From Tribonema minus (taxonomy: Eukaryota > Sar > Xanthophyceae > Tribonematales > Tribonemataceae): a stretch of DNA of 64,000 nucleotides. Under the pieces are notes generated by a model. The model did not search any database and was not told where the DNA came from. It was given only the letters and a program-made list of their open reading frames with translations. Shown here piece by piece: positions 1-64,000 of this stretch. The stretch spans positions 1,302,001-1,366,000 of the forward strand of contig JAFCMP010000079.1 in NCBI GenBank assembly GCA_017506865.1. The letters run 5' to 3'. A program made the position numbers and the translations under genes. How positions within the stretch are numbered: position 1 is the stretch's first letter; each line of letters starts with the position of its first letter.

Positions 1-2308
1 CTGCGAATATGCTTGGTGGCGGCGGTGGCGGCGGCGGCGGCGGCGGCAGCGGCGCGGCGGCAGCAGCGGCGGCGCCGGTGGAGGAGAAATCGGTGTTTGA
101 CGTGAAGCTGGTCAGCTTCGACGCAAAGGCGAAGATCAAGGTGCGCCGCAAGTATTGTTGAAGTTGCTGCTGCAGGTTGCGCTGCAGCAAGAGCTGGTGA
201 ACAGCACGACTGCGTTGACGTGCTGATGGCTTCCAGCTCGCAAGCATTGTGTTGCAGTGATGGGGCTGTCATCAATACCCAAAACTGGACCGCCAGGCCG
301 GGCCAGCAGCTGCACAACTTCAACCTGTGAAGTTCAAGTCGCGCACCTCATCTGCGAACCACCTCTCAAGCGAATTCAGATTTTTTGATTCCTTTTCCCC
401 GCCGCAGCTGCTCTCCGACTATCAATTTACACATCTTTGACTGTTGAACTTCTAGCAGTGTTCCACTGCGCATACGTCTCAAGCAGCAGGCTTGCTGCTG
501 CGCGCTGGACCATGCAACTGCGAAACCGCAGTGTCGGCCAGCACCGTGGCTGCTGGCGCGGCGCGGAACCTCTGCGCTGGCTGCCTCTGGGCGGCGGCAG
601 CGCGGGTTTCGCTCGAGCCCATGCTGCGCACGCATAGCTCCGCTGTCTCAGAGCAAAACGATACCTCTATCGCTGTGCTGACAGACGGCGTGAGTAATGA
701 CGCTTTAGCCTCCTTCAGCGCTGTCTGCAGATGAACTGACTCCCCGCCCTCCTGTGAAGGGCGTTTGTGTGCGCCGTGCGTGCCCCTTGCGGTCCTCGCG
801 TTGAGGGCGGCGTGCTCTGCCATGCGCTGCTTGCGAGCGATGCGTGCACACAGCAGATGCTGCAATCCTTGCCCTGAGGGTGGCATGCGCTGCTCGCAAG
901 CGCTGCTGTACAGCAGCTGGTGCTGCACCACTTGCAGTGTCACGGTGACCTTGGCGCACCAAGCGTGCGGGCGCCGCTCGCGCGACGCTGTTTCTGCCAT
1001 ATGCCATTAACACACTGTATCAGGCCACCACAGCCGCAAGAGCGAGCTTTCCAGCGTTGGATGACGCGGCCTGAGAGTACTTGTTGGCGCCGATGACGCA
1101 AGAGCTCAAGCCCCCCCTTCACCGTTTCTGGACGCTGTCATTGGTGTCGCCGGTCGCAGCTTTGCGTTCGCATGAGCACACGCCAGTGGGGCGTCACTGG
1201 TTGCGCCAAATCCAGGAGAGTCGCTGCGCATAGGAGGGTTCAACTTGTGCACATCCCCTTTCCTGCGCACAACTGCCACACTGTGGCGATCACATCAATA
1301 CATCCCCTGTTCTGACGCTTCGGTGGATCCCTGCGTGCGTGCACTGTCGTGCACTTCACAGGTGATCAAGGAGGTGCGGACGGTCACCGGCCTTGGACTG
1401 AAGGTGCGTAGCGCGTGGCCTGGTACATCTGAACTTCAACTTGAAGTTTGACATTGAACTGATGCCACAATTCAGGCCATACAATTGCTCGTACTGGAGA
1501 GAGAGGGGTGCTACAGGCAGCCACACAGCTGGTTGCTGCGCCGATGGCGCCTGCTTCTTCACGTTAGCGCGGGATGCCAAGAAGGTGCTCGTGGAGGCAG
1601 CGCCCAGCACCTGTGCTGCGATGATGCCACTAGAACTACGCAGAAAGGCGCCGTCGAGTGCTTATCGCGCTGCGCACCTCATGAGGCTGCCGTGTTGTAA
1701 CAGACATCCGGCATGGCACATGAACGCGCAGGATTGCGCGCGGTGCGCTCGACATGCGCCGTTGCACTGTGCCATGTGCATTTCCTGTATAGGCGCCAAT
1801 CGTGCGTGTGGCATGTGTGGCTCTCGGCACTCCGACATGCCGCCGCAATGCCGCACTCTACAGGAGGCAAAGGACCTCGTCCAGGGCGCACCGTCCCAAT
1901 TTAGATGCGCTCTGCTGTCATTGCTGCTGTCAACTCGTCCCGCACTGCGCCATGCACTTGCGTCCTACACAATCGCTGCTGGTCGATCCTCCTCGTTGCG
2001 CCGCCGTCGCCAAACAACTCAACGCACGTGTGCTGCACTGACAGCTCGACCGCACATTCCTGCACAACTCACGCTCCGGACTGTGATTGGGTGTTCTGCA
2101 CCATGGTTCTTGCCAGAATCCCACCCTTCACCCTGACCCTAAGCCTAAACGTACCCCTCTGCCACCCCCCCCCCGTGCGCACGAGCAGGAGGCGAAGGAG
2201 CTGGTGGAGGGCGCGCCCAAGATGCTCAAGAAGGAGATGGCCAAGGCGGACGCGGAGAAGCTTCTCAAGGTCTTCAAGGACCTCGGCGCGGAGTGCGTCA
2301 TGGACTAG
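1..2308 (+). CDS. MRPL12: Mitochondrial-type ribosomal protein L7/L12, C-terminal part (5' end outside or unresolved)
   Basis: Three exons join in phase 0: up to 140 (open reading from the ATG at 9), 1362-1403 and 2189-2308, ending in TAG. After a Gly/Ala-rich linker the product reads as the C-terminal L7/L12 domain. Diagnostic blocks are FDVKLVSFDAKAKIK, then VIKEVRTVTGLGLK, then EAKELVEGAPKMLK, ending GAECVMD. In the family this domain of the ribosomal stalk recruits translation factors. The KVIKEVR and GLGLKEAK motifs are its signature helix-turn-helix, and the FD-x-KL-x-FDA-x-AKIK pattern is closest to mitochondrial L12 of plants and protists. The N-terminal dimerisation domain is not in the window, so the ATG at 9 is probably internal. 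Introns are 1221 and 785 bp. The second carries a decayed copy of the head of exon 3. Location in mitochondria is inferred from family resemblance, because no transit peptide is visible. Confidence 0.88.
1862..1904 (+). repeat. Decayed copy of the L12 last-exon head with acceptor (exon echo)
   Basis: An AG acceptor at 1860-1861 is followed by codons reading EAKDLVQGAPSQF and then an in-frame TAG. This closely matches the true exon head at 2189 (EAKELVEGAP). The copy lies in the same intron, 327 bp upstream and in direct orientation. If it were spliced in, the protein would be truncated. Confidence 0.7.
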
Positions 2309-4330
2309 TGGCACGCCAACCCTAGTTGCTGACGTGTGCGGCCGGTAACCCCAGCAGCGGCGCCGCGCGTCGCGCAGACTGGTGCCCCCCCCGCCTGGCA
2401 ACAGCGGCAGCGACTCCTCACTCGTGTATGCACAGAGCGCGCGTGCGTGTGAAACTGGACGTTGCTTTTCACGTTTCCAGCAGCCTGTTTGTGACTCTCC
2501 TGAAGGGGCATGGCGCGCCGAGAAGGGGGGGGGGGGGCTTTCGAGGTTTATTGTCCATCGGCACTTGAAGTTCAGTGCCGTGCTATAGACGCGCACGGCG
2601 TGCCTCCCGCTGCCCTACTGACGTGCGGGCAGCTGCACCGCATTGCGCACTGGGCCTGTGTTGCGGGGGGCTCACGTGCGGCGCGCCTGCGTAATGCGCT
2701 ACACCATTGATCACTGATGCAAATTGCACATATGGTCATGCCCCTGTGGCGTCGCTGCGCACCGCTTTTCGCTCTGCGCGACTCTTTTGTGTGACTGTGT
2801 ATACCAATGCAAGAGATGTTGAGACTAGGCATTGTTTGCGCTTGCTGGTGCGTGCTCACAGTGCTCAAGCATGATGGCAACTGCACAGGCTGGAGGGCAC
2901 ATAGTTGAAGTTGAGGAAACGTCTGCGCATCTGTGTGTATCACCGCCTGTTGGCTTGATTTGATGAGTCGCATCAGCTGTTGCTCACAGCGTCAGGTTTT
3001 GCCTGCGTGTCAGTAGTCGCAGTGTGGCCATGGCCAACGCACGGCGCTGCACGCAGCAGTTGTGGGTGCGACGCTGCGACGACATACTCTGTCACAGTTG
3101 GTGCGGACGTCAGCTTCTATAGCAACCTGTGTGATATGTCCGTGGCACCAAGCCCTGGTTCTTGTCGCAGGACACTGTGGCATCGTGCTGATCACTACCT
3201 CAGCTGCGCATGCACGGCTTGAAGATACTGGATGGGACGTCACCGTTTGATATTGTTGTGTTAAAACAAAGTTTCAACCAGCATTTGCGCCTTGGCGCAG
3301 GTGTGCAAAATCACCGTCGGTTGCGCTTGTGCACGTGCAGCCATGCAGCAAAACAACACGCAGACAGAACAGCTCGCAAGATTCCAATGACTTCCATTAA
3401 AGATTGTCCTGCAAAAATCTTGCAGCAAACGGTCACACTCTGCTGCGCCACGTCCAATGATTGAATGTGCCCATGGTCCCTTGGGCCAAAGGGAGTATGA
3501 AATAAAGTGTAGAATCAGCGGCAGCGCGTTTCGCGGCGGCATCCTACATGGCTGGAACACAGTCAGCAAAAGCCCAGTGCAGCACGGCCAGGCAGCGACA
3601 CTGCGGTACCTCGTCTGCTGAGCTGGCAGTGTGTTCGCGCACGAAAACACCACGGGAAGGGATCGGCAGCGCTCCGAAGGAGAAGGCCGGGGGGAGGAAG
3701 GACCTTCAAGTTACTCGGGGCTTGGGAGTGGAAACCAAATGCACGAAAAGGGGGCATATGGAGGGGATGGAGGGGGGCAGGGGGCTTCTGCATGCGCGCC
3801 GGCGACCAAGCAAAACATTCAAAATTTGCTGAAATAATCACTGAAGAAGAACCCGTGGCGCACATCTGCACCAAGTCTGTCTGCGTGCGCCCTGCACGCC
3901 CTGCATTTCTATCGGCAGGGCTGTCTAGACTCGCGTCGGGGCAGCGGAGGGCGCTGCAGGGGGAGACGCCGAGGGGGCCCCCGTCGGCGCTACGGTGAGG
4001 CCGCCATGACAGTTGCCAAGGCCTGCCTGAGCGGCGTACGTATCGAATCTGCAGAGCCGCAGATGCGTGAGAGGCGCAGCAGCGCTTAGCGTTAGTCCTG
4101 GCATCAGCGCTCAACATGAGAGAGCAAGGCGAGGGGCAGATGCCAAGGCAAGGAATTGCTGGACAGAAAGGTTTCAAGACACCCACGCGTAGAGACCATC
4201 TGTACGACTGCTGCGACCGCATCGCGCGTGAGTGCAAGGCTGCCGCTTGCGGCGCCAGGTGGGCAGCGACGGTGGCAGTATTACGTGCCAGTATGCATGC
4301 ACGCCGTACATCGCACAGGCAGTACATGAT
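2309..4330. other. Convergent intergenic region between the L12 and secreted-protein genes
   Basis: Holds the 3' flanks of two tail-to-tail genes. It contains a G run near 2525-2537. Several open frames exist, including one of about 250 codons on the minus strand (3563-4327), but composition is Cys/Arg/Ser/Pro-rich and no domain or consistent splice pattern was found. No gene is supported. Confidence 0.5.
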
Positions 4331-4502
4331 AGTACACTACAGGGGAGGACCCCGAGATGCCATTTGGCGGCGGCGGCGTTTGAGTGGTTGTCGTTGCGAC
4401 ACTTTCAGACTGTCATACGACATGTAGATTCCTTACAGCTAGATGCGAATCATCTGGGCTTTTTCGCGCCCTGAGCGAGAATTAATAAAAAGTACACTAC
4501 AG
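4331..4502 (+). mobile_element. SINE-like retroposon, copy A, with 12-bp target-site duplication
   Basis: The element core is 4343-4490 (148 bp), ending in AATTAATAAAA. It is flanked on both sides by AGTACACTACAG (4331-4342 and 4491-4502). The same sequence recurs at 34143-34287 and 49735-49882 in reverse orientation. The A-rich 3' end, variable-length duplications and slightly different 5' ends are hallmarks of target-primed retroposition. A short hairpin (GGGC, loop, GCCC) precedes the tail. No clear Pol III A/B boxes were recognised. The insertion lies 12 bp past the stop codon of the secreted-protein gene, so it is in that gene's 3' untranslated region. Confidence 0.8.
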
Positions 4503-4514
4503 TACACAGTACAC

Positions 4515-5294
4515 TCACTGGCAGTACACGAGCTGCGAGATCTCCTGGCCGCCGTTGATGACGTCGCAGAGACCGTTGGGCGGGAACGTGATGCCGAGGA
4601 TCCAGCGCTGCAGCTGCGCGCACGTCTTGAGCGCCACGGGCTTCGGCGGAAACGTTCCCTCGCGCAGGCAGTCTGCGCAGCGCGGGTCCGCCTCGCAGAT
4701 GGCCGTCTGGGGCATGCAAATGGGCGCCTCGGCTGGCATGCGCCGAGCGAACTATGGGACGCACGCAGCAGCAGGCGATTGAATGAGCGGGCCTGCGCCA
4801 GCTGGCTAAAGTGACGGGAATGCCAACCGCCAATATCAGCGGACCGCGGTCTCCGGTGAGCTGACAGGCTGAGGCTCAGAACGGCTGATGCTCTAGCTGG
4901 TGCTCGATTGTTGCAAAGATCGCATTGCACCGTAATCTACTTCTAGCGGCAGATGGCATAATGGCATACGCGACGCTACTACCCTGGAGGGTAGTAGGGT
5001 GTCGAATGCACACGTTGCCTCAGACTCGAGGCCAAACATAGTAGCTACCACTAATGACTGCACTGCAATCGCACCTGCTGCAGTTCAGGACAACCACGCG
5101 CAATTGCTGCACACTCAGTACTGCATCACTGGCGCTGCTCCAGCTGCGACGCGACGCTGCTTGAAAGCGAGTGACCGGCCATACCAACGCGGCATCGCCT
5201 GCGAACAGTGCGCACCAACCTTCTGGCCTCGAAGATGCTCGCCGCAACATTGCGCAGCCACCAGCAGCAGGAGCAGAAAGTGAAGGCGAGCCAT
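4515..5294 (-). CDS. Small secreted cysteine-rich protein, 98 aa
   Basis: Two exons on the minus strand: 5216-5294 (26 codons plus 1 base) and 4515-4732, with a GTGCGC donor and an AG acceptor. The start MARLHFLLLLLVAAQCCGEH is a textbook signal peptide: Arg, a run of Leu/Val, then a small-residue cleavage region. The mature part of about 78 residues has eight Cys, with C-x6-C-x5-C-x2-C early on and singles near KTCAQ, GLCDV and the C-terminal YCQ. Two or more disulfides are therefore likely. No known family was recognised. It is transcribed divergently from the ankyrin gene about 1 kb away. The phase-1 junction joins precisely (V-AEAPIC), which is why this start and donor were chosen. A role outside the cell or in the secretory pathway is inferred from the signal peptide only. 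Confidence 0.75.
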
Positions 5295-6302
5295 GGTCTC
5301 ACGTGCGATGCTGATCAGTGTAGGAACTATAGTAGTGCATCCCGGTCAGGGTCAGCCCCAAGTTGCGGGTCAGCGAGTTCTCGGCCTCCGAGATCGTTTT
5401 CCGCGCGTTTGCGCGCGCCACCGACCGCCTGCCCGCGACACAGCTGTTGTCGGGAGGGACGGAGCGTGTGTGTGTGTGATTCAAGATGCGTCAGCTGGTG
5501 GTGAGGAGCTGCTTGTGCTGGGTCACCTTCTGCAGAGCTGTATCTGGGTTCGTGCTACCTGCATCTCGCATGATTGCACCAGTCCTTGCGGCGTCCCTGG
5601 ATCCCGAATGTGAGTGAAGAGAAGGTACATGTATATGTCCTACTTTTCAATTCGTCGCCTCGTTTGGATCCAGCGCTGGTGCTCGCTTTCGATGTCTTCT
5701 TTAAAAAAAATCAAGGATCTTCACAATCTTGTCGGCCGGCCTGGGAATGAACTGAATGTGCCTGATTGGGTCATCGGCAACCGCCGTCAAGAAACCTCAC
5801 ACACACCGCAGCGTAGGAAATCGAGAAATACCAATGCATTGAGCGTCGCGATTGTGTTCCTGCGTTTTGTGCTGATTGAGGTCTGATTTTATGGTACAAC
5901 TCAGAACACCTGCGTGCATTACACGATCCGCAGCGATGTTTTGACTAATCTGTTTTGCTTGCGTGCCTGTCAGACTTTGCTTGCGTCATGTCACGATAGA
6001 CCATCATCATGTCAAAATGCACACCGCTGACGTTGTGTGCATCCGCACCGCCAACAGCTGCTTTACAGTGCAACATCTTGCAGCCCCTCCAGCAGCAATC
6101 GCCTGCACAGCGCTGCCTGCCCTGCGGGACACCCTGCGCCGACGGCTCTGGCTCGCTCACCTGCGGTCACTGCTGGCAGCACCAGCACTTATTCAAACAA
6201 ATCCGATGCTGTGATGCGGGCGTTTTGCTGTGCCATGGTGCTGCTGGCGCGTGGGCTGCAACTTGTTGAAGTTGCTCAGCACACCATGGCCGCACTGCCC
6301 TC
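5295..6302. promoter_or_regulatory. Shared divergent upstream region (secreted protein / ankyrin protein)
   Basis: About 1 kb separates the two divergent start codons, so both promoters should lie here. No convincing TATA box or other core element was identified, and no further exon with a consistent phase was found. The role is inferred from gene layout. Confidence 0.4.
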
Positions 6303-9300
6303 ATGGCGGCCGTCCGCCGTGAGCAGGCGCGCAGCACTCCTCATGCAGCGCTGAAGCATCTCTGCCGAAGTTGCGCCACAATCGCTGATTATGAACGTGC
6401 ACGCGCTCACACAGGCCGCACAAGCGCGCGCACGCACGCACACGCTGCGCAGCGCTGCCTGTGACCGCGGGCCGCCGCTCATGTCCGCCGTGCCCATGCC
6501 TGTGCTCTGAGTGTTGCAGCTGCGCCAGCGCTCGACGGCCCGCTCCCGCCGAGCCTGTTTGAGTCCATCTCGCGGCGCGACGAGAGCGGCTTGAGAAAGT
6601 ACATCGCCGCCGGCTTCGACTGCAACGTGGCGGACGCATTAGGTACTTCACCGGGAGCACGCTGCGCAGCGCGCTTGCTGAGCATTGCATCGTGCGCGAG
6701 GCTAGCATTGTCGTCTATTCTGAGTGCCAGTTGCTGCATGCTTGAAGCACATACCGGGTGCGTGCATCATGGTTGCCAGAAGTCAGAGTATTGTTTTGTG
6801 CGATTGCGCTGCGCACTTTACACCCGTCCTTCTAGCTCACGTCTTCTGGCTCACGCGTTGCATGCCAGCGGCGGGCCCTCCTGACACGCGTGCGCGCCAC
6901 AACTGCACCCATCAACAGTGGACACTAATTACACGCACGCATGCGCGCGCCGCAATTGCGCCTTCTTTCAGGTGAGCCAGCAGTGTGCCATGCGGCGCTG
7001 CAGGGGAGCGCTGCCATGGTCAAGGCGCTGGTGGAGGCGGGCGCGAACCCTAATTACGGCGGGTTCAACGGCGGCGACACGCCGCTCATGCAGGCCGCCG
7101 CCCGCGGCTACTTAGAGTGAGTGTTGGAGTGAGTCGTAGAGTCCTTGTGATGATGCGTCATTGGCAACGTGCCGCTCATGCGCTTTGCGACCCGCGGCTA
7201 CTTAGAGTGAGTCTTGGAGTCATTACATCCTAACACATACCTGGTGGCACGCTGCTGATGCATGCCGCGGCATGCGGCCATGTACAGTGAACTCAGGGTG
7301 AGCGTTGATGTCAATGTGACGGTAGCTGATGCGTGCCGTGGCTTGCGGCTGAATGAGTCTTAGTTTTAGTCATGACATTCATACTGCCAGTGTCTGGGTT
7401 GCATGCGGGGTACCTGGGTGCTCTTTGAAGTAGTCACCTGGTTTTCGGAGCGTTCAACGGCCATGCCATGACTGTCATGCACTCAGCACCGCCTTCATGG
7501 AAGCGTGTGTCAGTCGCAGACAAATTGCATTACTCAGGGGCGCTCCCGTGTCTTCAACTTGAGGTACCAACTTGAGGTATCACTGCCAGTTCGCCTCGGT
7601 GTCATGTGCGCCAGCATTCATCAAGCTCGGGATCGCCTGCTCGGGTGCGGTCTGCTGGACCATGCGATACGCCCTCAGAACACTGCAACAGCAGCGACGC
7701 AAGTGATTCAAGACCTGACTTTAACCCTAACACCATGGCAGCGCTCAGCTCCCAGATCACAGGAAGCCCCAGCCTGCTGTCACGCTCACACATATATGCT
7801 CATGTTGCCTGCTCTGTGCCCCCTGCCGCCGTTGCGGCGCGCGCCAGCGTGGTGAGGTACCTGGTGGAGAGCGCCGGAGTCGACATCAATGCGGTCAACC
7901 ACATGGGGGACACGGCGCTGGCCGTCGCCTGCTTCTGGGGGCAGGTGAGGGGATTGCCAGAAGTTGAAGTTGGGGTGGTTGCTGATGATACCACGTGGTA
8001 CCCGGAAGTAATAGTACCTCGCAGTATGGCGTCTTGGGTGCAGGTGGGGGGGTGGGGGGGGGGGGGGGGGGGCTGCAAAGCTAGAGTTGGGGTGGTGGTT
8101 GCTGTGACAGCACATAGCACACCTCACAGCAGTGGACTTCGAAGCGTTGTGGCAGTTGCAGAGCACTGACGCAGATGCTCAGGCAGCTCAGGCAGCGCAG
8201 GCAGTTGACAGATGCTGCTTCGTTTCGTGTTCTTGGTGGTGGATGCATACTGGTGACTGTTTACTTCAACCTGATGTTGTGCAGTTGAACTGATTCATCA
8301 TATAGGACACGAGGCTGCGAGAGGCAGCCGGTCACCCACTGCCTCTTTCGTGGTCACTGCAAGTATCGTCACGCAGCTGCTGTAGCCTTTTCGAGCTAGC
8401 ATCCCGTGCACCTGCAGGCTGTGTTTACCGCGAACTTGACTTGAAGTACAACATTTGAAGTACAATGTCAGCAGGTCAGCGCTCCGTGCAGCACTCCCCC
8501 GAGCGCTTCGTACCGTGCTGCACATGCGCGCGTGCGGATCGTCACCTCACCACGGCTCGGAGATCGAGCGCGCAGCGCAGCAACTAAGTTTTCTCCTGGT
8601 CTCTTTCACATGGCGGACGTGGGAGGCGACGCGCCGCAGCGGCGTGACTCATCTTGAGCTCGAGCAGAACACCGCTGTAGCGACCGCTCGCTCTAGTGCA
8701 CGCTTCACCGACCTCTCAAAGTGAACTGGTGAAGATCAAGAGCATCAGCTCGTGATGCGGATGCTAGGGCCGGTCGGGGTCATGCTGCGGAGCGCTGCAA
8801 CGCATCCATTTCCCTGGTCCAGCAGTATCCACCCTGCGCGCACACGCATTGTTAACTGCCATCATGCTCTTTCAGCCATATTGTTATTGCAATGCGCACT
8901 GTAACCGTAGATCACAAATGTCAAACATATGCCCTCAAATATACATGTAGAGGGATTGGAGCAACGCGAACTCTCACATCAATGTACACCCCCTCGCAGC
9001 TGCTGCCATCATCTGTAGCGTTCTGAACAGATAAATGCGTGTGCTAGACAGCTACATAAAATGCAGAAGTGGAAAGCGGTAGTCTAGGAAACAGGCTGCG
9101 GCGCTGTCTCCCGCCTTCATCGCACCCTTTGTGTTCCCTCTCTGGATTGCGCCGCTGCTGCCGCAGGTCCCAACCGTCAAGTACCTGCTTGACAGCGGCG
9201 CAGACACACAGATCTACAACGATGCCGGCAAACTGGCGGGCGAGGAGTTCGATGCCCTCTTCGAGGTGTGTTAGTTCATCTTCAAGTACATCTTCAAGTC

Positions 9301-10678
9301 GTGGTATATCTTCAAGTATATCTTCATGTATATATTCGCAGATCTACGAAGGTGCTAGCAAGCTGGCGGGCGAGGAGTTCGACGCCCTCTTTGAGCGTGT
9401 TAGTTCATCTTCAAGTACATACTTCAAGTACATCTTCAAGTCGTGGTATATCTTCAAGTATATATTCATGTATATATTCGCAGATGTACAACGACGCCGG
9501 CAAGCTGGCGGGCTGAGGAGTTCGATGCCCTCTGTGAGATACATAGGCGTGTTGGTGTCACCAACTTATCCTCAAGTTCAACGTCACATGCTACTGAGGT
9601 ACGCCGCCGCATGCTGGTTCTTAGTCAGAGTCAGGGCTACCAGTTCTACTAGTAGTGGTGCCGCGTGCTGCTGAGGTGGGCGGCTGCGGTGTGACCTGAA
9701 GCTAGGGGGCGTTTACTAGTCGTAGCAGAGTCACGGCGCACGGCGCTGCAGTCTTTGATGGAGTTAGGGTTAGGGTTGGCAGCTGCTGTTCAGTGCAGTA
9801 CAGTGCTGCGTACTCCCAACGCATGAGCCGCAGTCTCCATCAGAGTTAGGGTTACGGCTAGCAGCCCTAGTAGTTGCGGAAAGCACGGCGTCTCAGTGTA
9901 TTGGAGATAGGGCCAGCAATACTAGCAGTTCTGTGCAGCGGCACTGCGGTATAGACGTCGTGGTTTTGCCCATGCAACACATTCCATACGAGGCTCTCAG
10001 CATGACACCTACTCTGCAAAGTTAGGATTTGCGGCGTGCGCAGGCCAAGGGTGCCGCGGACGTGCGCGCTCTCCTCACACGTACAATTACATTTGAAGTT
10101 ATCAGCATCTTCACTGGAAAGTCAAACTTGTTTCCATTTGAAGTTATCAGCAACTTCACTGGATAGTTGAACTTGCGACGCGCACAGGCCAAGGGCGCTG
10201 CGGACGTGCGCGCACTCCTCACACATATAATTACATTTGAAGTTATCAGCATCTGCACTGCAAACTTTAACTTGTTTACATTTGACATTGTCAGCAACTT
10301 CACTGGATAGTTCAACTTGTGACTCGCGCAGGCGTGCGCGCGCTCCTCACACATAATTAAGTTTTGAAGTATATCAGCATCTGACAACGCTTACACTGGA
10401 AAGTTGTACATGCTTGCGACGCGCGCAGGCCAAGGGCGCTGCTGACGTACGCGCTCTCCTCACCCACAATTACATCTAGTGTTGTCAGCATCTTCACTAG
10501 ATGGTTAAACTTGTGACGCACGCAGGCCAAGGGCGCCGCGGACGTGCGCGCGCTCCTCAAGGACTACCGCGTGCGGCGCGGCCTCTTTGTGGAGGAGGAG
10601 AAGAACCCCCTGCTGTGGTACCTGGAAGAAGACGAATTGGAAGGGGACGGTGCTCAAGACCCCAACGGCCACCAATGA
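6303..10678 (+). CDS. Ankyrin-repeat protein, 210 aa, six exons
   Basis: Exons are 6303-6318, 6520-6642, 6972-7116, 7848-7944, 9167-9265 and 10526-10678 (TGA). Phases agree at every junction and the total is 211 codons. The 16-bp first exon (MAAVR plus one base) was chosen because it supplies the needed phase-1 donor (C|GTGAGC). The protein is built of about four ankyrin repeats: GLRKYIAAGFDCNVADA; AVCHAALQGSAAMVKALVEA with GANPNYGG and GDTPLMQAAARGYLD; VVRYLVESAGVDINAVN with GDTALAVACFWGQ; and VPTVKYLLDSGADTQIYN. A short acidic C-terminus follows (EEEKNPLLWYLEEDELEGD). No other domain is seen, so it is probably a soluble adaptor binding an unknown partner. Three of its introns are filled with tandem copies of adjacent exon edges. 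The first exon is the least certain part. Confidence 0.85.
7117..7365 (+). repeat. Donor-side exon-echo array after ankyrin exon 3
   Basis: The real exon tail GCCGCTCATG...CTTAGA plus donor (from 7081) is echoed at about 7171, 7251 and 7322, spacing 90, 80 and 72 bp. The first copy keeps CGGCTACTTAGAGTGAGT, including the GTGAGT donor. Later copies decay progressively. Confidence 0.8.
9266..9545 (+). repeat. Tandem exon-intron duplication after ankyrin exon 5
   Basis: The exon segment from ATCTAC (9212) to the donor is repeated at 9342 and 9484, together with an intron piece rich in ATCTTCAAGTATAT. Copy 2 translates as IYEGASKLAGEEFDALFE, nearly identical to the true IYNDAGKLAGEEFDALFE, and has its own AG acceptor. 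Its 3' flank reads CGTGTT instead of GTGTGT. Copy 3 has one extra T that creates a stop (KLAG then TGA). Confidence 0.85.
10030..10525 (+). repeat. Acceptor-side exon-echo array before the last ankyrin exon
   Basis: CAGGCCAAGGG...GACGTGCGCGC...CTCCTCA, the acceptor plus head of the exon at 10526, is echoed at about 10041, 10185, 10329 (shortened) and 10426, spacing 144, 144, 97 and 97 bp. Between copies lies an intron unit with repeated TTTGAAGTTATCAGCA. Each copy retains CAG or GCAG before the exon-like block. Confidence 0.85.
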
Positions 10679-12359
10679 AGTACGGTAGAGGCGATAAATA
10701 CGTGGTGTTTGGAAGACCTGTGGGTTTATGCGTGGCCCTTGTGGCGCCTTGTAGACTGGTGCAGAGAGCGTGCGTGCATCTCGTGCCTGATTTTGTTGCC
10801 ACCGATAAACTAAGCACTGTAGAGCCATGATGTGGCCAGGAAGAATGGGGTTCTTGTACTGGATTCGGTCTGCGGCAAAGCATGTGTATGCATAGGTCAT
10901 CGCCAAGAAACAAAATGAAAACAAACGCATGCCAGGAACAAATGTAAACGAACAAATTGGGGTTCTTGTGAATTCCTCAGGGCTTTGTGACTTGGTACGA
11001 ATTGCGCTGCCTGACGTTGCCACCTGTGATGAGCCAATAGAGCTTGTGTTGACCGACAAGCTCCCTTGTTGGACTGACTGATGCAACAGCGTTCATTGCA
11101 CTGCCTGCATCTGAAGGGACATTGCCACCGATCAATTAGACACAATCACAACTGTTGGCTATGAGGTCTACCTTGATTTCTTGCAGATTGCTGTAAAGAG
11201 CGTGTTGCAAGTATTGATTGCGTTGCAAGCTTTCCTACTTGGAATGGATTTTTGTGAACATGCACTGCCAGTGACAGCTTTTCCCCTTGGACGCTCTCTC
11301 TGATAAAGGCTTAAGAGGGGGGGAACGAGACAAGCTCTGAATATGTGCACCATGCTCATTGTGATGGCGGCTGCCATGCATTGTTTCCGCAGTGCGCATG
11401 TGTCGTCGACAAGTGATCGGACTGAGATCTGCTGCATTGCATCACAGTGGAGCAAATCCTTGCAGAGCACAGAGAGTCAACAGCCAGCGCACACCGGCAT
11501 TGCGCAATGGCAGTTCTGCAATGGAATGCATGCTTCACAGGCAGGGGCACACAGCATGGCGACCGAGAGCAGCGATGCATCGCATGTGTGTACGGCCTTT
11601 ATTGCCAGTGTTTACCAGACACAGTACAACGAGCAAGAGCTGGATCGTCTGTACATGGCATAAAACTACCGCCTTCGTCGTCAGTGATCGTGCGCACGCG
11701 TGTGACGTCCAACAGAGAAACAACGCCGCTTGTCCACACACCGGATGTCGCCTGATGGCGACACGAACCCCCCCCCCCCTCCCCCCCCTAAAGCCCCGAG
11801 ATTCCAAAGTCCAAAACCTCCCGACGATCGCACATATATCTTGTCAAGTTGCAACGACTGTAACGGTGATTTTGAGCGCCCTCGAACTAAGGGGTACACA
11901 CAAGCGAGCAGCCCGGTCAACGAGCCGCTGAGGGGCATGTGCCAGGATGACATCAAAACCCCCCCCCCACCCCCCCTCTTTCACTGCCCCTCCCCTGAAC
12001 CCCGCTGCCCCCTCTTGAATGCATTGTGAGGGTGTGACATTTTCACTCCGTGCACAGCAGCGGCGAGCTCCACCCCTGCAGTCGCGATTCCCGTGCTCAA
12101 GTGCATCATCGAGCGCTGCAGCCCCCTGCACGCCAAGCGCGAGCGCTGTGCGCAACTGGCGCGTCCGCGTGCCGCCACGCACGCACCCGCTCACAGTTGC
12201 CGCCGCTGCACGCCTGAGGCCCTGCGGGCCTCGCGCGCTCCCAGTGCGAGATCGTAACTGCCCGCGCTGTCAGCTGTGCGTACACGCCAGGTGCCCCCCC
12301 CCCCCCCCCCCGGGGGGGACGCACTCACGCTGGCGCGTGCATACCGCCGCAGCCGCGCG
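10679..12359. other. Convergent intergenic region (ankyrin / kinase 3' ends)
   Basis: Tail-to-tail spacer. It contains C runs around 11769-11787, 11960-11976 and 12295-12311. No exon, RNA gene or mobile element was recognised. Confidence 0.5.
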
Positions 12360-12707
12360 CTATTTGTACCAGTCGCTCTCGTCCGCGCCCTCGCGGAACG
12401 GGTCGTCCACGGGCGAGCCCACCACCGGCCCCTCCTCGTCAAACAGGCTGTTCTCGGAGTCAGACCCGTCGCCGCCGCCGCCGCCGCAGCTGCTGCCGCC
12501 GTCGTCCGAGTCGCTCGCGTCGCTGTGCATCGTGCTGATCATGAGGCTGTGGCCGAGGCGCGACGCCGGCGTAGCGCAGTCCGCGCCGCCGCCGCCGCCG
12601 CCGCTGCCGCCGTGCGCGCGCGACAGGTTGCCGGAGGACGCGAGCGAGTTGGTGCCGCCGCTGCGCGCGGCGAAGCGGTGGAACATGTTGGTGTCCTCGG
12701 CGTCCGC

Positions 12708-12739
<32 letters not shown>

Positions 12740-15700
12740 GGAGCGGTCCCGCCGCCGGCGGCTGCTGCGTCTGCAGCTGGTCGAGCATGCCGGACATGCT
12801 GAGCCAGTCGAGCATGACCTGAGGCGTTGCACAGCGTTTACGGCGGGGGGGGCGGGAGGGGGCGGGCGGGTGATTGAGCGCGAGCTCGCCTGCACCGTGC
12901 AGCGTGCGATCATGGAAATGAGGTTGCATATGCACGCCGCTGCCGCACAACTCCAGCAGCTCTCTGCAGCTTGACGATGGCATCTGCAGGTTGCGCGCGG
13001 CACCGCGTGGCGCTTGTGGCCGGGTGGAATGCGTGCTCGCCTCGCACAGCGCGCACACCCCAAGTTCTCATCACCACGCGCAACATCATAACTCAGGTAG
13101 GAGTCACGAGTCATGAGTCACTCACTCACTCACTCACTCAGTCACGCACGAACATCACGCACCTGGACGGCGCGATGGACAAACGGCATGTGCATGCGCT
13201 CGTTGGCGTGCGCACCCCAGGTACTCGTCACCCCGCTCGGCATCAGAACTCAGGTGCGCGTCACAGCTCGCTCACTCACGCACGCATGCGCGCACATCAC
13301 GCATTTCGACGGCGCGATCTACGCCCGCCGCGTGCACGTGCCCGTCAGCCGCTTGTCGCGCTCACAGCTGACTCACTCACTCACTCACTCTACTCACACA
13401 CCATCCGAGGGGAGCTAGGCGTTGCATGCACTTCAGCGGCGTGGTCAACGTCTGACGCATGCGCTTGCGGCAAAATCTCCAATCGGCACGCTCTCTGACT
13501 CACTCACTCACTCACTCGTCCTGTACAATCAGAAACCTCAACAGAGTGAACCAGCATGTGGCTGCAGCGGCACCACCCGTCGGTCGTCAGACTCACAACT
13601 CACTCACTTACTCACTCTACCCACTCAATCGGAGAAGCCGCTAAGCGCCGCTGCACGCACCTCAGTCTGCCGCACAGCCGCTTGGCTCACTCGTTCTACT
13701 CACTCACTCTACTCGTACAATCGGACCGAGCGCTGCAGCACCGCGCACCTCGACGGCAGGTTGACGTCCAGCATGTGGTGGCAGCAGAACTAAGTACCTC
13801 TATCTGCATGAGCTCGCCGGCCTCACAAGTCACTCACTCGCTCATTCTACTCATGCAATCGGGCTGAGCGCTGCAGCACCGCGCACCTCTACGGCGTTTG
13901 ACGTCCAGCATGTGGTGGCAGCGGAACCAAGTACCTCTTTCTGCATGAGTTGCTGGCCTCTCAACTCAATCACTCTACTCACTCGCTTTCCCCACGCAAT
14001 CAGAGAAGCTGCTGAGCACTGCACCACGCACCTCCACAGCGTGGTCAACGTCCAGCGTGTAATTGCAGCGGAACTGTGTACCTCCATCTGCATGAGCGCA
14101 CCGGCCTCTCAACTCACTTCACTCTACTCACTCACTCTATCCAGCGATCAGAGAAGCTGCTGAGCACTGCACCACGCACCTCGACGGCGTGGTCGACGTC
14201 CAGCATGTGGTGGCAGCGGAATCACTCCATCTGCATGAGCTCACAAATCACTTACTCACTCACTCTACTCGTACACTAGGGCTGAGCGCTGCAGCACTAC
14301 GCACCTCCACGGCGTGGTCGACGTCCAGCATGTGGTTGCAGCGGAACCACTCCATCTGCATGAGCTCGTCCGCGGTGAGGCGCTCCTGGGGGTCCATGTG
14401 CAGGCAGCCGCGAAGCATGTCCCTGCAGCGTGAGGGCGGAGAGGGCGGACGCGCGTGAAAAGTCCGCCACCACACGAGAGCTAGGAATCGGGCGACACCG
14501 CCAAAGCGCATGTAAGCTAATGCTGACCCTAATACTAGGTCTGGTCCTAATTCTAGCCCTTGACGCGGTCGGCACCGCAGCGCAGGAGACTGCGGTTGGC
14601 AGTGCCAATGGCTCCACAGGGTGAGCCACCTAGGCCGCCATTACGCGAAAGCCGCCAGGCGTGCAACGCGGCTGGCCATACCAATGGCATCGTGAAGTGA
14701 GCGGCACGTGAGAGGAAGAGGAGCGGCGTGGGACGGCAGGGGGTGGATGCGAGCGACGCTGCCGACGACGGGTATTGCGGCACGTCCCGCCTTTGCGGCA
14801 GTCCCGGCGTGGCGCGAGGGCGTACGCGAGGAACGCAACTGTAACCGTAACTCTAACCCTAATGGCCGTGATGAGGCAAAGTGCGGGCCGCCATGACTTC
14901 AGCCGCAAGCTTCGAGGAACGCCGCACAGGTAGCAAATGAAGCTGGCCAACAGTGCGCCGTGAGCAATGCAACGGACAGGGTCGGTCACGCGCAAAGCGG
15001 TCAGCTGAGGCGCTAACGGTGTTGCGCCGATGGCGCTCGGGTGGCAGTCCCTGATGCGGCTCCGTTGTGCAACTTCAAGTGCGCCCTGTTTGATTACTTT
15101 GGGTAATTGCTCACACCGGGGGGTGACGTCCCGCAGCTTCCATCGACAACTTCTTCTACAAGCTAGAAAGAACATGCATTGCCGCGTGCGCACAGCATGG
15201 CGCTAAGAAGAAGGTCACAGGCTCGTTGTAGTTAATGCCGGGAGGTGACATCCTGCAACTCCCGTCCAAGCCATTGTGAGCATGGAAAACGTGCAATAAC
15301 ACGTGCACAAGACACGGCGCGTCAGGGCATGTGCCGGACGAAACTTGAAGTAAACACCGGGTGTGACGTGCCGCACCGGAAGTTCTCGCTGACGCCCGGG
15401 ACCTCGCAGATGATCTCCTCCAGCTCCACCTCCTCCAGCATGGAGTGCAGGTCTATTTGCGTCGGCGCCTGCATGAATGGCAGTTTGCTGCGCGCGCAGG
15501 GACGACAAAGGCAACAATGTGTTGGGGTTAGGGTTTGCAAACTTCAACATGGTGCGTCAACTCGTAAAAGAGGAGTTGGCGTGCGCCTGCTGCAGGCTGC
15601 TCTGACTGCAGCGAGCCCATCGTGTTGTGCACGATGCATTGTTTGCGCCACTTGATGGCGGGAGAGGGGCGCTATCTGCTGGTGGAGGCTTCGCTTCGTA

Positions 15701-18700
15701 AACTGGATGATCCTCATCGGCATGATCCGAAGTTTTACCGTTGCGTCCAAACCCTAACCTAACCCTGAGCACTGTTAACCCCTCATTGGAAATGGTGGTA
15801 CTGTTGCCGCTACACTGGGCGAGCCAGATCAGGGATAGGACGAGGGGTATCACTGACCTTGAGCCCTACTCTGCGTCTAAGCCTGCTCAACCCCAACCCC
15901 CTCCCTAACCCTAACCCTACCTTGACGTCTGAACTCTGCCTCTCACCCTGATCTCAAACCGACCCTAACCTCATGTCCAGGTGGAGCACGTTGCGCGTAC
16001 GGTTTCAGCAGCACGCCAAGGCTCCACTCGTCGTCTGACGCCCGCTCTTTACCCCCCAACTGCAACTCTTGCCCATATGCCATTCACCCTCGTCCGAGCC
16101 GTGACCCCCCTCTTCGACCCTTGCCCCAGCCCCCCCGTCCACAGCAGGTGCGCATGCGATCCTCTACCAGGGTTACGGCTAGGGTAAGCGCCGCGCTAAC
16201 GCAGCAGTAAGCGCGTACCGCGTTGCCATCTCCAGCAGCAGCACGCTCAAGACTCCATATGTCGCATGGTACCTGACTCAAACGCCGTTCCTGAAACCCT
16301 ATCCCTAAACCTAAACCTCACCCTGACCTTTCCCCCCAACCTCAACCCTTTGCCCCAGTCCCAGAGGAGCGCATGCGATCCTACACCAGTAGTCAGGGTT
16401 AGGCCAGTATTCAGGGTTAGGGCTAGCGTTGCGCGTTGCCACTTTGCGCGTACCGTGTCGCCATCTCGAGCAGCAGCACGCCGAGGCTCCAGATATCGCC
16501 CGGCGCCCCGTATGCCTCCCCCGCGAGCCGCTCCGGGCTCATATACCTGCAGCGATGCATGTAGGTATGTAACACACACGTTGGAATCTGACTTGAAGTT
16601 CATTCCTGTATGTAAGTATGTCTGGAATACACATTAGTCTCTAACTTGAAGTTCATTCCTCCCCCGCGAGCCGCTCCGGGCTCATGTACCTGCAGCGATG
16701 CATGTACGTATGTAACACACACGTTGGCGTCTGACTTGAAGCTCACTACCTATGCGCAGCAGCGAAATATGTACGTATGTCTGTAACACACGTTAGTAGC
16801 CAATTTGAAGTTCGTTCCTCCCCCGCAAGCCGGGCTCATTGTGAACCTGTGCGCATGTGCATGTGACACGCGTCGTCTATTCATGACAAGGAGAGCACAA
16901 CTTGAAGCTCATGCACCACCGCCGTTCCGGGTCATATACCGTAAATCACGGGGTATAAGGCAGTGCCTCTGTATAAGAAACAGGTACCTCATACGGCGTA
17001 TAAGATACCCGTTTCTTACAGCATTTTGACAGGCATGTATGTAAGATACTAGGTTTGCTGTATAAGAAACACCCTTTCTTACACGCGGCATAAGGAACCC
17101 TTGCGTGTAAGAAAGGGGGTTCCTTACGCGACGGTATAAGAAACCCCGTATACTGTGCAGCAAGCAAGACAACTTGCAAATTGTAGCAAAGCACCAACGA
17201 CAGGCATGCAGCAAGCAGTACATGAGCCTCTGAGCTTGGCAGGCCCTCGCTTGCGCTTAGCAGAAGGCTCTAGTGCTGGTGGCTTTCATCTGATTCACCA
17301 TCGCTGGTGGCGCTGCTGCTGCTGCTGCGACTGCTGCTGCTGCCGCTAAACCGGCTAACCAGCTGCACCACCACCAGCGGCATTGTGCAGCCGTACTACC
17401 GCTCACTCACTGCCTCTCGCGCACTCACTTCAAGACCCCAACACCATTGGTGACGCATACGCCGCAAGCGCGCGTACGTACGTAGGTACACGCCGTATAA
17501 GATACCTGTTTCTTATAGCATGTTGACAGGTGCGTATGTAAGATACTAGGTTTGCTGTATAAGGTACCCCCTTTCTTATACGCCATATCAGAAACCCGTA
17601 TCTAAGAGGGCCAAAAAGCTGGCGTTGTTAAGGAACGGGTATCTTATACCCCGTGATTTACGGTATCTGCATCCGTCAGTGTACGCATGAGCTTCGAGGT
17701 ATGGTGACAAGCATGTCTGCATACATGTGATGAAGCGCGACTTGACTTTTGCAAACGTGCTTCTTGACAGTCCCGTAGAGCTCGCTACGCATCCGGTGCA
17801 GGCCATTCTGCACAGTCCATAGTTGAGCAGCCGCACATGCAGCTAGGCAGTGCAGTTTGTATGCTAATGGCCAGTGCCATGCACCCTTTTCCAACGACAT
17901 TAGGATGTTCAGGCACCTACCAGACGGTCCATGAATACGCACTACCGAAATGCCACATTATACAAAGAGTTGAGCGATTGGTGCGTTAGCTGGCAGGCGT
18001 TATGATGCCCACCTGATGGTCCCCACCATAGTTGCCGCCATCTCGCTCTCCTCTGCAGCGCGCAGCAGTGAGCAGCAGCAGCACTGTCAGCAACATCACC
18101 ATAGCGTGCGCAAGATGGCGCTACTCTTCACAGGCAACGCCGAGGCGCTCACAGGCGAGGCGCCTTGGCCACAGCCTGCCAAGTACTCATCAGAGATCAT
18201 GTGCATGTCAGAGGCAAAGTTCAGCGTGCAGCAATGGCCAGGGTATCGGTCTTGACAAGCACACGCTACAGCGGCATGGCAAGACAAGTCTTGAGACTGT
18301 GTGCTTTGCATTGGCTATGCATGTGCCGCGACGCTCACCGCTCAAGGCCCCTCATGTGATTTCATGCAAGCGACACTTCGTTACATCCGTTGTCTCAAAC
18401 CGTTGACATGCAGACCTTCCGAGTGCTCAATGCCGCTGCATGCACGGGTATTACACCACAATCAGTGCCGCAGTCAGGTCGGCGCTAAAGACACGTGTTT
18501 CCATCCGCCATCATGCGCCACAACAGACTCGCGTGCGCGCTGTGCTCACCTTCAAGATGCCGTGAGATGCCAAAGTCCCCCAGCTTGACCTCCCCGAGGC
18601 TGCTCAACAGAATGTTCTGCGCGCAGCATGGGCGGGGCGGCGTAGGTATGTAAACGGGGCATGCATCAGTGCACAGGCGGCAGCGCGCAGCAGCTCAAGC

Positions 18701-21700
18701 AACGCCAGACTGAGCGGTGTCGCAACTTTACCTGCCACGAGAGGGCTGTCGTTGCATGTGGTCGAGGGCAGCACGCGCGCCCACGCTAACCCTCGCCCTA
18801 ACCCTAATGCTGAGAGCAGTAGCTGACCAGCAGATCACTAGGTGTATTGTACTACTTCAAGACATTGCTCAGCCCGACGATCGCGGCCGGGCGCGTGGAG
18901 AGGCGCGCGCCGCCGTGCACCAAAACACGCATACGCAAAGCGCAAGCTCCCGCGATATTCATTAGCGGCGTGCGAAATGCTGAAAGTGATCTACTTAAAG
19001 TAAGCATAACTGCAAGGATGTTTGTAATGCTGCCTCCCGTTGATGCACACTGCCACGCCTGTCAAGTGAGCACAACAATAGTGCCATATCCCTAGCAGCA
19101 CAGGAGCCGCAGCCATGCGTCACAAGCGCGGCTGCCGCGAACATCGGTTACGCGTCTGAAACCACCGAGCAAACCTATTGCGCACTCGATGTCTGGGTGT
19201 AAGCGCCAATCAGAGTGCAGGTATGCGAGCCAATCACAGCAGCCGCGAGTGTCGGTTACGCACCTGTAACCGCAAAAGAGACCATCAAATCCAAATCAAT
19301 CACGCACCTGCGGCTTGATATCCCGGTGCGACCGCCGCTTACTGTGCAGGTGCGCAAGCCCCCCCCCCCACCCCGACAGCAGCCGCAAATTTTGATTACG
19401 CATCTGTAACCGCAGAATAAACCATCAAAATCGAAATCAACCACGCACCTGCGGCTTGATGTCCCGGTGCAGCCGCCGCTCAAAGTGCAGGTACGCGAGC
19501 CCCCACAGCACCTGCAGCGCGGCGGCCGCCATGACCTGCTCGTCGTACGCGACGTGCCCCCACGCGTGTATCATGTCCCCCAGGCACCCCATGTCCATGA
19601 ACTCCAGCACGACGTGTATGCAGCCGTCGCGGTAGTACGCGCCGTGCAGCTCGATGAGGCTGCGGCGAGCGCGCGCGCGCGGCACAGCAGAATGCACAGA
19701 GGGGTTTGTGAGGAAGTGATGGTGTGGCCCTGCTAAAACATGGAAGCACGCGCATGGTCACACGAGGGGAGCGCCTCTGCTGCATCAGCGCTCTGCAGCC
19801 GCTCCCGACCTACAGGAAGCGTTGATGCGTGCGCCTGGAACAGATGCATGCGCAGATCTGAGAGGCTATTGCGGCCCAGTGGGAGGGGGGGGGGGGGGGG
19901 AGCGGGGGGGGCATGAGCGCACAATCTTGATCAATCGAAACTGGATGCGTGCTCACGGTAGAGCAGCGCTGCAGTTTGAGTGCGAGCGCCAAACGCAACG
20001 CACACTTGCGAGTGCGTACGTTGCGCGGCTCGACGAGGTTGCTGCAGTGGCAAACGCGTAGTCCGGCGCCCGCCCAGAGTGACATCCGATCGACTCCATT
20101 GCTTGTGCCGATCAGTACTTGAGGAGGCGTCTGCAGGCGGCTGAGTGCTCGTGCTCATGTATGCACGCACGCATCTCAAGCCCAACAACAGCTGCACTGG
20201 CTGAGGAGTGCTACACCGCACTGTGGCCGCAGGCTCAGCCCTCGGATGCATCGCTCATCAAGCACTCCTTCCGGCGCCTACAGCACTGGTTCACAGCAGT
20301 ACACGCAAGTGGCCTCCATAGGTGCACGAGTGGCCTCTAGCAGTGCGGAAGCGGCCTCCTCCGTCGCTTCTCACTTGGAGCAGTCGAGCCCGTGCAACAT
20401 CTTGAGCTCGTCCAGCAGCTGTTTCCGCTTCTCGCGGTCCATCGCGGAGAACACCTTGACGGCAAACAGGCCGCGTGTCTGCACGTGCTGCGCCTGGCGC
20501 GCGCAACGGAGAAAGACGAGAGAAGGGGCATCCGCGGTACGCGTCAGTTGCGCGGACGCAGACGGGCCGCGCATGTGAGCGCGCTGCGTGCGCGCACGCT
20601 GCGAGAGGGCCGCGGCACGCATGCCCTCTCCGCCTGCAGCGCATCATGCGGCAAGGCAGTGCACGTTGGTTGCGCAAGCGTGCCAGCCCACTTGCAGTTG
20701 CCTCACGGAAGTTCACGACCGCGACGTTGGTTCAAGGCTGCGAGGGGTAGGGTAACGGTAGGTAGGGTCAAGGGGGCATGTACATACACACTCCGTACAC
20801 GTGCGCGCCGCGCCAGCTGCAAGGCTGGCTCGTGCTGAACACGGCGACGGCGCGCCTTTCAGCTTCAACAGAGCACGCGCCGCAGGCTTGGGAAGCGCAG
20901 CTGACGGCGACGCAATGAGGACAGGCATCATCCGCATGCCTCGACACCGCGCGCTCACCGGCAGCGCAGCTGCAGAGCGTCATGCGTGCGAGAGAGACGC
21001 GCAGGCGCAGCAGCGCAGCTCGCGCTACTCGCTCACCTTCTTCACTACGCTGCACGCGCCCCGCCCCAGATCGCACAGCATCCTCAGATCCGCCTGTTAC
21101 AGGGGGGGGGCGGCGCAGATGACCACTAGCGTCAACACAGACCAGTCCTCATCACCATGACCGCAAGGCCTGCACCAGCAGGGCGGCTGCGCACTGGGTA
21201 CACCAACACTTGACGGCGGGCCGGAAGGTGACGATGCGGCGGGCAAGAAAGTTGATGCGGCGACGTGCGCGGCGCTGCGTGGGGCTTCGCATCCACAGTG
21301 CTACAATGTTGAGTCCCGCAACAGCGCGCTGATGCCGTCGTACTGTCTGCGCCACTGGCGGCCTGTCCTCTTCTGCTGCTCATACGCCACAGCACACGCA
21401 CGAAACATGAACACGCTGTAACATGACAATAAAGTGACAGCACAACCAATTCCATGCATGCGCCCCGGCGTGCTCCCGCAACGCTCAAAGGCGCAACCAC
21501 ACAGCTGTGTGGCGACTCTTGGCACTTGCAGTGGGCACTGTCGGTTCTGCGGCTATTGCTGCTTCCGATGCTGCTACCGACGCAAACTCTGCTTTATTGA
21601 TTAACAATTGTTTATTCAACAATCAGCTGCGATTATGTTCCTGTGGCTCTGGCCCGCCAGCAGCAACCTTGCAGCAGTCGAATCATTGTTTGCCGAAGAC

Positions 21701-22052
21701 TGAATAATGAGCACTCATGGGAGCGACAAGAGCCTGCAGAGCTAGCTCTGCAGCTCAATAAATATTTGTACCTATCGCGGAAAATGTTTCTGAAAACTCG
21801 AGGTGCGTTGCAAGATGCAGCAATAACTGCAGCCGGTTGCCTGCAATGACCTACCTCTTGCACGGCTCCCACGCGCTCCCCCTTGATGTACAGCCCCTCC
21901 TTCGTTATTTCCACATCGCCACTGGTGAAGTGGGAGGCATTGTCGTCCATTTCAAACGAGGCATGCATCAAGTCCATGTCACCAACACCGTGCAGGGGCA
22001 GGGACATGGCGGCTCGAGGCGGTCGCCGCATAGCAACTGGTGCATCGTCCAT
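12360..22052 (-). CDS. MKK: MAP kinase kinase (MKK/MEK family), 490 aa, ten exons
   Basis: Exons (minus): 21855-22052, 21037-21093, 20375-20493, 19449-19659, 18550-18616, 18013-18052, 16454-16546, 15377-15487, 14305-14422, 12360-12818. All phases close, giving 491 codons. An in-frame ATG at 22193 could add 47 residues. Kinase landmarks: Gly loop GRGACSVV (76-83), Lys98 in FAVKVF, helix-C Glu114, catalytic HRDIKPQN with Asp191, DFG at 209-211, activation loop EESEMAATMVGT (218-229), then YMSPERL and DIWSLGVLLLEMAT. The pre-kinase HFTSGDVEITKEGLYIKGE and the VGT-x-x-YMSPER block are typical of MKKs, which phosphorylate MAP kinases on Thr and Tyr. RRPPRAAMSLPL near the N-terminus fits a basic-plus-LxL MAPK docking motif. 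The C-terminal exon adds a Gly-rich, acidic tail ending DESDWYK. The first activation-loop site is occupied by Glu, with Ser220 and Thr225 nearby. Introns hold several exon-echo arrays and a MITE-like element. Confidence 0.92.
13090..14304 (-). repeat. Flagship exon-echo array: about eight decayed copies of a kinase exon tail and donor
   Basis: The tail of the live exon 14305-14422 (QMEWFRCNHMLDVDHAVE plus GTGCGT donor) recurs downstream in the intron. On the + strand the anchor CGTCCAGC lies at 14322 (live), 14197, 14049, 13902 and 13765. More decayed copies are near 13548, 13449, 13322 and 13180. Most spacings are 125-148 bp. Copies are separated by (ACTC)n-type runs. Similarity falls with distance: the 14197 copy differs by a few bases but has a stop (TGGAGTGATT), and the distal ones keep only fragments. 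Confidence 0.9.
15110..15376 (-). repeat. Donor-side exon echoes of kinase exon 8
   Basis: The exon end AACTTCCG plus donor GTGCGGCACGTCAC (at 15377) is echoed near 15246 and 15125 (+ strand GACATCCTGCAACTCC and GACGTCCCGCAGCTTCC), spacing about 120 bp. Confidence 0.65.
15740..16440. other. Interstitial telomere-like hexamers in a kinase intron
   Basis: Many CCCTAA/TTAGGG motifs and variants occur, for example CCCTAACCCTAACCCTACC near 15903 and GTTAGGGCTAG near 16425. They are interrupted and mixed with exon echoes, so this is an interstitial remnant and not a chromosome end. Smaller clusters lie at 9764-9778, 14845-14862, 18786-18812, 44572-44586 and 52471-52486. Confidence 0.6.
15985..16453 (-). 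repeat. Donor-side exon echoes of kinase exon 7
   Basis: The live exon end with its donor (+ strand GCGCGTAC at 16446) followed by the codons of LLLEMAT is echoed at 16211 (GCGCGTACCGCGTTGCCATC) and 15993 (GCGCGTACGGTTTCAGCAGC), spacing 235 and 218 bp. Confidence 0.75.
16640..16870 (-). repeat. Acceptor-side exon echoes of kinase exon 7
   Basis: The head of the same exon with its acceptor (+ strand CCGCTCCGGGCTCATATACC at 16529-16548, then TGCAGCGATGCATGT) is repeated about 143 bp further, near 16669-16700, almost unchanged. A weaker copy lies near 16825-16860. This exon therefore has echo arrays on both sides. Confidence 0.75.
16936..17666. mobile_element. Foldback/MITE-like element, 731 bp, with 24-bp perfect terminal inverted repeats
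   Basis: ATACCGTAAATCACGGGG plus TATAAG at 16936-16959 is the exact reverse complement of 17643-17666. Inside each arm lies a direct repeat of about 90 bp (about 16990-17085 and 17490-17585, sharing TATAAGATACC, GACAGG and GATACTAGGTTTGCTGTATAAG) plus many GTATAAGAAACC inverted motifs. The centre (17150-17480) contains a short CTG-rich microsatellite. No transposase frame is present, so it would be non-autonomous. No clear target-site duplication was identified. It sits in the kinase intron between exons 6 and 7. Confidence 0.8.
19100..19448 (-). repeat. Donor-side exon echoes of kinase exon 4 (140-bp unit)
   Basis: The exon end encoding HRDIKPQ plus donor (+ strand CGCACCTGCGGCTTGATGTC at 19445) is repeated 140 bp away at 19305 (CGCACCTGCGGCTTGATATC). 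The linked intron part with CTGTAACCGCA and ACCATCAAA occurs at both 19260 and 19400. A third, weaker unit starts near 19110. Confidence 0.8.
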
Positions 22053-22193
22053 GGCCGCTGGTTTCTGCTCAGGCACTTGTCGGTGCTGGTGCGCCGCCGC
22101 AGTTGCTTTCAGCGAGCCTTGCACAAAGTGTTCCTGGTGCCTGCCAGCAGCTCGATGTATCACGAGATCGTTGCAAAGCAACAACAGCTGCAC

Positions 22194-23566
22194 TCACACT
22201 TCGGCGCACACCTGGCGCAAGCACTCTATCCTCTTTACAGGCGCTGTGTACAATCCGGTGAGGGTTTTTTGGCGACGCGCTCCGGCGTTCGAGCTTTGTA
22301 GCGTACGTACGTGGTTTTTGTGGCGTACGTACGACCTTAAATTCGTCCAGTGGAGCAAAGAGAATAAACGTGACAAAATAATAATGAAATGCAAAGTGAA
22401 TAAACTCTGCGTGGTGCCGCACTACCTCAACCCCTGTCCTACCATCACTTGCAATGGTAAACTAAACGCGGCACAAAGGAAATCTTCAAGAAGATAAAAG
22501 TGCCCGCTGCTGCTACGCCATACGACATGGTCAAGTTTGAGCACACAGAGAAGCATGACCTGATTCAGGACACATTGTGCTGCCGTCCTCATTGTCGCGC
22601 GCACGGTCCACGGACTGGCGTACCTAGTGCATGACAGATAGCACACCTCCAAGTATGAAGACAGTCGTCGCACTTTATCATGCAAGTTGCAAAAACGCAG
22701 GCAAAAACTCCAACAATCACCATGCCCAAAAAAGCACAGTTGACAAATCTGCTTAATGGCACCTGCTGCTGGGTGATGAACTCACTTTACTGCCGGTCCA
22801 CTGCGGTACGGAATTGGTGTGTCTGACATGGGTGGCGACATCGCATTTGGTGCCGACGTTTCTGTTACCCGCGGGTTGACTGCGCATTCATCTTGCATGC
22901 AACGCCGCACGCCTGTCCCGCTTACTGTAGATTACATTTGCAGGGAACGGATTGGCTTACGCTGAGAAGAGCGCCACCGGACGGCCCACCCCTTAGGGAA
23001 GCCGTCATATAGAATAGTAGGGGGGGCAGCTCATTACCGCCAATCCGCTCTGCCGTCAGGGGAAGTTGTTGTTGCGCGTGGCGCGACGGGCTGCACCACC
23101 ATCGATCGCCGCGACGCCCCAGCGGCACGGCGCGCCGCGAGCAGAGCACTGCCGCTGCTGCTGCAAACGGAGCCTGGTGAGTGCCGGCCCCGCTGTGAGC
23201 GGCGCTGGAGCAGTCCGGAAGCCCTTCCGGTTATATACTGATGCCTGCGCTGCCGCCAGCTGGGTCGTACATATGCCCTGAGTTCCTGTGCGTGCAGGCG
23301 CCGCCACCGCCGCCGCTATCTACTGGCAGTAGTTTGAGCGGCAACGCGCCGGCGCTGCAGGGTCGCTGCCGCCAACAACTGCAGCGTCGCTGCTGCTAAT
23401 GAGCACGCAGCAACGCCGTACGGCTTGTGCGCACCTATAACTCCGCTCCTGTACCCGTCGTTGCTCTCTTGTTTCCCCGCCGTGCCGCAGCCACCACCAT
23501 CACCACTGCCGCGCTGCTGCCGCTCCGCTGCCGCTCCGCCGATAATGCTATTAGGCCGCTGCCTCA
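22194..23566. other. Spacer between the kinase start and the chromatin-protein 3' end
   Basis: Presumed promoter region of the kinase (minus, leftward) and 3' flank of the next minus-strand gene. CGTACGTACG-type repeats occur around 22300-22335. No coding exon was supported in either strand. Confidence 0.45.
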
Positions 23567-25464
23567 CTACACTATGTGCACGGTGGTCTGCGCGCCCTCC
23601 TCGGTGCCGCGCTCCGTGGTGAGCATGACCTTGTTCTCCTCTCCCAGCTTCCGCAGTGCTGCCATGGACTGCTCTAGAGTGTATTCGCCTTCCTTGCGGC
23701 TCACCCGTACCCCCGCATTCACCTGCGCCAGCAGCTCCTGCACCGAAATCGAATTGTTGCCTGTGTCCTTCACCGCCACCAGCGCAAGGCACAACTCCCT
23801 GGTCACTGGCGACGGCGGCGGTGACTGAGCGCCATGCGGTGACTGAGCGCCATGTGCGGCTGCAGCCGCGGGCGCAGGCTTCACCAGCACGCCGCCGCGA
23901 GCACCGGCTGCTGCCGCTACTGCCGCGTCGTCTTGCGCCTTCCGCGTGCGCATGCTGACCGCGGCCGTGGGCCTGGCGATCGTGCGCGCATTGGTCGGCG
24001 TCGTGTCCATGGCGCCAGCTGCTGCGCCGGCGGCGGCGGCGGCAGCTGCTGCAGCAGCGGCAGCCGCAGAGGCCGCACTCGCACTCCTTGCCGCTGCAGC
24101 CGCCGCAAGGCCGCCGCCGCCCTTCGCCTTGCCCTTGGCTGTGCCGCGGCGCCTAGGCTGCTTCGCGTGTGCCGCGGGGGACGCCTCTGCTGCAGCTGCA
24201 GCGGCAGCGCCAGCGGCCTCTGCCTCCGCCAGGCACCTGCGCTTCGCCACGGGCCGGTGCAGCACCATTGGACTTGGCGGCTGCGGTTGCTGCGCTGCGC
24301 CCGCGCCACCGCCGCCGCCGCTGCTGCCGGCGCTGCTGGTGCTGCCGCGCTTGGCGGGCGTCACCCTGGGCGTGTTCTCTTTATTGGGCAGCGCCCCGCA
24401 GCCTGCGGCCAGGCGACTTGCGCGGGTCCATCGCTGAGGCGTGTGGCGGCCGTCATACACAGCGACAGGCCCGGCGCCGCGTATTTTGCGCCCGACATCG
24501 GGGCTGGCGCATATGACGAACTCTTGCGGTACTTTGATGGCCTTGCCTCCGTGCACGAACTTCACGTCAACGCTCCCGTCTGGCAGGGCGAGAGGCGAAG
24601 GGGATGAAGAGAGGGGTTTGTGGAGGCCAGCTTGTGGGGACTAAATCGGTGAGTACAAGCAACCATCCAGTGAAGCATGCAGATGAGGACACAAAATATT
24701 GTGATCTTGGAAGCACGGTGATGCTGCGTACGCAATGACACTAGCAACAGATAATGTTGCATGCTGAATTACTGAACGAAGGCAAGTTGCAAGCTACGGC
24801 AAGATTCCCGCACGCATGAGCGAGGTACGCCTGGTGCATGCACTTTGCTCTTCGAGAAAGAAATCATAACATGAATGAGTCGAATCCTCAAGCACCACCA
24901 TGAAGTGACTGTGAGTAAAACCGCCGACGAATTGGCTACACAACGCCAGACAGAGGTGCTTTGTTCACTCAGACGCGGTTGCGTTCGCGTTGGCACAGCC
25001 GCCAACACAGGTAAGCCGGCACGAGGCGGGGTCTCGCACGTCGCCAACAACGACTTGTGAGGCTCTGGAAGCCCCCCATTCGCACATCTTCGCCATGGCG
25101 AACGAAGCCGTCGCGACTGATTCAAAGATACCACATGAGAGGAGTCGCCAGGCACCGACAACAACGCCGACACGCACAGCACCAACACCAGTGCCACCAA
25201 GCTGAAGTGAATTGTCCGACCAGTCAGTGCGGCCTACAACGCTCTGGGCACAGGCAGTGATTGCGTTCAGCCCCTGAGGGTTGTGTGCTTACCGTCATGC
25301 CGGTTCTTCACGAAAGCTAGCCCGCCCGGCTTCAGCGTGCCAGGCCAGCGGCGCTCAAGAACCTCCACCGTCGCAAAGCATAAACCACAGTGGCAGAACC
25401 CATCGTCGGTGACCTCCCCCGTGTTGGCGAGCACAGGTGTGCTGTTGCAGCTGCGCAAAGCCAT
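23567..25464 (-). CDS. Probable chromatin-associated protein, 394 aa (Tudor/Agenet-like N-terminus, winged-helix-like C-terminus)
   Basis: Two exons: 25293-25464 (ATG, 57 codons plus 1 base, GTAAGC donor) and 23567-24579 (strong pyrimidine tract before AG). The junction restores NRHD-DGSVDVKF. The N-terminal 95 residues are compact, with FCHCGLCF and a barrel-like pattern: PGTLKPGGLAFVKN, then VDVKFVHGGKAIKVPQEFVI. This recalls Tudor/Agenet methyl-readers, though the resemblance is only by eye. The middle is low complexity: NKENTPRVTPAKR, runs of Ala and Gly, and the basic patch KQPRRRGTAKGKAKGG, a likely nuclear localisation signal. The last 80 residues (ISVQELLAQVNAG, LEQSMAALRKLGEENKVMLT, VHIV) look like a winged helix, somewhat similar to the C-terminal domain of MCM-type proteins. 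The poly-Ala tract comes from GCN repeats. If upstream exons exist they were not found. An AG acceptor at 25442-25443 is an alternative to the start. Confidence 0.7.
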
Positions 25465-26765
25465 GTGTCGTTTGAAAGCCTATCGCTGGCTTTGCGGAGC
25501 ACCGACAACTGACGGAAGGCAGGGGCGGAAGGCACCCTAGAAGCCGCTCGCTGAGGCTGTCGCACCTGAAACCAGGGCTGCTGCCAACAACCCGCACGCC
25601 CTGTTTTTCACTACGTCTGTGCAGGCGTAGAGATCATGTGATCACCTTTTGCGGCTAGGTTAACTCTAACCCTAAGCCCTAAAAACTTACCCTAACCCAA
25701 ACCTAACCTAACTATGGAAATTTGTAGTCTCTCACATCAGTAGCTTGTCGTGATACGTAGACTGGTATATGAAAGTTGCCATCAGTTTGTCTGCATGTGC
25801 CGACAAGGTTTGCCGTTTCACAACCATTCACAACGCCATTGGAGCAAGCCCGTGCCACTCGTTTCAGTAGTGGTTTCAGACCCTGGCCTCCGTTGACTCA
25901 CAAGCAGTCAAGCACACATTAGCTGCTGGCAAAATGTGGAGACGGTAATCAGCATCAGGCACTGTGAAGCACATTTTACAAGTGCGCAGGTTGCTGGCAC
26001 CTGGTGACATTATCAGCGGCATTGCCCTCAGGACTTTCCCCAAAGTGTAATGCATCCAATGGCTGGCCGCACATGCATCGCGCAGGATATCATGCGCAGA
26101 GAACATATGCCATGGTCTTTGTCACTGGAGTCACAAATGCACAACATACAGAGCATGAAAGCCAGTAAATAAGCAAAAAAGTGCCTGTGTTACGGTATTG
26201 TATATTTCCTGGTAGGATACATTCGTAGGACGCGTTCGCAATCTTTAACAGCCCGCCAACACTGCAACGGGCGCTGCTGCGGTGCTCGACTACTGCACAG
26301 GGCGCTGGGTACATGCCACAACTACAGCGCACAGTGGTCCTAAGAATACATGTGTATTGCTCAGAATACATGCGTATTGCTCAGAACTGCGCACCTAATC
26401 GAGAGCCGTCGCCAGCTGAACGGAACATAGATCACATCGAAAACGACACCTTGGTGCTCTTGTATACATGACACAGGCTACTTTTAATGTAAAACGGTAT
26501 ATTGCCTGGCACCAGCACGCATGCCTGACTGCTGGCCCCCGGCTTGGAATCAACATCAGCCGCCCGCTGGTGACACTGGCCATCTGCAGTGGGCACTGGA
26601 GTCAGCGGTGAGCTGCCTCGCTGCGGCGCTGCGCAGCGCACCGCATGCTACTCCAGCCGGGCTACAGCGACTGCGCCCCAGCTGCAGTGACATTGCTCAG
26701 TCGTGATGACAGCGCTCATCATGAGCGCCGCAGCGCGCTGCAGGCCCGGAAGCGCGCCCCCCCGC
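25465..26765. other. Intergenic spacer with telomere-like motifs
   Basis: CCCTAA/TTAGG-like hexamers lie at about 25660-25712. The rest is comparatively AT-rich. No exon with supported phase was found. It should contain the promoter of the gene at 25464 and the 3' end of the gene at 26766. Confidence 0.45.
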
Positions 26766-29700
26766 TCACGCGCCCATGGGGCCCCTGTTGGTGCGGATGA
26801 AGAAGTCCGCGAGGCGGGAGAGGCCGCTGCCGGGGCTGCTGCGCGTTGCCATCTTCTTCTCGCTGGCCTTCTTGGCGATGACGCGGGCGGGGGGCATGGG
26901 GGGGTTGGCAGGCAGCTGGGTGGCCGGCCGCTTCCTCGAGCTCCTGCCCTGTGCCGGCGGCGGCGGCGGCAGCTGAAAGGGGAACAGGGGGGGAGGGAGG
27001 AGAGGGGGAAATCAGTGAGCTGCAGTGCACATGGTCACGTGATGTCAGAGTGCACGTGATGTCGGAGTGCACGCGTCACATGATATCGGAGCAAAGTGTC
27101 AGCAAATGGTTCTTGAGAGCAGTTCTGCCACTGCGGTGCACGGTACCTAAATGGGTGTAGCAGTTGCACTTGTCGTACAGAAGCGTTTACGCTCTGAATG
27201 CCGTTCAGAATGTAGGATGGCGCCACGTCATGATGGTGGAAGCTGTGGTGCAGCGAGCTGCACGCCATCAAAAGCCTGGCTGCCGTATACTCAGCTTCCT
27301 CATTGAAGCACATTACATTGAAGTGTGCTGCGTTTTGTGACACCACGCACAGTTGTTTTGTCAGCCATCCGTTCTTGGAGTGCGTACACGCGTCAGCATC
27401 AGCAGGCTTAAGTTGGCTGTGACGGTTTAATGCTGACAGAGCCACAGCCATCGCAACTTGAACTTTGCAAGCTGTTGGGCTATTTTGTGCACCAGCGCCT
27501 CATCGCCAGCAACCATGGCCTCGTCCTCATGCATGCTCAAAAATGAGGTACTTTTATCAATGTAGTACTCAGCGACCTTCTTAGTACCCGGAGTTCCCGC
27601 CCATATCAGAACTGCGCTTCAGAGCAAACCGTCGTATTGCCACTTCAACTTGAACTTTGTGGCCCGTCACCGCACCGCAGCTATCTTGCGCGCGAGCGCC
27701 TTGTCGTCGAGGTCGCCGATGACCACGGCGCGCTTCAGAGCAAACTTCACAGAGTCGGAACACAGCAACTTCAAACTTCAACTTTGTGGCCCGTCACCCT
27801 CACCTCAGCTATCTTGCGCGCGAGCGCCTCGTCGTCGAGGTCGCCGATGACCACGGCGTCGTCGTCCGAGTACTCGTACAGCGAGTCGTCCGAGTCGCGC
27901 CGCGCTCGCGTCAGCGCCGCGTGCTCCGCGGGCTCGGGGGTGACGGGCACGGAGCTCGCAGGCTCCTGTGAAGAGCGAGGCGGCAGCGCGCGTGAGGGTC
28001 AGAGGTGCATCGAGGACGGAGGAATGGCGAGCATGGTGGCAACAGCCTGTGGGGCGATCGACTGGGAACGTCTCGGACCCAGCCAGCGCGTGCACGTTCC
28101 TCTAGGTAGCGGGACGTCGGCAGGGTGAAGCCCGTGGTGTGCACGGAGCGGATCGGCGTGGCGTGCTGTGCAGGGGTGAGGCGTGTGCACGTTTGCGCAG
28201 GGCCAGCAGCGGTGCAGAGTACGGTATGCGCGCGTGCTGACTGCGTTTTGCTGAGCACTGCACTCAGAGGGTCATGACTACATGATTGCATCCAAAGCTT
28301 GGTCAACACCAGCTTTGCGTAAGCGTTCAAGCATTTGTGTTCAGGCTATAGTATGTTCAGGCACTGGCGCGAGCGCCAGCGCTGTCGAGTGCCCACGCGT
28401 CGCCTGTCGCGCTGCATCGTTCCTGACCAGATGTGCTTCTCGCAGTGCAGAAGCAAGCGCATGCGCAACATGAAAGTGATGGCCACTGTGCCCTCACTCG
28501 CCGTGAGCAACGACGGCATTGGTGTCAGCATCAGTGCTGATGTATCAACCCACGCATTGCCTGTCAAGATTAATACGCCATGCCCATAAAAGAGCGCTCC
28601 TTGAAGTGCCGAACTCACCGTGTTGGGCGACAGCGGTGACAGCGGCGACACCCAGGATGCGGAGTGCTCGCCAGCCTCCACCTTGGGCTTGCTGGGGATT
28701 GGGCGCGGCTTGGGCCTGCAGCGAGCACATTCGAGGCATGTAGGCTTGGGGTTAGGGGCAGCAAAGGTGCAACATGGCGGTTGTTGTGTACGAGACACCG
28801 CTGGTAGCTCGCAGTGCCCGAGACATCAGGAGCGTCACCGGGTACGTTTGTGTAACTGCATGTGTAACAGCCGCTGCATCCGTCTCGTAAGCGGGTGAGG
28901 GTGCGTTGAAGGCAGGGAGCTGAAGACATACGTGCATAAGCTTTCTGTCACTTGTACCGATACGTGTGAGCTCTAGCTCTGAGATGCACAATGACAGCTT
29001 ATCTAACGAGTGCATGGTGCTTATTCTCGTTCATCATACAGCTTAGCAAGTCTGAGCAGCTAACGCCTCTTATGTACACTCGTAGATCTAGTGCATCGAG
29101 TGTAGAGGGTCAAGTTCAGCGCACGTAGCAGTAGAATCAAACCCGACTGCCGAGGGCGCATCACTACATGTAGAGGTAGCGATCAGTGATGATGTATGCT
29201 GAGCAGCGCTGCGATGCACCTGAAAATCCAACCGATGTGATTCATGTATACATGATGTGTGACTCACCTTTCCCACGCGACGGAGGTGATGCCTAGCGTG
29301 TGCCTCCTGCGCCTCGCGGCAGGCTCTTGCCGGACCTGGTCAGTGTAGCACAGCAAATGGCAGCAGCGGCATCAGCTTCACGGCTCTAGCGTCAGTGAAG
29401 GATGAGCCTGTGTGTCACATAAGCCTTATACTCTTCACGACACCCCCATGACTACTGTATGTGTCAGTGAAGCAACAGCCTGTTTCATACACGGGCTAAA
29501 AGTTTTGGAAAGGTCTTGCATTATCTTTTGCGCTCCGCTGACGTCCGTGGCAAATCATACACGGGCTAAAAGTTTTGGAAAGGTCTTGCATTATCTTTTG
29601 CGCTCCGCTGACGTCCGTGGCAAATCATCATGCACTTCCGTATATGGATGTACATGAAAATGGATCGCAAGCTGTGTATAGCACCACACAAGGCAGTCAT

Positions 29701-32669
29701 GTGCAGCACTCACTTCCCCTGCCTTTTTCTTCACTTGTGAAGGGTTTATGTACATCCAGCGCTAGCCTGTCCTGGAACAGGACAAGTCGTACCTTCATCC
29801 AGGTTGTGTTGAACACATCACCAGATGCGAGTACACCGAATCACCATACTTACTCCTGACATACCCTAGCATACCCCATTGTTGTCTGCCTCAGAACACC
29901 TGGCACCATCGCCGACACGTTGCCTCTACCAATTGCCTGACTGCCTAGCTCTGTGGTGATGCACAACACGTATGCACAGGCTTCACCGTGATGAGCGCTG
30001 CGACGGCATTCCACACCTTCCCACGCACAACGCTGCAGTGAACCACAGTATGGCGATCTGCACTCTACAACGTGGAGCAAACTGCAACAGCGCTCATCGT
30101 GGCCAACAAGCGACCAACAACCCTCCACACTGCGGAACACGCGCTGCAGCGGCGCTCGCAGCGTAACCGCTTCCAACAATAGAACACACAGGCTGCAGCA
30201 GCATCACCGCCGTCACCACACTCTGCCATATATGTAAAGCACAAGCTGCAGCAGCGCTCACTGTGGCGGCGACGCTCACAGCGTCTGACCGCTTTCAACC
30301 ATAAAACACGAGCTGGCAGCGACGCTGACAGCGCGACACCGCTTTCTACACTAAAATCACGAGCTGCAGCAGCAGCAGTGCTCACCGTGGCAGCGACGCG
30401 CCCCCCCGCGGGCGCGGTGCGCACGTCCCCCATGCTGACCACCCGGCGCACGAGCCGCACGCCGATGCTGACGCGCGTCGCGCGCTTGGCTGCCGTCGCC
30501 GGCCGCGCCTCCGACGCGCTGTCCTTCTCCTCCGTGGCGCTGCTGCTGTCAGCCTTGCTCAGCTCCTCCTCCACGGGGGGCAGCTGCGCCACCGAGCGCG
30601 AGCGCGCTCGCCGGTGGCCCATGACCTGCAGCGCGCATGGCGGATTGCGGAATGGTTCGTCAGAGGGTGGTGGGGTTAGGCTATGCCCTAGTAGTAGTAG
30701 TGCGCGCGCTGAGCACGCATGACCTGGCTTGTAACGAAGTGCTGATGGTATGCTGACAACTATTGCTGGGGTTAGGGTTAGCACGCTCGCCGATGGCCGC
30801 GCGCCTAATATGTATTATACTGTAGCAAGCGAGATCGTTGGGATTGAACACCTCACGTGCAGTTGCGTCGCGCCACAGAAAAACGGTTTCACTGCAGCAT
30901 CGCTCAGCTCTTCCGCACCGCGCCCCAGCCTGCTCGCCAGCGGCCTCTATCACCCGCACGCATCTATACCCTTGTTGTGCTCGAGCCATCGACCAGCCCG
31001 ATGTTCACAAACGGCAGCCTGACAGTGCGCGAGCGCGCTCTTTCCTCATCACGCGCAGAATCTGAACGCGTTCAGCAGGCCACGGCGCGCGCGCGCTCTC
31101 ACCCGCGCCGCCTTGCTGTGCACGCGCGTCTTCTTGTGGTTGATGCCCAGTATGTCGCGCGCCTTGCGCGGCACGCGCAGGTTGCTGGGCAGTATGGAGT
31201 AGCGGTAGGGCGCGGTGCCGTCCAGCTCCCGCACGTCGTACAGCTCGCCCGTGTCTGCGGCGGCGAGCGGTTGATTAGCGAGCGCGCATGAGCACGGAGG
31301 CGCGGGTGTCGGTGGCGCGCGTGATTAATTGAATCAGCAAGCGGGCAGGGTGGCATTCAGCTCCAGCATATCGTACAGCTCGCCGGTGCCTGCGGCGACA
31401 AGTGGTTAATTAGCAAGCGCGCATGAGCGCAAAGGCGCGAGTGTCTGTGGTGAACACGGTGAGTGAACATAACAAGCGGGCATGACCGTAAAGGTGCAAC
31501 AGGGGGCTGCGATGGCATGCGCGCTGCGATGAGGCAAGGGGCGCAGTGGTGCTAGGGGAGTGCAAGCATGTATAAGTGTATCGAAACCTCAAGTGCCTTG
31601 GGCGCATTATCGTGTGCATGTTGTGTTGGGTGCTTGTACTTCAGTGTGTGCACAGACGCAGAGTGAGGGCCTGCATGCGCGAGACTAGTGCTGATTGCTG
31701 CCGCAATCGCCTACAAATCTGAACCAGTTATGAAGAAACACATGGAAGAAAGCGTGTCACAAAAGGCTTCATGTGCTGATGAAGCGTCAAATCGCAGCTC
31801 ACCTCTGTTGACGACGGTGTACCCGGTCTGAAACAGAGCAAGCGAAGGCACACGGAATGCACAGACAGGAAAGCAGTTGAGCCTTGAGATGCAGTAGGTG
31901 TGGCCAACACGTCGGACAAGCGGCTGTACGATTCACAAAGTCACGCTCTCAGTACAGCACATCGAGGACCATGCAGACAAGTGTCAAGAAAACCGACCAA
32001 CTCGCCCGCGAGACGTACTGCGCAAGGTGCATGCACTCAGCAAACGGCACCCAATCGTCTGTATTCACAGATTCTCAGCCGCAGCGCAATGACTCACCTG
32101 CAGTGTATCGACGAGCATCTGCTGGTCCAGTCCCAGTATCTTCCTGTTCTCCACTACCTTCAGCACACGGGGATCCAGCCATATTTCAGCCAGTTTTTCA
32201 ATGGGCACCCTGCGTGCACAAGCAACAGCAAGGCTTCATTAGGACCAGCTGCACCTGCTTTCAGCACAGGTTTATGCAGCGGACTGACATGACAAGCAAG
32301 TGCTGCACAATACTGGCCACTTCACATGGAGCATTCTGAGTTGATGTTGCGCATGTTTCGGTGCACAGATTCTGCTGCTTGCCTGTCCACCGCGAAGCCG
32401 ATGAAGATGGTGCCGTAGGTGAAGGTGGGAGTCCACCCCTTGAGGACGCTGCTCAGCAGGTCCTCCGGCTTGAACGTGGGTTGCAGGATGACGATGTAGC
32501 TGTCCCTGATTTGCTTACCCCACAGCCCCTTGTCCCGCTTCCTGCTGCTCTTGCGCTTGGAACGATTGCGCCTCGGGGAGCGCCGCTTCGCTCTCTCTGC
32601 ACTCAGCCTGACCCGCTTTTCGCTTCTGGGAGCGTCGGTGGCCACCATGGTTGTTGGTGTCTCTGCCAT
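26766..32669 (-). CDS. Basic, probably nuclear protein of unknown family, 449 aa, nine exons
   Basis: Exons (minus): 32383-32669, 32098-32209, 31803-31827, 31103-31254, 30386-30625, 29268-29335, 28619-28715, 27804-27965, 26766-26972. All phases close, giving 450 codons. The third exon is a 25-bp microexon. The first intron has a GC donor (CAG|GCAAGC), the only choice that keeps phase. The N-terminus is rich in Arg/Lys/Ser (RAKRRSPRRNRSKRKSSRKR), a strong nuclear signal. A globular block of about 130 residues follows, with RDSYIVILQPTFKPEDLL, YGTIFIGFAVDRVPIEKLAE, GELYDVRELDG and RDILGINHKKTRVHSKAAR. The second half is disordered, with SP-rich, acidic (RRDSDDSLYEYSDDDAVVIG) and basic (GRSSRKRPATQ) stretches, ending LADFFIRTNRGPMGA. 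No family was recognised. A chromatin or RNA role is only a guess from composition. Confidence 0.85.
27600..27803 (-). repeat. Donor-side exon echo of the exon 27804-27965
   Basis: The block CTATCTTGCGCGCGAGCGCC with the following GTCGTCGAGGTCGCCGATGA (from 27809) is repeated at 27681, 128 bp away. The shared flank is CAACTTTGTGGCCCGTCAC. The copy keeps about 50 bp of coding sequence at high identity, but its donor position reads GCGGTGC and not GTGAGG. Confidence 0.85.
29486..29625. repeat. Exact 70-bp tandem duplication
   Basis: The units 29486-29555 and 29556-29625 (starting CATACACGGGCTAAAAG) appear identical. They lie in an intron of the 449-aa protein gene. The lack of divergence indicates a recent event. 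Confidence 0.92.
30130..30385 (-). repeat. Donor-side exon echoes of the exon 30386-30625
   Basis: Degenerate repeats of GAGCTGCAGCAG...GCTCACCGTGGCAGCGACGC (the exon end plus donor on the minus strand) occur near 30125-30160, 30190, 30248-30285 and 30310. Clearest is GCAGCGCTCACTGTGGCGGC at about 30251. Confidence 0.65.
31255..31450 (-). repeat. Acceptor-side exon echo of the exon 31103-31254
   Basis: The exon head plus acceptor (+ strand CGTACAGCTCGCCCGTGTCT at 31237) recurs 135 bp further as CGTACAGCTCGCCGGTGCCT (31372). A long shared intron flank follows, with GTTAATTAGCAAGCGCGCATGAGC. Confidence 0.8.
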
Positions 32670-34132
32670 GTTTTGGGGTTGAAGCTGCAGGACTCACGGA
32701 GAATAATCACCGATGCGATGCAGGTGGTGTCACGACTGCTGCACTGCTGCCCGCTGCTAACACGCTGCTGATACGATTAGCACCAGGCAGTTTCTGTGTG
32801 CCTGCTGTCCGTTTGGCCTACAGCGCTGGAGTTACCAAACACTGCTGGCACTTTCACGAGCAGCTCGTGTGGGCGAGGCCGCTTCAATGCCAGGCGGCGG
32901 TTACCCCAAGTGCCAGTGGTTCAACTCGGGCAAACCTGCGGCACAAAAATCACACCCAGCGCGTGCTGGGAAGCGATGGTGTCTACAGACTGAGTGGCAC
33001 GCATCTCCCAACGCAGCTGGGACGTGTATCATGTGGCGCAACAGCTAGCTCTAGACTAAGAATCACTAGAATCAGCCACTAGTGACCAAAGCCTAGGCGG
33101 GGTTGCAGTAGGCAGACCGAGTTAGCGGCAAGAGGTGCATAGCTCTAGCATGAAACCGCCTGGTAATAGAAAATAGGTGTCTTTCCTGAGGACACACACT
33201 ACTGCAGCGCGTGAACACACCCACTGGCCCATGGCCATGGTATGCCCGCCTCGAGGTGTGACAGTCTCAGAAAGTCTGGTATCCGCATTGGGCGTTGCCC
33301 TTGGATGATGCTGGACGCAGCGTGACATGACCTCGAGGCTCCCCTGTCGCCTCTGACTGCAGCAGGCCGACATCAACAACCAGAGCAACAGGCAAGGGGG
33401 GGGGGGGGGGAGGGGGCATGAGACCGTGAGTCGCACACTGTGAGGTGGTGGCATTGCATGCACCATGTGTTTGATCGCAATCAGATGTGTCATGTCATCA
33501 GAAACTTGAGGACGGCCTAGTCGCAGCATCTGATTCACCACCATATGTAGGTACAGTACAGTCGCCAATCGTATACAGACGTGGACAAGCAAATGGCTGA
33601 CGGGACGGTGGTGCGGTATGCGGTTTGATAGTGATAGCGTCCGATCTCAACGAGCGATGTTAAGGTTCCCTGACAGGCAATACATTTTTCTAAGCATTGC
33701 AGTATATTTTTGGGGGAACACTATCTCACTCTTCGCGCCTGACCATAGTTCCCAAAGTTGCAGGCATAGTGCCTGCAACCATGCACGAGGAAGTATGTGA
33801 TGAGGAAGTTCAGATGTCTGTGTCTGCTAGCGCATCTGCATCTTGTATTTGGTGTCAAGGCAGGATCTGTTGACCTAGAGTGAGGTTGGTGATGGGCCAC
33901 TGATGGCACCAGTGATCAGTAGCAAAAAACATGCTGCATTTCAAATATCCATATGTTGGAGGACCCCCGACAATCTGATGAGATCACCAAGTCTTGTTGA
34001 TTGCAGCGTCGAGCGAATGAGCGGGCCCTAGATGATTCGTATAATCCTCGAAGCATTTGTGTCATCAAATAGTGATGCCGCACGCACTGCACGTGCTCAA
34101 CCATTGCTAGCTGTTGTCTCATCTGGCTCACT

Positions 34133-34297
34133 TACAAGTACTTTTTATTAATTCTCGCTCAGGGCGCGAAAAAGCCCAGATGATTGGCATCTAGCTGTAA
34201 GGAATCTACATGTCGTATGACAGTCTGAAAGTGTCGCAACGACAACCACTCAAACGCCGCCGCCGCCAAGTGGCGTCTCGGGGTCCCTACAAGTACT
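34133..34297 (-). mobile_element. SINE-like retroposon, copy B, with 10-bp target-site duplication
   Basis: The element core is 34143-34287 (145 bp), in reverse orientation relative to copy A. The flanking duplication is TACAAGTACT (34133-34142 and 34288-34297), which in element orientation begins AGTACTTGTA. It shares the CTCGCTCAGGGCGCGAAAAA end and the CGACAACCACTCAAACGCCG block with the other copies. Confidence 0.8.
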
Positions 34298-36440
34298 TAG
34301 AGCATGTCCACCGGTGGCAACGTAATCGCCGTCTATGGCGACCCCTTGGAGGGCCGAGAATTGACGTGTGCACCGAGAATCAGTAAATAGTCGTTGAGCT
34401 TGCACTGGCGGCTAACATAACACGCTTCCCCGCAAAAATCTGCACCAGCTGCGCTTGCTGATGCCCAGCAATTTTGCTCGCAGGACCGCCGTCGCAACAT
34501 GTTTTGCCAGCGTGCGCTGCTGGTGCAATTTGCAGGTCATTTAGCTCGCTGCAATTGCCGCAGCCCTATACATGGCGACAATGGGGGTCCAACTTGGATG
34601 GCAAGAAAGATAATCGACGCATGACATCAGCCATAGTCGGCGGTAAGTTCGTGCCGGTGCAGCGGCGCGCCGTGTAACAGCGTCTCTTCATAGCCAACAG
34701 GTGCCGCGAGCCAATTAAGTTTGGTGCCGGTGGACACGCTCTTAAGCAACTTTGGCCTCCTTGCAAATTGTGTCACTGCATCTGATGTTGTGAGGCGTAT
34801 ACATAACCTCACAAAACCGGCACGTTTTGTCAAGTGCACCACAGTCTTCTTGTATGTGCAACTGCTGCTGAACCCATGTAAGCACCAAGCGAAGCCAAGA
34901 AAAATTGTGGCCAATGCAATGAGGGCGCTTCATTGGTGCCCATTCTAAAGGGTTCCGCCCTCAAGAGGTGGCGTACGAGTCCTGTACGAGTTTTAGTACG
35001 AGTGCTTGCGCGAGTAAACAAAACGAGTAATGACTCGCGCCTACCCAACGGTATTTTTTTTTTGGTCATAATCGCGCGCAACGAGCTCAGAGTCTCAGAC
35101 ACACGGCTAGAGTGAGAAACTGTGCATGCAGCGTAGTGGTTGAATGCAGCTCCTGCTTCCATGCAAGAACCTCACCGCCTAAGACGATTGGGTGGTGAGC
35201 ACAGCCCGGGGGAGGCCTGAAGAGGGCTGGTGAGAGCCTTGCGGGTTTTCGCCAGAGGAGGAGCCGAGGGGTGGTGCTCGGCAGCGGCCAGCCTGGCTGG
35301 GGGACCATGGACCGGCTAGGCTGGAAGGCTGTGGCTGCAGCAGGCACCGGGAGCTTGCTTTGCTGCCTTGGGCTTCTTGCCACACAGGATCTTTGGGGAG
35401 GGTGGTGGTGGCATGGAGCGGCGTTGGCGGAGCAGCCTCGGCTGCCGTCTCTTTGTCGAAGGAAACTCAGCAGGGGCGGCTCAGGTGATGTTACAAGCAG
35501 GCACAGCACGTTATTTCAAGCATCCATCAAGGATCCCACGGCGTGCGGCAGCCACCCCCTCTGCTGCTGCCGCTGCTAGTTTGAAGTCAGTATTGGCGGC
35601 TGGTGTTCCTGAAGCTGGTGTCGTCTTGGCCTACTGTCAGCCTTGTAGATATATACATATCTGTCGTCAGATTTCCCTTGTGTGGAATCAACAAATGATC
35701 CAATGATATTTCTGAAATCACACCATTCAGGGCGTTTGGCAGATGCATCAGCTGAAGGAAAGCTTTTGGACATGTCAACATCTCACGCCACTGCGTGGCT
35801 CTGCACTCTGCCGCACCACAGACCAAGTGCTGAGCGCCGGGAGACACTGCATGTCTGCTGTCTATCTGGAGGGGGGACCCATGTCGGTGCTGGGGGTTGG
35901 GGGGGGCATGGCGCCATGGGAGGGGAATCTGGACGGGACGGTGAGATAGCATGCTGTATCGTAATGATGTGCGTATTGTCTTATGCACTGGTGTTGTATC
36001 GGAACACCGACCGAATGGTATGCAAAAACACTAGATCTTTGCGACTCGCCTTCAGGTGTGAGAGGCAGTGTCTGTTCTTGCAGAGAGGGACAGCTGTTTC
36101 AAGGCAGTTGCCTCGCAGGCTTTCCTGTACTATACTGGCCCATTATGGTAGCATGCGCCACTCGGCATGTCAGGCAAATACTTTGGTGGCAGAGTGTTCA
36201 TTGCTGACAGTGCGATACACTACACTACATGAATCAAGCAGCCGCACAGCGCATTCCACTGAGCCAGGGCTGGCGCCTGAACTGAATCCCTTGCGCCTCC
36301 GAGGTTGTGCCAATCAGTAGCTCCGATTGCGCCAGCCAGAGGCCCAACTGACCGTGGAGCAACTGGCAGAAGTCGCCATTTTGCTCGCGGTCATTGTTAT
36401 TGAGTATGTAGTGAGTTTACTTGCGAGTGTTGACTGTGTT

Positions 36441-36535
36441 AGGGTCCCAATCAGGATTAGCTCTGGTCTTAACCTTAACCCTAGGGTCCCAATCAGGATA
36501 AGCACTGGTCGTACCCTTAATCCTAGCTCTGATGT
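36441..36535. repeat. Two-copy tandem repeat with telomere-like edges
   Basis: A unit of about 43 bp starting AGGGTCCCAATCAGGAT occurs at about 36441 and 36484. The first copy ends in TTAACCTTAACCCT. Confidence 0.7.
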
Positions 36536-36639
36536 AAGCGATGCAGGCTCTTTTCACATATCGTAGAAGCAATACAGGCCCTGTCAGCAGTTGCGCCAGT
36601 TGCGGCTTGGCACAATTAGTTTCGCCTGGGCCCAAACCT

Positions 36640-36986
36640 GAAATCAGTTGAGCCAAGTTGTTGAAGTTGGGCGCTAAGCACTTCTCAGAGCACAAATGGC
36701 ATGCCGTTACATTGACACCTCGAATTGAGACAGCGACTACAGGTGCGGCCGTCACCCCAACAATGCCAAACCTGCAGCTCACTGCTGTCACAAGCTTCCA
36801 CTCACCGTTAGAGGGGCTGTACCTATCTAGACGTTTGATTACCCTAGGCCAGCCAGCTGTCACTGAGTTATTAGTTCTTGGCTGATGGACATATTCTTTG
36901 ACAGAGGGCGGAGGAGCTGCGCACATGTCGTGTAGCCTTGTCCAACCTGGCTTGCACAGTGCAACCAGGCACGTATTAGTGTACAA
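36640..36986 (-). pseudogene. Kelch-like fragment, possibly a gene remnant
   Basis: A minus-strand open frame contains WPRVIKRLDRYSPSNGEWKL followed by VTAVSCRFGIVGV, then about 30 residues of uncertain character. The run L-D-R-Y-x-P-x-N-x-E-W is the usual strand motif of a kelch blade. No supported neighbouring exons, start or splice sites were found, and the frame runs into the tandem repeat at 36441. It could be a decayed copy of a kelch gene, possibly related to the one on the opposite strand downstream, or a chance match. Confidence 0.3.
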
Positions 36987-37565
36987 TGGGTGTGGTGGAG
37001 CTCTCGCAGGCAGTATTGACAGCTATGTCAGCTGAAGATAGGGGGGTAGTTGACCCTTCTGCAAATGTCACACGAGGCGACTGTCTCCCATGGTCCTCCC
37101 ACTTAACTGCCCGTTTGCTTGCCCACTCCTGTCATATAGCTGCGGCAGCCTCTTCGCTACGACCACACCAGGTGGCAGGGCTTCAGTGTCGCCCACTGTC
37201 GTGTTGCTGCTATTTCGCTATGTGCGATGCCACGCGCCAGTGACGCGCCGTAGCGTCCAAGCCTCAGCGCTCGACATTCATGTAACTGACGACCGCATTG
37301 TGCACCTTACATGCTGGTCTCATGTGATGGTGCAAGGTGCCTCGTTGCGCGCGTCCAACGATTACCTACGGACACGGGAATCTGTCCTCAGTTGAACAGA
37401 ACAGTTTCTGCATAGAGGCCAGGAAAGTATCACTCTAGGTAGGTATGTTTTGCACAGACTTTACCTACCTACCTGCCGCAGTTCCGCAGTTGACTGCTGC
37501 TGGAGTTGTCACACATGCTCTCGCTTGTGAGTGTGTACTAAATGGTCTGCGCTCATGTGCCTCAG

Positions 37566-40500
37566 ATCGACATGCTCAGCAGCCTGGTCGACAGCAGCCC
37601 GCGCATAGAGGTCGACAGCCTCAGCATGCCGCGAACAGGTGCGCACGGCGCCTTTCTAGGGTTAGGGCCTGTGTTGGGGGTCAGACGTTGCGCATTTGCA
37701 TAAGCAACGCTGGCTGTGCTGTGCTATATGATGTGCTGTATGATGCGTTGAATACATGGGTATGCCCAGCAGCTGCAGGCAGTGCTATTGTCGGTGTGCC
37801 GCGCCTGGTGTAGGTGTTGTCACACAGCACTGCAGATGGCAGTTGCCGTGGCACACGACGATGGCGACAGCGTGTACTGGCAGCGTTTATGACGTGTGTA
37901 TGCTCACAACAGTGTTGGTGAGCAACTGCGGCAGCATTGCTCAGCATCGATTCGAGTTGCCCTCAAAAACCGCTGCTTTGCGGGGGGCAACAACTTGTCC
38001 CCTGCACCAACTTATTTATGGTGCATCGCTGCCGACATGCGCAAAGCAGCAATGCAATCAGATTCAAATACTTCTACTTCAACGCACATGATGCCTGCCC
38101 AGTGCGTGACTTCAACTGACAATGCTCTCATATTATTTGCATTCTCGCTGAGAGGGTGGCGCCGCTTGTAAGTGCGCTTTTCATGTTCCTACGCAGTCAC
38201 CCATACATGCCCTCCCCCACCCCCCTCCTGCGCTGTGCACCCACCTCCATGCAGACATGGGCGCCGCGGTGACCAATGCTGCCATGTATCTGGTGGGCGG
38301 CTGCGGGCTGTACTCGGACCCAATTCGCGATGGCCTTTTGCTCGTTAACGTGAGTGCCAGCGCCGCTGTGGATATGCATTGCGAGCGTACGCGCGGCATC
38401 GGCGGACACGCACGTGGTGCCGCTTTCGTGTATGCATACTTGTAGTAGATTACGCGCCAGTGGTAGGCGGGGGTTGAGTGTTGTCAGAAGCACTCATGTC
38501 GCCATGCGCGGACTGCAGGATAGCACCTCGGCTAGCACTGGCAAATACTTCTGTTGCCTGTAACAGCAGACAGAGGCGGCTCGCTGCCAGGATACCCAGC
38601 TCAATGCGTAAGAGACTGTGCCTTCACCGTCCCGTTGGCGCCCCCTGCTCCGCTGTGGTATGCAGATTGCAGGCTCGCACGCTTCCGCACAGGTCATTGC
38701 AGGCTAACCTTCCTGCTTGTCCCTGTTGGCAACGCTCAAGTTGCAGTACTGATGCTGCGCAGCGACTCTGTTGAGAGGTATCCAATGCTTGCCTGCATCA
38801 CAAGCGCCCGCTGTGCCTGCCTGCATTGCTCGACATGCCGACAAGGGTCTGCGTGCGCTGCAAGAAATACCCCTGCTTTCACAGCCGCTTTTTCCTGCCG
38901 TCTGTGTCGGTCAAGTCGCTTCGGCAGGCATACCTTGTGACTCGACGACCTGTGCCTCTACTTGTGCTGCCTGCTGGACTCCCTCTCTGCGGCTCACAGG
39001 ACTGTAAGCCATCGGATCTGGTCGACGTTTTTGCGCCCAACTGGACCGCGGCTGCAAGGCTGCCCTCAGGTGTGTGACAGTGCTCAGCCTCCGTGGATGC
39101 GCGCGTCTGATACCGCCGTAAGACTGCGCTGGGACGGCGCCGCGGGCGCGCGCGTTCGCCACGTGTGCGCGCTGCATGCGCACTGCTGGGAACCGCCATC
39201 AAGCTCTGTGCTTCGTCGGCGAACGGCACGGTCAGCGGCGCTCGAGATGTCGGCATGTGACGACGACAGTCGCCTCTGGGGGCAGCCGTACGGAAGAAAT
39301 TCTGGGTAGCCAACACCATGACGGTGCTCTAGAGTACTTGGGGATACAGGATGACAGCCTGCACGTGTAGTGTCTGGTACGCAGCCCCTGCTTGCATGTG
39401 TGCGCAGAGCGCTCAATGGTTCGTCTTCGCGATGCCGTGATACCCCGGACACGCAATGAGCACTGTCTCACACACGCGCCCACTTGTCATCGATGCATCG
39501 CGCGGGTGCCGTGTCAGCCATGCTGCAGTGCTCCGCGCGTCCCCGCGGAGCGGCGCGCCGTCGCCTGCCCGTGATGCTCCGTCGCCTGTGTGCAGCTTCG
39601 CGCACGGGCGCCACTGTCGATGCATCACGCAGTCGCTGCAGCACGTTGCGCTGGCGTCGACGGTGCGTCGCCGCGGCGCTGTGCACGGGTGGCGCCTCGG
39701 CGTGCTTCTCGCAGGCTTCACATTCCAGCAGCACTCCTCTCATCCTGTGCTGAGCCATGACCTTGCTCTCCCTTCTCTTCGCGCCGCGCTCGCTCCCAGC
39801 GCGGCCGCTGCCGATGCAGTCCACGCAGGGCTTCCACCTGTGCGAGCCCAAGTACGCGGCGACGACGGGGGTGTTCTGGACGGGGGAGCCGGACCAGGGG
39901 ATGGGGGGGCCGTGGGCGCAGACGCCGCACGTGGTGGTGGCGGGGGGTATCGTGAGCGTAGGGGAGGGTATGTATCGGGCGACGGATACCATCGACATAC
40001 TCCGAGAGGTGAGCGCTTCAAGGGGAGGGGGGGGGGGGGTGACGTAGCGCGCGCATGTGTAGGTGAGTGGTGGATTGGTTGTACAGCGTGCGTGGGCGAG
40101 ATGCAGAACGCGCATAGGGGCGCGGGAGGGCGGCGATGGGTAGGTATACGTGGGCCTTCACGCTGCATACCCATGCACATGGGCGTCGCGGGTCGCGTTG
40201 GGACAGCGTCTGCTGGCGCTCTGTTCGCACTTGCTCGTTGTGGTCTAGACATACCCACATGTCTTGTATGTCTAACGGCTTGCACGGAACCCCCCACCGC
40301 ATCTAACTATACATCACCGTAGTACATCTAACTTTACATCATGGTTGTACAAGGAGGTACCAGAATGTGTATATTCTACATCCCCGCACCTTGCTGCTAG
40401 ACTGAAGCCTTCGCCTTTGCTTTCCATCACCACACTTGGAGCGCGCATGTATGCATCATTACATACCTGATGGTTGAATGACATGAGCTGGTACCCGTTC

Positions 40501-43500
40501 CATGTTGAAGTGGCATGCATACCCCTGGCTCTCTGCGACAGCAACAGCCAGGCCAGCAACGCTCCGCGCAGGACAGTACCTGCACCTCCAGTCACTGCGT
40601 CCCCAATCACTACACGCTCATTCATGTACTCATTCATTCACGCATTCATGAATTCATCCATGTGGCGGAACTCCTGTAACAATTCCGCAGGAGGGCGTGA
40701 CGCAGGCCGGTAAGGTGTCGGTGACAAACGTGCTGGTGCAGCGCCTGCCGCAGCGGCGCTTCGACATGTTTCATTCATTCATACATTCATTTGCGCATTC
40801 ATGAATTCATCCACATGATGGAAACCTCAACAGAAGGTCTGACCCTCAACAGAAGGTCTCGGTCACTCCTCTAACAAATCCAGTATTTGCGTTGCTGCGC
40901 GGCGTTCGCAGGAGGGTGTGACGCGGGCTGGCAAGGTGTCGGTGACGAATCTGCCGGTGCAGCGCCTGCCGCAGCCGCGCTTCGACATGTCGTCGTGCTG
41001 CTTCAAGCACATCTGCGTGTTTGCGGGTGGGCAGGTCAACCTGGACGGCTACTTCAGGTGCGCACAACTTGCAGTTGTGATGTGGCGAGCTGGCTTTGTG
41101 CAGAGCGATGGGTGCGGAGGCCTCGCAACGCCGAACGCCGCGTCAGCTGAGCACTGCGTACTTAATCAGAGCACGCTGACGTGTCAGCTTTAGCTGCACG
41201 ACTGAGCCATGCGCGCTCGTGGACTGATCAGTCCAAAAGCGAATGCTTGAAGCCTGAGCACTTGAACATTCCGCTTGAAGTTTGGCTCGCTAGGTCGGGC
41301 ACTGTGATCTCATTGTTTCAGCAGCCGCATGGTGTGTGGAACGGCGAGTGCTGCGGCTAGATATCAAATCAGGAGCCCTTGTGATGCTGCGTGCTTAGAG
41401 TTGCAGCACTTGATCTTGCTGCCTGAAGTTTAATCGTTGACGTGTGGAACGACGAGCGCTGGGGCCTGATGTCGGACCACACGCAGTGGGAGCCACAGTG
41501 ACGCTACGCACTTGAAGTTGCAGCATTTGGAAAGCCTTCCCTACTGTTTGGCTCCAACTTCAAGGCTCTTGCACCCCCTCGCAACTGCTGCTGCTCGCCG
41601 CAGCGACCGCGTCGACGTGTGAAACGGCGAGCGCTGGGGCTGAACGTCGGACCACATGCTGTAGGCGCCACAGTGACGCTACACACTTGTACTTGCAGTA
41701 CTTGAAGTTACAGTTCAGCAAGTTTGTGTTGACGTATGCTGACTAATTGCACACAATCGCTGCTGCACGCTGCAGCGACCGCGTGGACGTGTGGAACGGC
41801 GAGCGCTGGGGCTGGACGTCGGACCACACGCTGTCGGAGGCGCGCTTTGGCATGGGCACGGCGTCGCTGGAGATGGCCCTGGCGGACGGCGTGGTGCACA
41901 TGGTGGGGTTCTTTGCGGGGGGCGTCGGGCGCGCGGGCAACCTGTTTCTGGTGGACCTGTACGACTTTGCCAGCGACAGGTGAGAGGGGGGAGGGTAGGG
42001 GCGGGCGTAGGGGCGGGGCTGCGTTGTGAAGAGCATGCGGCCGCTTTACTGATGGCTGTCTTTGAGGCAATGGATTGATGGCCGTGCGGCGACTCGTTGC
42101 TAACTGGCCTCTACGACTGTGTCAGCATTTTGTCAGCAACAGCGAGAGGGGGTCGGGTGGGGGAGGGGGGTAGGAGTGTAGCGGAGTGCGCTGGTGGAGT
42201 GCGAAGCGCTTAACACAGCTCAGCGGCTTGGCCTAACACTGCAATGCTCAGCGATTTGTGCTTTGCACACCCGGGCGTCGCATGTGTGCTGCAATCGCGA
42301 GGCAGAAGCCGAGCTTGGCATGGCACCTGTGTCTTTTGTGGTATCATATACTGTATCATGTACGGCTGTATCAATGTCTTAGCACTGGTATGGGTGCAGG
42401 TTCCCCAGTGCGTGTTGCAATGGCACATTGCGCCAGAGAACGAGCCGCTGTGGAAGCAATCATGCCGAGGTGCTTTGTACCGGACACAGTTCAAGCAAAT
42501 AAACAGAACTGGAGGGCGTGCTGCACCGTGCTTAAACATGCACCAAGACGCCAGCAGTCATATACCACCAATGTCCACCACTTCCTTTTCGACACCAACT
42601 CCTAAGAACATTGATGATCGTGAAGTGTACAAAGTACCAAGGGTGTAGCTTGCATTGCGTTTGCAAGACTTGTCAGCCATGCGTGCAAAAGACATGAGCT
42701 AGCGTGCACTGCCGCGGATTCACAGGTGGCTGCCGCGCATATACCTACCCACGGTGCGGGGGAAGTGCTCAGGCGTCACGCTGGGCATCGACGCAGCCAT
42801 GTTCATTGCGGACACCGGCGAGGTGGACGTCTTCAACTCCACGTCGCTGTGCTGGACGTCCTACAAGGTGCGTCACTTGAAGTTTGTGGGTGTGAATCGC
42901 GAATGCCGAGCAACTGCATTTGCTCGTACATGCGCGTGCTGAAGGCCCTCACCGGTGCATCGTCCTTGTGGAGAGTCGATGTAGCACTTCTTCATCAGAG
43001 AAGTTATCCTACGCCCAAGCATAGTTCACCCAATGCGTGCAACATCAGCCGACGCAGCGCAGCCACAGTGCAGCCCGCCCCTCAGTGTTTAGATGCTCGA
43101 GCACAACACCCAACTGTTTCTGCATTCCAACTTCAACTTGAACATCACCGAAACCGCTGCTCCCGGTGATGCCCAGCCTCCCATTTCATCTGCAAGCTCT
43201 CACTGAGTGACGTGACACCAACTTCAACTCCAACCTCAACCATAACCCGCAGCAGCACTGCGCCCGGCGACGCTCAGCGCCGCCACCGTACTCCCCCCTC
43301 TCTCTGCGCGCACGCCAACAGCTGGACGGCATCGCCCTCGGCGCGGTGGCGGCGGGCGCGCGCCGCAGTGGTACCTTGACCCCGACGCGAGCGGCGCGGC
43401 ACCAACTTCAACTCCAACTTCAATAGATGCGCTGCGCCTGGCGATGCTCAACACTGTCCAACTTTGCCCCCTCTCTGTGCGCGCCGACAGCTGGACGGCA

Positions 43501-43886
43501 TCGCACTGGGCGCGGTGGCGGCGGGGCGCGCGCCGCAGTGGTACTTTGACCCCGACGCCACGGCGGGCGGCGGCAGCGGCTACTACCGCTCCGGCGGGGG
43601 GGCGCCGGAGGGGCTGGCGTACGTGGCCGGGGGCATCTGGGGGGCGGCGCACGGGCTGAGCAGCCAGCTGACGGAGCTAACGTGAGTGGCGCGTCGCGAG
43701 GCATTTAAGTGTATGTTGAGGTTGATGGGAGTTGAAGTTTGGAGGTGGAGCTGAGCGTTGCGTCTCTTGGGTAGTGGGCGCTTGCTTGTGAGGGGGGTGT
43801 TGAAGCATGCAGGTTTGACGCATCCGCTGGAGGCCCCTATATACCACCGCAGGCAGGAGGGGGCGGTGGGTGGGGCAAAGGCTGGG

Positions 43887-43922
<36 letters not shown>

Positions 43923-46900
43923 CACTGGCACAGCAGCCAGCCAGCTGACCATGTTTTCATCAGTCTGGTGATTCTGATGGTGATAGAACGGGGCGTCGCA
44001 GGCTGCCTGTCCATGTGTTGCACTTCACTGCCTTGGCCGTTTCAACTTCAACTTTGCTGCCCCACACTTGCGCAACCGCCAAATGCGGTACGCCTGTCTG
44101 ATCGTCTCGCATTCAACATCCGAGCAGTGCCATGTTGTGATAGCGTAATCCGCTGATCAGCGTACGCTGGCTTGTGCCCTATATGACTGGATGCGCAAGC
44201 CTGCCGCCTGCGCGTGTGGCGGCTCTAGACGTGATGACAAATTTCTCACATTCGTGCCGAGCTGAAACTGACTGCAAATTTCAACAACGCTTGGTGAACG
44301 CGCAGGTGGGAGCTCGACAGGGGGGGGCAGATAGTGCCCGGGGAGCCTCAAATTGGTGAGCCATCATCATGTTGATGCTTGTGTGCTCAAACTTAGTTGG
44401 CACAGAGTAGGTATCAGAGCCTCGCTGCCTTTTGTTGGAGCGGTGGCATTGATCAACAAAGCATGAACTGCGCAACCTACAATGCGCGGCTGCCGAGAAC
44501 TGTGCCAGCATACGTGAACCTCTATAAATTATGTCGCATCACTTCATGTTCAGCCTACCTAAGCGCGATTTTAGGGTTAGGGTTAAGTGTTCAGTGCCAG
44601 GGCTACAGCCGCGACTTGTGCACGGAGGCATGCTTGCCCCTTGTGCAGGTGCTTGTGCCCCGTATCAGTCAAAAACTCGACCCGATTTCCCCATGCTCAC
44701 GTCACCCTGCTGCTCCCTCTTCAATCGTAAAGGTTAGCCCTCATGCAGTCCCGCTGCCTCGCATTGTCTGCGCAAATGCCAGTTGAAAAGGTCAGCCCTC
44801 ATGCAGTCCCATTGCCTCGCATTGAAAAGTTCAGCCCTCATGCAGTCCCATTGCCTCGCATTGTCTGCGCAGATGCCAATGAAGAATATCAGCCCTCATG
44901 CAGTCCCACCGCCTCGCATTGTCTGCGCAGATGCCACGTAAGAATGTCAGCCCTAATGCAGTCCCGCTGCCTCGCATTGTGCGCGCAGATGCCGGCGCGT
45001 GCCGCGACGCGCTGTCCATGCCGCTGGCACCCGTCCAGATGCAGTGCGGCGCGATGGGGGGCGGGGACGTGCTGGGCGCGTTCAAGAACCCCCTGGACGT
45101 CGCGCCGCCGCCGGCAAAGCCCGTAGCGGATCCGCCGGTGAGCGCGCTCTGCCTATACTTCAAGTAGATGCTTCAAGCACATGCTCTGATTACAGCATGT
45201 GTGCATACACTGCTAGTGTGTGTGTTCAAGAACCCCCTGGACATCGCGTCACTGCCGACAAAGCCCGTAGCGGATCCGCGTATACGTGCACTACATATGT
45301 ATATACTTCAAGTACATGCTCTGATTACAGCATGTGTACGTACTACTAGTGTGTATGTATACACAGCAGTTTTGCAGAAGAATCTGAAGGATTACAATGA
45401 ACGCCTAACCTGGTATCGCTCGCTGTTGAACTTGAAGTCTCGAGGACTCGCCCATGCGTCAGCCATAGTTTGTGATATTCTCAGTAGTTGCATCGGGACA
45501 GCCGGCGGGCAAAGCGCTATGGTGATGTGCAGGCGAGCACTACATCAGTTTGGGATGAACAGCACTTTCTGCAGTGCGCCAGTAGCATGAATTAGCCCGA
45601 GCTGCAGTCGAAGGCCACCACGTGCCTTAGGGGGGGGAGGGGGGGGGCAGGGTAAACGGGCGTCATAGACCCCTCTGTTCAAAGCGAGGGTGTCAGCTGT
45701 TCCTGGGTGCTCGACATTACGCGTGGGCATGTGCACCGCATTTGCCAGAGCTGCCCTGCCTGCTACTCGCCTGAATGCATTAAACTGAGGCCAGTCTGCG
45801 TGTTGGACGTGCCGTGCGCTGCTTTCTTCAACAGGTTGTGCCCTCAGCGGTGCCGCCGCACAAGGATGGGTCCATGTGGCCCTCGGGGCTGGGGCCGCGC
45901 ACGCGCGTGGTGAGCACCCGAGATACTGTATGTATCCTTACCTTTGAACCTCACAAGCGTAACGAGATGCGCACGCTAAGACGTTGGTGCGAACGACGCC
46001 GCGCAGCTGAGCCGTGGAGTCCATTTACCGGGGATGTCGTATTGCAGATTCACGTGGTGAGCACCTGGTATACTATAGAAGTATTACTTCTGATGTGCAT
46101 ATGTATTTCATGGGTTCATCGTGGTGCACACGCTGAGGCGTCGGTGCTCACTTCATTTCCTGGCAAAACGGATGGTGATATGATAGCACACCACATGCTG
46201 TGTGACAGTGCTCCCTGTTTGGCGGCATCGGCTTGCAGATGCTTTCGCATCCGTGCTTGCATACTGAGATGACAATGGGCATCATTATGTGTCGCTGGCA
46301 ACGGCAGTGCTGTGGGGCGCTCGCACGTCCCCCACACTTACACTGGCAGTTGCACGTCAAACCAGGTGGTGTGCACCTGATTATCGCGGCGTTGCCGCTG
46401 CTGGTGTCGTACACTGTGTCAGCAGCCATCACCTTGACAGTTACACTGACAGTTACATGCTTTGCGCTCCTCGCACCAGGTGGTGTACCTAATGATCGCG
46501 GCGCTGGCGCTGCTGGTGTCGTACATGGTGTCAGCAGCCATCATACTGCGGCGGACGGAGGGCATATGGCGGCTGCCATTTGGGGGCGGGGTACTGGATG
46601 CCCTGCACAGGGCGTTGGCAGGTACGCTGGGACTATGGCTTGGGGAGGGGTAGAATCTCATGTACCTGCCAACTTCACGTTGCCATTGGCAACTATGTCA
46701 GGCCACCAGTCGCCCAGGCGATTGTGTTCTGCGGAACAGTTGGCGCTATTATTCAACTTGGTGCTTTTGCAAGCATCTGTGTCGCTCGCGCCTGCGGCGG
46801 CAGTTGGTGCGCTGCCAACCTCACTTTCCCATTCCCAGCATCATCAAACCACCAATCACCCTCAAGGCATTAGCTGCGCTCACCCCAACATCAACCTTGA

Positions 46901-48355
46901 ATTCACTTCGCAGGGGCGTGCGGCGGCAGCTGGCGCGCGTGGCAGTTTGTGCGCGGGGACCGGTACGCGTACGAATCGATTCGGCGCTCCCCCAGCGGCT
47001 CCTCCACGGGGAGCAGCTCCAAGGACATCGAGGCTGTGAGTCTTGTCACCCTTTGCCCCCACGTTCTGCGGTGGATGATGCCTGTGAACATGCGCTTGGG
47101 AACCTACGCAGCAGCTCCACAGGCGCGTGCTGCTGGCGCCAGGCGCGGCACTGAAGTCGCGCCGCGATGAGCATGCTCGTGTGCTGTGGTGCCTGGGCGT
47201 TTGCGCGTCGACAACCTGTGGTACGACGCTTGTTCGCGTTCTCAACGAGCAAAATGACCACACCCTCAGAGAGTCTCTCCTCCCATCTGCAGAGTTGAGG
47301 TTCGCCGGCTTCGTGCTCGCTGCTAGAGTGCTCTGGGTGGAAACGCGCCCCACGATCTCGTGTTTTGCCCGCAAGACATCACACTTTGTGAAAACGGCTT
47401 GGGCTGCGGATACACTAACCCTGCAGCGCGCTGGCTGCTCCGCTGTTGGCCTCGCAGGTAAAGCAGCACGGGACGACCAATACGCATCAGCAGGTCGTGA
47501 TCACACACGCGCCGCTGGTGCAGGAGTACACTGCGACGAATGGGAGAGACGGGCGGCCGGCAACAGGTGACGTGCATTTTGCCATCCGCATGCGCACCGC
47601 TGGCGGTGGCGGGTCGCTGCGCTGCGCGGATGCTGCTGAGCGGTGTTGTGCGTCGGCAGCTGCACTTCGCCTCGCCGATGTTCTGCTGCATGCCTCACCC
47701 CGAGCATATTCAGAAACCGCAAGTGCGGAATGCAGAGATGGGAGTTCCTTGCTGCTTGCCTCAATAATACACTACCATTTCAATAGTATGCTAGAAAAAC
47801 GAGTGCATACAAGGCCTGAAACGCAGTCGGGCTGCACTGCAGCAGAGGAGTCAGTCGCGTCTCATTGTGCATGGTTGCGTTTCAACCTGTGCATGGGGCG
47901 CAGGATGCTCGTCGTTTTCAAACTGTCGTTCCCATACAGTTTGCATCAGCATCGTTGAAGGATTCAAGGCGCGCTCGTGTGCCCGCCGGCATTGACAAGT
48001 CTGCACATTCACAAGTGTGCAGTTGCTCTTCCATCCAGTGCCCACCGTGCAGCATCTGCGCAGAGCACCTAGTGCATCGCGTCATCTGCGATTTGCAGAT
48101 GCCATGCACAGTGAGCATGAAGCTGCTGCCACGCACCGCCCTCTGCGGCAGCGCTCAGTCCACATGCATGCGCTGCCTCAATATGGCACCATCTTTTCAA
48201 CAATACCATTGGAACTGGTCTCTCATCGCCTCTGCCGCAGCACTGCATCGACACTCAAAACGCGTCCACTCGTCGACTGTCTATCTTCGCTTGCAGGCGT
48301 CCATCGGCTGGGCCCGCTTGTAGAAGGCGGCGAATCCGACGCCTCCATTAATTAA
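37566..48355 (+). CDS. Kelch-propeller single-span membrane protein (5' end not found, about 595 aa mapped)
   Basis: Exons: 37566-37638, 38255-38349, 39000-39069, 39800-40008, 40912-41057, 41776-41979, 42726-42867, 43491-43681, 44989-45137, 45835-45909, 46480-46621, 46914-47035, 47458-47566, 48297-48355 (TAA). Phases agree except between 43681 and 44989, where one small exon is probably missing. Kelch blades are clear: MPRTDMGAAVTNAAMYLVGG, DLVDVFAPNWTAAARLPS, HVVVAGG with YRATDTIDILRE, LPQPRFDMSSCCFKHICVFAGG, DRVDVWNGERWGWT, VHMVGFFAGG, GEVDVFNSTSLCWTSYK and GLAYVAGG. A Pro-rich linker leads to a membrane helix (VVYLMIAALALLVSYMVSAA), followed by basic residues (ILRRTEG) and a tail of about 120 aa with SPSGSSTGSSSKD. 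By the positive-inside rule the propeller is probably lumenal or extracellular. A signal peptide should lie upstream of 37566. Its introns carry at least six exon-echo arrays. Confidence 0.85.
40620..40911 (+). repeat. Acceptor-side exon echo of the kelch exon 40912
   Basis: A GCAG acceptor at 40687-40690 is followed by about 80 bp that repeat the exon head with high identity, in frame: EGVTQAGKVSVTNVLVQRLP then QRRFDM. The live exon reads EGVTRAGKVSVTNLPVQRLP. Copies are 221 bp apart and share an intron flank of CATTCATGAATTCATCCA. A 21-bp repeat (CCTCAACAGAAGGTCTGAC) also lies at 40826-40860. Confidence 0.9.
41330..41775 (+). repeat. Acceptor-side exon-echo array before the kelch exon 41776
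   Basis: The head CGACCGCGTGGACGTGTGGA...TCGGACCACACGCTG is echoed near 41605 (with a stop, GTGTGAAACGG), 41438 and 41336, at roughly 100-170 bp spacing. The linked intron block CCACAGTGACGCTAC...ACTTG is repeated as well. Confidence 0.8.
43200..43490 (+). repeat. Acceptor-side exon echo of the kelch exon 43491
   Basis: CAGCTGGACGGCATCGCCCT at 43319 repeats the exon head at 43488 (169 bp apart) and continues for about 80 bp. One G is missing from the GGCGGGG run, which shifts the frame. The intron part (ACCAACTTCAACTCCAA...CTCTCTGTGCGCG) is duplicated too. Confidence 0.85.
44733..44988 (+). repeat. Five-copy, 58-bp tandem array in which most units repeat an AG acceptor
   Basis: TCAGCCCTCATGCAGTCC-type units start at about 44733, 44791, 44831 (shortened), 44889 and 44947. 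Full units end TTGTCTGCGCAGATGCC or similar. The last unit carries the acceptor used at 44988/44989. Confidence 0.88.
45150..45325 (+). repeat. Donor-side exon echo of the kelch-gene exon 44989
   Basis: TTCAAGAACCCCCTGGAC...AAAGCCCGTAGCGGATCCGC at 45081 recurs at 45225, 144 bp apart. An intron block (ACTTCAAGTA...ATGCTCTGATTACAGCATGT) occurs at both about 45160 and 45306. The copy has lost the GTGAGC donor. Confidence 0.85.
46350..46479 (+). repeat. Acceptor-side exon echo of the membrane-span exon
   Basis: ACCAGGTGGTGTGCACCTGA at 46361 repeats the live ACCAGGTGGTGTACCTAATG at 46475. About 70 bp of the helix-coding sequence follow (CTGCTGGTGTCGTACACTGT against CTGCTGGTGTCGTACATGGT). An in-frame TGA disables the copy. 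Confidence 0.85.
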
Positions 48356-48957
48356 GCCCGCAGTTCCAGTGATTCGACGCGCGTCGATGCAGTATGGGCG
48401 CTGTGCACGCACGCACGCAAGCCCACAGAAGAATGTTTATACTTCGAGAAGTAGTGTATTGCGCCTTCGCCCCCTTGCATTGGCAGGGGGCAGTGGGGGG
48501 GGGGGTAGGGGGGAGTTGAGCAGGCATTTGGGGGGGTGCACTCCCGCCCCTTCCCCCCCCCCTTCCCCTCGGGTTATGTCCTTTGCTGTGATGTTCGCTC
48601 GCTTTGCGAGGCTACGGGTAGCATCATACTCTTGCAGCAGCGCCGCCCGCGTGATCGCCGCGCCGCATTGCGCGCACAACGGCCAAACGTGCACATTTTT
48701 GTCGGAAACAGCAGCAGCAGCAGCAGCAGCGCGGATGGTGGTGAATGAATACGGTCTCTGTGGCTCCAGTGGCTGCAAAAGTGACTTGGCGATGCCGCCT
48801 GCGGTTGATCGGCGCGCGCGGTCTCTGTTCATGTGCTCGTGCATCGATTGTGCGCGCGTTCACAATGCTGCATGCACATCGCTAATGGCCGCTTTGGTTT
48901 CAATCCTGAGACCTCGAGAGTTCGTTAGTCTTGCTTCAAGTTGGATTGTACCATTAC

Positions 48958-49085
48958 CCCGGAGTCTGAACTGGGGGACAGCGCCGTACAGCAGCTGCAG
49001 CTCGCGCAGCTCCTCCTCATGCTGCTTCAGGCGCGTGATGTCTATGGGCTCGGCGAAGTCATTTGCAATTGCGTCGCGTAGATGA
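48958..49085 (-). CDS. Isolated minus-strand exon candidate (helical, acidic), gene otherwise unresolved
   Basis: Between an AG acceptor (49086-49087) and a GTAATG donor (48951-48957) lie 128 bp that translate as HLRDAIANDFAEPIDITRLK, then QHEEELRELQLLYGAVPQFRLR. This is amphipathic and helix-forming, unlike the random frames around it. A further open segment on the same strand at about 48560-48780 (ending near VWPLCAQCGAAITRAALLQE) might be the next exon, but no junction in the right phase was found. The product is unknown, and the exon sits between the kelch 3' end and SINE-like copy C. Confidence 0.4.
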
Positions 49086-49728
49086 CTGCCGGTTCATGAA
49101 CGGCAATTGCCTCCACACAATATGCATCACGCGTCTTGCCGTGCATTTACAACTGCGGTGCGGCGTTTGTGAGTTGTTGCCATGCCTCAGGATGCAATAC
49201 CACCTCTCGACTGAAAGGCAGCAACAGCATGCCTCTGCTCTGCTGCTTGCTCTGAGGCTCAGACCAAAGCGGAGGCGCAATGACCCTCGTTTTGTGCCGC
49301 TACGCTTAGCTACAGCGACGGCGCTGATGCGAGAGGTTCGCCAGGCCAACAGCACGTGCACCTGCGCCAGCTGCTGCTGCGAATGCTGGCGCTTCATTGC
49401 TGTGGTGAAAGGCTGCTTCCTTCAAGGTATCATTGGAGTACTGCTGCGGCACACACACCTGTACCTGCGGACTACCACCCCTGGCGCCTTGATTTCAAGG
49501 GAGGTCCAATGGTAGTTTTTGTGCCAAACAGGAATAAAATGTGAACTTCACACATGCCTAGACTATACCACACACTTGCAGCACACAACACAGTCCCCAA
49601 AGTTCAGGTCACCTGCAAGTGACATTCAGGTCACCTGCAAGTGACATTGAGGCCACGTATCTGTGGTGTGGCTACAGCCTGAATCTATTGCAGCTTCCGC
49701 AGGGGGGCATTCAGGCAGATCACAGGTG

Positions 49729-49888
49729 AGTACTTTTTATTAATTGTCGCTCAGGGCGCGAAAAAGCCCAGTTGATGGTGTACATAACTTGATGCTGCTG
49801 TACGGAATCTGCATGTCGTGTAACTTTTGAAAGTGTCTCAACGACAACCACTCAAACGCCGCCGCCGCCAAATGGCATCTCTAGTACT
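49729..49888 (-). mobile_element. SINE-like retroposon, copy C, with 6-bp target-site duplication
   Basis: The element core is 49735-49882 (148 bp), reverse orientation. It is flanked by AGTACT at 49729-49734 and 49883-49888. It is more diverged internally than copies A and B, with GTTGATGGTGTACATAACTT replacing the corresponding segment. Its 5' end is about 10 bp shorter (AGAGATGCC against GGGAGGACCCCGAGATGCC). Confidence 0.78.
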
Positions 49889-50084
49889 TCAATCACAAAC
49901 TTCAATCGCTAGTTGAAGAACAAGGTGGAAAACGCATGCATGCTAAGAGGCCGCCTCCGCCTAGGGCAAGAGCGCAACATTGTAGTTCGATGACCAGCGG
50001 CGTTGTTTGCTGACGTGGCTCGTGTGAGAATACCAGCAAGACAGCCTCAAAGATATCGCTGGCGCTTGCGCAGACGACAGCAAG

Positions 50085-53000
50085 ATGTGGGGAAGCCTAG
50101 GGCGGCTTCAGAATGTCGGCCAGGGCGTTGGAGGTCTGCTACGAAGTGCTGTGGGGGAGGGAGCCAAGCTCTTGGAGCGCATGGATGGAGAGATGGACTC
50201 GTCTCTCAATCATGGTGACGGAGACAGTGAAGGGGACTACGAATCTGGAGGAGGGGAGGAGCCCGAGCTGCATGGCGAGCATGATGATGGCGATGCTGAT
50301 GATGGTCAGTGTCTCACACTACAGAAAATTCAAACCTGACTGATGTTCTGCCGCCCTTGCAACCATGACTTGATGCTGCCAGTTGTTGCAAGCGGCCTCA
50401 CAGCGTCAGCGATAAGATGCCATGAATCCACTGTTATGACGCCTGTGAATTTCATTGCATGTTTGCAACAGCCTATGCTGTTGACCGCAGCCATCACCAT
50501 GTGGCGGACATGCAGCGCACTACGCGCGCATCGCTGATGCCGATTACTGCTCGTGCTCCAATTCATTAATGCTGATGCGCCCTCAAGTGTGCTACATCGA
50601 ACGTATCGCCAAATCCACTTGATGCGCAATTCATTTCAACAATGTAGGTGTCTGGTACCCTCAGAGCTGAATCAGGTCACCTGCCCGCCATTCATGGTGC
50701 GGGACGCCTGTGTCATCCAAGTTTGAACGGTAGCAGGAGGATCACTCGCAGGTGTCAGTCAGATGCCTGCAGAGGCCTGTGTCGTCCTACGCACTCATCT
50801 TTGTTGTAAACGGCAACGCAGCAAGGAAGACTGTGCATGTGCGACCCTGAACGTGTGCTTTGCCATATCAGCACTTGCAGCAAGCTGGTGCTGTTAGGGT
50901 TAGTGTTAGGGTTGAGGTTAGGTTACGTAAGCGAAGAGGTGCATCAGCGCCACCCTTGTCGCTCGGTCATGGCAGTGCCTGACCTCATGACCAATGTGAC
51001 GACACTTGTGATGTAGATTGCACAGTTTCAGCAGCTTCTCAGCATGCGCAGCCCCGGTCGCTCAAAGCCTTCCTGTCATGTGTGCGGGTCACTAAAACCT
51101 TGCCGAATGCGAACGCGCTCAGCGGCCTCCGCACTCCACCAGCCAAGACCACATCTCGCTCATTATACACGGCCATCGCGTCGGCGCAGTCGCTGCAGTT
51201 ATTCAGCGCTGTGTCTACCGCTCATGCGCGTCTCACCTGCCACTTCATGTGCAGGCGCGAGCGCTGCCCTGGAATTGCGGAAGCGAGCACCTGATGACGC
51301 CGCAGCGGCCACGATTCAGGGGCTGGAACCGGGCTCGGAGGCGTATGAGTGGGTGCAGGAGCAGCTGGCGCGGCTGCAGGACGCACACGCGCTGTTGCTG
51401 ACACAGAAGGTGCCGAATTGGGGCTTGTGCTGAGCACTAAAATGATTTAAACAACTTCAACTTGTGTGGTGCGAGGGCAGCTGTGCCCGCGACGGGTGCC
51501 AGGCCCATGAATATTGTTGTCGGGATCGTGATGTCGTTTTTTCTTCAATTTGTAATCTGTTTCTTAGCATGCCCTCTGAATATTGCCCCTGCCTGGCCGT
51601 CACAGAGGCGCCACATTGCTCAGCAGGCGTGCCGCACGCTCATGGACACATCTCGTCAAAAGTGCGATTACTGAGCCGCTGGCCAAGCGCAAGCGCTCGC
51701 GATGTGGGGCTGGCATACACCCCCTGTCACACACAAACACACAGACGCTCTGATGGTCTGGCGCGTTCTGACGGCAGTGCTCAACATATTTGTATGCGGG
51801 CCCGGTTCGCAGGATCAGGAGGCCGGCAAGCTCAGGGCGCAGCTGCGCGCGGCGCGGCGGCGCGAGCGTGATGCGGCCACCTCTGCGGAGGAGCAGATGA
51901 GGGAGGTGCTCGATCTTCTCAAGGTGAGGGCATGCATGTACGCAGCACGCGCGCATGTAGGTACTCAACTGGTGAGGGCGTGTATGTAATGCAGCACGCG
52001 GGGTATGTAGGTATTGAGCGTGAGGGCTATTGAGCGTGAGGGCATGTATGTATGCAGAACGCAGGTATGTATGCAGCACATGGGGTATGTAGGTACTTAG
52101 GTGAGGGCACACATGTATGCCGGTGCTGTGCCGGGTATGTAGGTACTGAGCCGCAGAAGATGCGTCTACTGGCGTCTGCGGCTCCGCTGGGGTCATGGGA
52201 ACGGCATGCGAGAGATGCTGTGCAGGGCGGGCCTTGCTCCAGCCGAGTGCTGCTTTGTCAGCATGACGTGCACATAAGCGGAGCACTGCTGTGGCAGCGT
52301 GGCGCCACAGTGTGCGCCCACCAAACCACCTTCGCAGCGCGTCGGAGCAGCACTGTGCTACTTGACGCTTGAACGGCGCCAGTCCCATGCACCGCAGGGT
52401 GCGCCACCGTAGAGTACGCACGTATTGTGCGTTTGTACTCGGTATAAGCAGAGTGTGCACCGCTGGCAAACCCTAACCCTACTAAGCGCAGCGGCAGCGT
52501 GATTGCCTGCGCTGTGTGTCACTTGCGCGAATGTGCCTGTAACAGCAGAGGCTGAAGCGCTCGCAGGCGCTGAGCATGCACCTCAAGTCGCTTTTGCCGC
52601 AAACACCGGGTCAGCGAGGCTGCGACAGCAAGGGCCGCAGTGACCAGCAGACGCTCATAATCGTTGCGGTGGTGTTTTTATTCTGAGTGACACTAGGGCT
52701 ACAGCGACTGGCAGCAGAAGTGTCACAGTGGTGCGGTTTTCCTTGCGTGGTGCTGTATACTTATCACACAATGTGGGCGCTCGCAGGGCACCCGCTCAGC
52801 AGCCGCGGCAAAGGAGCAGGAGCTAGCGGAGGTGAAGAGCAGGCTCGCCGAGGTGCGCGTAGAGCTTCATGCAACCATGAATGTGTTCATGAATTGTGAT
52901 GGGACGATGGGATGACAGGTGCATACATAGTACCTGCCGCAGCACTCGTTGCCTCCTATTGATCGTGGGTACGTCGCCGTCAGTACCGTACGCGCTCTGA

Positions 53001-56000
53001 ATCCGCGTGCGCCGCTGCCGTTGCACGCCTCCGCCATTGCGTGCCCACGCTCGCACGCGGCAGGCAGTACGTGCTTTTGCGAAGAGTATGTTCGCGCATC
53101 TCGTGCCGCCGCGCTTGTTTCTCTTCCCCAAGCACTTCCAGGGTACCCCCGCAAGGGGTGGTCAGACGCGCGTCGAGCGCTGCCATATCTCATCACTGCA
53201 TGAGGTTTGTATAGGTATGTAGCCAGGCTTGAAACTCACCATTTGCATGCCTCTGGGCCCCGCATACGCTGCGCACCAGTGCCACTTCTGCAGTGCATGT
53301 TGCTTGCGTGGTACCATTGTGGGCGCTTGCAAAAGTGCATACTTAAGCGCGAAGCGCTTTTCGTAAGTGCTGCTGCGATTATGCTCATGCAGCGGTGACC
53401 CTGGCCTTGCCACGCTGCGTCGCAGTCCGAGATGGAGTCTGGCGCGCTGCAGGAGGCGTTGGACATGGCCGTGCAGCGTCTGCAGGCAAGTGCGCGAGCG
53501 CTGCTGCGTTGGTACACTTGAGCGCTGCTGCAGTACACTTGGGCGCTGCTGTGGCAGTACACTTGAGCGCTGCTGCAGTATACTTGAGCGCGATGTCGCA
53601 AGCGCTGTGTTGCGGTACACTCGCATCACGCTTGAGCACTGTTGTGTTACGCGCTGCTGTGGTACACTTGCAGTACACTTGAGCACTGTTACAGTACACT
53701 TGAGCGCCATCACAGTACACTCGAGCGCTTGTGCGGTACGCCTAAGCGTTGCTGCGGTACACTTGAGCGCTGCTGCAGTACACTTGAGCGCTGCTGCGGT
53801 ACACTTGAGTGCGCTGTCGCAGCGCAAGCGCCGTGCGGTACCCTTGCAGTACGGTTGAGCTGCTGCAGTACACTTGAAGTACACTTGGCACTGTTGCGGT
53901 ACACTTGAGCGCCATTACAGTACACTTGAGCGCCTGTGCAGTACGCCTCAGCGTTGCTGCGGTACGCTTGAGTGCTCCCGCAGTACACTTAGAGCGCAGC
54001 TGTAGTACACCTGAGCACAGCTGCAGTACACCATGGCAGTTTGGCATCTCACGCTGTCTGCTGCCGGCGGCGGTGGCTGCACTGGCGTCCCTGCTTGTAG
54101 CACATCCCTGCACCTGCAGCTGTCTGCGCGGGCATTAAGCAGACGCAGCGCCTGTGAGGCCTGCACGCATCAGTGCGCGCGCGCTCAAACGCCTGTGTGG
54201 ATGACTTCATCAGTTGGCCAGCGCATTGTCAATGTGCCTTGAGTGCCACCTTTCGCCGACCAGAGATCGTAATGCCGGCTCTGCGGCGCTCGCCGCCTGC
54301 ATCAGCAGTGGGCGCCACTTGGCACAGGGCGAGAATGGGTGCGGTGCGCTGCGCTGAGCACTGCCGCTGTGCTGAGCAGCGATAATGACACTTGCTGCCG
54401 CCGCTGCTGCTGCTGCTGCTGCTGCTGCTGCCGCTGCTGCTTATGCTGCTGCTGCCGCTGCCGCCGCTGCTGCTGCCGCTCTCCACCGCGCAGGCGCAAC
54501 TGGCGGATGAGCGCAAAATGGCCGAGTCAGACAAGGTGAGACACGCTGGTGCCCATTCACCTATGACGGCCTCGCCTGATGTCAGTATGTATATACATAT
54601 CATAATGCAGTATGTCAGACGTGACATGGACCATGCCAGTTGATGACAGGCGTCATAAAGAGTGAAATCAAGTGTGAGAAGCAAGACAGCGGCCCGCCAT
54701 GCAACAAGGGACTGCGCACGTGTACATGATTCGACGTGCACCATACTTGCTATACGACGCCCTTGGGATCATCTGCGCCTGTGCCTCACTGCATTCATGC
54801 ACGGCATGTGTCAGGCGGTGGCACCTTCAAGGGACGTGACGCCCGCTAGCCCACACCTTCACCATGTGAATCTTATCGTGTATGCATCGCGTGCAACATG
54901 ACTCGTGTTGACTCAGCGCGACATGTGTAGACTCTGCGGAGCCTGCAGCCTGCAGCCTCAGTACACATGCGTGGATGTGTGTATACGGCACACAACACGT
55001 TTTTCTGTGTGACAGTGCGGTTTTCTGCGTGTGACGACGCCGCTCATTGCGCTGCGCGCTGCCGCGCCCGCGCCGCCGCCGCAGATGGGCCTCGCGCAGA
55101 CCGTGGAGCTGCTGCAGAGGGAGCTGCAGGAGCGCACGGTAGCTGCTCAGCAGCAGCAGCAGCAGCAGCAGCGCAGCAGCAGCGACGCGCAGGTATGTGC
55201 CGCGGCTCACTAAGGTCAGCGCCTGATGCCGCTGTGTGCTGCAGTCATCGCCAGGCCTGTATGTCGTGCGGTCTATCCGTGCCAGTGGTAGTTGCTGTCA
55301 ACACCAGCATGACGCGTCAGCATATGTACAGTCCATATTGTGTACGATAAGTGAACTGCGGCAGTGCACAGCAGCAGCAGCAGCAGCAACGGCAGCGGCG
55401 GCGGCGAGCGGCAGGGGCAGCAGTTGTGACGGTTCATCGGGCAAGCCTGCCTCGACAAGTGCCAAGGCGTCGGCTCGCACAGCGAACGTGTGCCGGGCCG
55501 GTGAGGCGGCGCTATTATTTTCGTTATCATTTTAATTTTTAAGAGCACACCCACCGTATTTGACTCCTGACAATTCTGCAGTCGATCGCTTCAAGGGTCA
55601 GGGTCTGCATTGATTTTGTGCTTTGCCGTCAGCTGCGTGTGCACACACGGCGCCACCATATGATGCGCCCTTCCCCTCTCACTTCACCTGCGCTCGCCAT
55701 TGGCATACGCAGCCACCCGCAGCCCCCGGCGACGCCGACGCTGCTGCTGTTCAGGAGGAGCTCGCCGAGCTCATGGCCGAGAAGGTGCGTCGGTTACGTG
55801 GCGGTTACGCATTGGTGACGCTCCGCACTAAGCCCAATGCTACGGTACATGTTGACTGCAGAAGTGCGGCGCGCACCAGCAGCTGTCGCAGCTGCCTGCT
55901 CGGCGATGCTCGTCGTGGTACCAAGGGCTGTTTTCTGGTGACTGCAGCTGTGAGCGGTACTGCTACGGAGTCTCTGCGATGTTGAGAGAGTGCCTGTGCG

Positions 56001-59000
56001 AGCGCTGCTATGCCGCCGCTGAGTGCTGCATCCTGTCCCCAGACTTGAAGTCAGGGTTGAAGTATGTAGATCCAACTCACACCCACAGTAGCCAGGTGTT
56101 TCAGAGGGAAACGTATCTCTTCTGTTGCAAGGCGGCACGGCACAAACAGTCGGCTGGGTGTATGTATGCAAAGCTGCTGCCATTACTGCGCCTGGCATCG
56201 CCGATGGTGTCCAACCTCAACACCTCCTTGTACGCCCCCAACGTGGTGACACACCTCTGGGATCAATAACATATACTGCTGCCCTGCTCAGGGCGCGGTG
56301 GAGCGGGACCTCCGCGTGGCGCTGCAGCAGCTGGAGGCCGCGCGCGCCGGCGCCGAGGCAGCGGCGCAGCAGCTGGAGGAGGCGCGGAGCGATGCTGCAC
56401 ATGCTGAGGCTGCGCAGACGGACTTGAAACGCCTGGTCGAGATGACGAGGTGCGTTGGGAAATGAATGTACATGCGATTGTGGGGGATGGTGGCCACAGT
56501 GATGACCTGTCGCGTCGTGGAAGGGCTTCAGCACACATGCTGAGGTGCATTTGGAAATGAAGGTACGTGTGTACGGTGGGGGGAGGGGGGGGGGGGTGTG
56601 TGATGGTGGTCACAGGGATGTTTGTCGCGTTGTGGGAGGGCTTCAGCTGCAGCACGCTGCGGCACCCGCGCATCGGTTCACGACCGGCCAGCAGGCGCGT
56701 GCAACATGCTTTTAAGAGGGGCAATTACGGGCGCAACTTGAAATCCAGGCTCACGTACCCAACCTGCATTCGTCACGTGCTGCGGCGCAGGGACACGCTC
56801 GACGACGCGCGCGAGCAGGTGGCGCAAGTGGCAGAGGAGCGCGACGTCGCGGCGGCGGAGGCAGCGGCGGCGCGCGCGGATGCGGCAGCGGCGCGGCAGC
56901 AGCGCGACGACGCTCTGTCAGAGTACGAAGCCTCTGCGCAAGGTGCGCAATCTCTGTTTTGGACGAGTGGGGGGCACTGTTCTCTTTCTTTGTCGTGTGG
57001 TGATTAAGCGTATGGACACAAAGTATGTGCGCCACAGCGGATGCTCATTCGCAGGGCTGGCATGTATGTACCCGCGGTGCGGAGCGCACTTGTTGATGCG
57101 CTGTGAGGTGACCTGTTGTCGTCCGCGGCAGCAGCCGGAGAGAGCGCCGCAAAGCGCTGCGGAGGGGAATTTCTCAGCGTTGTGGCATTCTCCAACGGCC
57201 GTGTGCCGTGATGCTTGCTTCTACGCGTTGCTGCAGATGCGGGTGCGGTGTGGGTCAGGTTCAGGGTGAGGGCTAGGGTTCCGTGTGGGTCTGCCGGTTC
57301 GCACCGGTGGACTGCACGTGCTTTCTTTACGTGACATGTCAAGATCCTGCTCTCTTTGAGTGTGCTCTCAGTTTTAGATATTAGCACTGGACCGCGCCCC
57401 ACCTGTACGTTGTAACTTCGGAACCATGAATTGTTGCATGTGTGCGTGTTCGGCGGCGGCCTCTCCAGTCCATCACTTGGAAGTTCAAGTCTGCAAGCAG
57501 GCTATTTCGTCTTGTGGTTGCACTTCAAGTTGAGCGCCCATCCGCCTCGCCCTGACCATATGATAACATGCAGTAGATTCAGGATGTTGCGCCTGTGCCT
57601 TGCCTGCGGTGTTGCGGTCCCTGTGCAGCCTTCGCCGCGCAGCTGCACGAGGTGGCGCAGCAGCAATCTTCAAGTGGTGACGCTCAGCCAGCGGAACTGC
57701 TGGCCAGCAGGGGTGAGTGCGCGGCGCTCCATTTGTAAGGCTGATGGTGATTCCCCTGGCAGGCGCACATTGCAATCATGCTCTGACTGCCGGCAAGCCC
57801 GTCATTTAACATCAAGTTGAACTTCAACCAAAATTGTCACTTTCAACATGAAAAGTCACTCCACCTTCAACGAGTCGCTATTTCTGCACTACGCGCGGGC
57901 TGCACGCGCTGTGAGCATATTGCATGTCTGCAGACACATGTCGAAGAGCCTCATGGCACTCCAAGACGTGTTGCGATGCCATTTCAAGTACATCCTGTCT
58001 GACGCCTCAAAAATCAAGTGCGCTGCAGAGGCAGAGCTTGAGAGCCAGCTGCAGCACAGAGGGCGGCGACACGCGCGTACGCGAACTTGAAGTACATTCT
58101 TGAAAAGTAAAGTGTGCCGCAGAGCTCCAGAGCCAGCTGCAGTACAGACAACGGTGACGTGCACTGCACGTACACGCATGGTCTGTCTTCACAGACCACT
58201 GCTACCCCCCCCGTTGTCGCAGATGCTGCACTGGCGCGCATCGCGGAGCTCGAGGGCCAGCTGCAGCAGGAAGCAGTGCAAGGCGACAGCGCAGCCGCTG
58301 CTGCAGAGGCTACTGCCTACGCGGACGCGCTGCAGGCTGCTCTTGCGGACGCTGAGCGCAGGCTGCAGGAGCAGGGGGAGCAGTGCTCGGTCAGGACTCA
58401 CGACTTGCAGCTGCAGGTGAGTACGAGTCTCGCTGCTGATGCGGATTGTGCAAGACCAGTAGGCACTGCAGGTGAGTATGAGACTTGATGCGTAAACCGC
58501 ATGGTGCATGTGCAGCGGGCAGCCGGGCGCTGCACTGGGACATGAATGTTCAACACTTGAAGTTGCGCTCTGAGTTAGAGACCTGCTCTCATAGCACACG
58601 TGTGTTTGGGCCTGAAATGAGCTTGACATGGCAGAATTGCTGATGGAAGGCCACAATGGTGATGTGCAACTCAGGTGTGCTGGCTGATACAACGCAGCCA
58701 CAAGAGCCTGCTTGCAGCTAGGCTGATCTTCAACCTGAAGGCACCAGTGTTGCTCAAAAGCGTGAAATTGATGGTTTCAATCCGCGCGGTCCTAGCGTCA
58801 CGTGCCGCGTGGCGCACAGCACATGACGCACACTACGCTCGCTCGTTCCTCTCACTGCCAGGTGGAGGGCCTCGCGTCAGCGCTCGAGGAGGCGTCCGCA
58901 ACGGCGGCGCAGCTGGAAACGGAAGCGCTACCGCAGGAAGCGGCGCTCCGCGCGGCAGCAGAGGCGGAGGCAGCGTCTCTGCGCGCCGCGCTGGAGGCCG

Positions 59001-62000
59001 CGGCAGCAGACCGCGCAGCTGCCGCAGATGCTGCCGCCGCACTCAGGCAGCAGCTCGCAGACGCAGAAGCGGCTGCCGCGAGCGCTGTCGAGCAGGCGAT
59101 GGCTTCGCGTGACGCGTCTGCCGCCGCCGCTGCCGCGCTGCAGCAGCAGCTTGAAACAGCGCTGGAGCGAGCTGAGGCGGCGGATGGCGCTGCCGCCGCT
59201 GCTGCCGCTGCTGCTGCTGCGCTCAGGCAGCAGCTCGCAGACGCAGAAGCGGCCGCCGCGAGCGCTGCCGCAGCTGTCGAGCAGGCAACGGCTGCACGAA
59301 ATGCCTCCGCTGCTGAGGCCGCCTCGCTGCAACAGCAACTTGAAGCAGCACTGGAGCGAGCTCAGGCCGGGGATGCCGCCGCCGCAGCCGCTGCCACTGC
59401 CGCCACGGCAGCTACACAGGCGGGGGACAGCGATGAGCTGCGCGACAGGCTGGCTGCAGCAGCGGCAGCGGCGGCAGCAGCGGAGGCGCGAGCAGAGCAG
59501 GCAGAGGCAGCGCTCGCAGCGGCGGAGGGTCGCCATCAGCAGGCTCTTGAAGACGCAAGTGCGCGTGCGGCAGAAGTAGCAGCAGCTGCTGCGCAAGCGG
59601 AAGCCGCCAAAGGCGCCGCCGCCGCCGATGCGCAGTCAGCCACTGAACGTGCTGCGGCAGCGGAGGCTCTGGCGGCGGCTGCGGAAGCTGCCAGTGCAGA
59701 GGCGTCTGCCATCAACGCGCAGCTGCTGCAGGCAAATGCCGAGCTCGAGGCAGCAGCAGCTCAGCAGCAGGCATCGGCAGCAGCGCTGGCGGCGGAGCTG
59801 ACGGCCTTGCGCAAAGCGGAAGAGACTCGACGGAGCGGCACTGCGGCGGACGAGCTAGCGCTGCTGCAGCGGGAGGGTGCCGATGCTGCGGTGCGCGTCG
59901 CGGCGGCAGAGGCGCGCTCAGAAGAGGTCTCCTCAGAGGTGGACGCGCTGCGCGGAGAGCTGGAGGCTGCGCGCGCGCGAGCGGAGCAGGCGCGCACGGA
60001 GCTATTAGAGGCGCAGCAGCACGCGCAGGCGCTGCGCGACGCGCTGGAGGAACGCGCCGCGGAACTGGCGGAGCGCGCGTCGCAGGCCGCCGCCGCGGAG
60101 GCCGCGCGGCAGTCGCTCGCGGCGGAGCGGCAGTACCTGCGCGACGCGCAGGAGGCGGCGGCTGCAGACTTTGCAGATGAACTCGCCGCGGCGCAGCAGG
60201 AGCTGGCGCGCACGCAGCAGGAGCTCGCGGAGGCGCGCCGCGAGCACGCCGGCAGCATTGCTCAGCTGGAAGCAGCCGTTGTCAGCGCAGATGCCGCGCG
60301 CGCGGCGGCGGAGGCGCAGCTGCAGCAGGCCCTGCAGCACGAGGGGGAGGCTGCGCAGAACCTCGCTGCGGACCTGGCTGAGGCGCAGGCAGAACTGTCC
60401 GGGGCGAAAGCGGAAGCGTCAGCAGCGACTGCGGAACTCGCCGAGGCACGCGCTCTGAGCGCGGAGCTGCAGCAGGAGCTCGACAGTCAGCTCGCGCGGG
60501 CCGCAGAGCAGGAGGCGCGGCCGACGGCGACGCAGGACGCTGCGGCGGCGCGCGGCGATGTGGCCGTGCAGAAAGCACTGGCGGAGCTGCAGCGGGCGCA
60601 GGCGGAGCTGGAGGACGCGCAGCAGCGGCTGGCGCGCAGCGAGCGCTGCGCGGCCGAGGCGGAGGCGCGCGCCGCTGCCGCTGCCGCGGACGGCCGCGCC
60701 GCGCTCGACGCGGCGCTGCAGGAGGCCGCGGCGCAGCGCCGCGCGGCGGAGGAGCGCGCCGCCGCGGAGCTCGAGGACGCTCGCCACCAGCTCGACGCGC
60801 AGCGCGCGCGCACGGCAGAGCTCGAGAGCGAGGCTGCAGCGGCGACACGTGCCAATGAACAGCTGCAGACGGCACTGGCGAGCGCGCGCGAGGCTGGGGA
60901 GGCGGCGGAGGAGCTGTCCGAGGCGCGTGCGGCGCTGGCGGAGGCGGTCGCGCAGGGCGCGGCGCTGGGGCACGCGCTCCAGGAGCACGCGGCAGCGGCG
61001 GCTGTGCTGGAGGAGCGCGCCGCCGCAGCGGAAGACACCAGCGCCGCGCTGAGCGCGCAGCTGGAGCAGGCGCGCGCCACGCAGCACGGCTCCGCCGCGG
61101 ACCTAACCGCGCTGCGGCAGCGCGCGGCGGCGCTGGAGCGCGACGGCGACGCGCTGCGCGGGGAGCGCGCGGCGCAGCTGCGCGCCGCCGAGAGCGCCGC
61201 CGCGGAGCGCGCTGCGGTGGTTGAGAGGCTGTCGCTGGCGGAGAGCGAGCGCGCGGCGGTGGAGGCGCAGCTGGGCGACGCGCAGCAGCAGCAGCGCGCG
61301 GCGGCGGCGGCGCTGGAGGAGGCGCGCGCGGGGGGCGCAGTTGCGGAGGAGCGCGCGGCAGCGGCGGAGGGCGCGGCCGCGGCGGCGAGCGCCAGGTCTC
61401 AGGAGGTATGTATGTATCGTTGTGTGTTTGCGTCATTCGGAAAAGGTGTTGTATTGCATGTCGGCGATTTGAACGAAGTGGCGGCAGGAGCGCCTTGATG
61501 AGAGCTGCAGTCGGGGGCGCCCTGACGCTGTGTTTCTCGGTTCTGATCAGCACGTATATGCCATCAGCACTGTATTTTGAACGATGTTCACCCTTGGGGA
61601 CGCTCATGGCAGGCTTTGCGGCCTGCACGCATTTCCTCAAGTGCTGTCACGGGCGACAGCTGTATGGCCGGCTCACAACTGTATCACGTGCCGCTCGCGG
61701 TCGCTGCGCTGTGGTCTCTGCAGCTGGAAGCACAGGCGCAGGAGTTGAACGCCGCCTTGGCCAGTGCTCAGCAGCAAGTGCACGCCCTGCAGGAGCGCTT
61801 GGCAACTGCAGAAACGGCCAGGTGAGATTACAATCAACCTAAACTACGTTCAAATACTTCTACAAGGTTTGCCCCTGCCGCCTGGCCACTATTCATATTG
61901 CTGGGTCGCCGTACCGCCTGCTGAGCACTGCTGACGTCACCAAGCAGGCCTGCATGCTGACCCGCCACCTCCTGTCTTTAGGGTTCTGCTGTTGAGAATT

Positions 62001-64000
62001 GCCATGAACTTCAAGTTTTGCACTTCAAATGACTTCATGAACGCAACTGCCTGTTTCGCACATGGATATATACTTGCAGTCAATATCTGCATGTTGCCTG
62101 TAGTTCTGCTGGTGACATACAATGTCCACGAAGTTTTTAGAGTAAAGGACGAAGGGGAAGCACTGCATGTACGCAATGAACCCCCTGCGGAATTGGTTGC
62201 AGTACTAACTTCAAGTTACATTTGCCCGTGCTGCAGGGGCGAGGAGGGCGCCCGCGCTACGCAGCAGGAGGCGCTTCAGCGGCAGCTGCAGGCTGAGGCG
62301 CAGGCGGCGCGCGCGGAGGCAGATGAGGCGCGCGCAGCTCTGGCCAAGCTTTCCGACAAGAAGGTGAGGAGGCTACCTTCTCTGTAGTCGCTTCAAGTTT
62401 GTGAAGTTCCGTCATCTCAACAGGGCGGATGAGGCACGCGCTTTGGTTCCGCTTTTGACCAGAAAGCGAGTACTGCTGTGCATGTAATTTGTGAAGCTCT
62501 TATACCTGTATTCGGGAAGTTTGGCCGCTTTGCATGGGCGGACGAGGCACGCGCAGCTCTGGCCAAGCTCTCCGACAAGAAGGTGAGGGGGGAGCCAACG
62601 TGCTCTGTAGTTGCTTGAAGTTTGTGCAAGTTCCGTCATCTTACAAGGGAGGACGAGGCCCGCGCTTTGGGTCAGCTTTCTGCCAAGCAGGTAACTATGG
62701 CGTCGCTTGAAGCGCTGTGTCTTGTTGAAGTTGACATTGCTGATGCGTAGAGAGCCAGGGGCGCCCGATGCATGCACAGCCGCTGCCCAGATGTTTGACA
62801 TGAAAGTGGTTGCCCGCCCCTTTGATGATGAGTAACGCTTCAACACTCATTTCATCGCCTGCCATGTGCGGTCCTCCTGGAACGCAGTGCCTCGAAGCCG
62901 CTGCCGCTTGGCACTGCGTGAGGTACGGTGAAGCGTGCAGCACTTGCATGGCAGTGCTCCGCGTGGCAGCGCTCACCCCCAACCTGCCCTTGTAACTGCC
63001 CGCAGAAACGCGATCTGGGCGAGCTGCGCCGCCTCGGCGAGAGGCTGCACGCGCTGCAGAAGGAGCGCGCAGAAGAGGCCGCGGAACACGCCCAGGAACG
63101 GTCTCGGCTGGAACATGCGGCGGCGGCGGCAGCACGCGAGGCACAGGCGCTGCGTGAGCGGTTGAGCACTGCGCCGCCAGAACAGGTGCGGCTCATGCAT
63201 TGTCGATTACCATTCGCCTTGGTCGTACTTCAACTAGGATGTGCGATCGGGCGCATGCTTGTGCTTGCGGTTTGACAGTGTTGATGGCGAAGCGGGGTGG
63301 CATCATTCAACCAGGCGTATGCATGTCGCTGCAAATAATAGTACCTGCGCTGCTGGTTGAATGGGCGATGGTCAGCCCTAAATGCATGAGTAGCGTTGCT
63401 GGCTGCAGGGCTCGCAGACACCGTTTTGAACTTGCTTCACCATCAGAGCGTGCACCATGCCTTATCGAATCACTTGTGAAGGCCAAGTGAAATGATGCCC
63501 GCAGCCACCAACAGTTGTGAAGCAGCACCCATAGCTCATGCACAAGGAAAAAACACTGCGGACAGGCTGCCAGACTGTGCCACCATGAAAGCTGTGAGTA
63601 TAATGTCACTCTGCAGACAGCAGTCCTCTCATGAACTTGAAATGAACCTACTTGAGGCACTGCTTGAGACTCCAAGTGCCGCTGACATGAACAAACAAGT
63701 ATAGCTAAGGCGAGCACTGTCCAATCCTGTTGCAATGCCCCTTGTTGTGCTGCTGCAGCGAAACGGCAGCGTCGGCGCGCCGGCGCCTGACGAAAGCGCA
63801 GCGGAGGAGCTGCGCGCCCATGTGGAGGAGGTGAGCGCCTTGCTCAGTGCTCAACCCAATGCTGGACCTTGCATGCATCATGCTCACAGACCAGCTCAAA
63901 GCCTATTGTATCGACTAGACTTGGGGACAACAATATGTGTTTTAAATGCGCCAGCCGCCCGTGCGCTTTGCCTAAGCTATACTCTTTAACATGGTTGACA
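50085..64000 (+). CDS. Golgin-like giant coiled-coil protein (3' end beyond window; at least 1484 aa)
   Basis: Exons: 50085-50304, 51255-51409, 51813-51923, 52546-52609, 52800-52852, 53426-53485, 54494-54535, 55085-55192, 55755-55784, 56292-56449, 56791-56942, 57629-57712, 58223-58416, 58862-61405, 61724-61821, 62237-62363, 63006-63185, 63759-63830 (donor present, open). Phases close at every junction. The start MWGSLGRLQNVGQGVGGLLR then SAVGEGAKLLERMD is an amphipathic helix rich in Gly/Ser/Leu, like the membrane-binding N-termini of golgin tethers. An acidic stretch follows (DGDSEGDYESGGGEEPE), then almost continuous Ala/Glu/Gln/Arg heptads. Exon 14 alone is 2544 bp (848 codons), with an internal 60-residue repeat. 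The intron after 53485 has a GC donor (CAG|GCAAGT). Exons 4, 5 and 9 are short and least certain. A Golgi or vesicle-tethering role is inferred from architecture only. Any C-terminal GRIP or similar domain would lie outside the window. Confidence 0.85.
50890..50935. other. Interstitial TTAGGG-like cluster
   Basis: GTTAGGGTTAGTGTTAGGGT followed by TGAGGTTAGG, within the first intron of the coiled-coil gene. Confidence 0.7.
53486..54020 (+). repeat. Minisatellite of about 22-bp units filling the start of an intron
   Basis: Some twenty units of the type GAGCGCTGCTGCAGTACACTT begin right after the GC donor at 53486. Variants carry GCGGTACACTTG or ACAGTACACTTG. The intron's own first bases (GCAAGTGCGCGAGCGCTGCT) match the unit, so the array appears seeded from the donor-proximal sequence. 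Confidence 0.85.
54394..54480 (+). repeat. CTG/CCG trinucleotide tract before exon 7
   Basis: An imperfect (CTG)n run with CCG interruptions ends just before the acceptor at 54492-54493. It would serve as a pyrimidine-rich tract. Confidence 0.85.
58010..58195 (+). repeat. Acceptor-side exon echoes of the exon 58223
   Basis: The block GAGCTCGAGGGCCAGCTGCAG of the live exon is echoed as GAGCTTGAGAGCCAGCTGCA near 58034 and GAGCTCCAGAGCCAGCTGCA near 58122, each followed by AC-rich intron sequence. Confidence 0.65.
59037..59400 (+). repeat. In-frame 180-bp (60-codon) duplication inside the large coiled-coil exon
   Basis: CTCAGGCAGCAGCTCGCAGA recurs exactly 180 bp apart (59042 and 59222). Both copies encode LRQQLADAEAAAAS followed by similar heptads. 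A coding-phase tandem duplication lengthened the rod. Confidence 0.85.
62364..62700 (+). repeat. Donor-side exon-echo array after the exon 62237-62363
   Basis: GATGAGGCGCGCGCAGCTCT (live, 62322) is echoed at 62428, 62541 and 62652, spacing 106, 113 and 111 bp. The middle copy keeps an intact frame, ADEARAALAKLSDKK, and a GTGAGG donor. The last ends CAG plus GTAACT. Confidence 0.9.

Follow-up and report, generated by a model that had tools for sequence, protein, structure and literature searches.

The closest described counterparts of the arrays reported here are the mirages of amphioxus, in which a tandem direct repeat unit extends across an exon-intron boundary and duplication may affect 5' as well as 3' boundaries. 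The mirage copies are described as leaving regular splicing undisturbed and as unstable in length between haplotypes or cells. They are described from Adh3 and the globins BflGb6 and BflGb9 (PMC3087553), and a second paper adds troponin C, as well as PGBD5 with similar repeats (PMC3902484). The globin units measure 150-160 bp, AG/GT stands in many copies and there are signs of unit turnover (PMC3087553, PMC3902484). In potato RdRp, one tandem duplication of an intron end together with an exon head created a new intron (PMC4974935). The tandem genomic duplication model of intron gain (AGGT; Rogers, Hellsten, Gao and Lynch) lets new introns split exons, as cited in PMC3443670. Introner elements are mobile, and their dispersed copies at new sites add intronic sequence at large scale (PMC9860276).

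The window analysed in this work is a stretch of 64 kb, positions 1302001-1366000 of contig C79, from the genome of Tribonema minus (158 Mb, 554 contigs). This organism is a yellow-green alga. For gene modelling 55.5 of the 64 kb were read as sequence, and splice signals together with a continuous frame gave models of six genes. These contain 44 introns in total, with a median length of 628 bp (n=44), and the introns are numbered from 0 inside each gene model. Pfam labels were given to a bL12-like gene (L12) and an ankyrin gene (ANK). KIN, at 12360-21093, is a MAP2K-like kinase, while PAP, GOX and CC are working labels only.

The original prediction had held that no named system matches the arrays. 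This was wrong, as the anatomy is that of the amphioxus mirages: a tandem direct repeat unit lies across the exon-intron boundary (15 strong matches in 14 introns), both 5' and 3' boundaries are duplicated (eight strong tails, seven strong heads), and the unit size is comparable to that given in the amphioxus papers. We class the T. minus arrays as mirages in a distant lineage, a stramenopile alga and not a lancelet, and at high density, with 14 of 44 introns strongly affected. Within the open-access PMC papers covered, both lineage and density are new. Compared with the amphioxus mirages, the T. minus copies are mostly more decayed, and they are known here from the sequence of one assembly. 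Where the potato duplication created a new intron, T. minus gives no sign of a new intron or exon, save in the doubtful public model P0001. We consider mirage-type arrays, i.e., junction-spanning tandem duplications that pad introns, to be the best explanation, with a probability of about 0.8.

Echoes of exon edges in the window

For each exon tail and head, up to 60 nt were compared by alignment with the intron next to it and with the other 43 introns; the threshold was the 99.9th percentile among 1892 mismatched pairs, and the reverse complement served as control. Own-intron matches exceeded the threshold in 20 of 88 tests from the six window genes (10/44 tails and 10/44 heads), and the reverse-complement control in 0/88. 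All ten heads beat every mismatched pair, compared with only six of the ten tails; the mismatched maximum was 29 for heads and 51 for tails, and the 99.9th percentile lay far under the strong own-intron scores. The start of KIN exon 7 was revised after this test had been counted. Fifteen of the 20 matches were classed as strong (8 tails and 7 heads), located in 14 of the 44 introns and belonging to ANK, KIN, PAP, GOX and CC, which is close to the fifteen introns in five genes of the original prediction. Three matches were weaker (L12 intron 1, GOX intron 8 and CC intron 7), and two, in CC intron 3 and GOX intron 4, are possibly of low complexity.

Gapless self-comparison of the window (score at least 18, spacing 40-500 bp) recovered 194 local direct matches, versus 2, 1 and 2 in three block-shuffled controls. 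Self-BLAST pairs less than 1000 bp apart were direct in 88 cases and inverted in 6, and with at least 50 bits the numbers were 50 and 0, respectively. Chance or composition as a source of the echoes was ruled out by the mismatched-intron, reverse-complement and shuffled controls; the exon-edge echoes in the introns of the window are real. Two of the checks proposed along with the original prediction, window self-comparison (194 matches versus 1-2 after shuffling) and intron-versus-exon alignment (20/88 versus 0/88), upheld its view of local, direct arrays on both strands. The matches formed 34 clusters, 27 involving introns, 4 in coding exons and 3 outside modelled genes. Exon contact of the 27 intron clusters amounted to at least 25 bp in 17 and to 5-8 bp in 4; the remaining 6 had none, which counts against the mirage-type explanation. 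Tandem copies constitute 18.5% of intron bases compared with 1.6% of bases outside modelled genes. The predicted addition of length to introns by local duplication was supported. The difference between intron and outside clusters (27 vs 3) had a P of 4e-4 in a comparison that excludes the clusters wholly inside coding exons (4/34) and in which "outside" may contain unmodelled genes, one of the three outside clusters lying in an open frame.

Tail and donor copies were found downstream of exons, acceptor and head copies upstream, and self-comparisons confirmed this geometry together with the predicted unit sizes of 58-235 bp. In ANK (plus strand), tail and donor copies follow exon 6972-7116 in intron 1 (7073-7349, unit about 90 bp) and exon 9167-9265 in intron 3 (9209-9538, unit 130-143 bp), and four acceptor and head copies precede the last exon, 10526-10678, in the same intron 3 (10006-10559). 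In KIN (minus strand), nine tail and donor copies follow exon 14422-14305 in intron 7 (13049-14368, unit 125-148 bp). Exon 16546-16454 is followed by tail and donor copies in intron 5 (16006-16499, unit about 235 bp) and preceded by acceptor and head copies in intron 4 (16512-16832, unit about 143 bp), and tail and donor copies follow exon 19659-19449 in intron 2 (19109-19510, unit about 140 bp). PAP, likewise on the minus strand, has a tail and donor copy after exon 27965-27804 in intron 6 (27639-27858, unit about 127 bp), an acceptor and head copy before exon 31254-31103 in intron 1 (31208-31497, unit 135 bp), and in intron 3 an array (30078-30399) extending at most 14 bp into exon 30625-30386. 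A perfect 70-bp tandem duplication at 29485-29628, also in PAP intron 3, has no exon contact; its copies are identical, and the duplication is therefore recent.

In GOX (plus strand), acceptor and head copies precede exon 40912-41057 in intron 0 (one copy, 40618-40990, unit 221 bp, with an intron-internal pair at 153 bp), exon 41776-41979 in intron 1 (41244-41839, unit 172-175 bp), exon 43491-43681 in intron 3 (43127-43565, unit 170-184 bp) and exon 46480-46621 in intron 7 (one copy, 46361-46543, unit 112-114 bp). Exon 44989-45137 stands between an array of 58/97-bp units in intron 5 (44722-44993), which ends 5 bp inside the exon, and a tail copy in intron 6 (45073-45358, unit 144 bp). CC intron 11 (62318-62808, plus strand) carries tail and donor copies after exon 62237-62363, with a unit of about 219 bp. 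Weak head copies, all on the plus strand, were seen before exon 2189-2308 in L12 intron 1 (1861-2217), before exon 46914-47035 in GOX intron 8 (46666-46938) and before exon 58223-58416 in CC intron 7 (58031-58268). A minisatellite of about 21 bp (53495-54031) starts about 10 bp past the exon end at 53485, a possible GC donor, and occupies half of CC intron 1.

Strong tail matches (8) begin within the first 30% of the intron and strong head matches (7) within the last 40%. This bears on the idea that the introns themselves were created by AGGT duplication or by introner insertion. The arrays resemble the AGGT model in being tandem duplications within genes that involve splice signals, and they share with introners the addition of intronic sequence; a dispersed repeat of 149 bp is also present in the genome. 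However, the AGGT model predicts that the intron start resembles the head of the next exon and the intron end the tail of the previous one. The reverse was found in the 15 strong matches, where existing introns lengthen, and AGGT intron gain was rejected on this geometry. Introners would match across many introns, whereas mismatched introns seldom match here. The arrays are therefore not introners but private to their own exon, as the original prediction had maintained, and introners were rejected since the sequence is not common to different introns. There is no overlap between the dispersed repeat and any cluster. Creation of the introns by either route can practically be dismissed. The dispersed repeat, of about 149 bp, has three copies in the window (4347-4495, 34138-34286 and 49730-49881) and at least 10 matches in the genome, and is in tandem in locus L005. 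An inverted pair TACCGTAAATCACGGGGTATAAG, noted by eye, encloses about 730 bp of KIN intron 4 (approximately 16935-17667); this segment has an internal direct repeat at 497 bp and is perhaps a small DNA transposon.

Decay of the copies and possible turnover of the arrays

The state of the copies was assessed in 34 copies from 16 arrays, each compared with its exon, leaving out arrays with at most 14 bp of exon (GOX intron 5, PAP intron 3 and CC intron 5) and two weak heads (GOX intron 8 and CC intron 7). Differences between exon and copy at codon positions 1, 2 and 3 numbered 55/558, 59/545 and 109/550 (0.099, 0.108 and 0.198), and 26 of 27 indels in the copies were frameshifting. The copies thus decay beside an exon that keeps its frame. 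With 26/27 indels frameshifting and equal drift at positions 1 and 2, the copies look dead; to judge from these comparisons they drift freely, and changes of the exon beside them are mainly in third positions. Where aligned, the splice dinucleotides are retained, GT in 13 of 15 copies and AG in 11 of 11, which would be expected if the copies were functional alternative exons or splice-regulating decoys under selection. Yet GT/AG survival needs no use, because a divergence of about 10% leaves most of these sites intact, and copies as functional exons were rejected on codon-position drift and frameshifts.

The public T. minus protein P0001 enters on both sides of this question. It holds 10 of the 11 modelled GOX exons, with four additional exons upstream and one downstream, it is without G6 (44306-44355), and its G7 begins earlier, within an array. 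Copies of the GOX intron 5 array (44734-44988) are read as exon in place of G6; either the public model was misled or these copies are expressed. This exon use favours functional copies and counts against the mirage-type explanation, but P0001 omits the copies in five other GOX introns, i.e., 0, 1, 3, 6 and 7. Altogether we regard selected function of the copies as very unlikely. Copied splice sites can mislead gene prediction, and P0001 is a public T. minus protein that includes array copies.

Divergence of the copies from their exon ranges from roughly 4 to 37%, with many indels. Collapsed or duplicated haplotypes would not look like this, and the arrays end at exon edges in several unrelated genes; the sole identical pair is the one at 29485-29628. 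Misassembled haplotypes or read errors are hence a most improbable source of the arrays. Four relatives of KIN, from Phaeothamnion, Chrysoparadoxa, Ascophyllum and Scytosiphon, align with it gaplessly at its four strong echo introns, and this lack of insertion in the relatives supports the mirage-type explanation. No T. minus protein matching the KIN model was listed among the 8000 public candidates scored, and the T. minus match of the search, P0027, was 43% identical; the gene may for this reason be absent or broken in the public annotation.

It was predicted that similarity to the exon falls with distance in most arrays. Among the 12 arrays with at least two matches this is true of 6, namely KIN7, KIN2, ANK1, GOX1, GOX3 and GOX0 (gene and intron number), with small reversals in KIN7 and with GOX0 depending on one doubtful far match. 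The other 6, ANK3 tail, ANK3 head, KIN5, CC11, KIN4 (at the third match) and GOX5, show no gradient, and this half of the arrays counts against the mirage-type explanation. In KIN intron 7, where nine matches spread across most of the 1486 bp, identities run 0.95, 0.84, 0.82, 0.81, 0.80, 0.71, 0.74, 0.73 and 0.63. The exon's own unit is closer to copies 3 and 4 (0.88, 0.85) than to copies 1 and 2 (0.82, 0.76), and unit relationships in this array are mixed, in keeping with repeat turnover and so with the mirage-type explanation; other arrays are weakly resolved. Decay with distance was only partly confirmed, and the predicted steady growth beside the live exon in most arrays was not supported. 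From these similarities, growth at the exon side appears to be mixed with internal duplication or exchange, and units appear to have been reshuffled as well, because the KIN exon unit is closer to copies 3 and 4 than to 1 and 2.

Placement of the duplications and a palindromic motif

The placement of duplications was compared with a null in which events of the observed sizes fall uniformly and those breaking an exon are purged; spanning means at least 15 bp of exon. Three arrays with less than 15 bp of exon, as well as GOX intron 8, were scored as internal, and the decayed pairs at 13049-13318 and 19109-19217 were merged into their arrays. Junction-spanning events made up 17 of 26, counted by hand, versus 28% expected (P 7e-5), and the exonic part of the 17 was 29-79 bp, narrower than under the null (P 5e-5, a feature noticed before testing). 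On the scale of the window, and post hoc, both points go beyond what plain neutral duplication explains and count against the mirage-type explanation.

A palindromic motif, (A)ACTT[C/G]AAGT(T), occurs in the introns of the window, for instance at 42875-42883 and 9280-9480. The forms TTGAAGTT/AACTTCAA occur 38 times, in both orientations, versus 0.85 expected by base composition. The core TTGAAG/CTTCAA reaches 2.5 per kb in introns compared with 0.79 outside genes and in exons, and 18 core sites lie within the first 60 nt past donors. Pairing between intron ends is one guess for its role.

These observations could be read as exon-directed duplication. Duplications would then not fall uniformly and be sifted by selection afterwards, but start preferentially at exon edges, owing to transcription, splicing, the position of nucleosomes or a signal in the sequence. 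They would extend into the exon by an almost constant 30-80 bp and concentrate in transcribed genes, perhaps tied to palindromic ACTT[C/G]AAGT near donors, and introns would grow by an active, sequence-directed engine instead of as a side effect of random duplication and selection. The junction excess and the narrow exonic part point this way, as do the coverage of introns by copies (18.5% versus 1.6% outside modelled genes) and the enrichment of the motif in introns and past donors. On the other hand, the events were counted by hand, the exonic-part test is post hoc and the outside may hold unmodelled genes. Spanning pairs are recognisable for longer because exons are conserved, and with a twofold weight for this easier recognition the junction excess weakens to P 0.02. 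We hold an exon-directed process, and likewise such an engine, to be unlikely.

Other contigs and the growth of introns in T. minus

Similar arrangements were met on other contigs. A search with the MCM profile gave 28 matches on five contigs, and three of them adjoin a true exon with an overlapping profile range and in the predicted order, at the level of profile matches. These are a head copy on C156 (45657-45779, before 45459-45635, minus strand), a tail copy on C445 (350204-350290, after 349973-350101) and a tail copy on C1 (1942291-1942368, after 1942459-1942605, minus strand). A fourth, ambiguous profile overlap, on C146, contains stops. Of seven small loci, parts of four were examined: in L007 (C509) a putative exon head recurs 93 bp upstream, over 26 bp and together with the acceptor, and L002, L003 and L005 held repeats of other kinds.

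According to the mirage-type explanation, tandem duplications of about 60-235 bp would occur across the exon-intron junction, through slippage, template switching or unequal exchange, as we infer. Splicing could ignore the extra partial copy, since the full exon would keep one adjoining splice site, and the copy would stay in the intron as neutral sequence, normally spliced out. Further duplication and unequal exchange would expand and reshuffle the units, while point mutations and frameshifts would erode them and the intron would lengthen. Junction duplication may be a main source of intron length genome-wide.

To our knowledge, the lengthening of introns without obvious transposons is poorly known. 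Echoes are common enough in this window of T. minus to be a visible mode of intron growth, and their resemblance to the mirages of amphioxus points to one process at work in lineages that are very far apart. If the window is typical, T. minus would hold very many datable junction duplications. It could therefore be measured directly how often they arise, where they fall and what becomes of them, including whether a copy ever turns into a new exon or intron. The T. minus genome may in this way turn a known curiosity into a measurable process.
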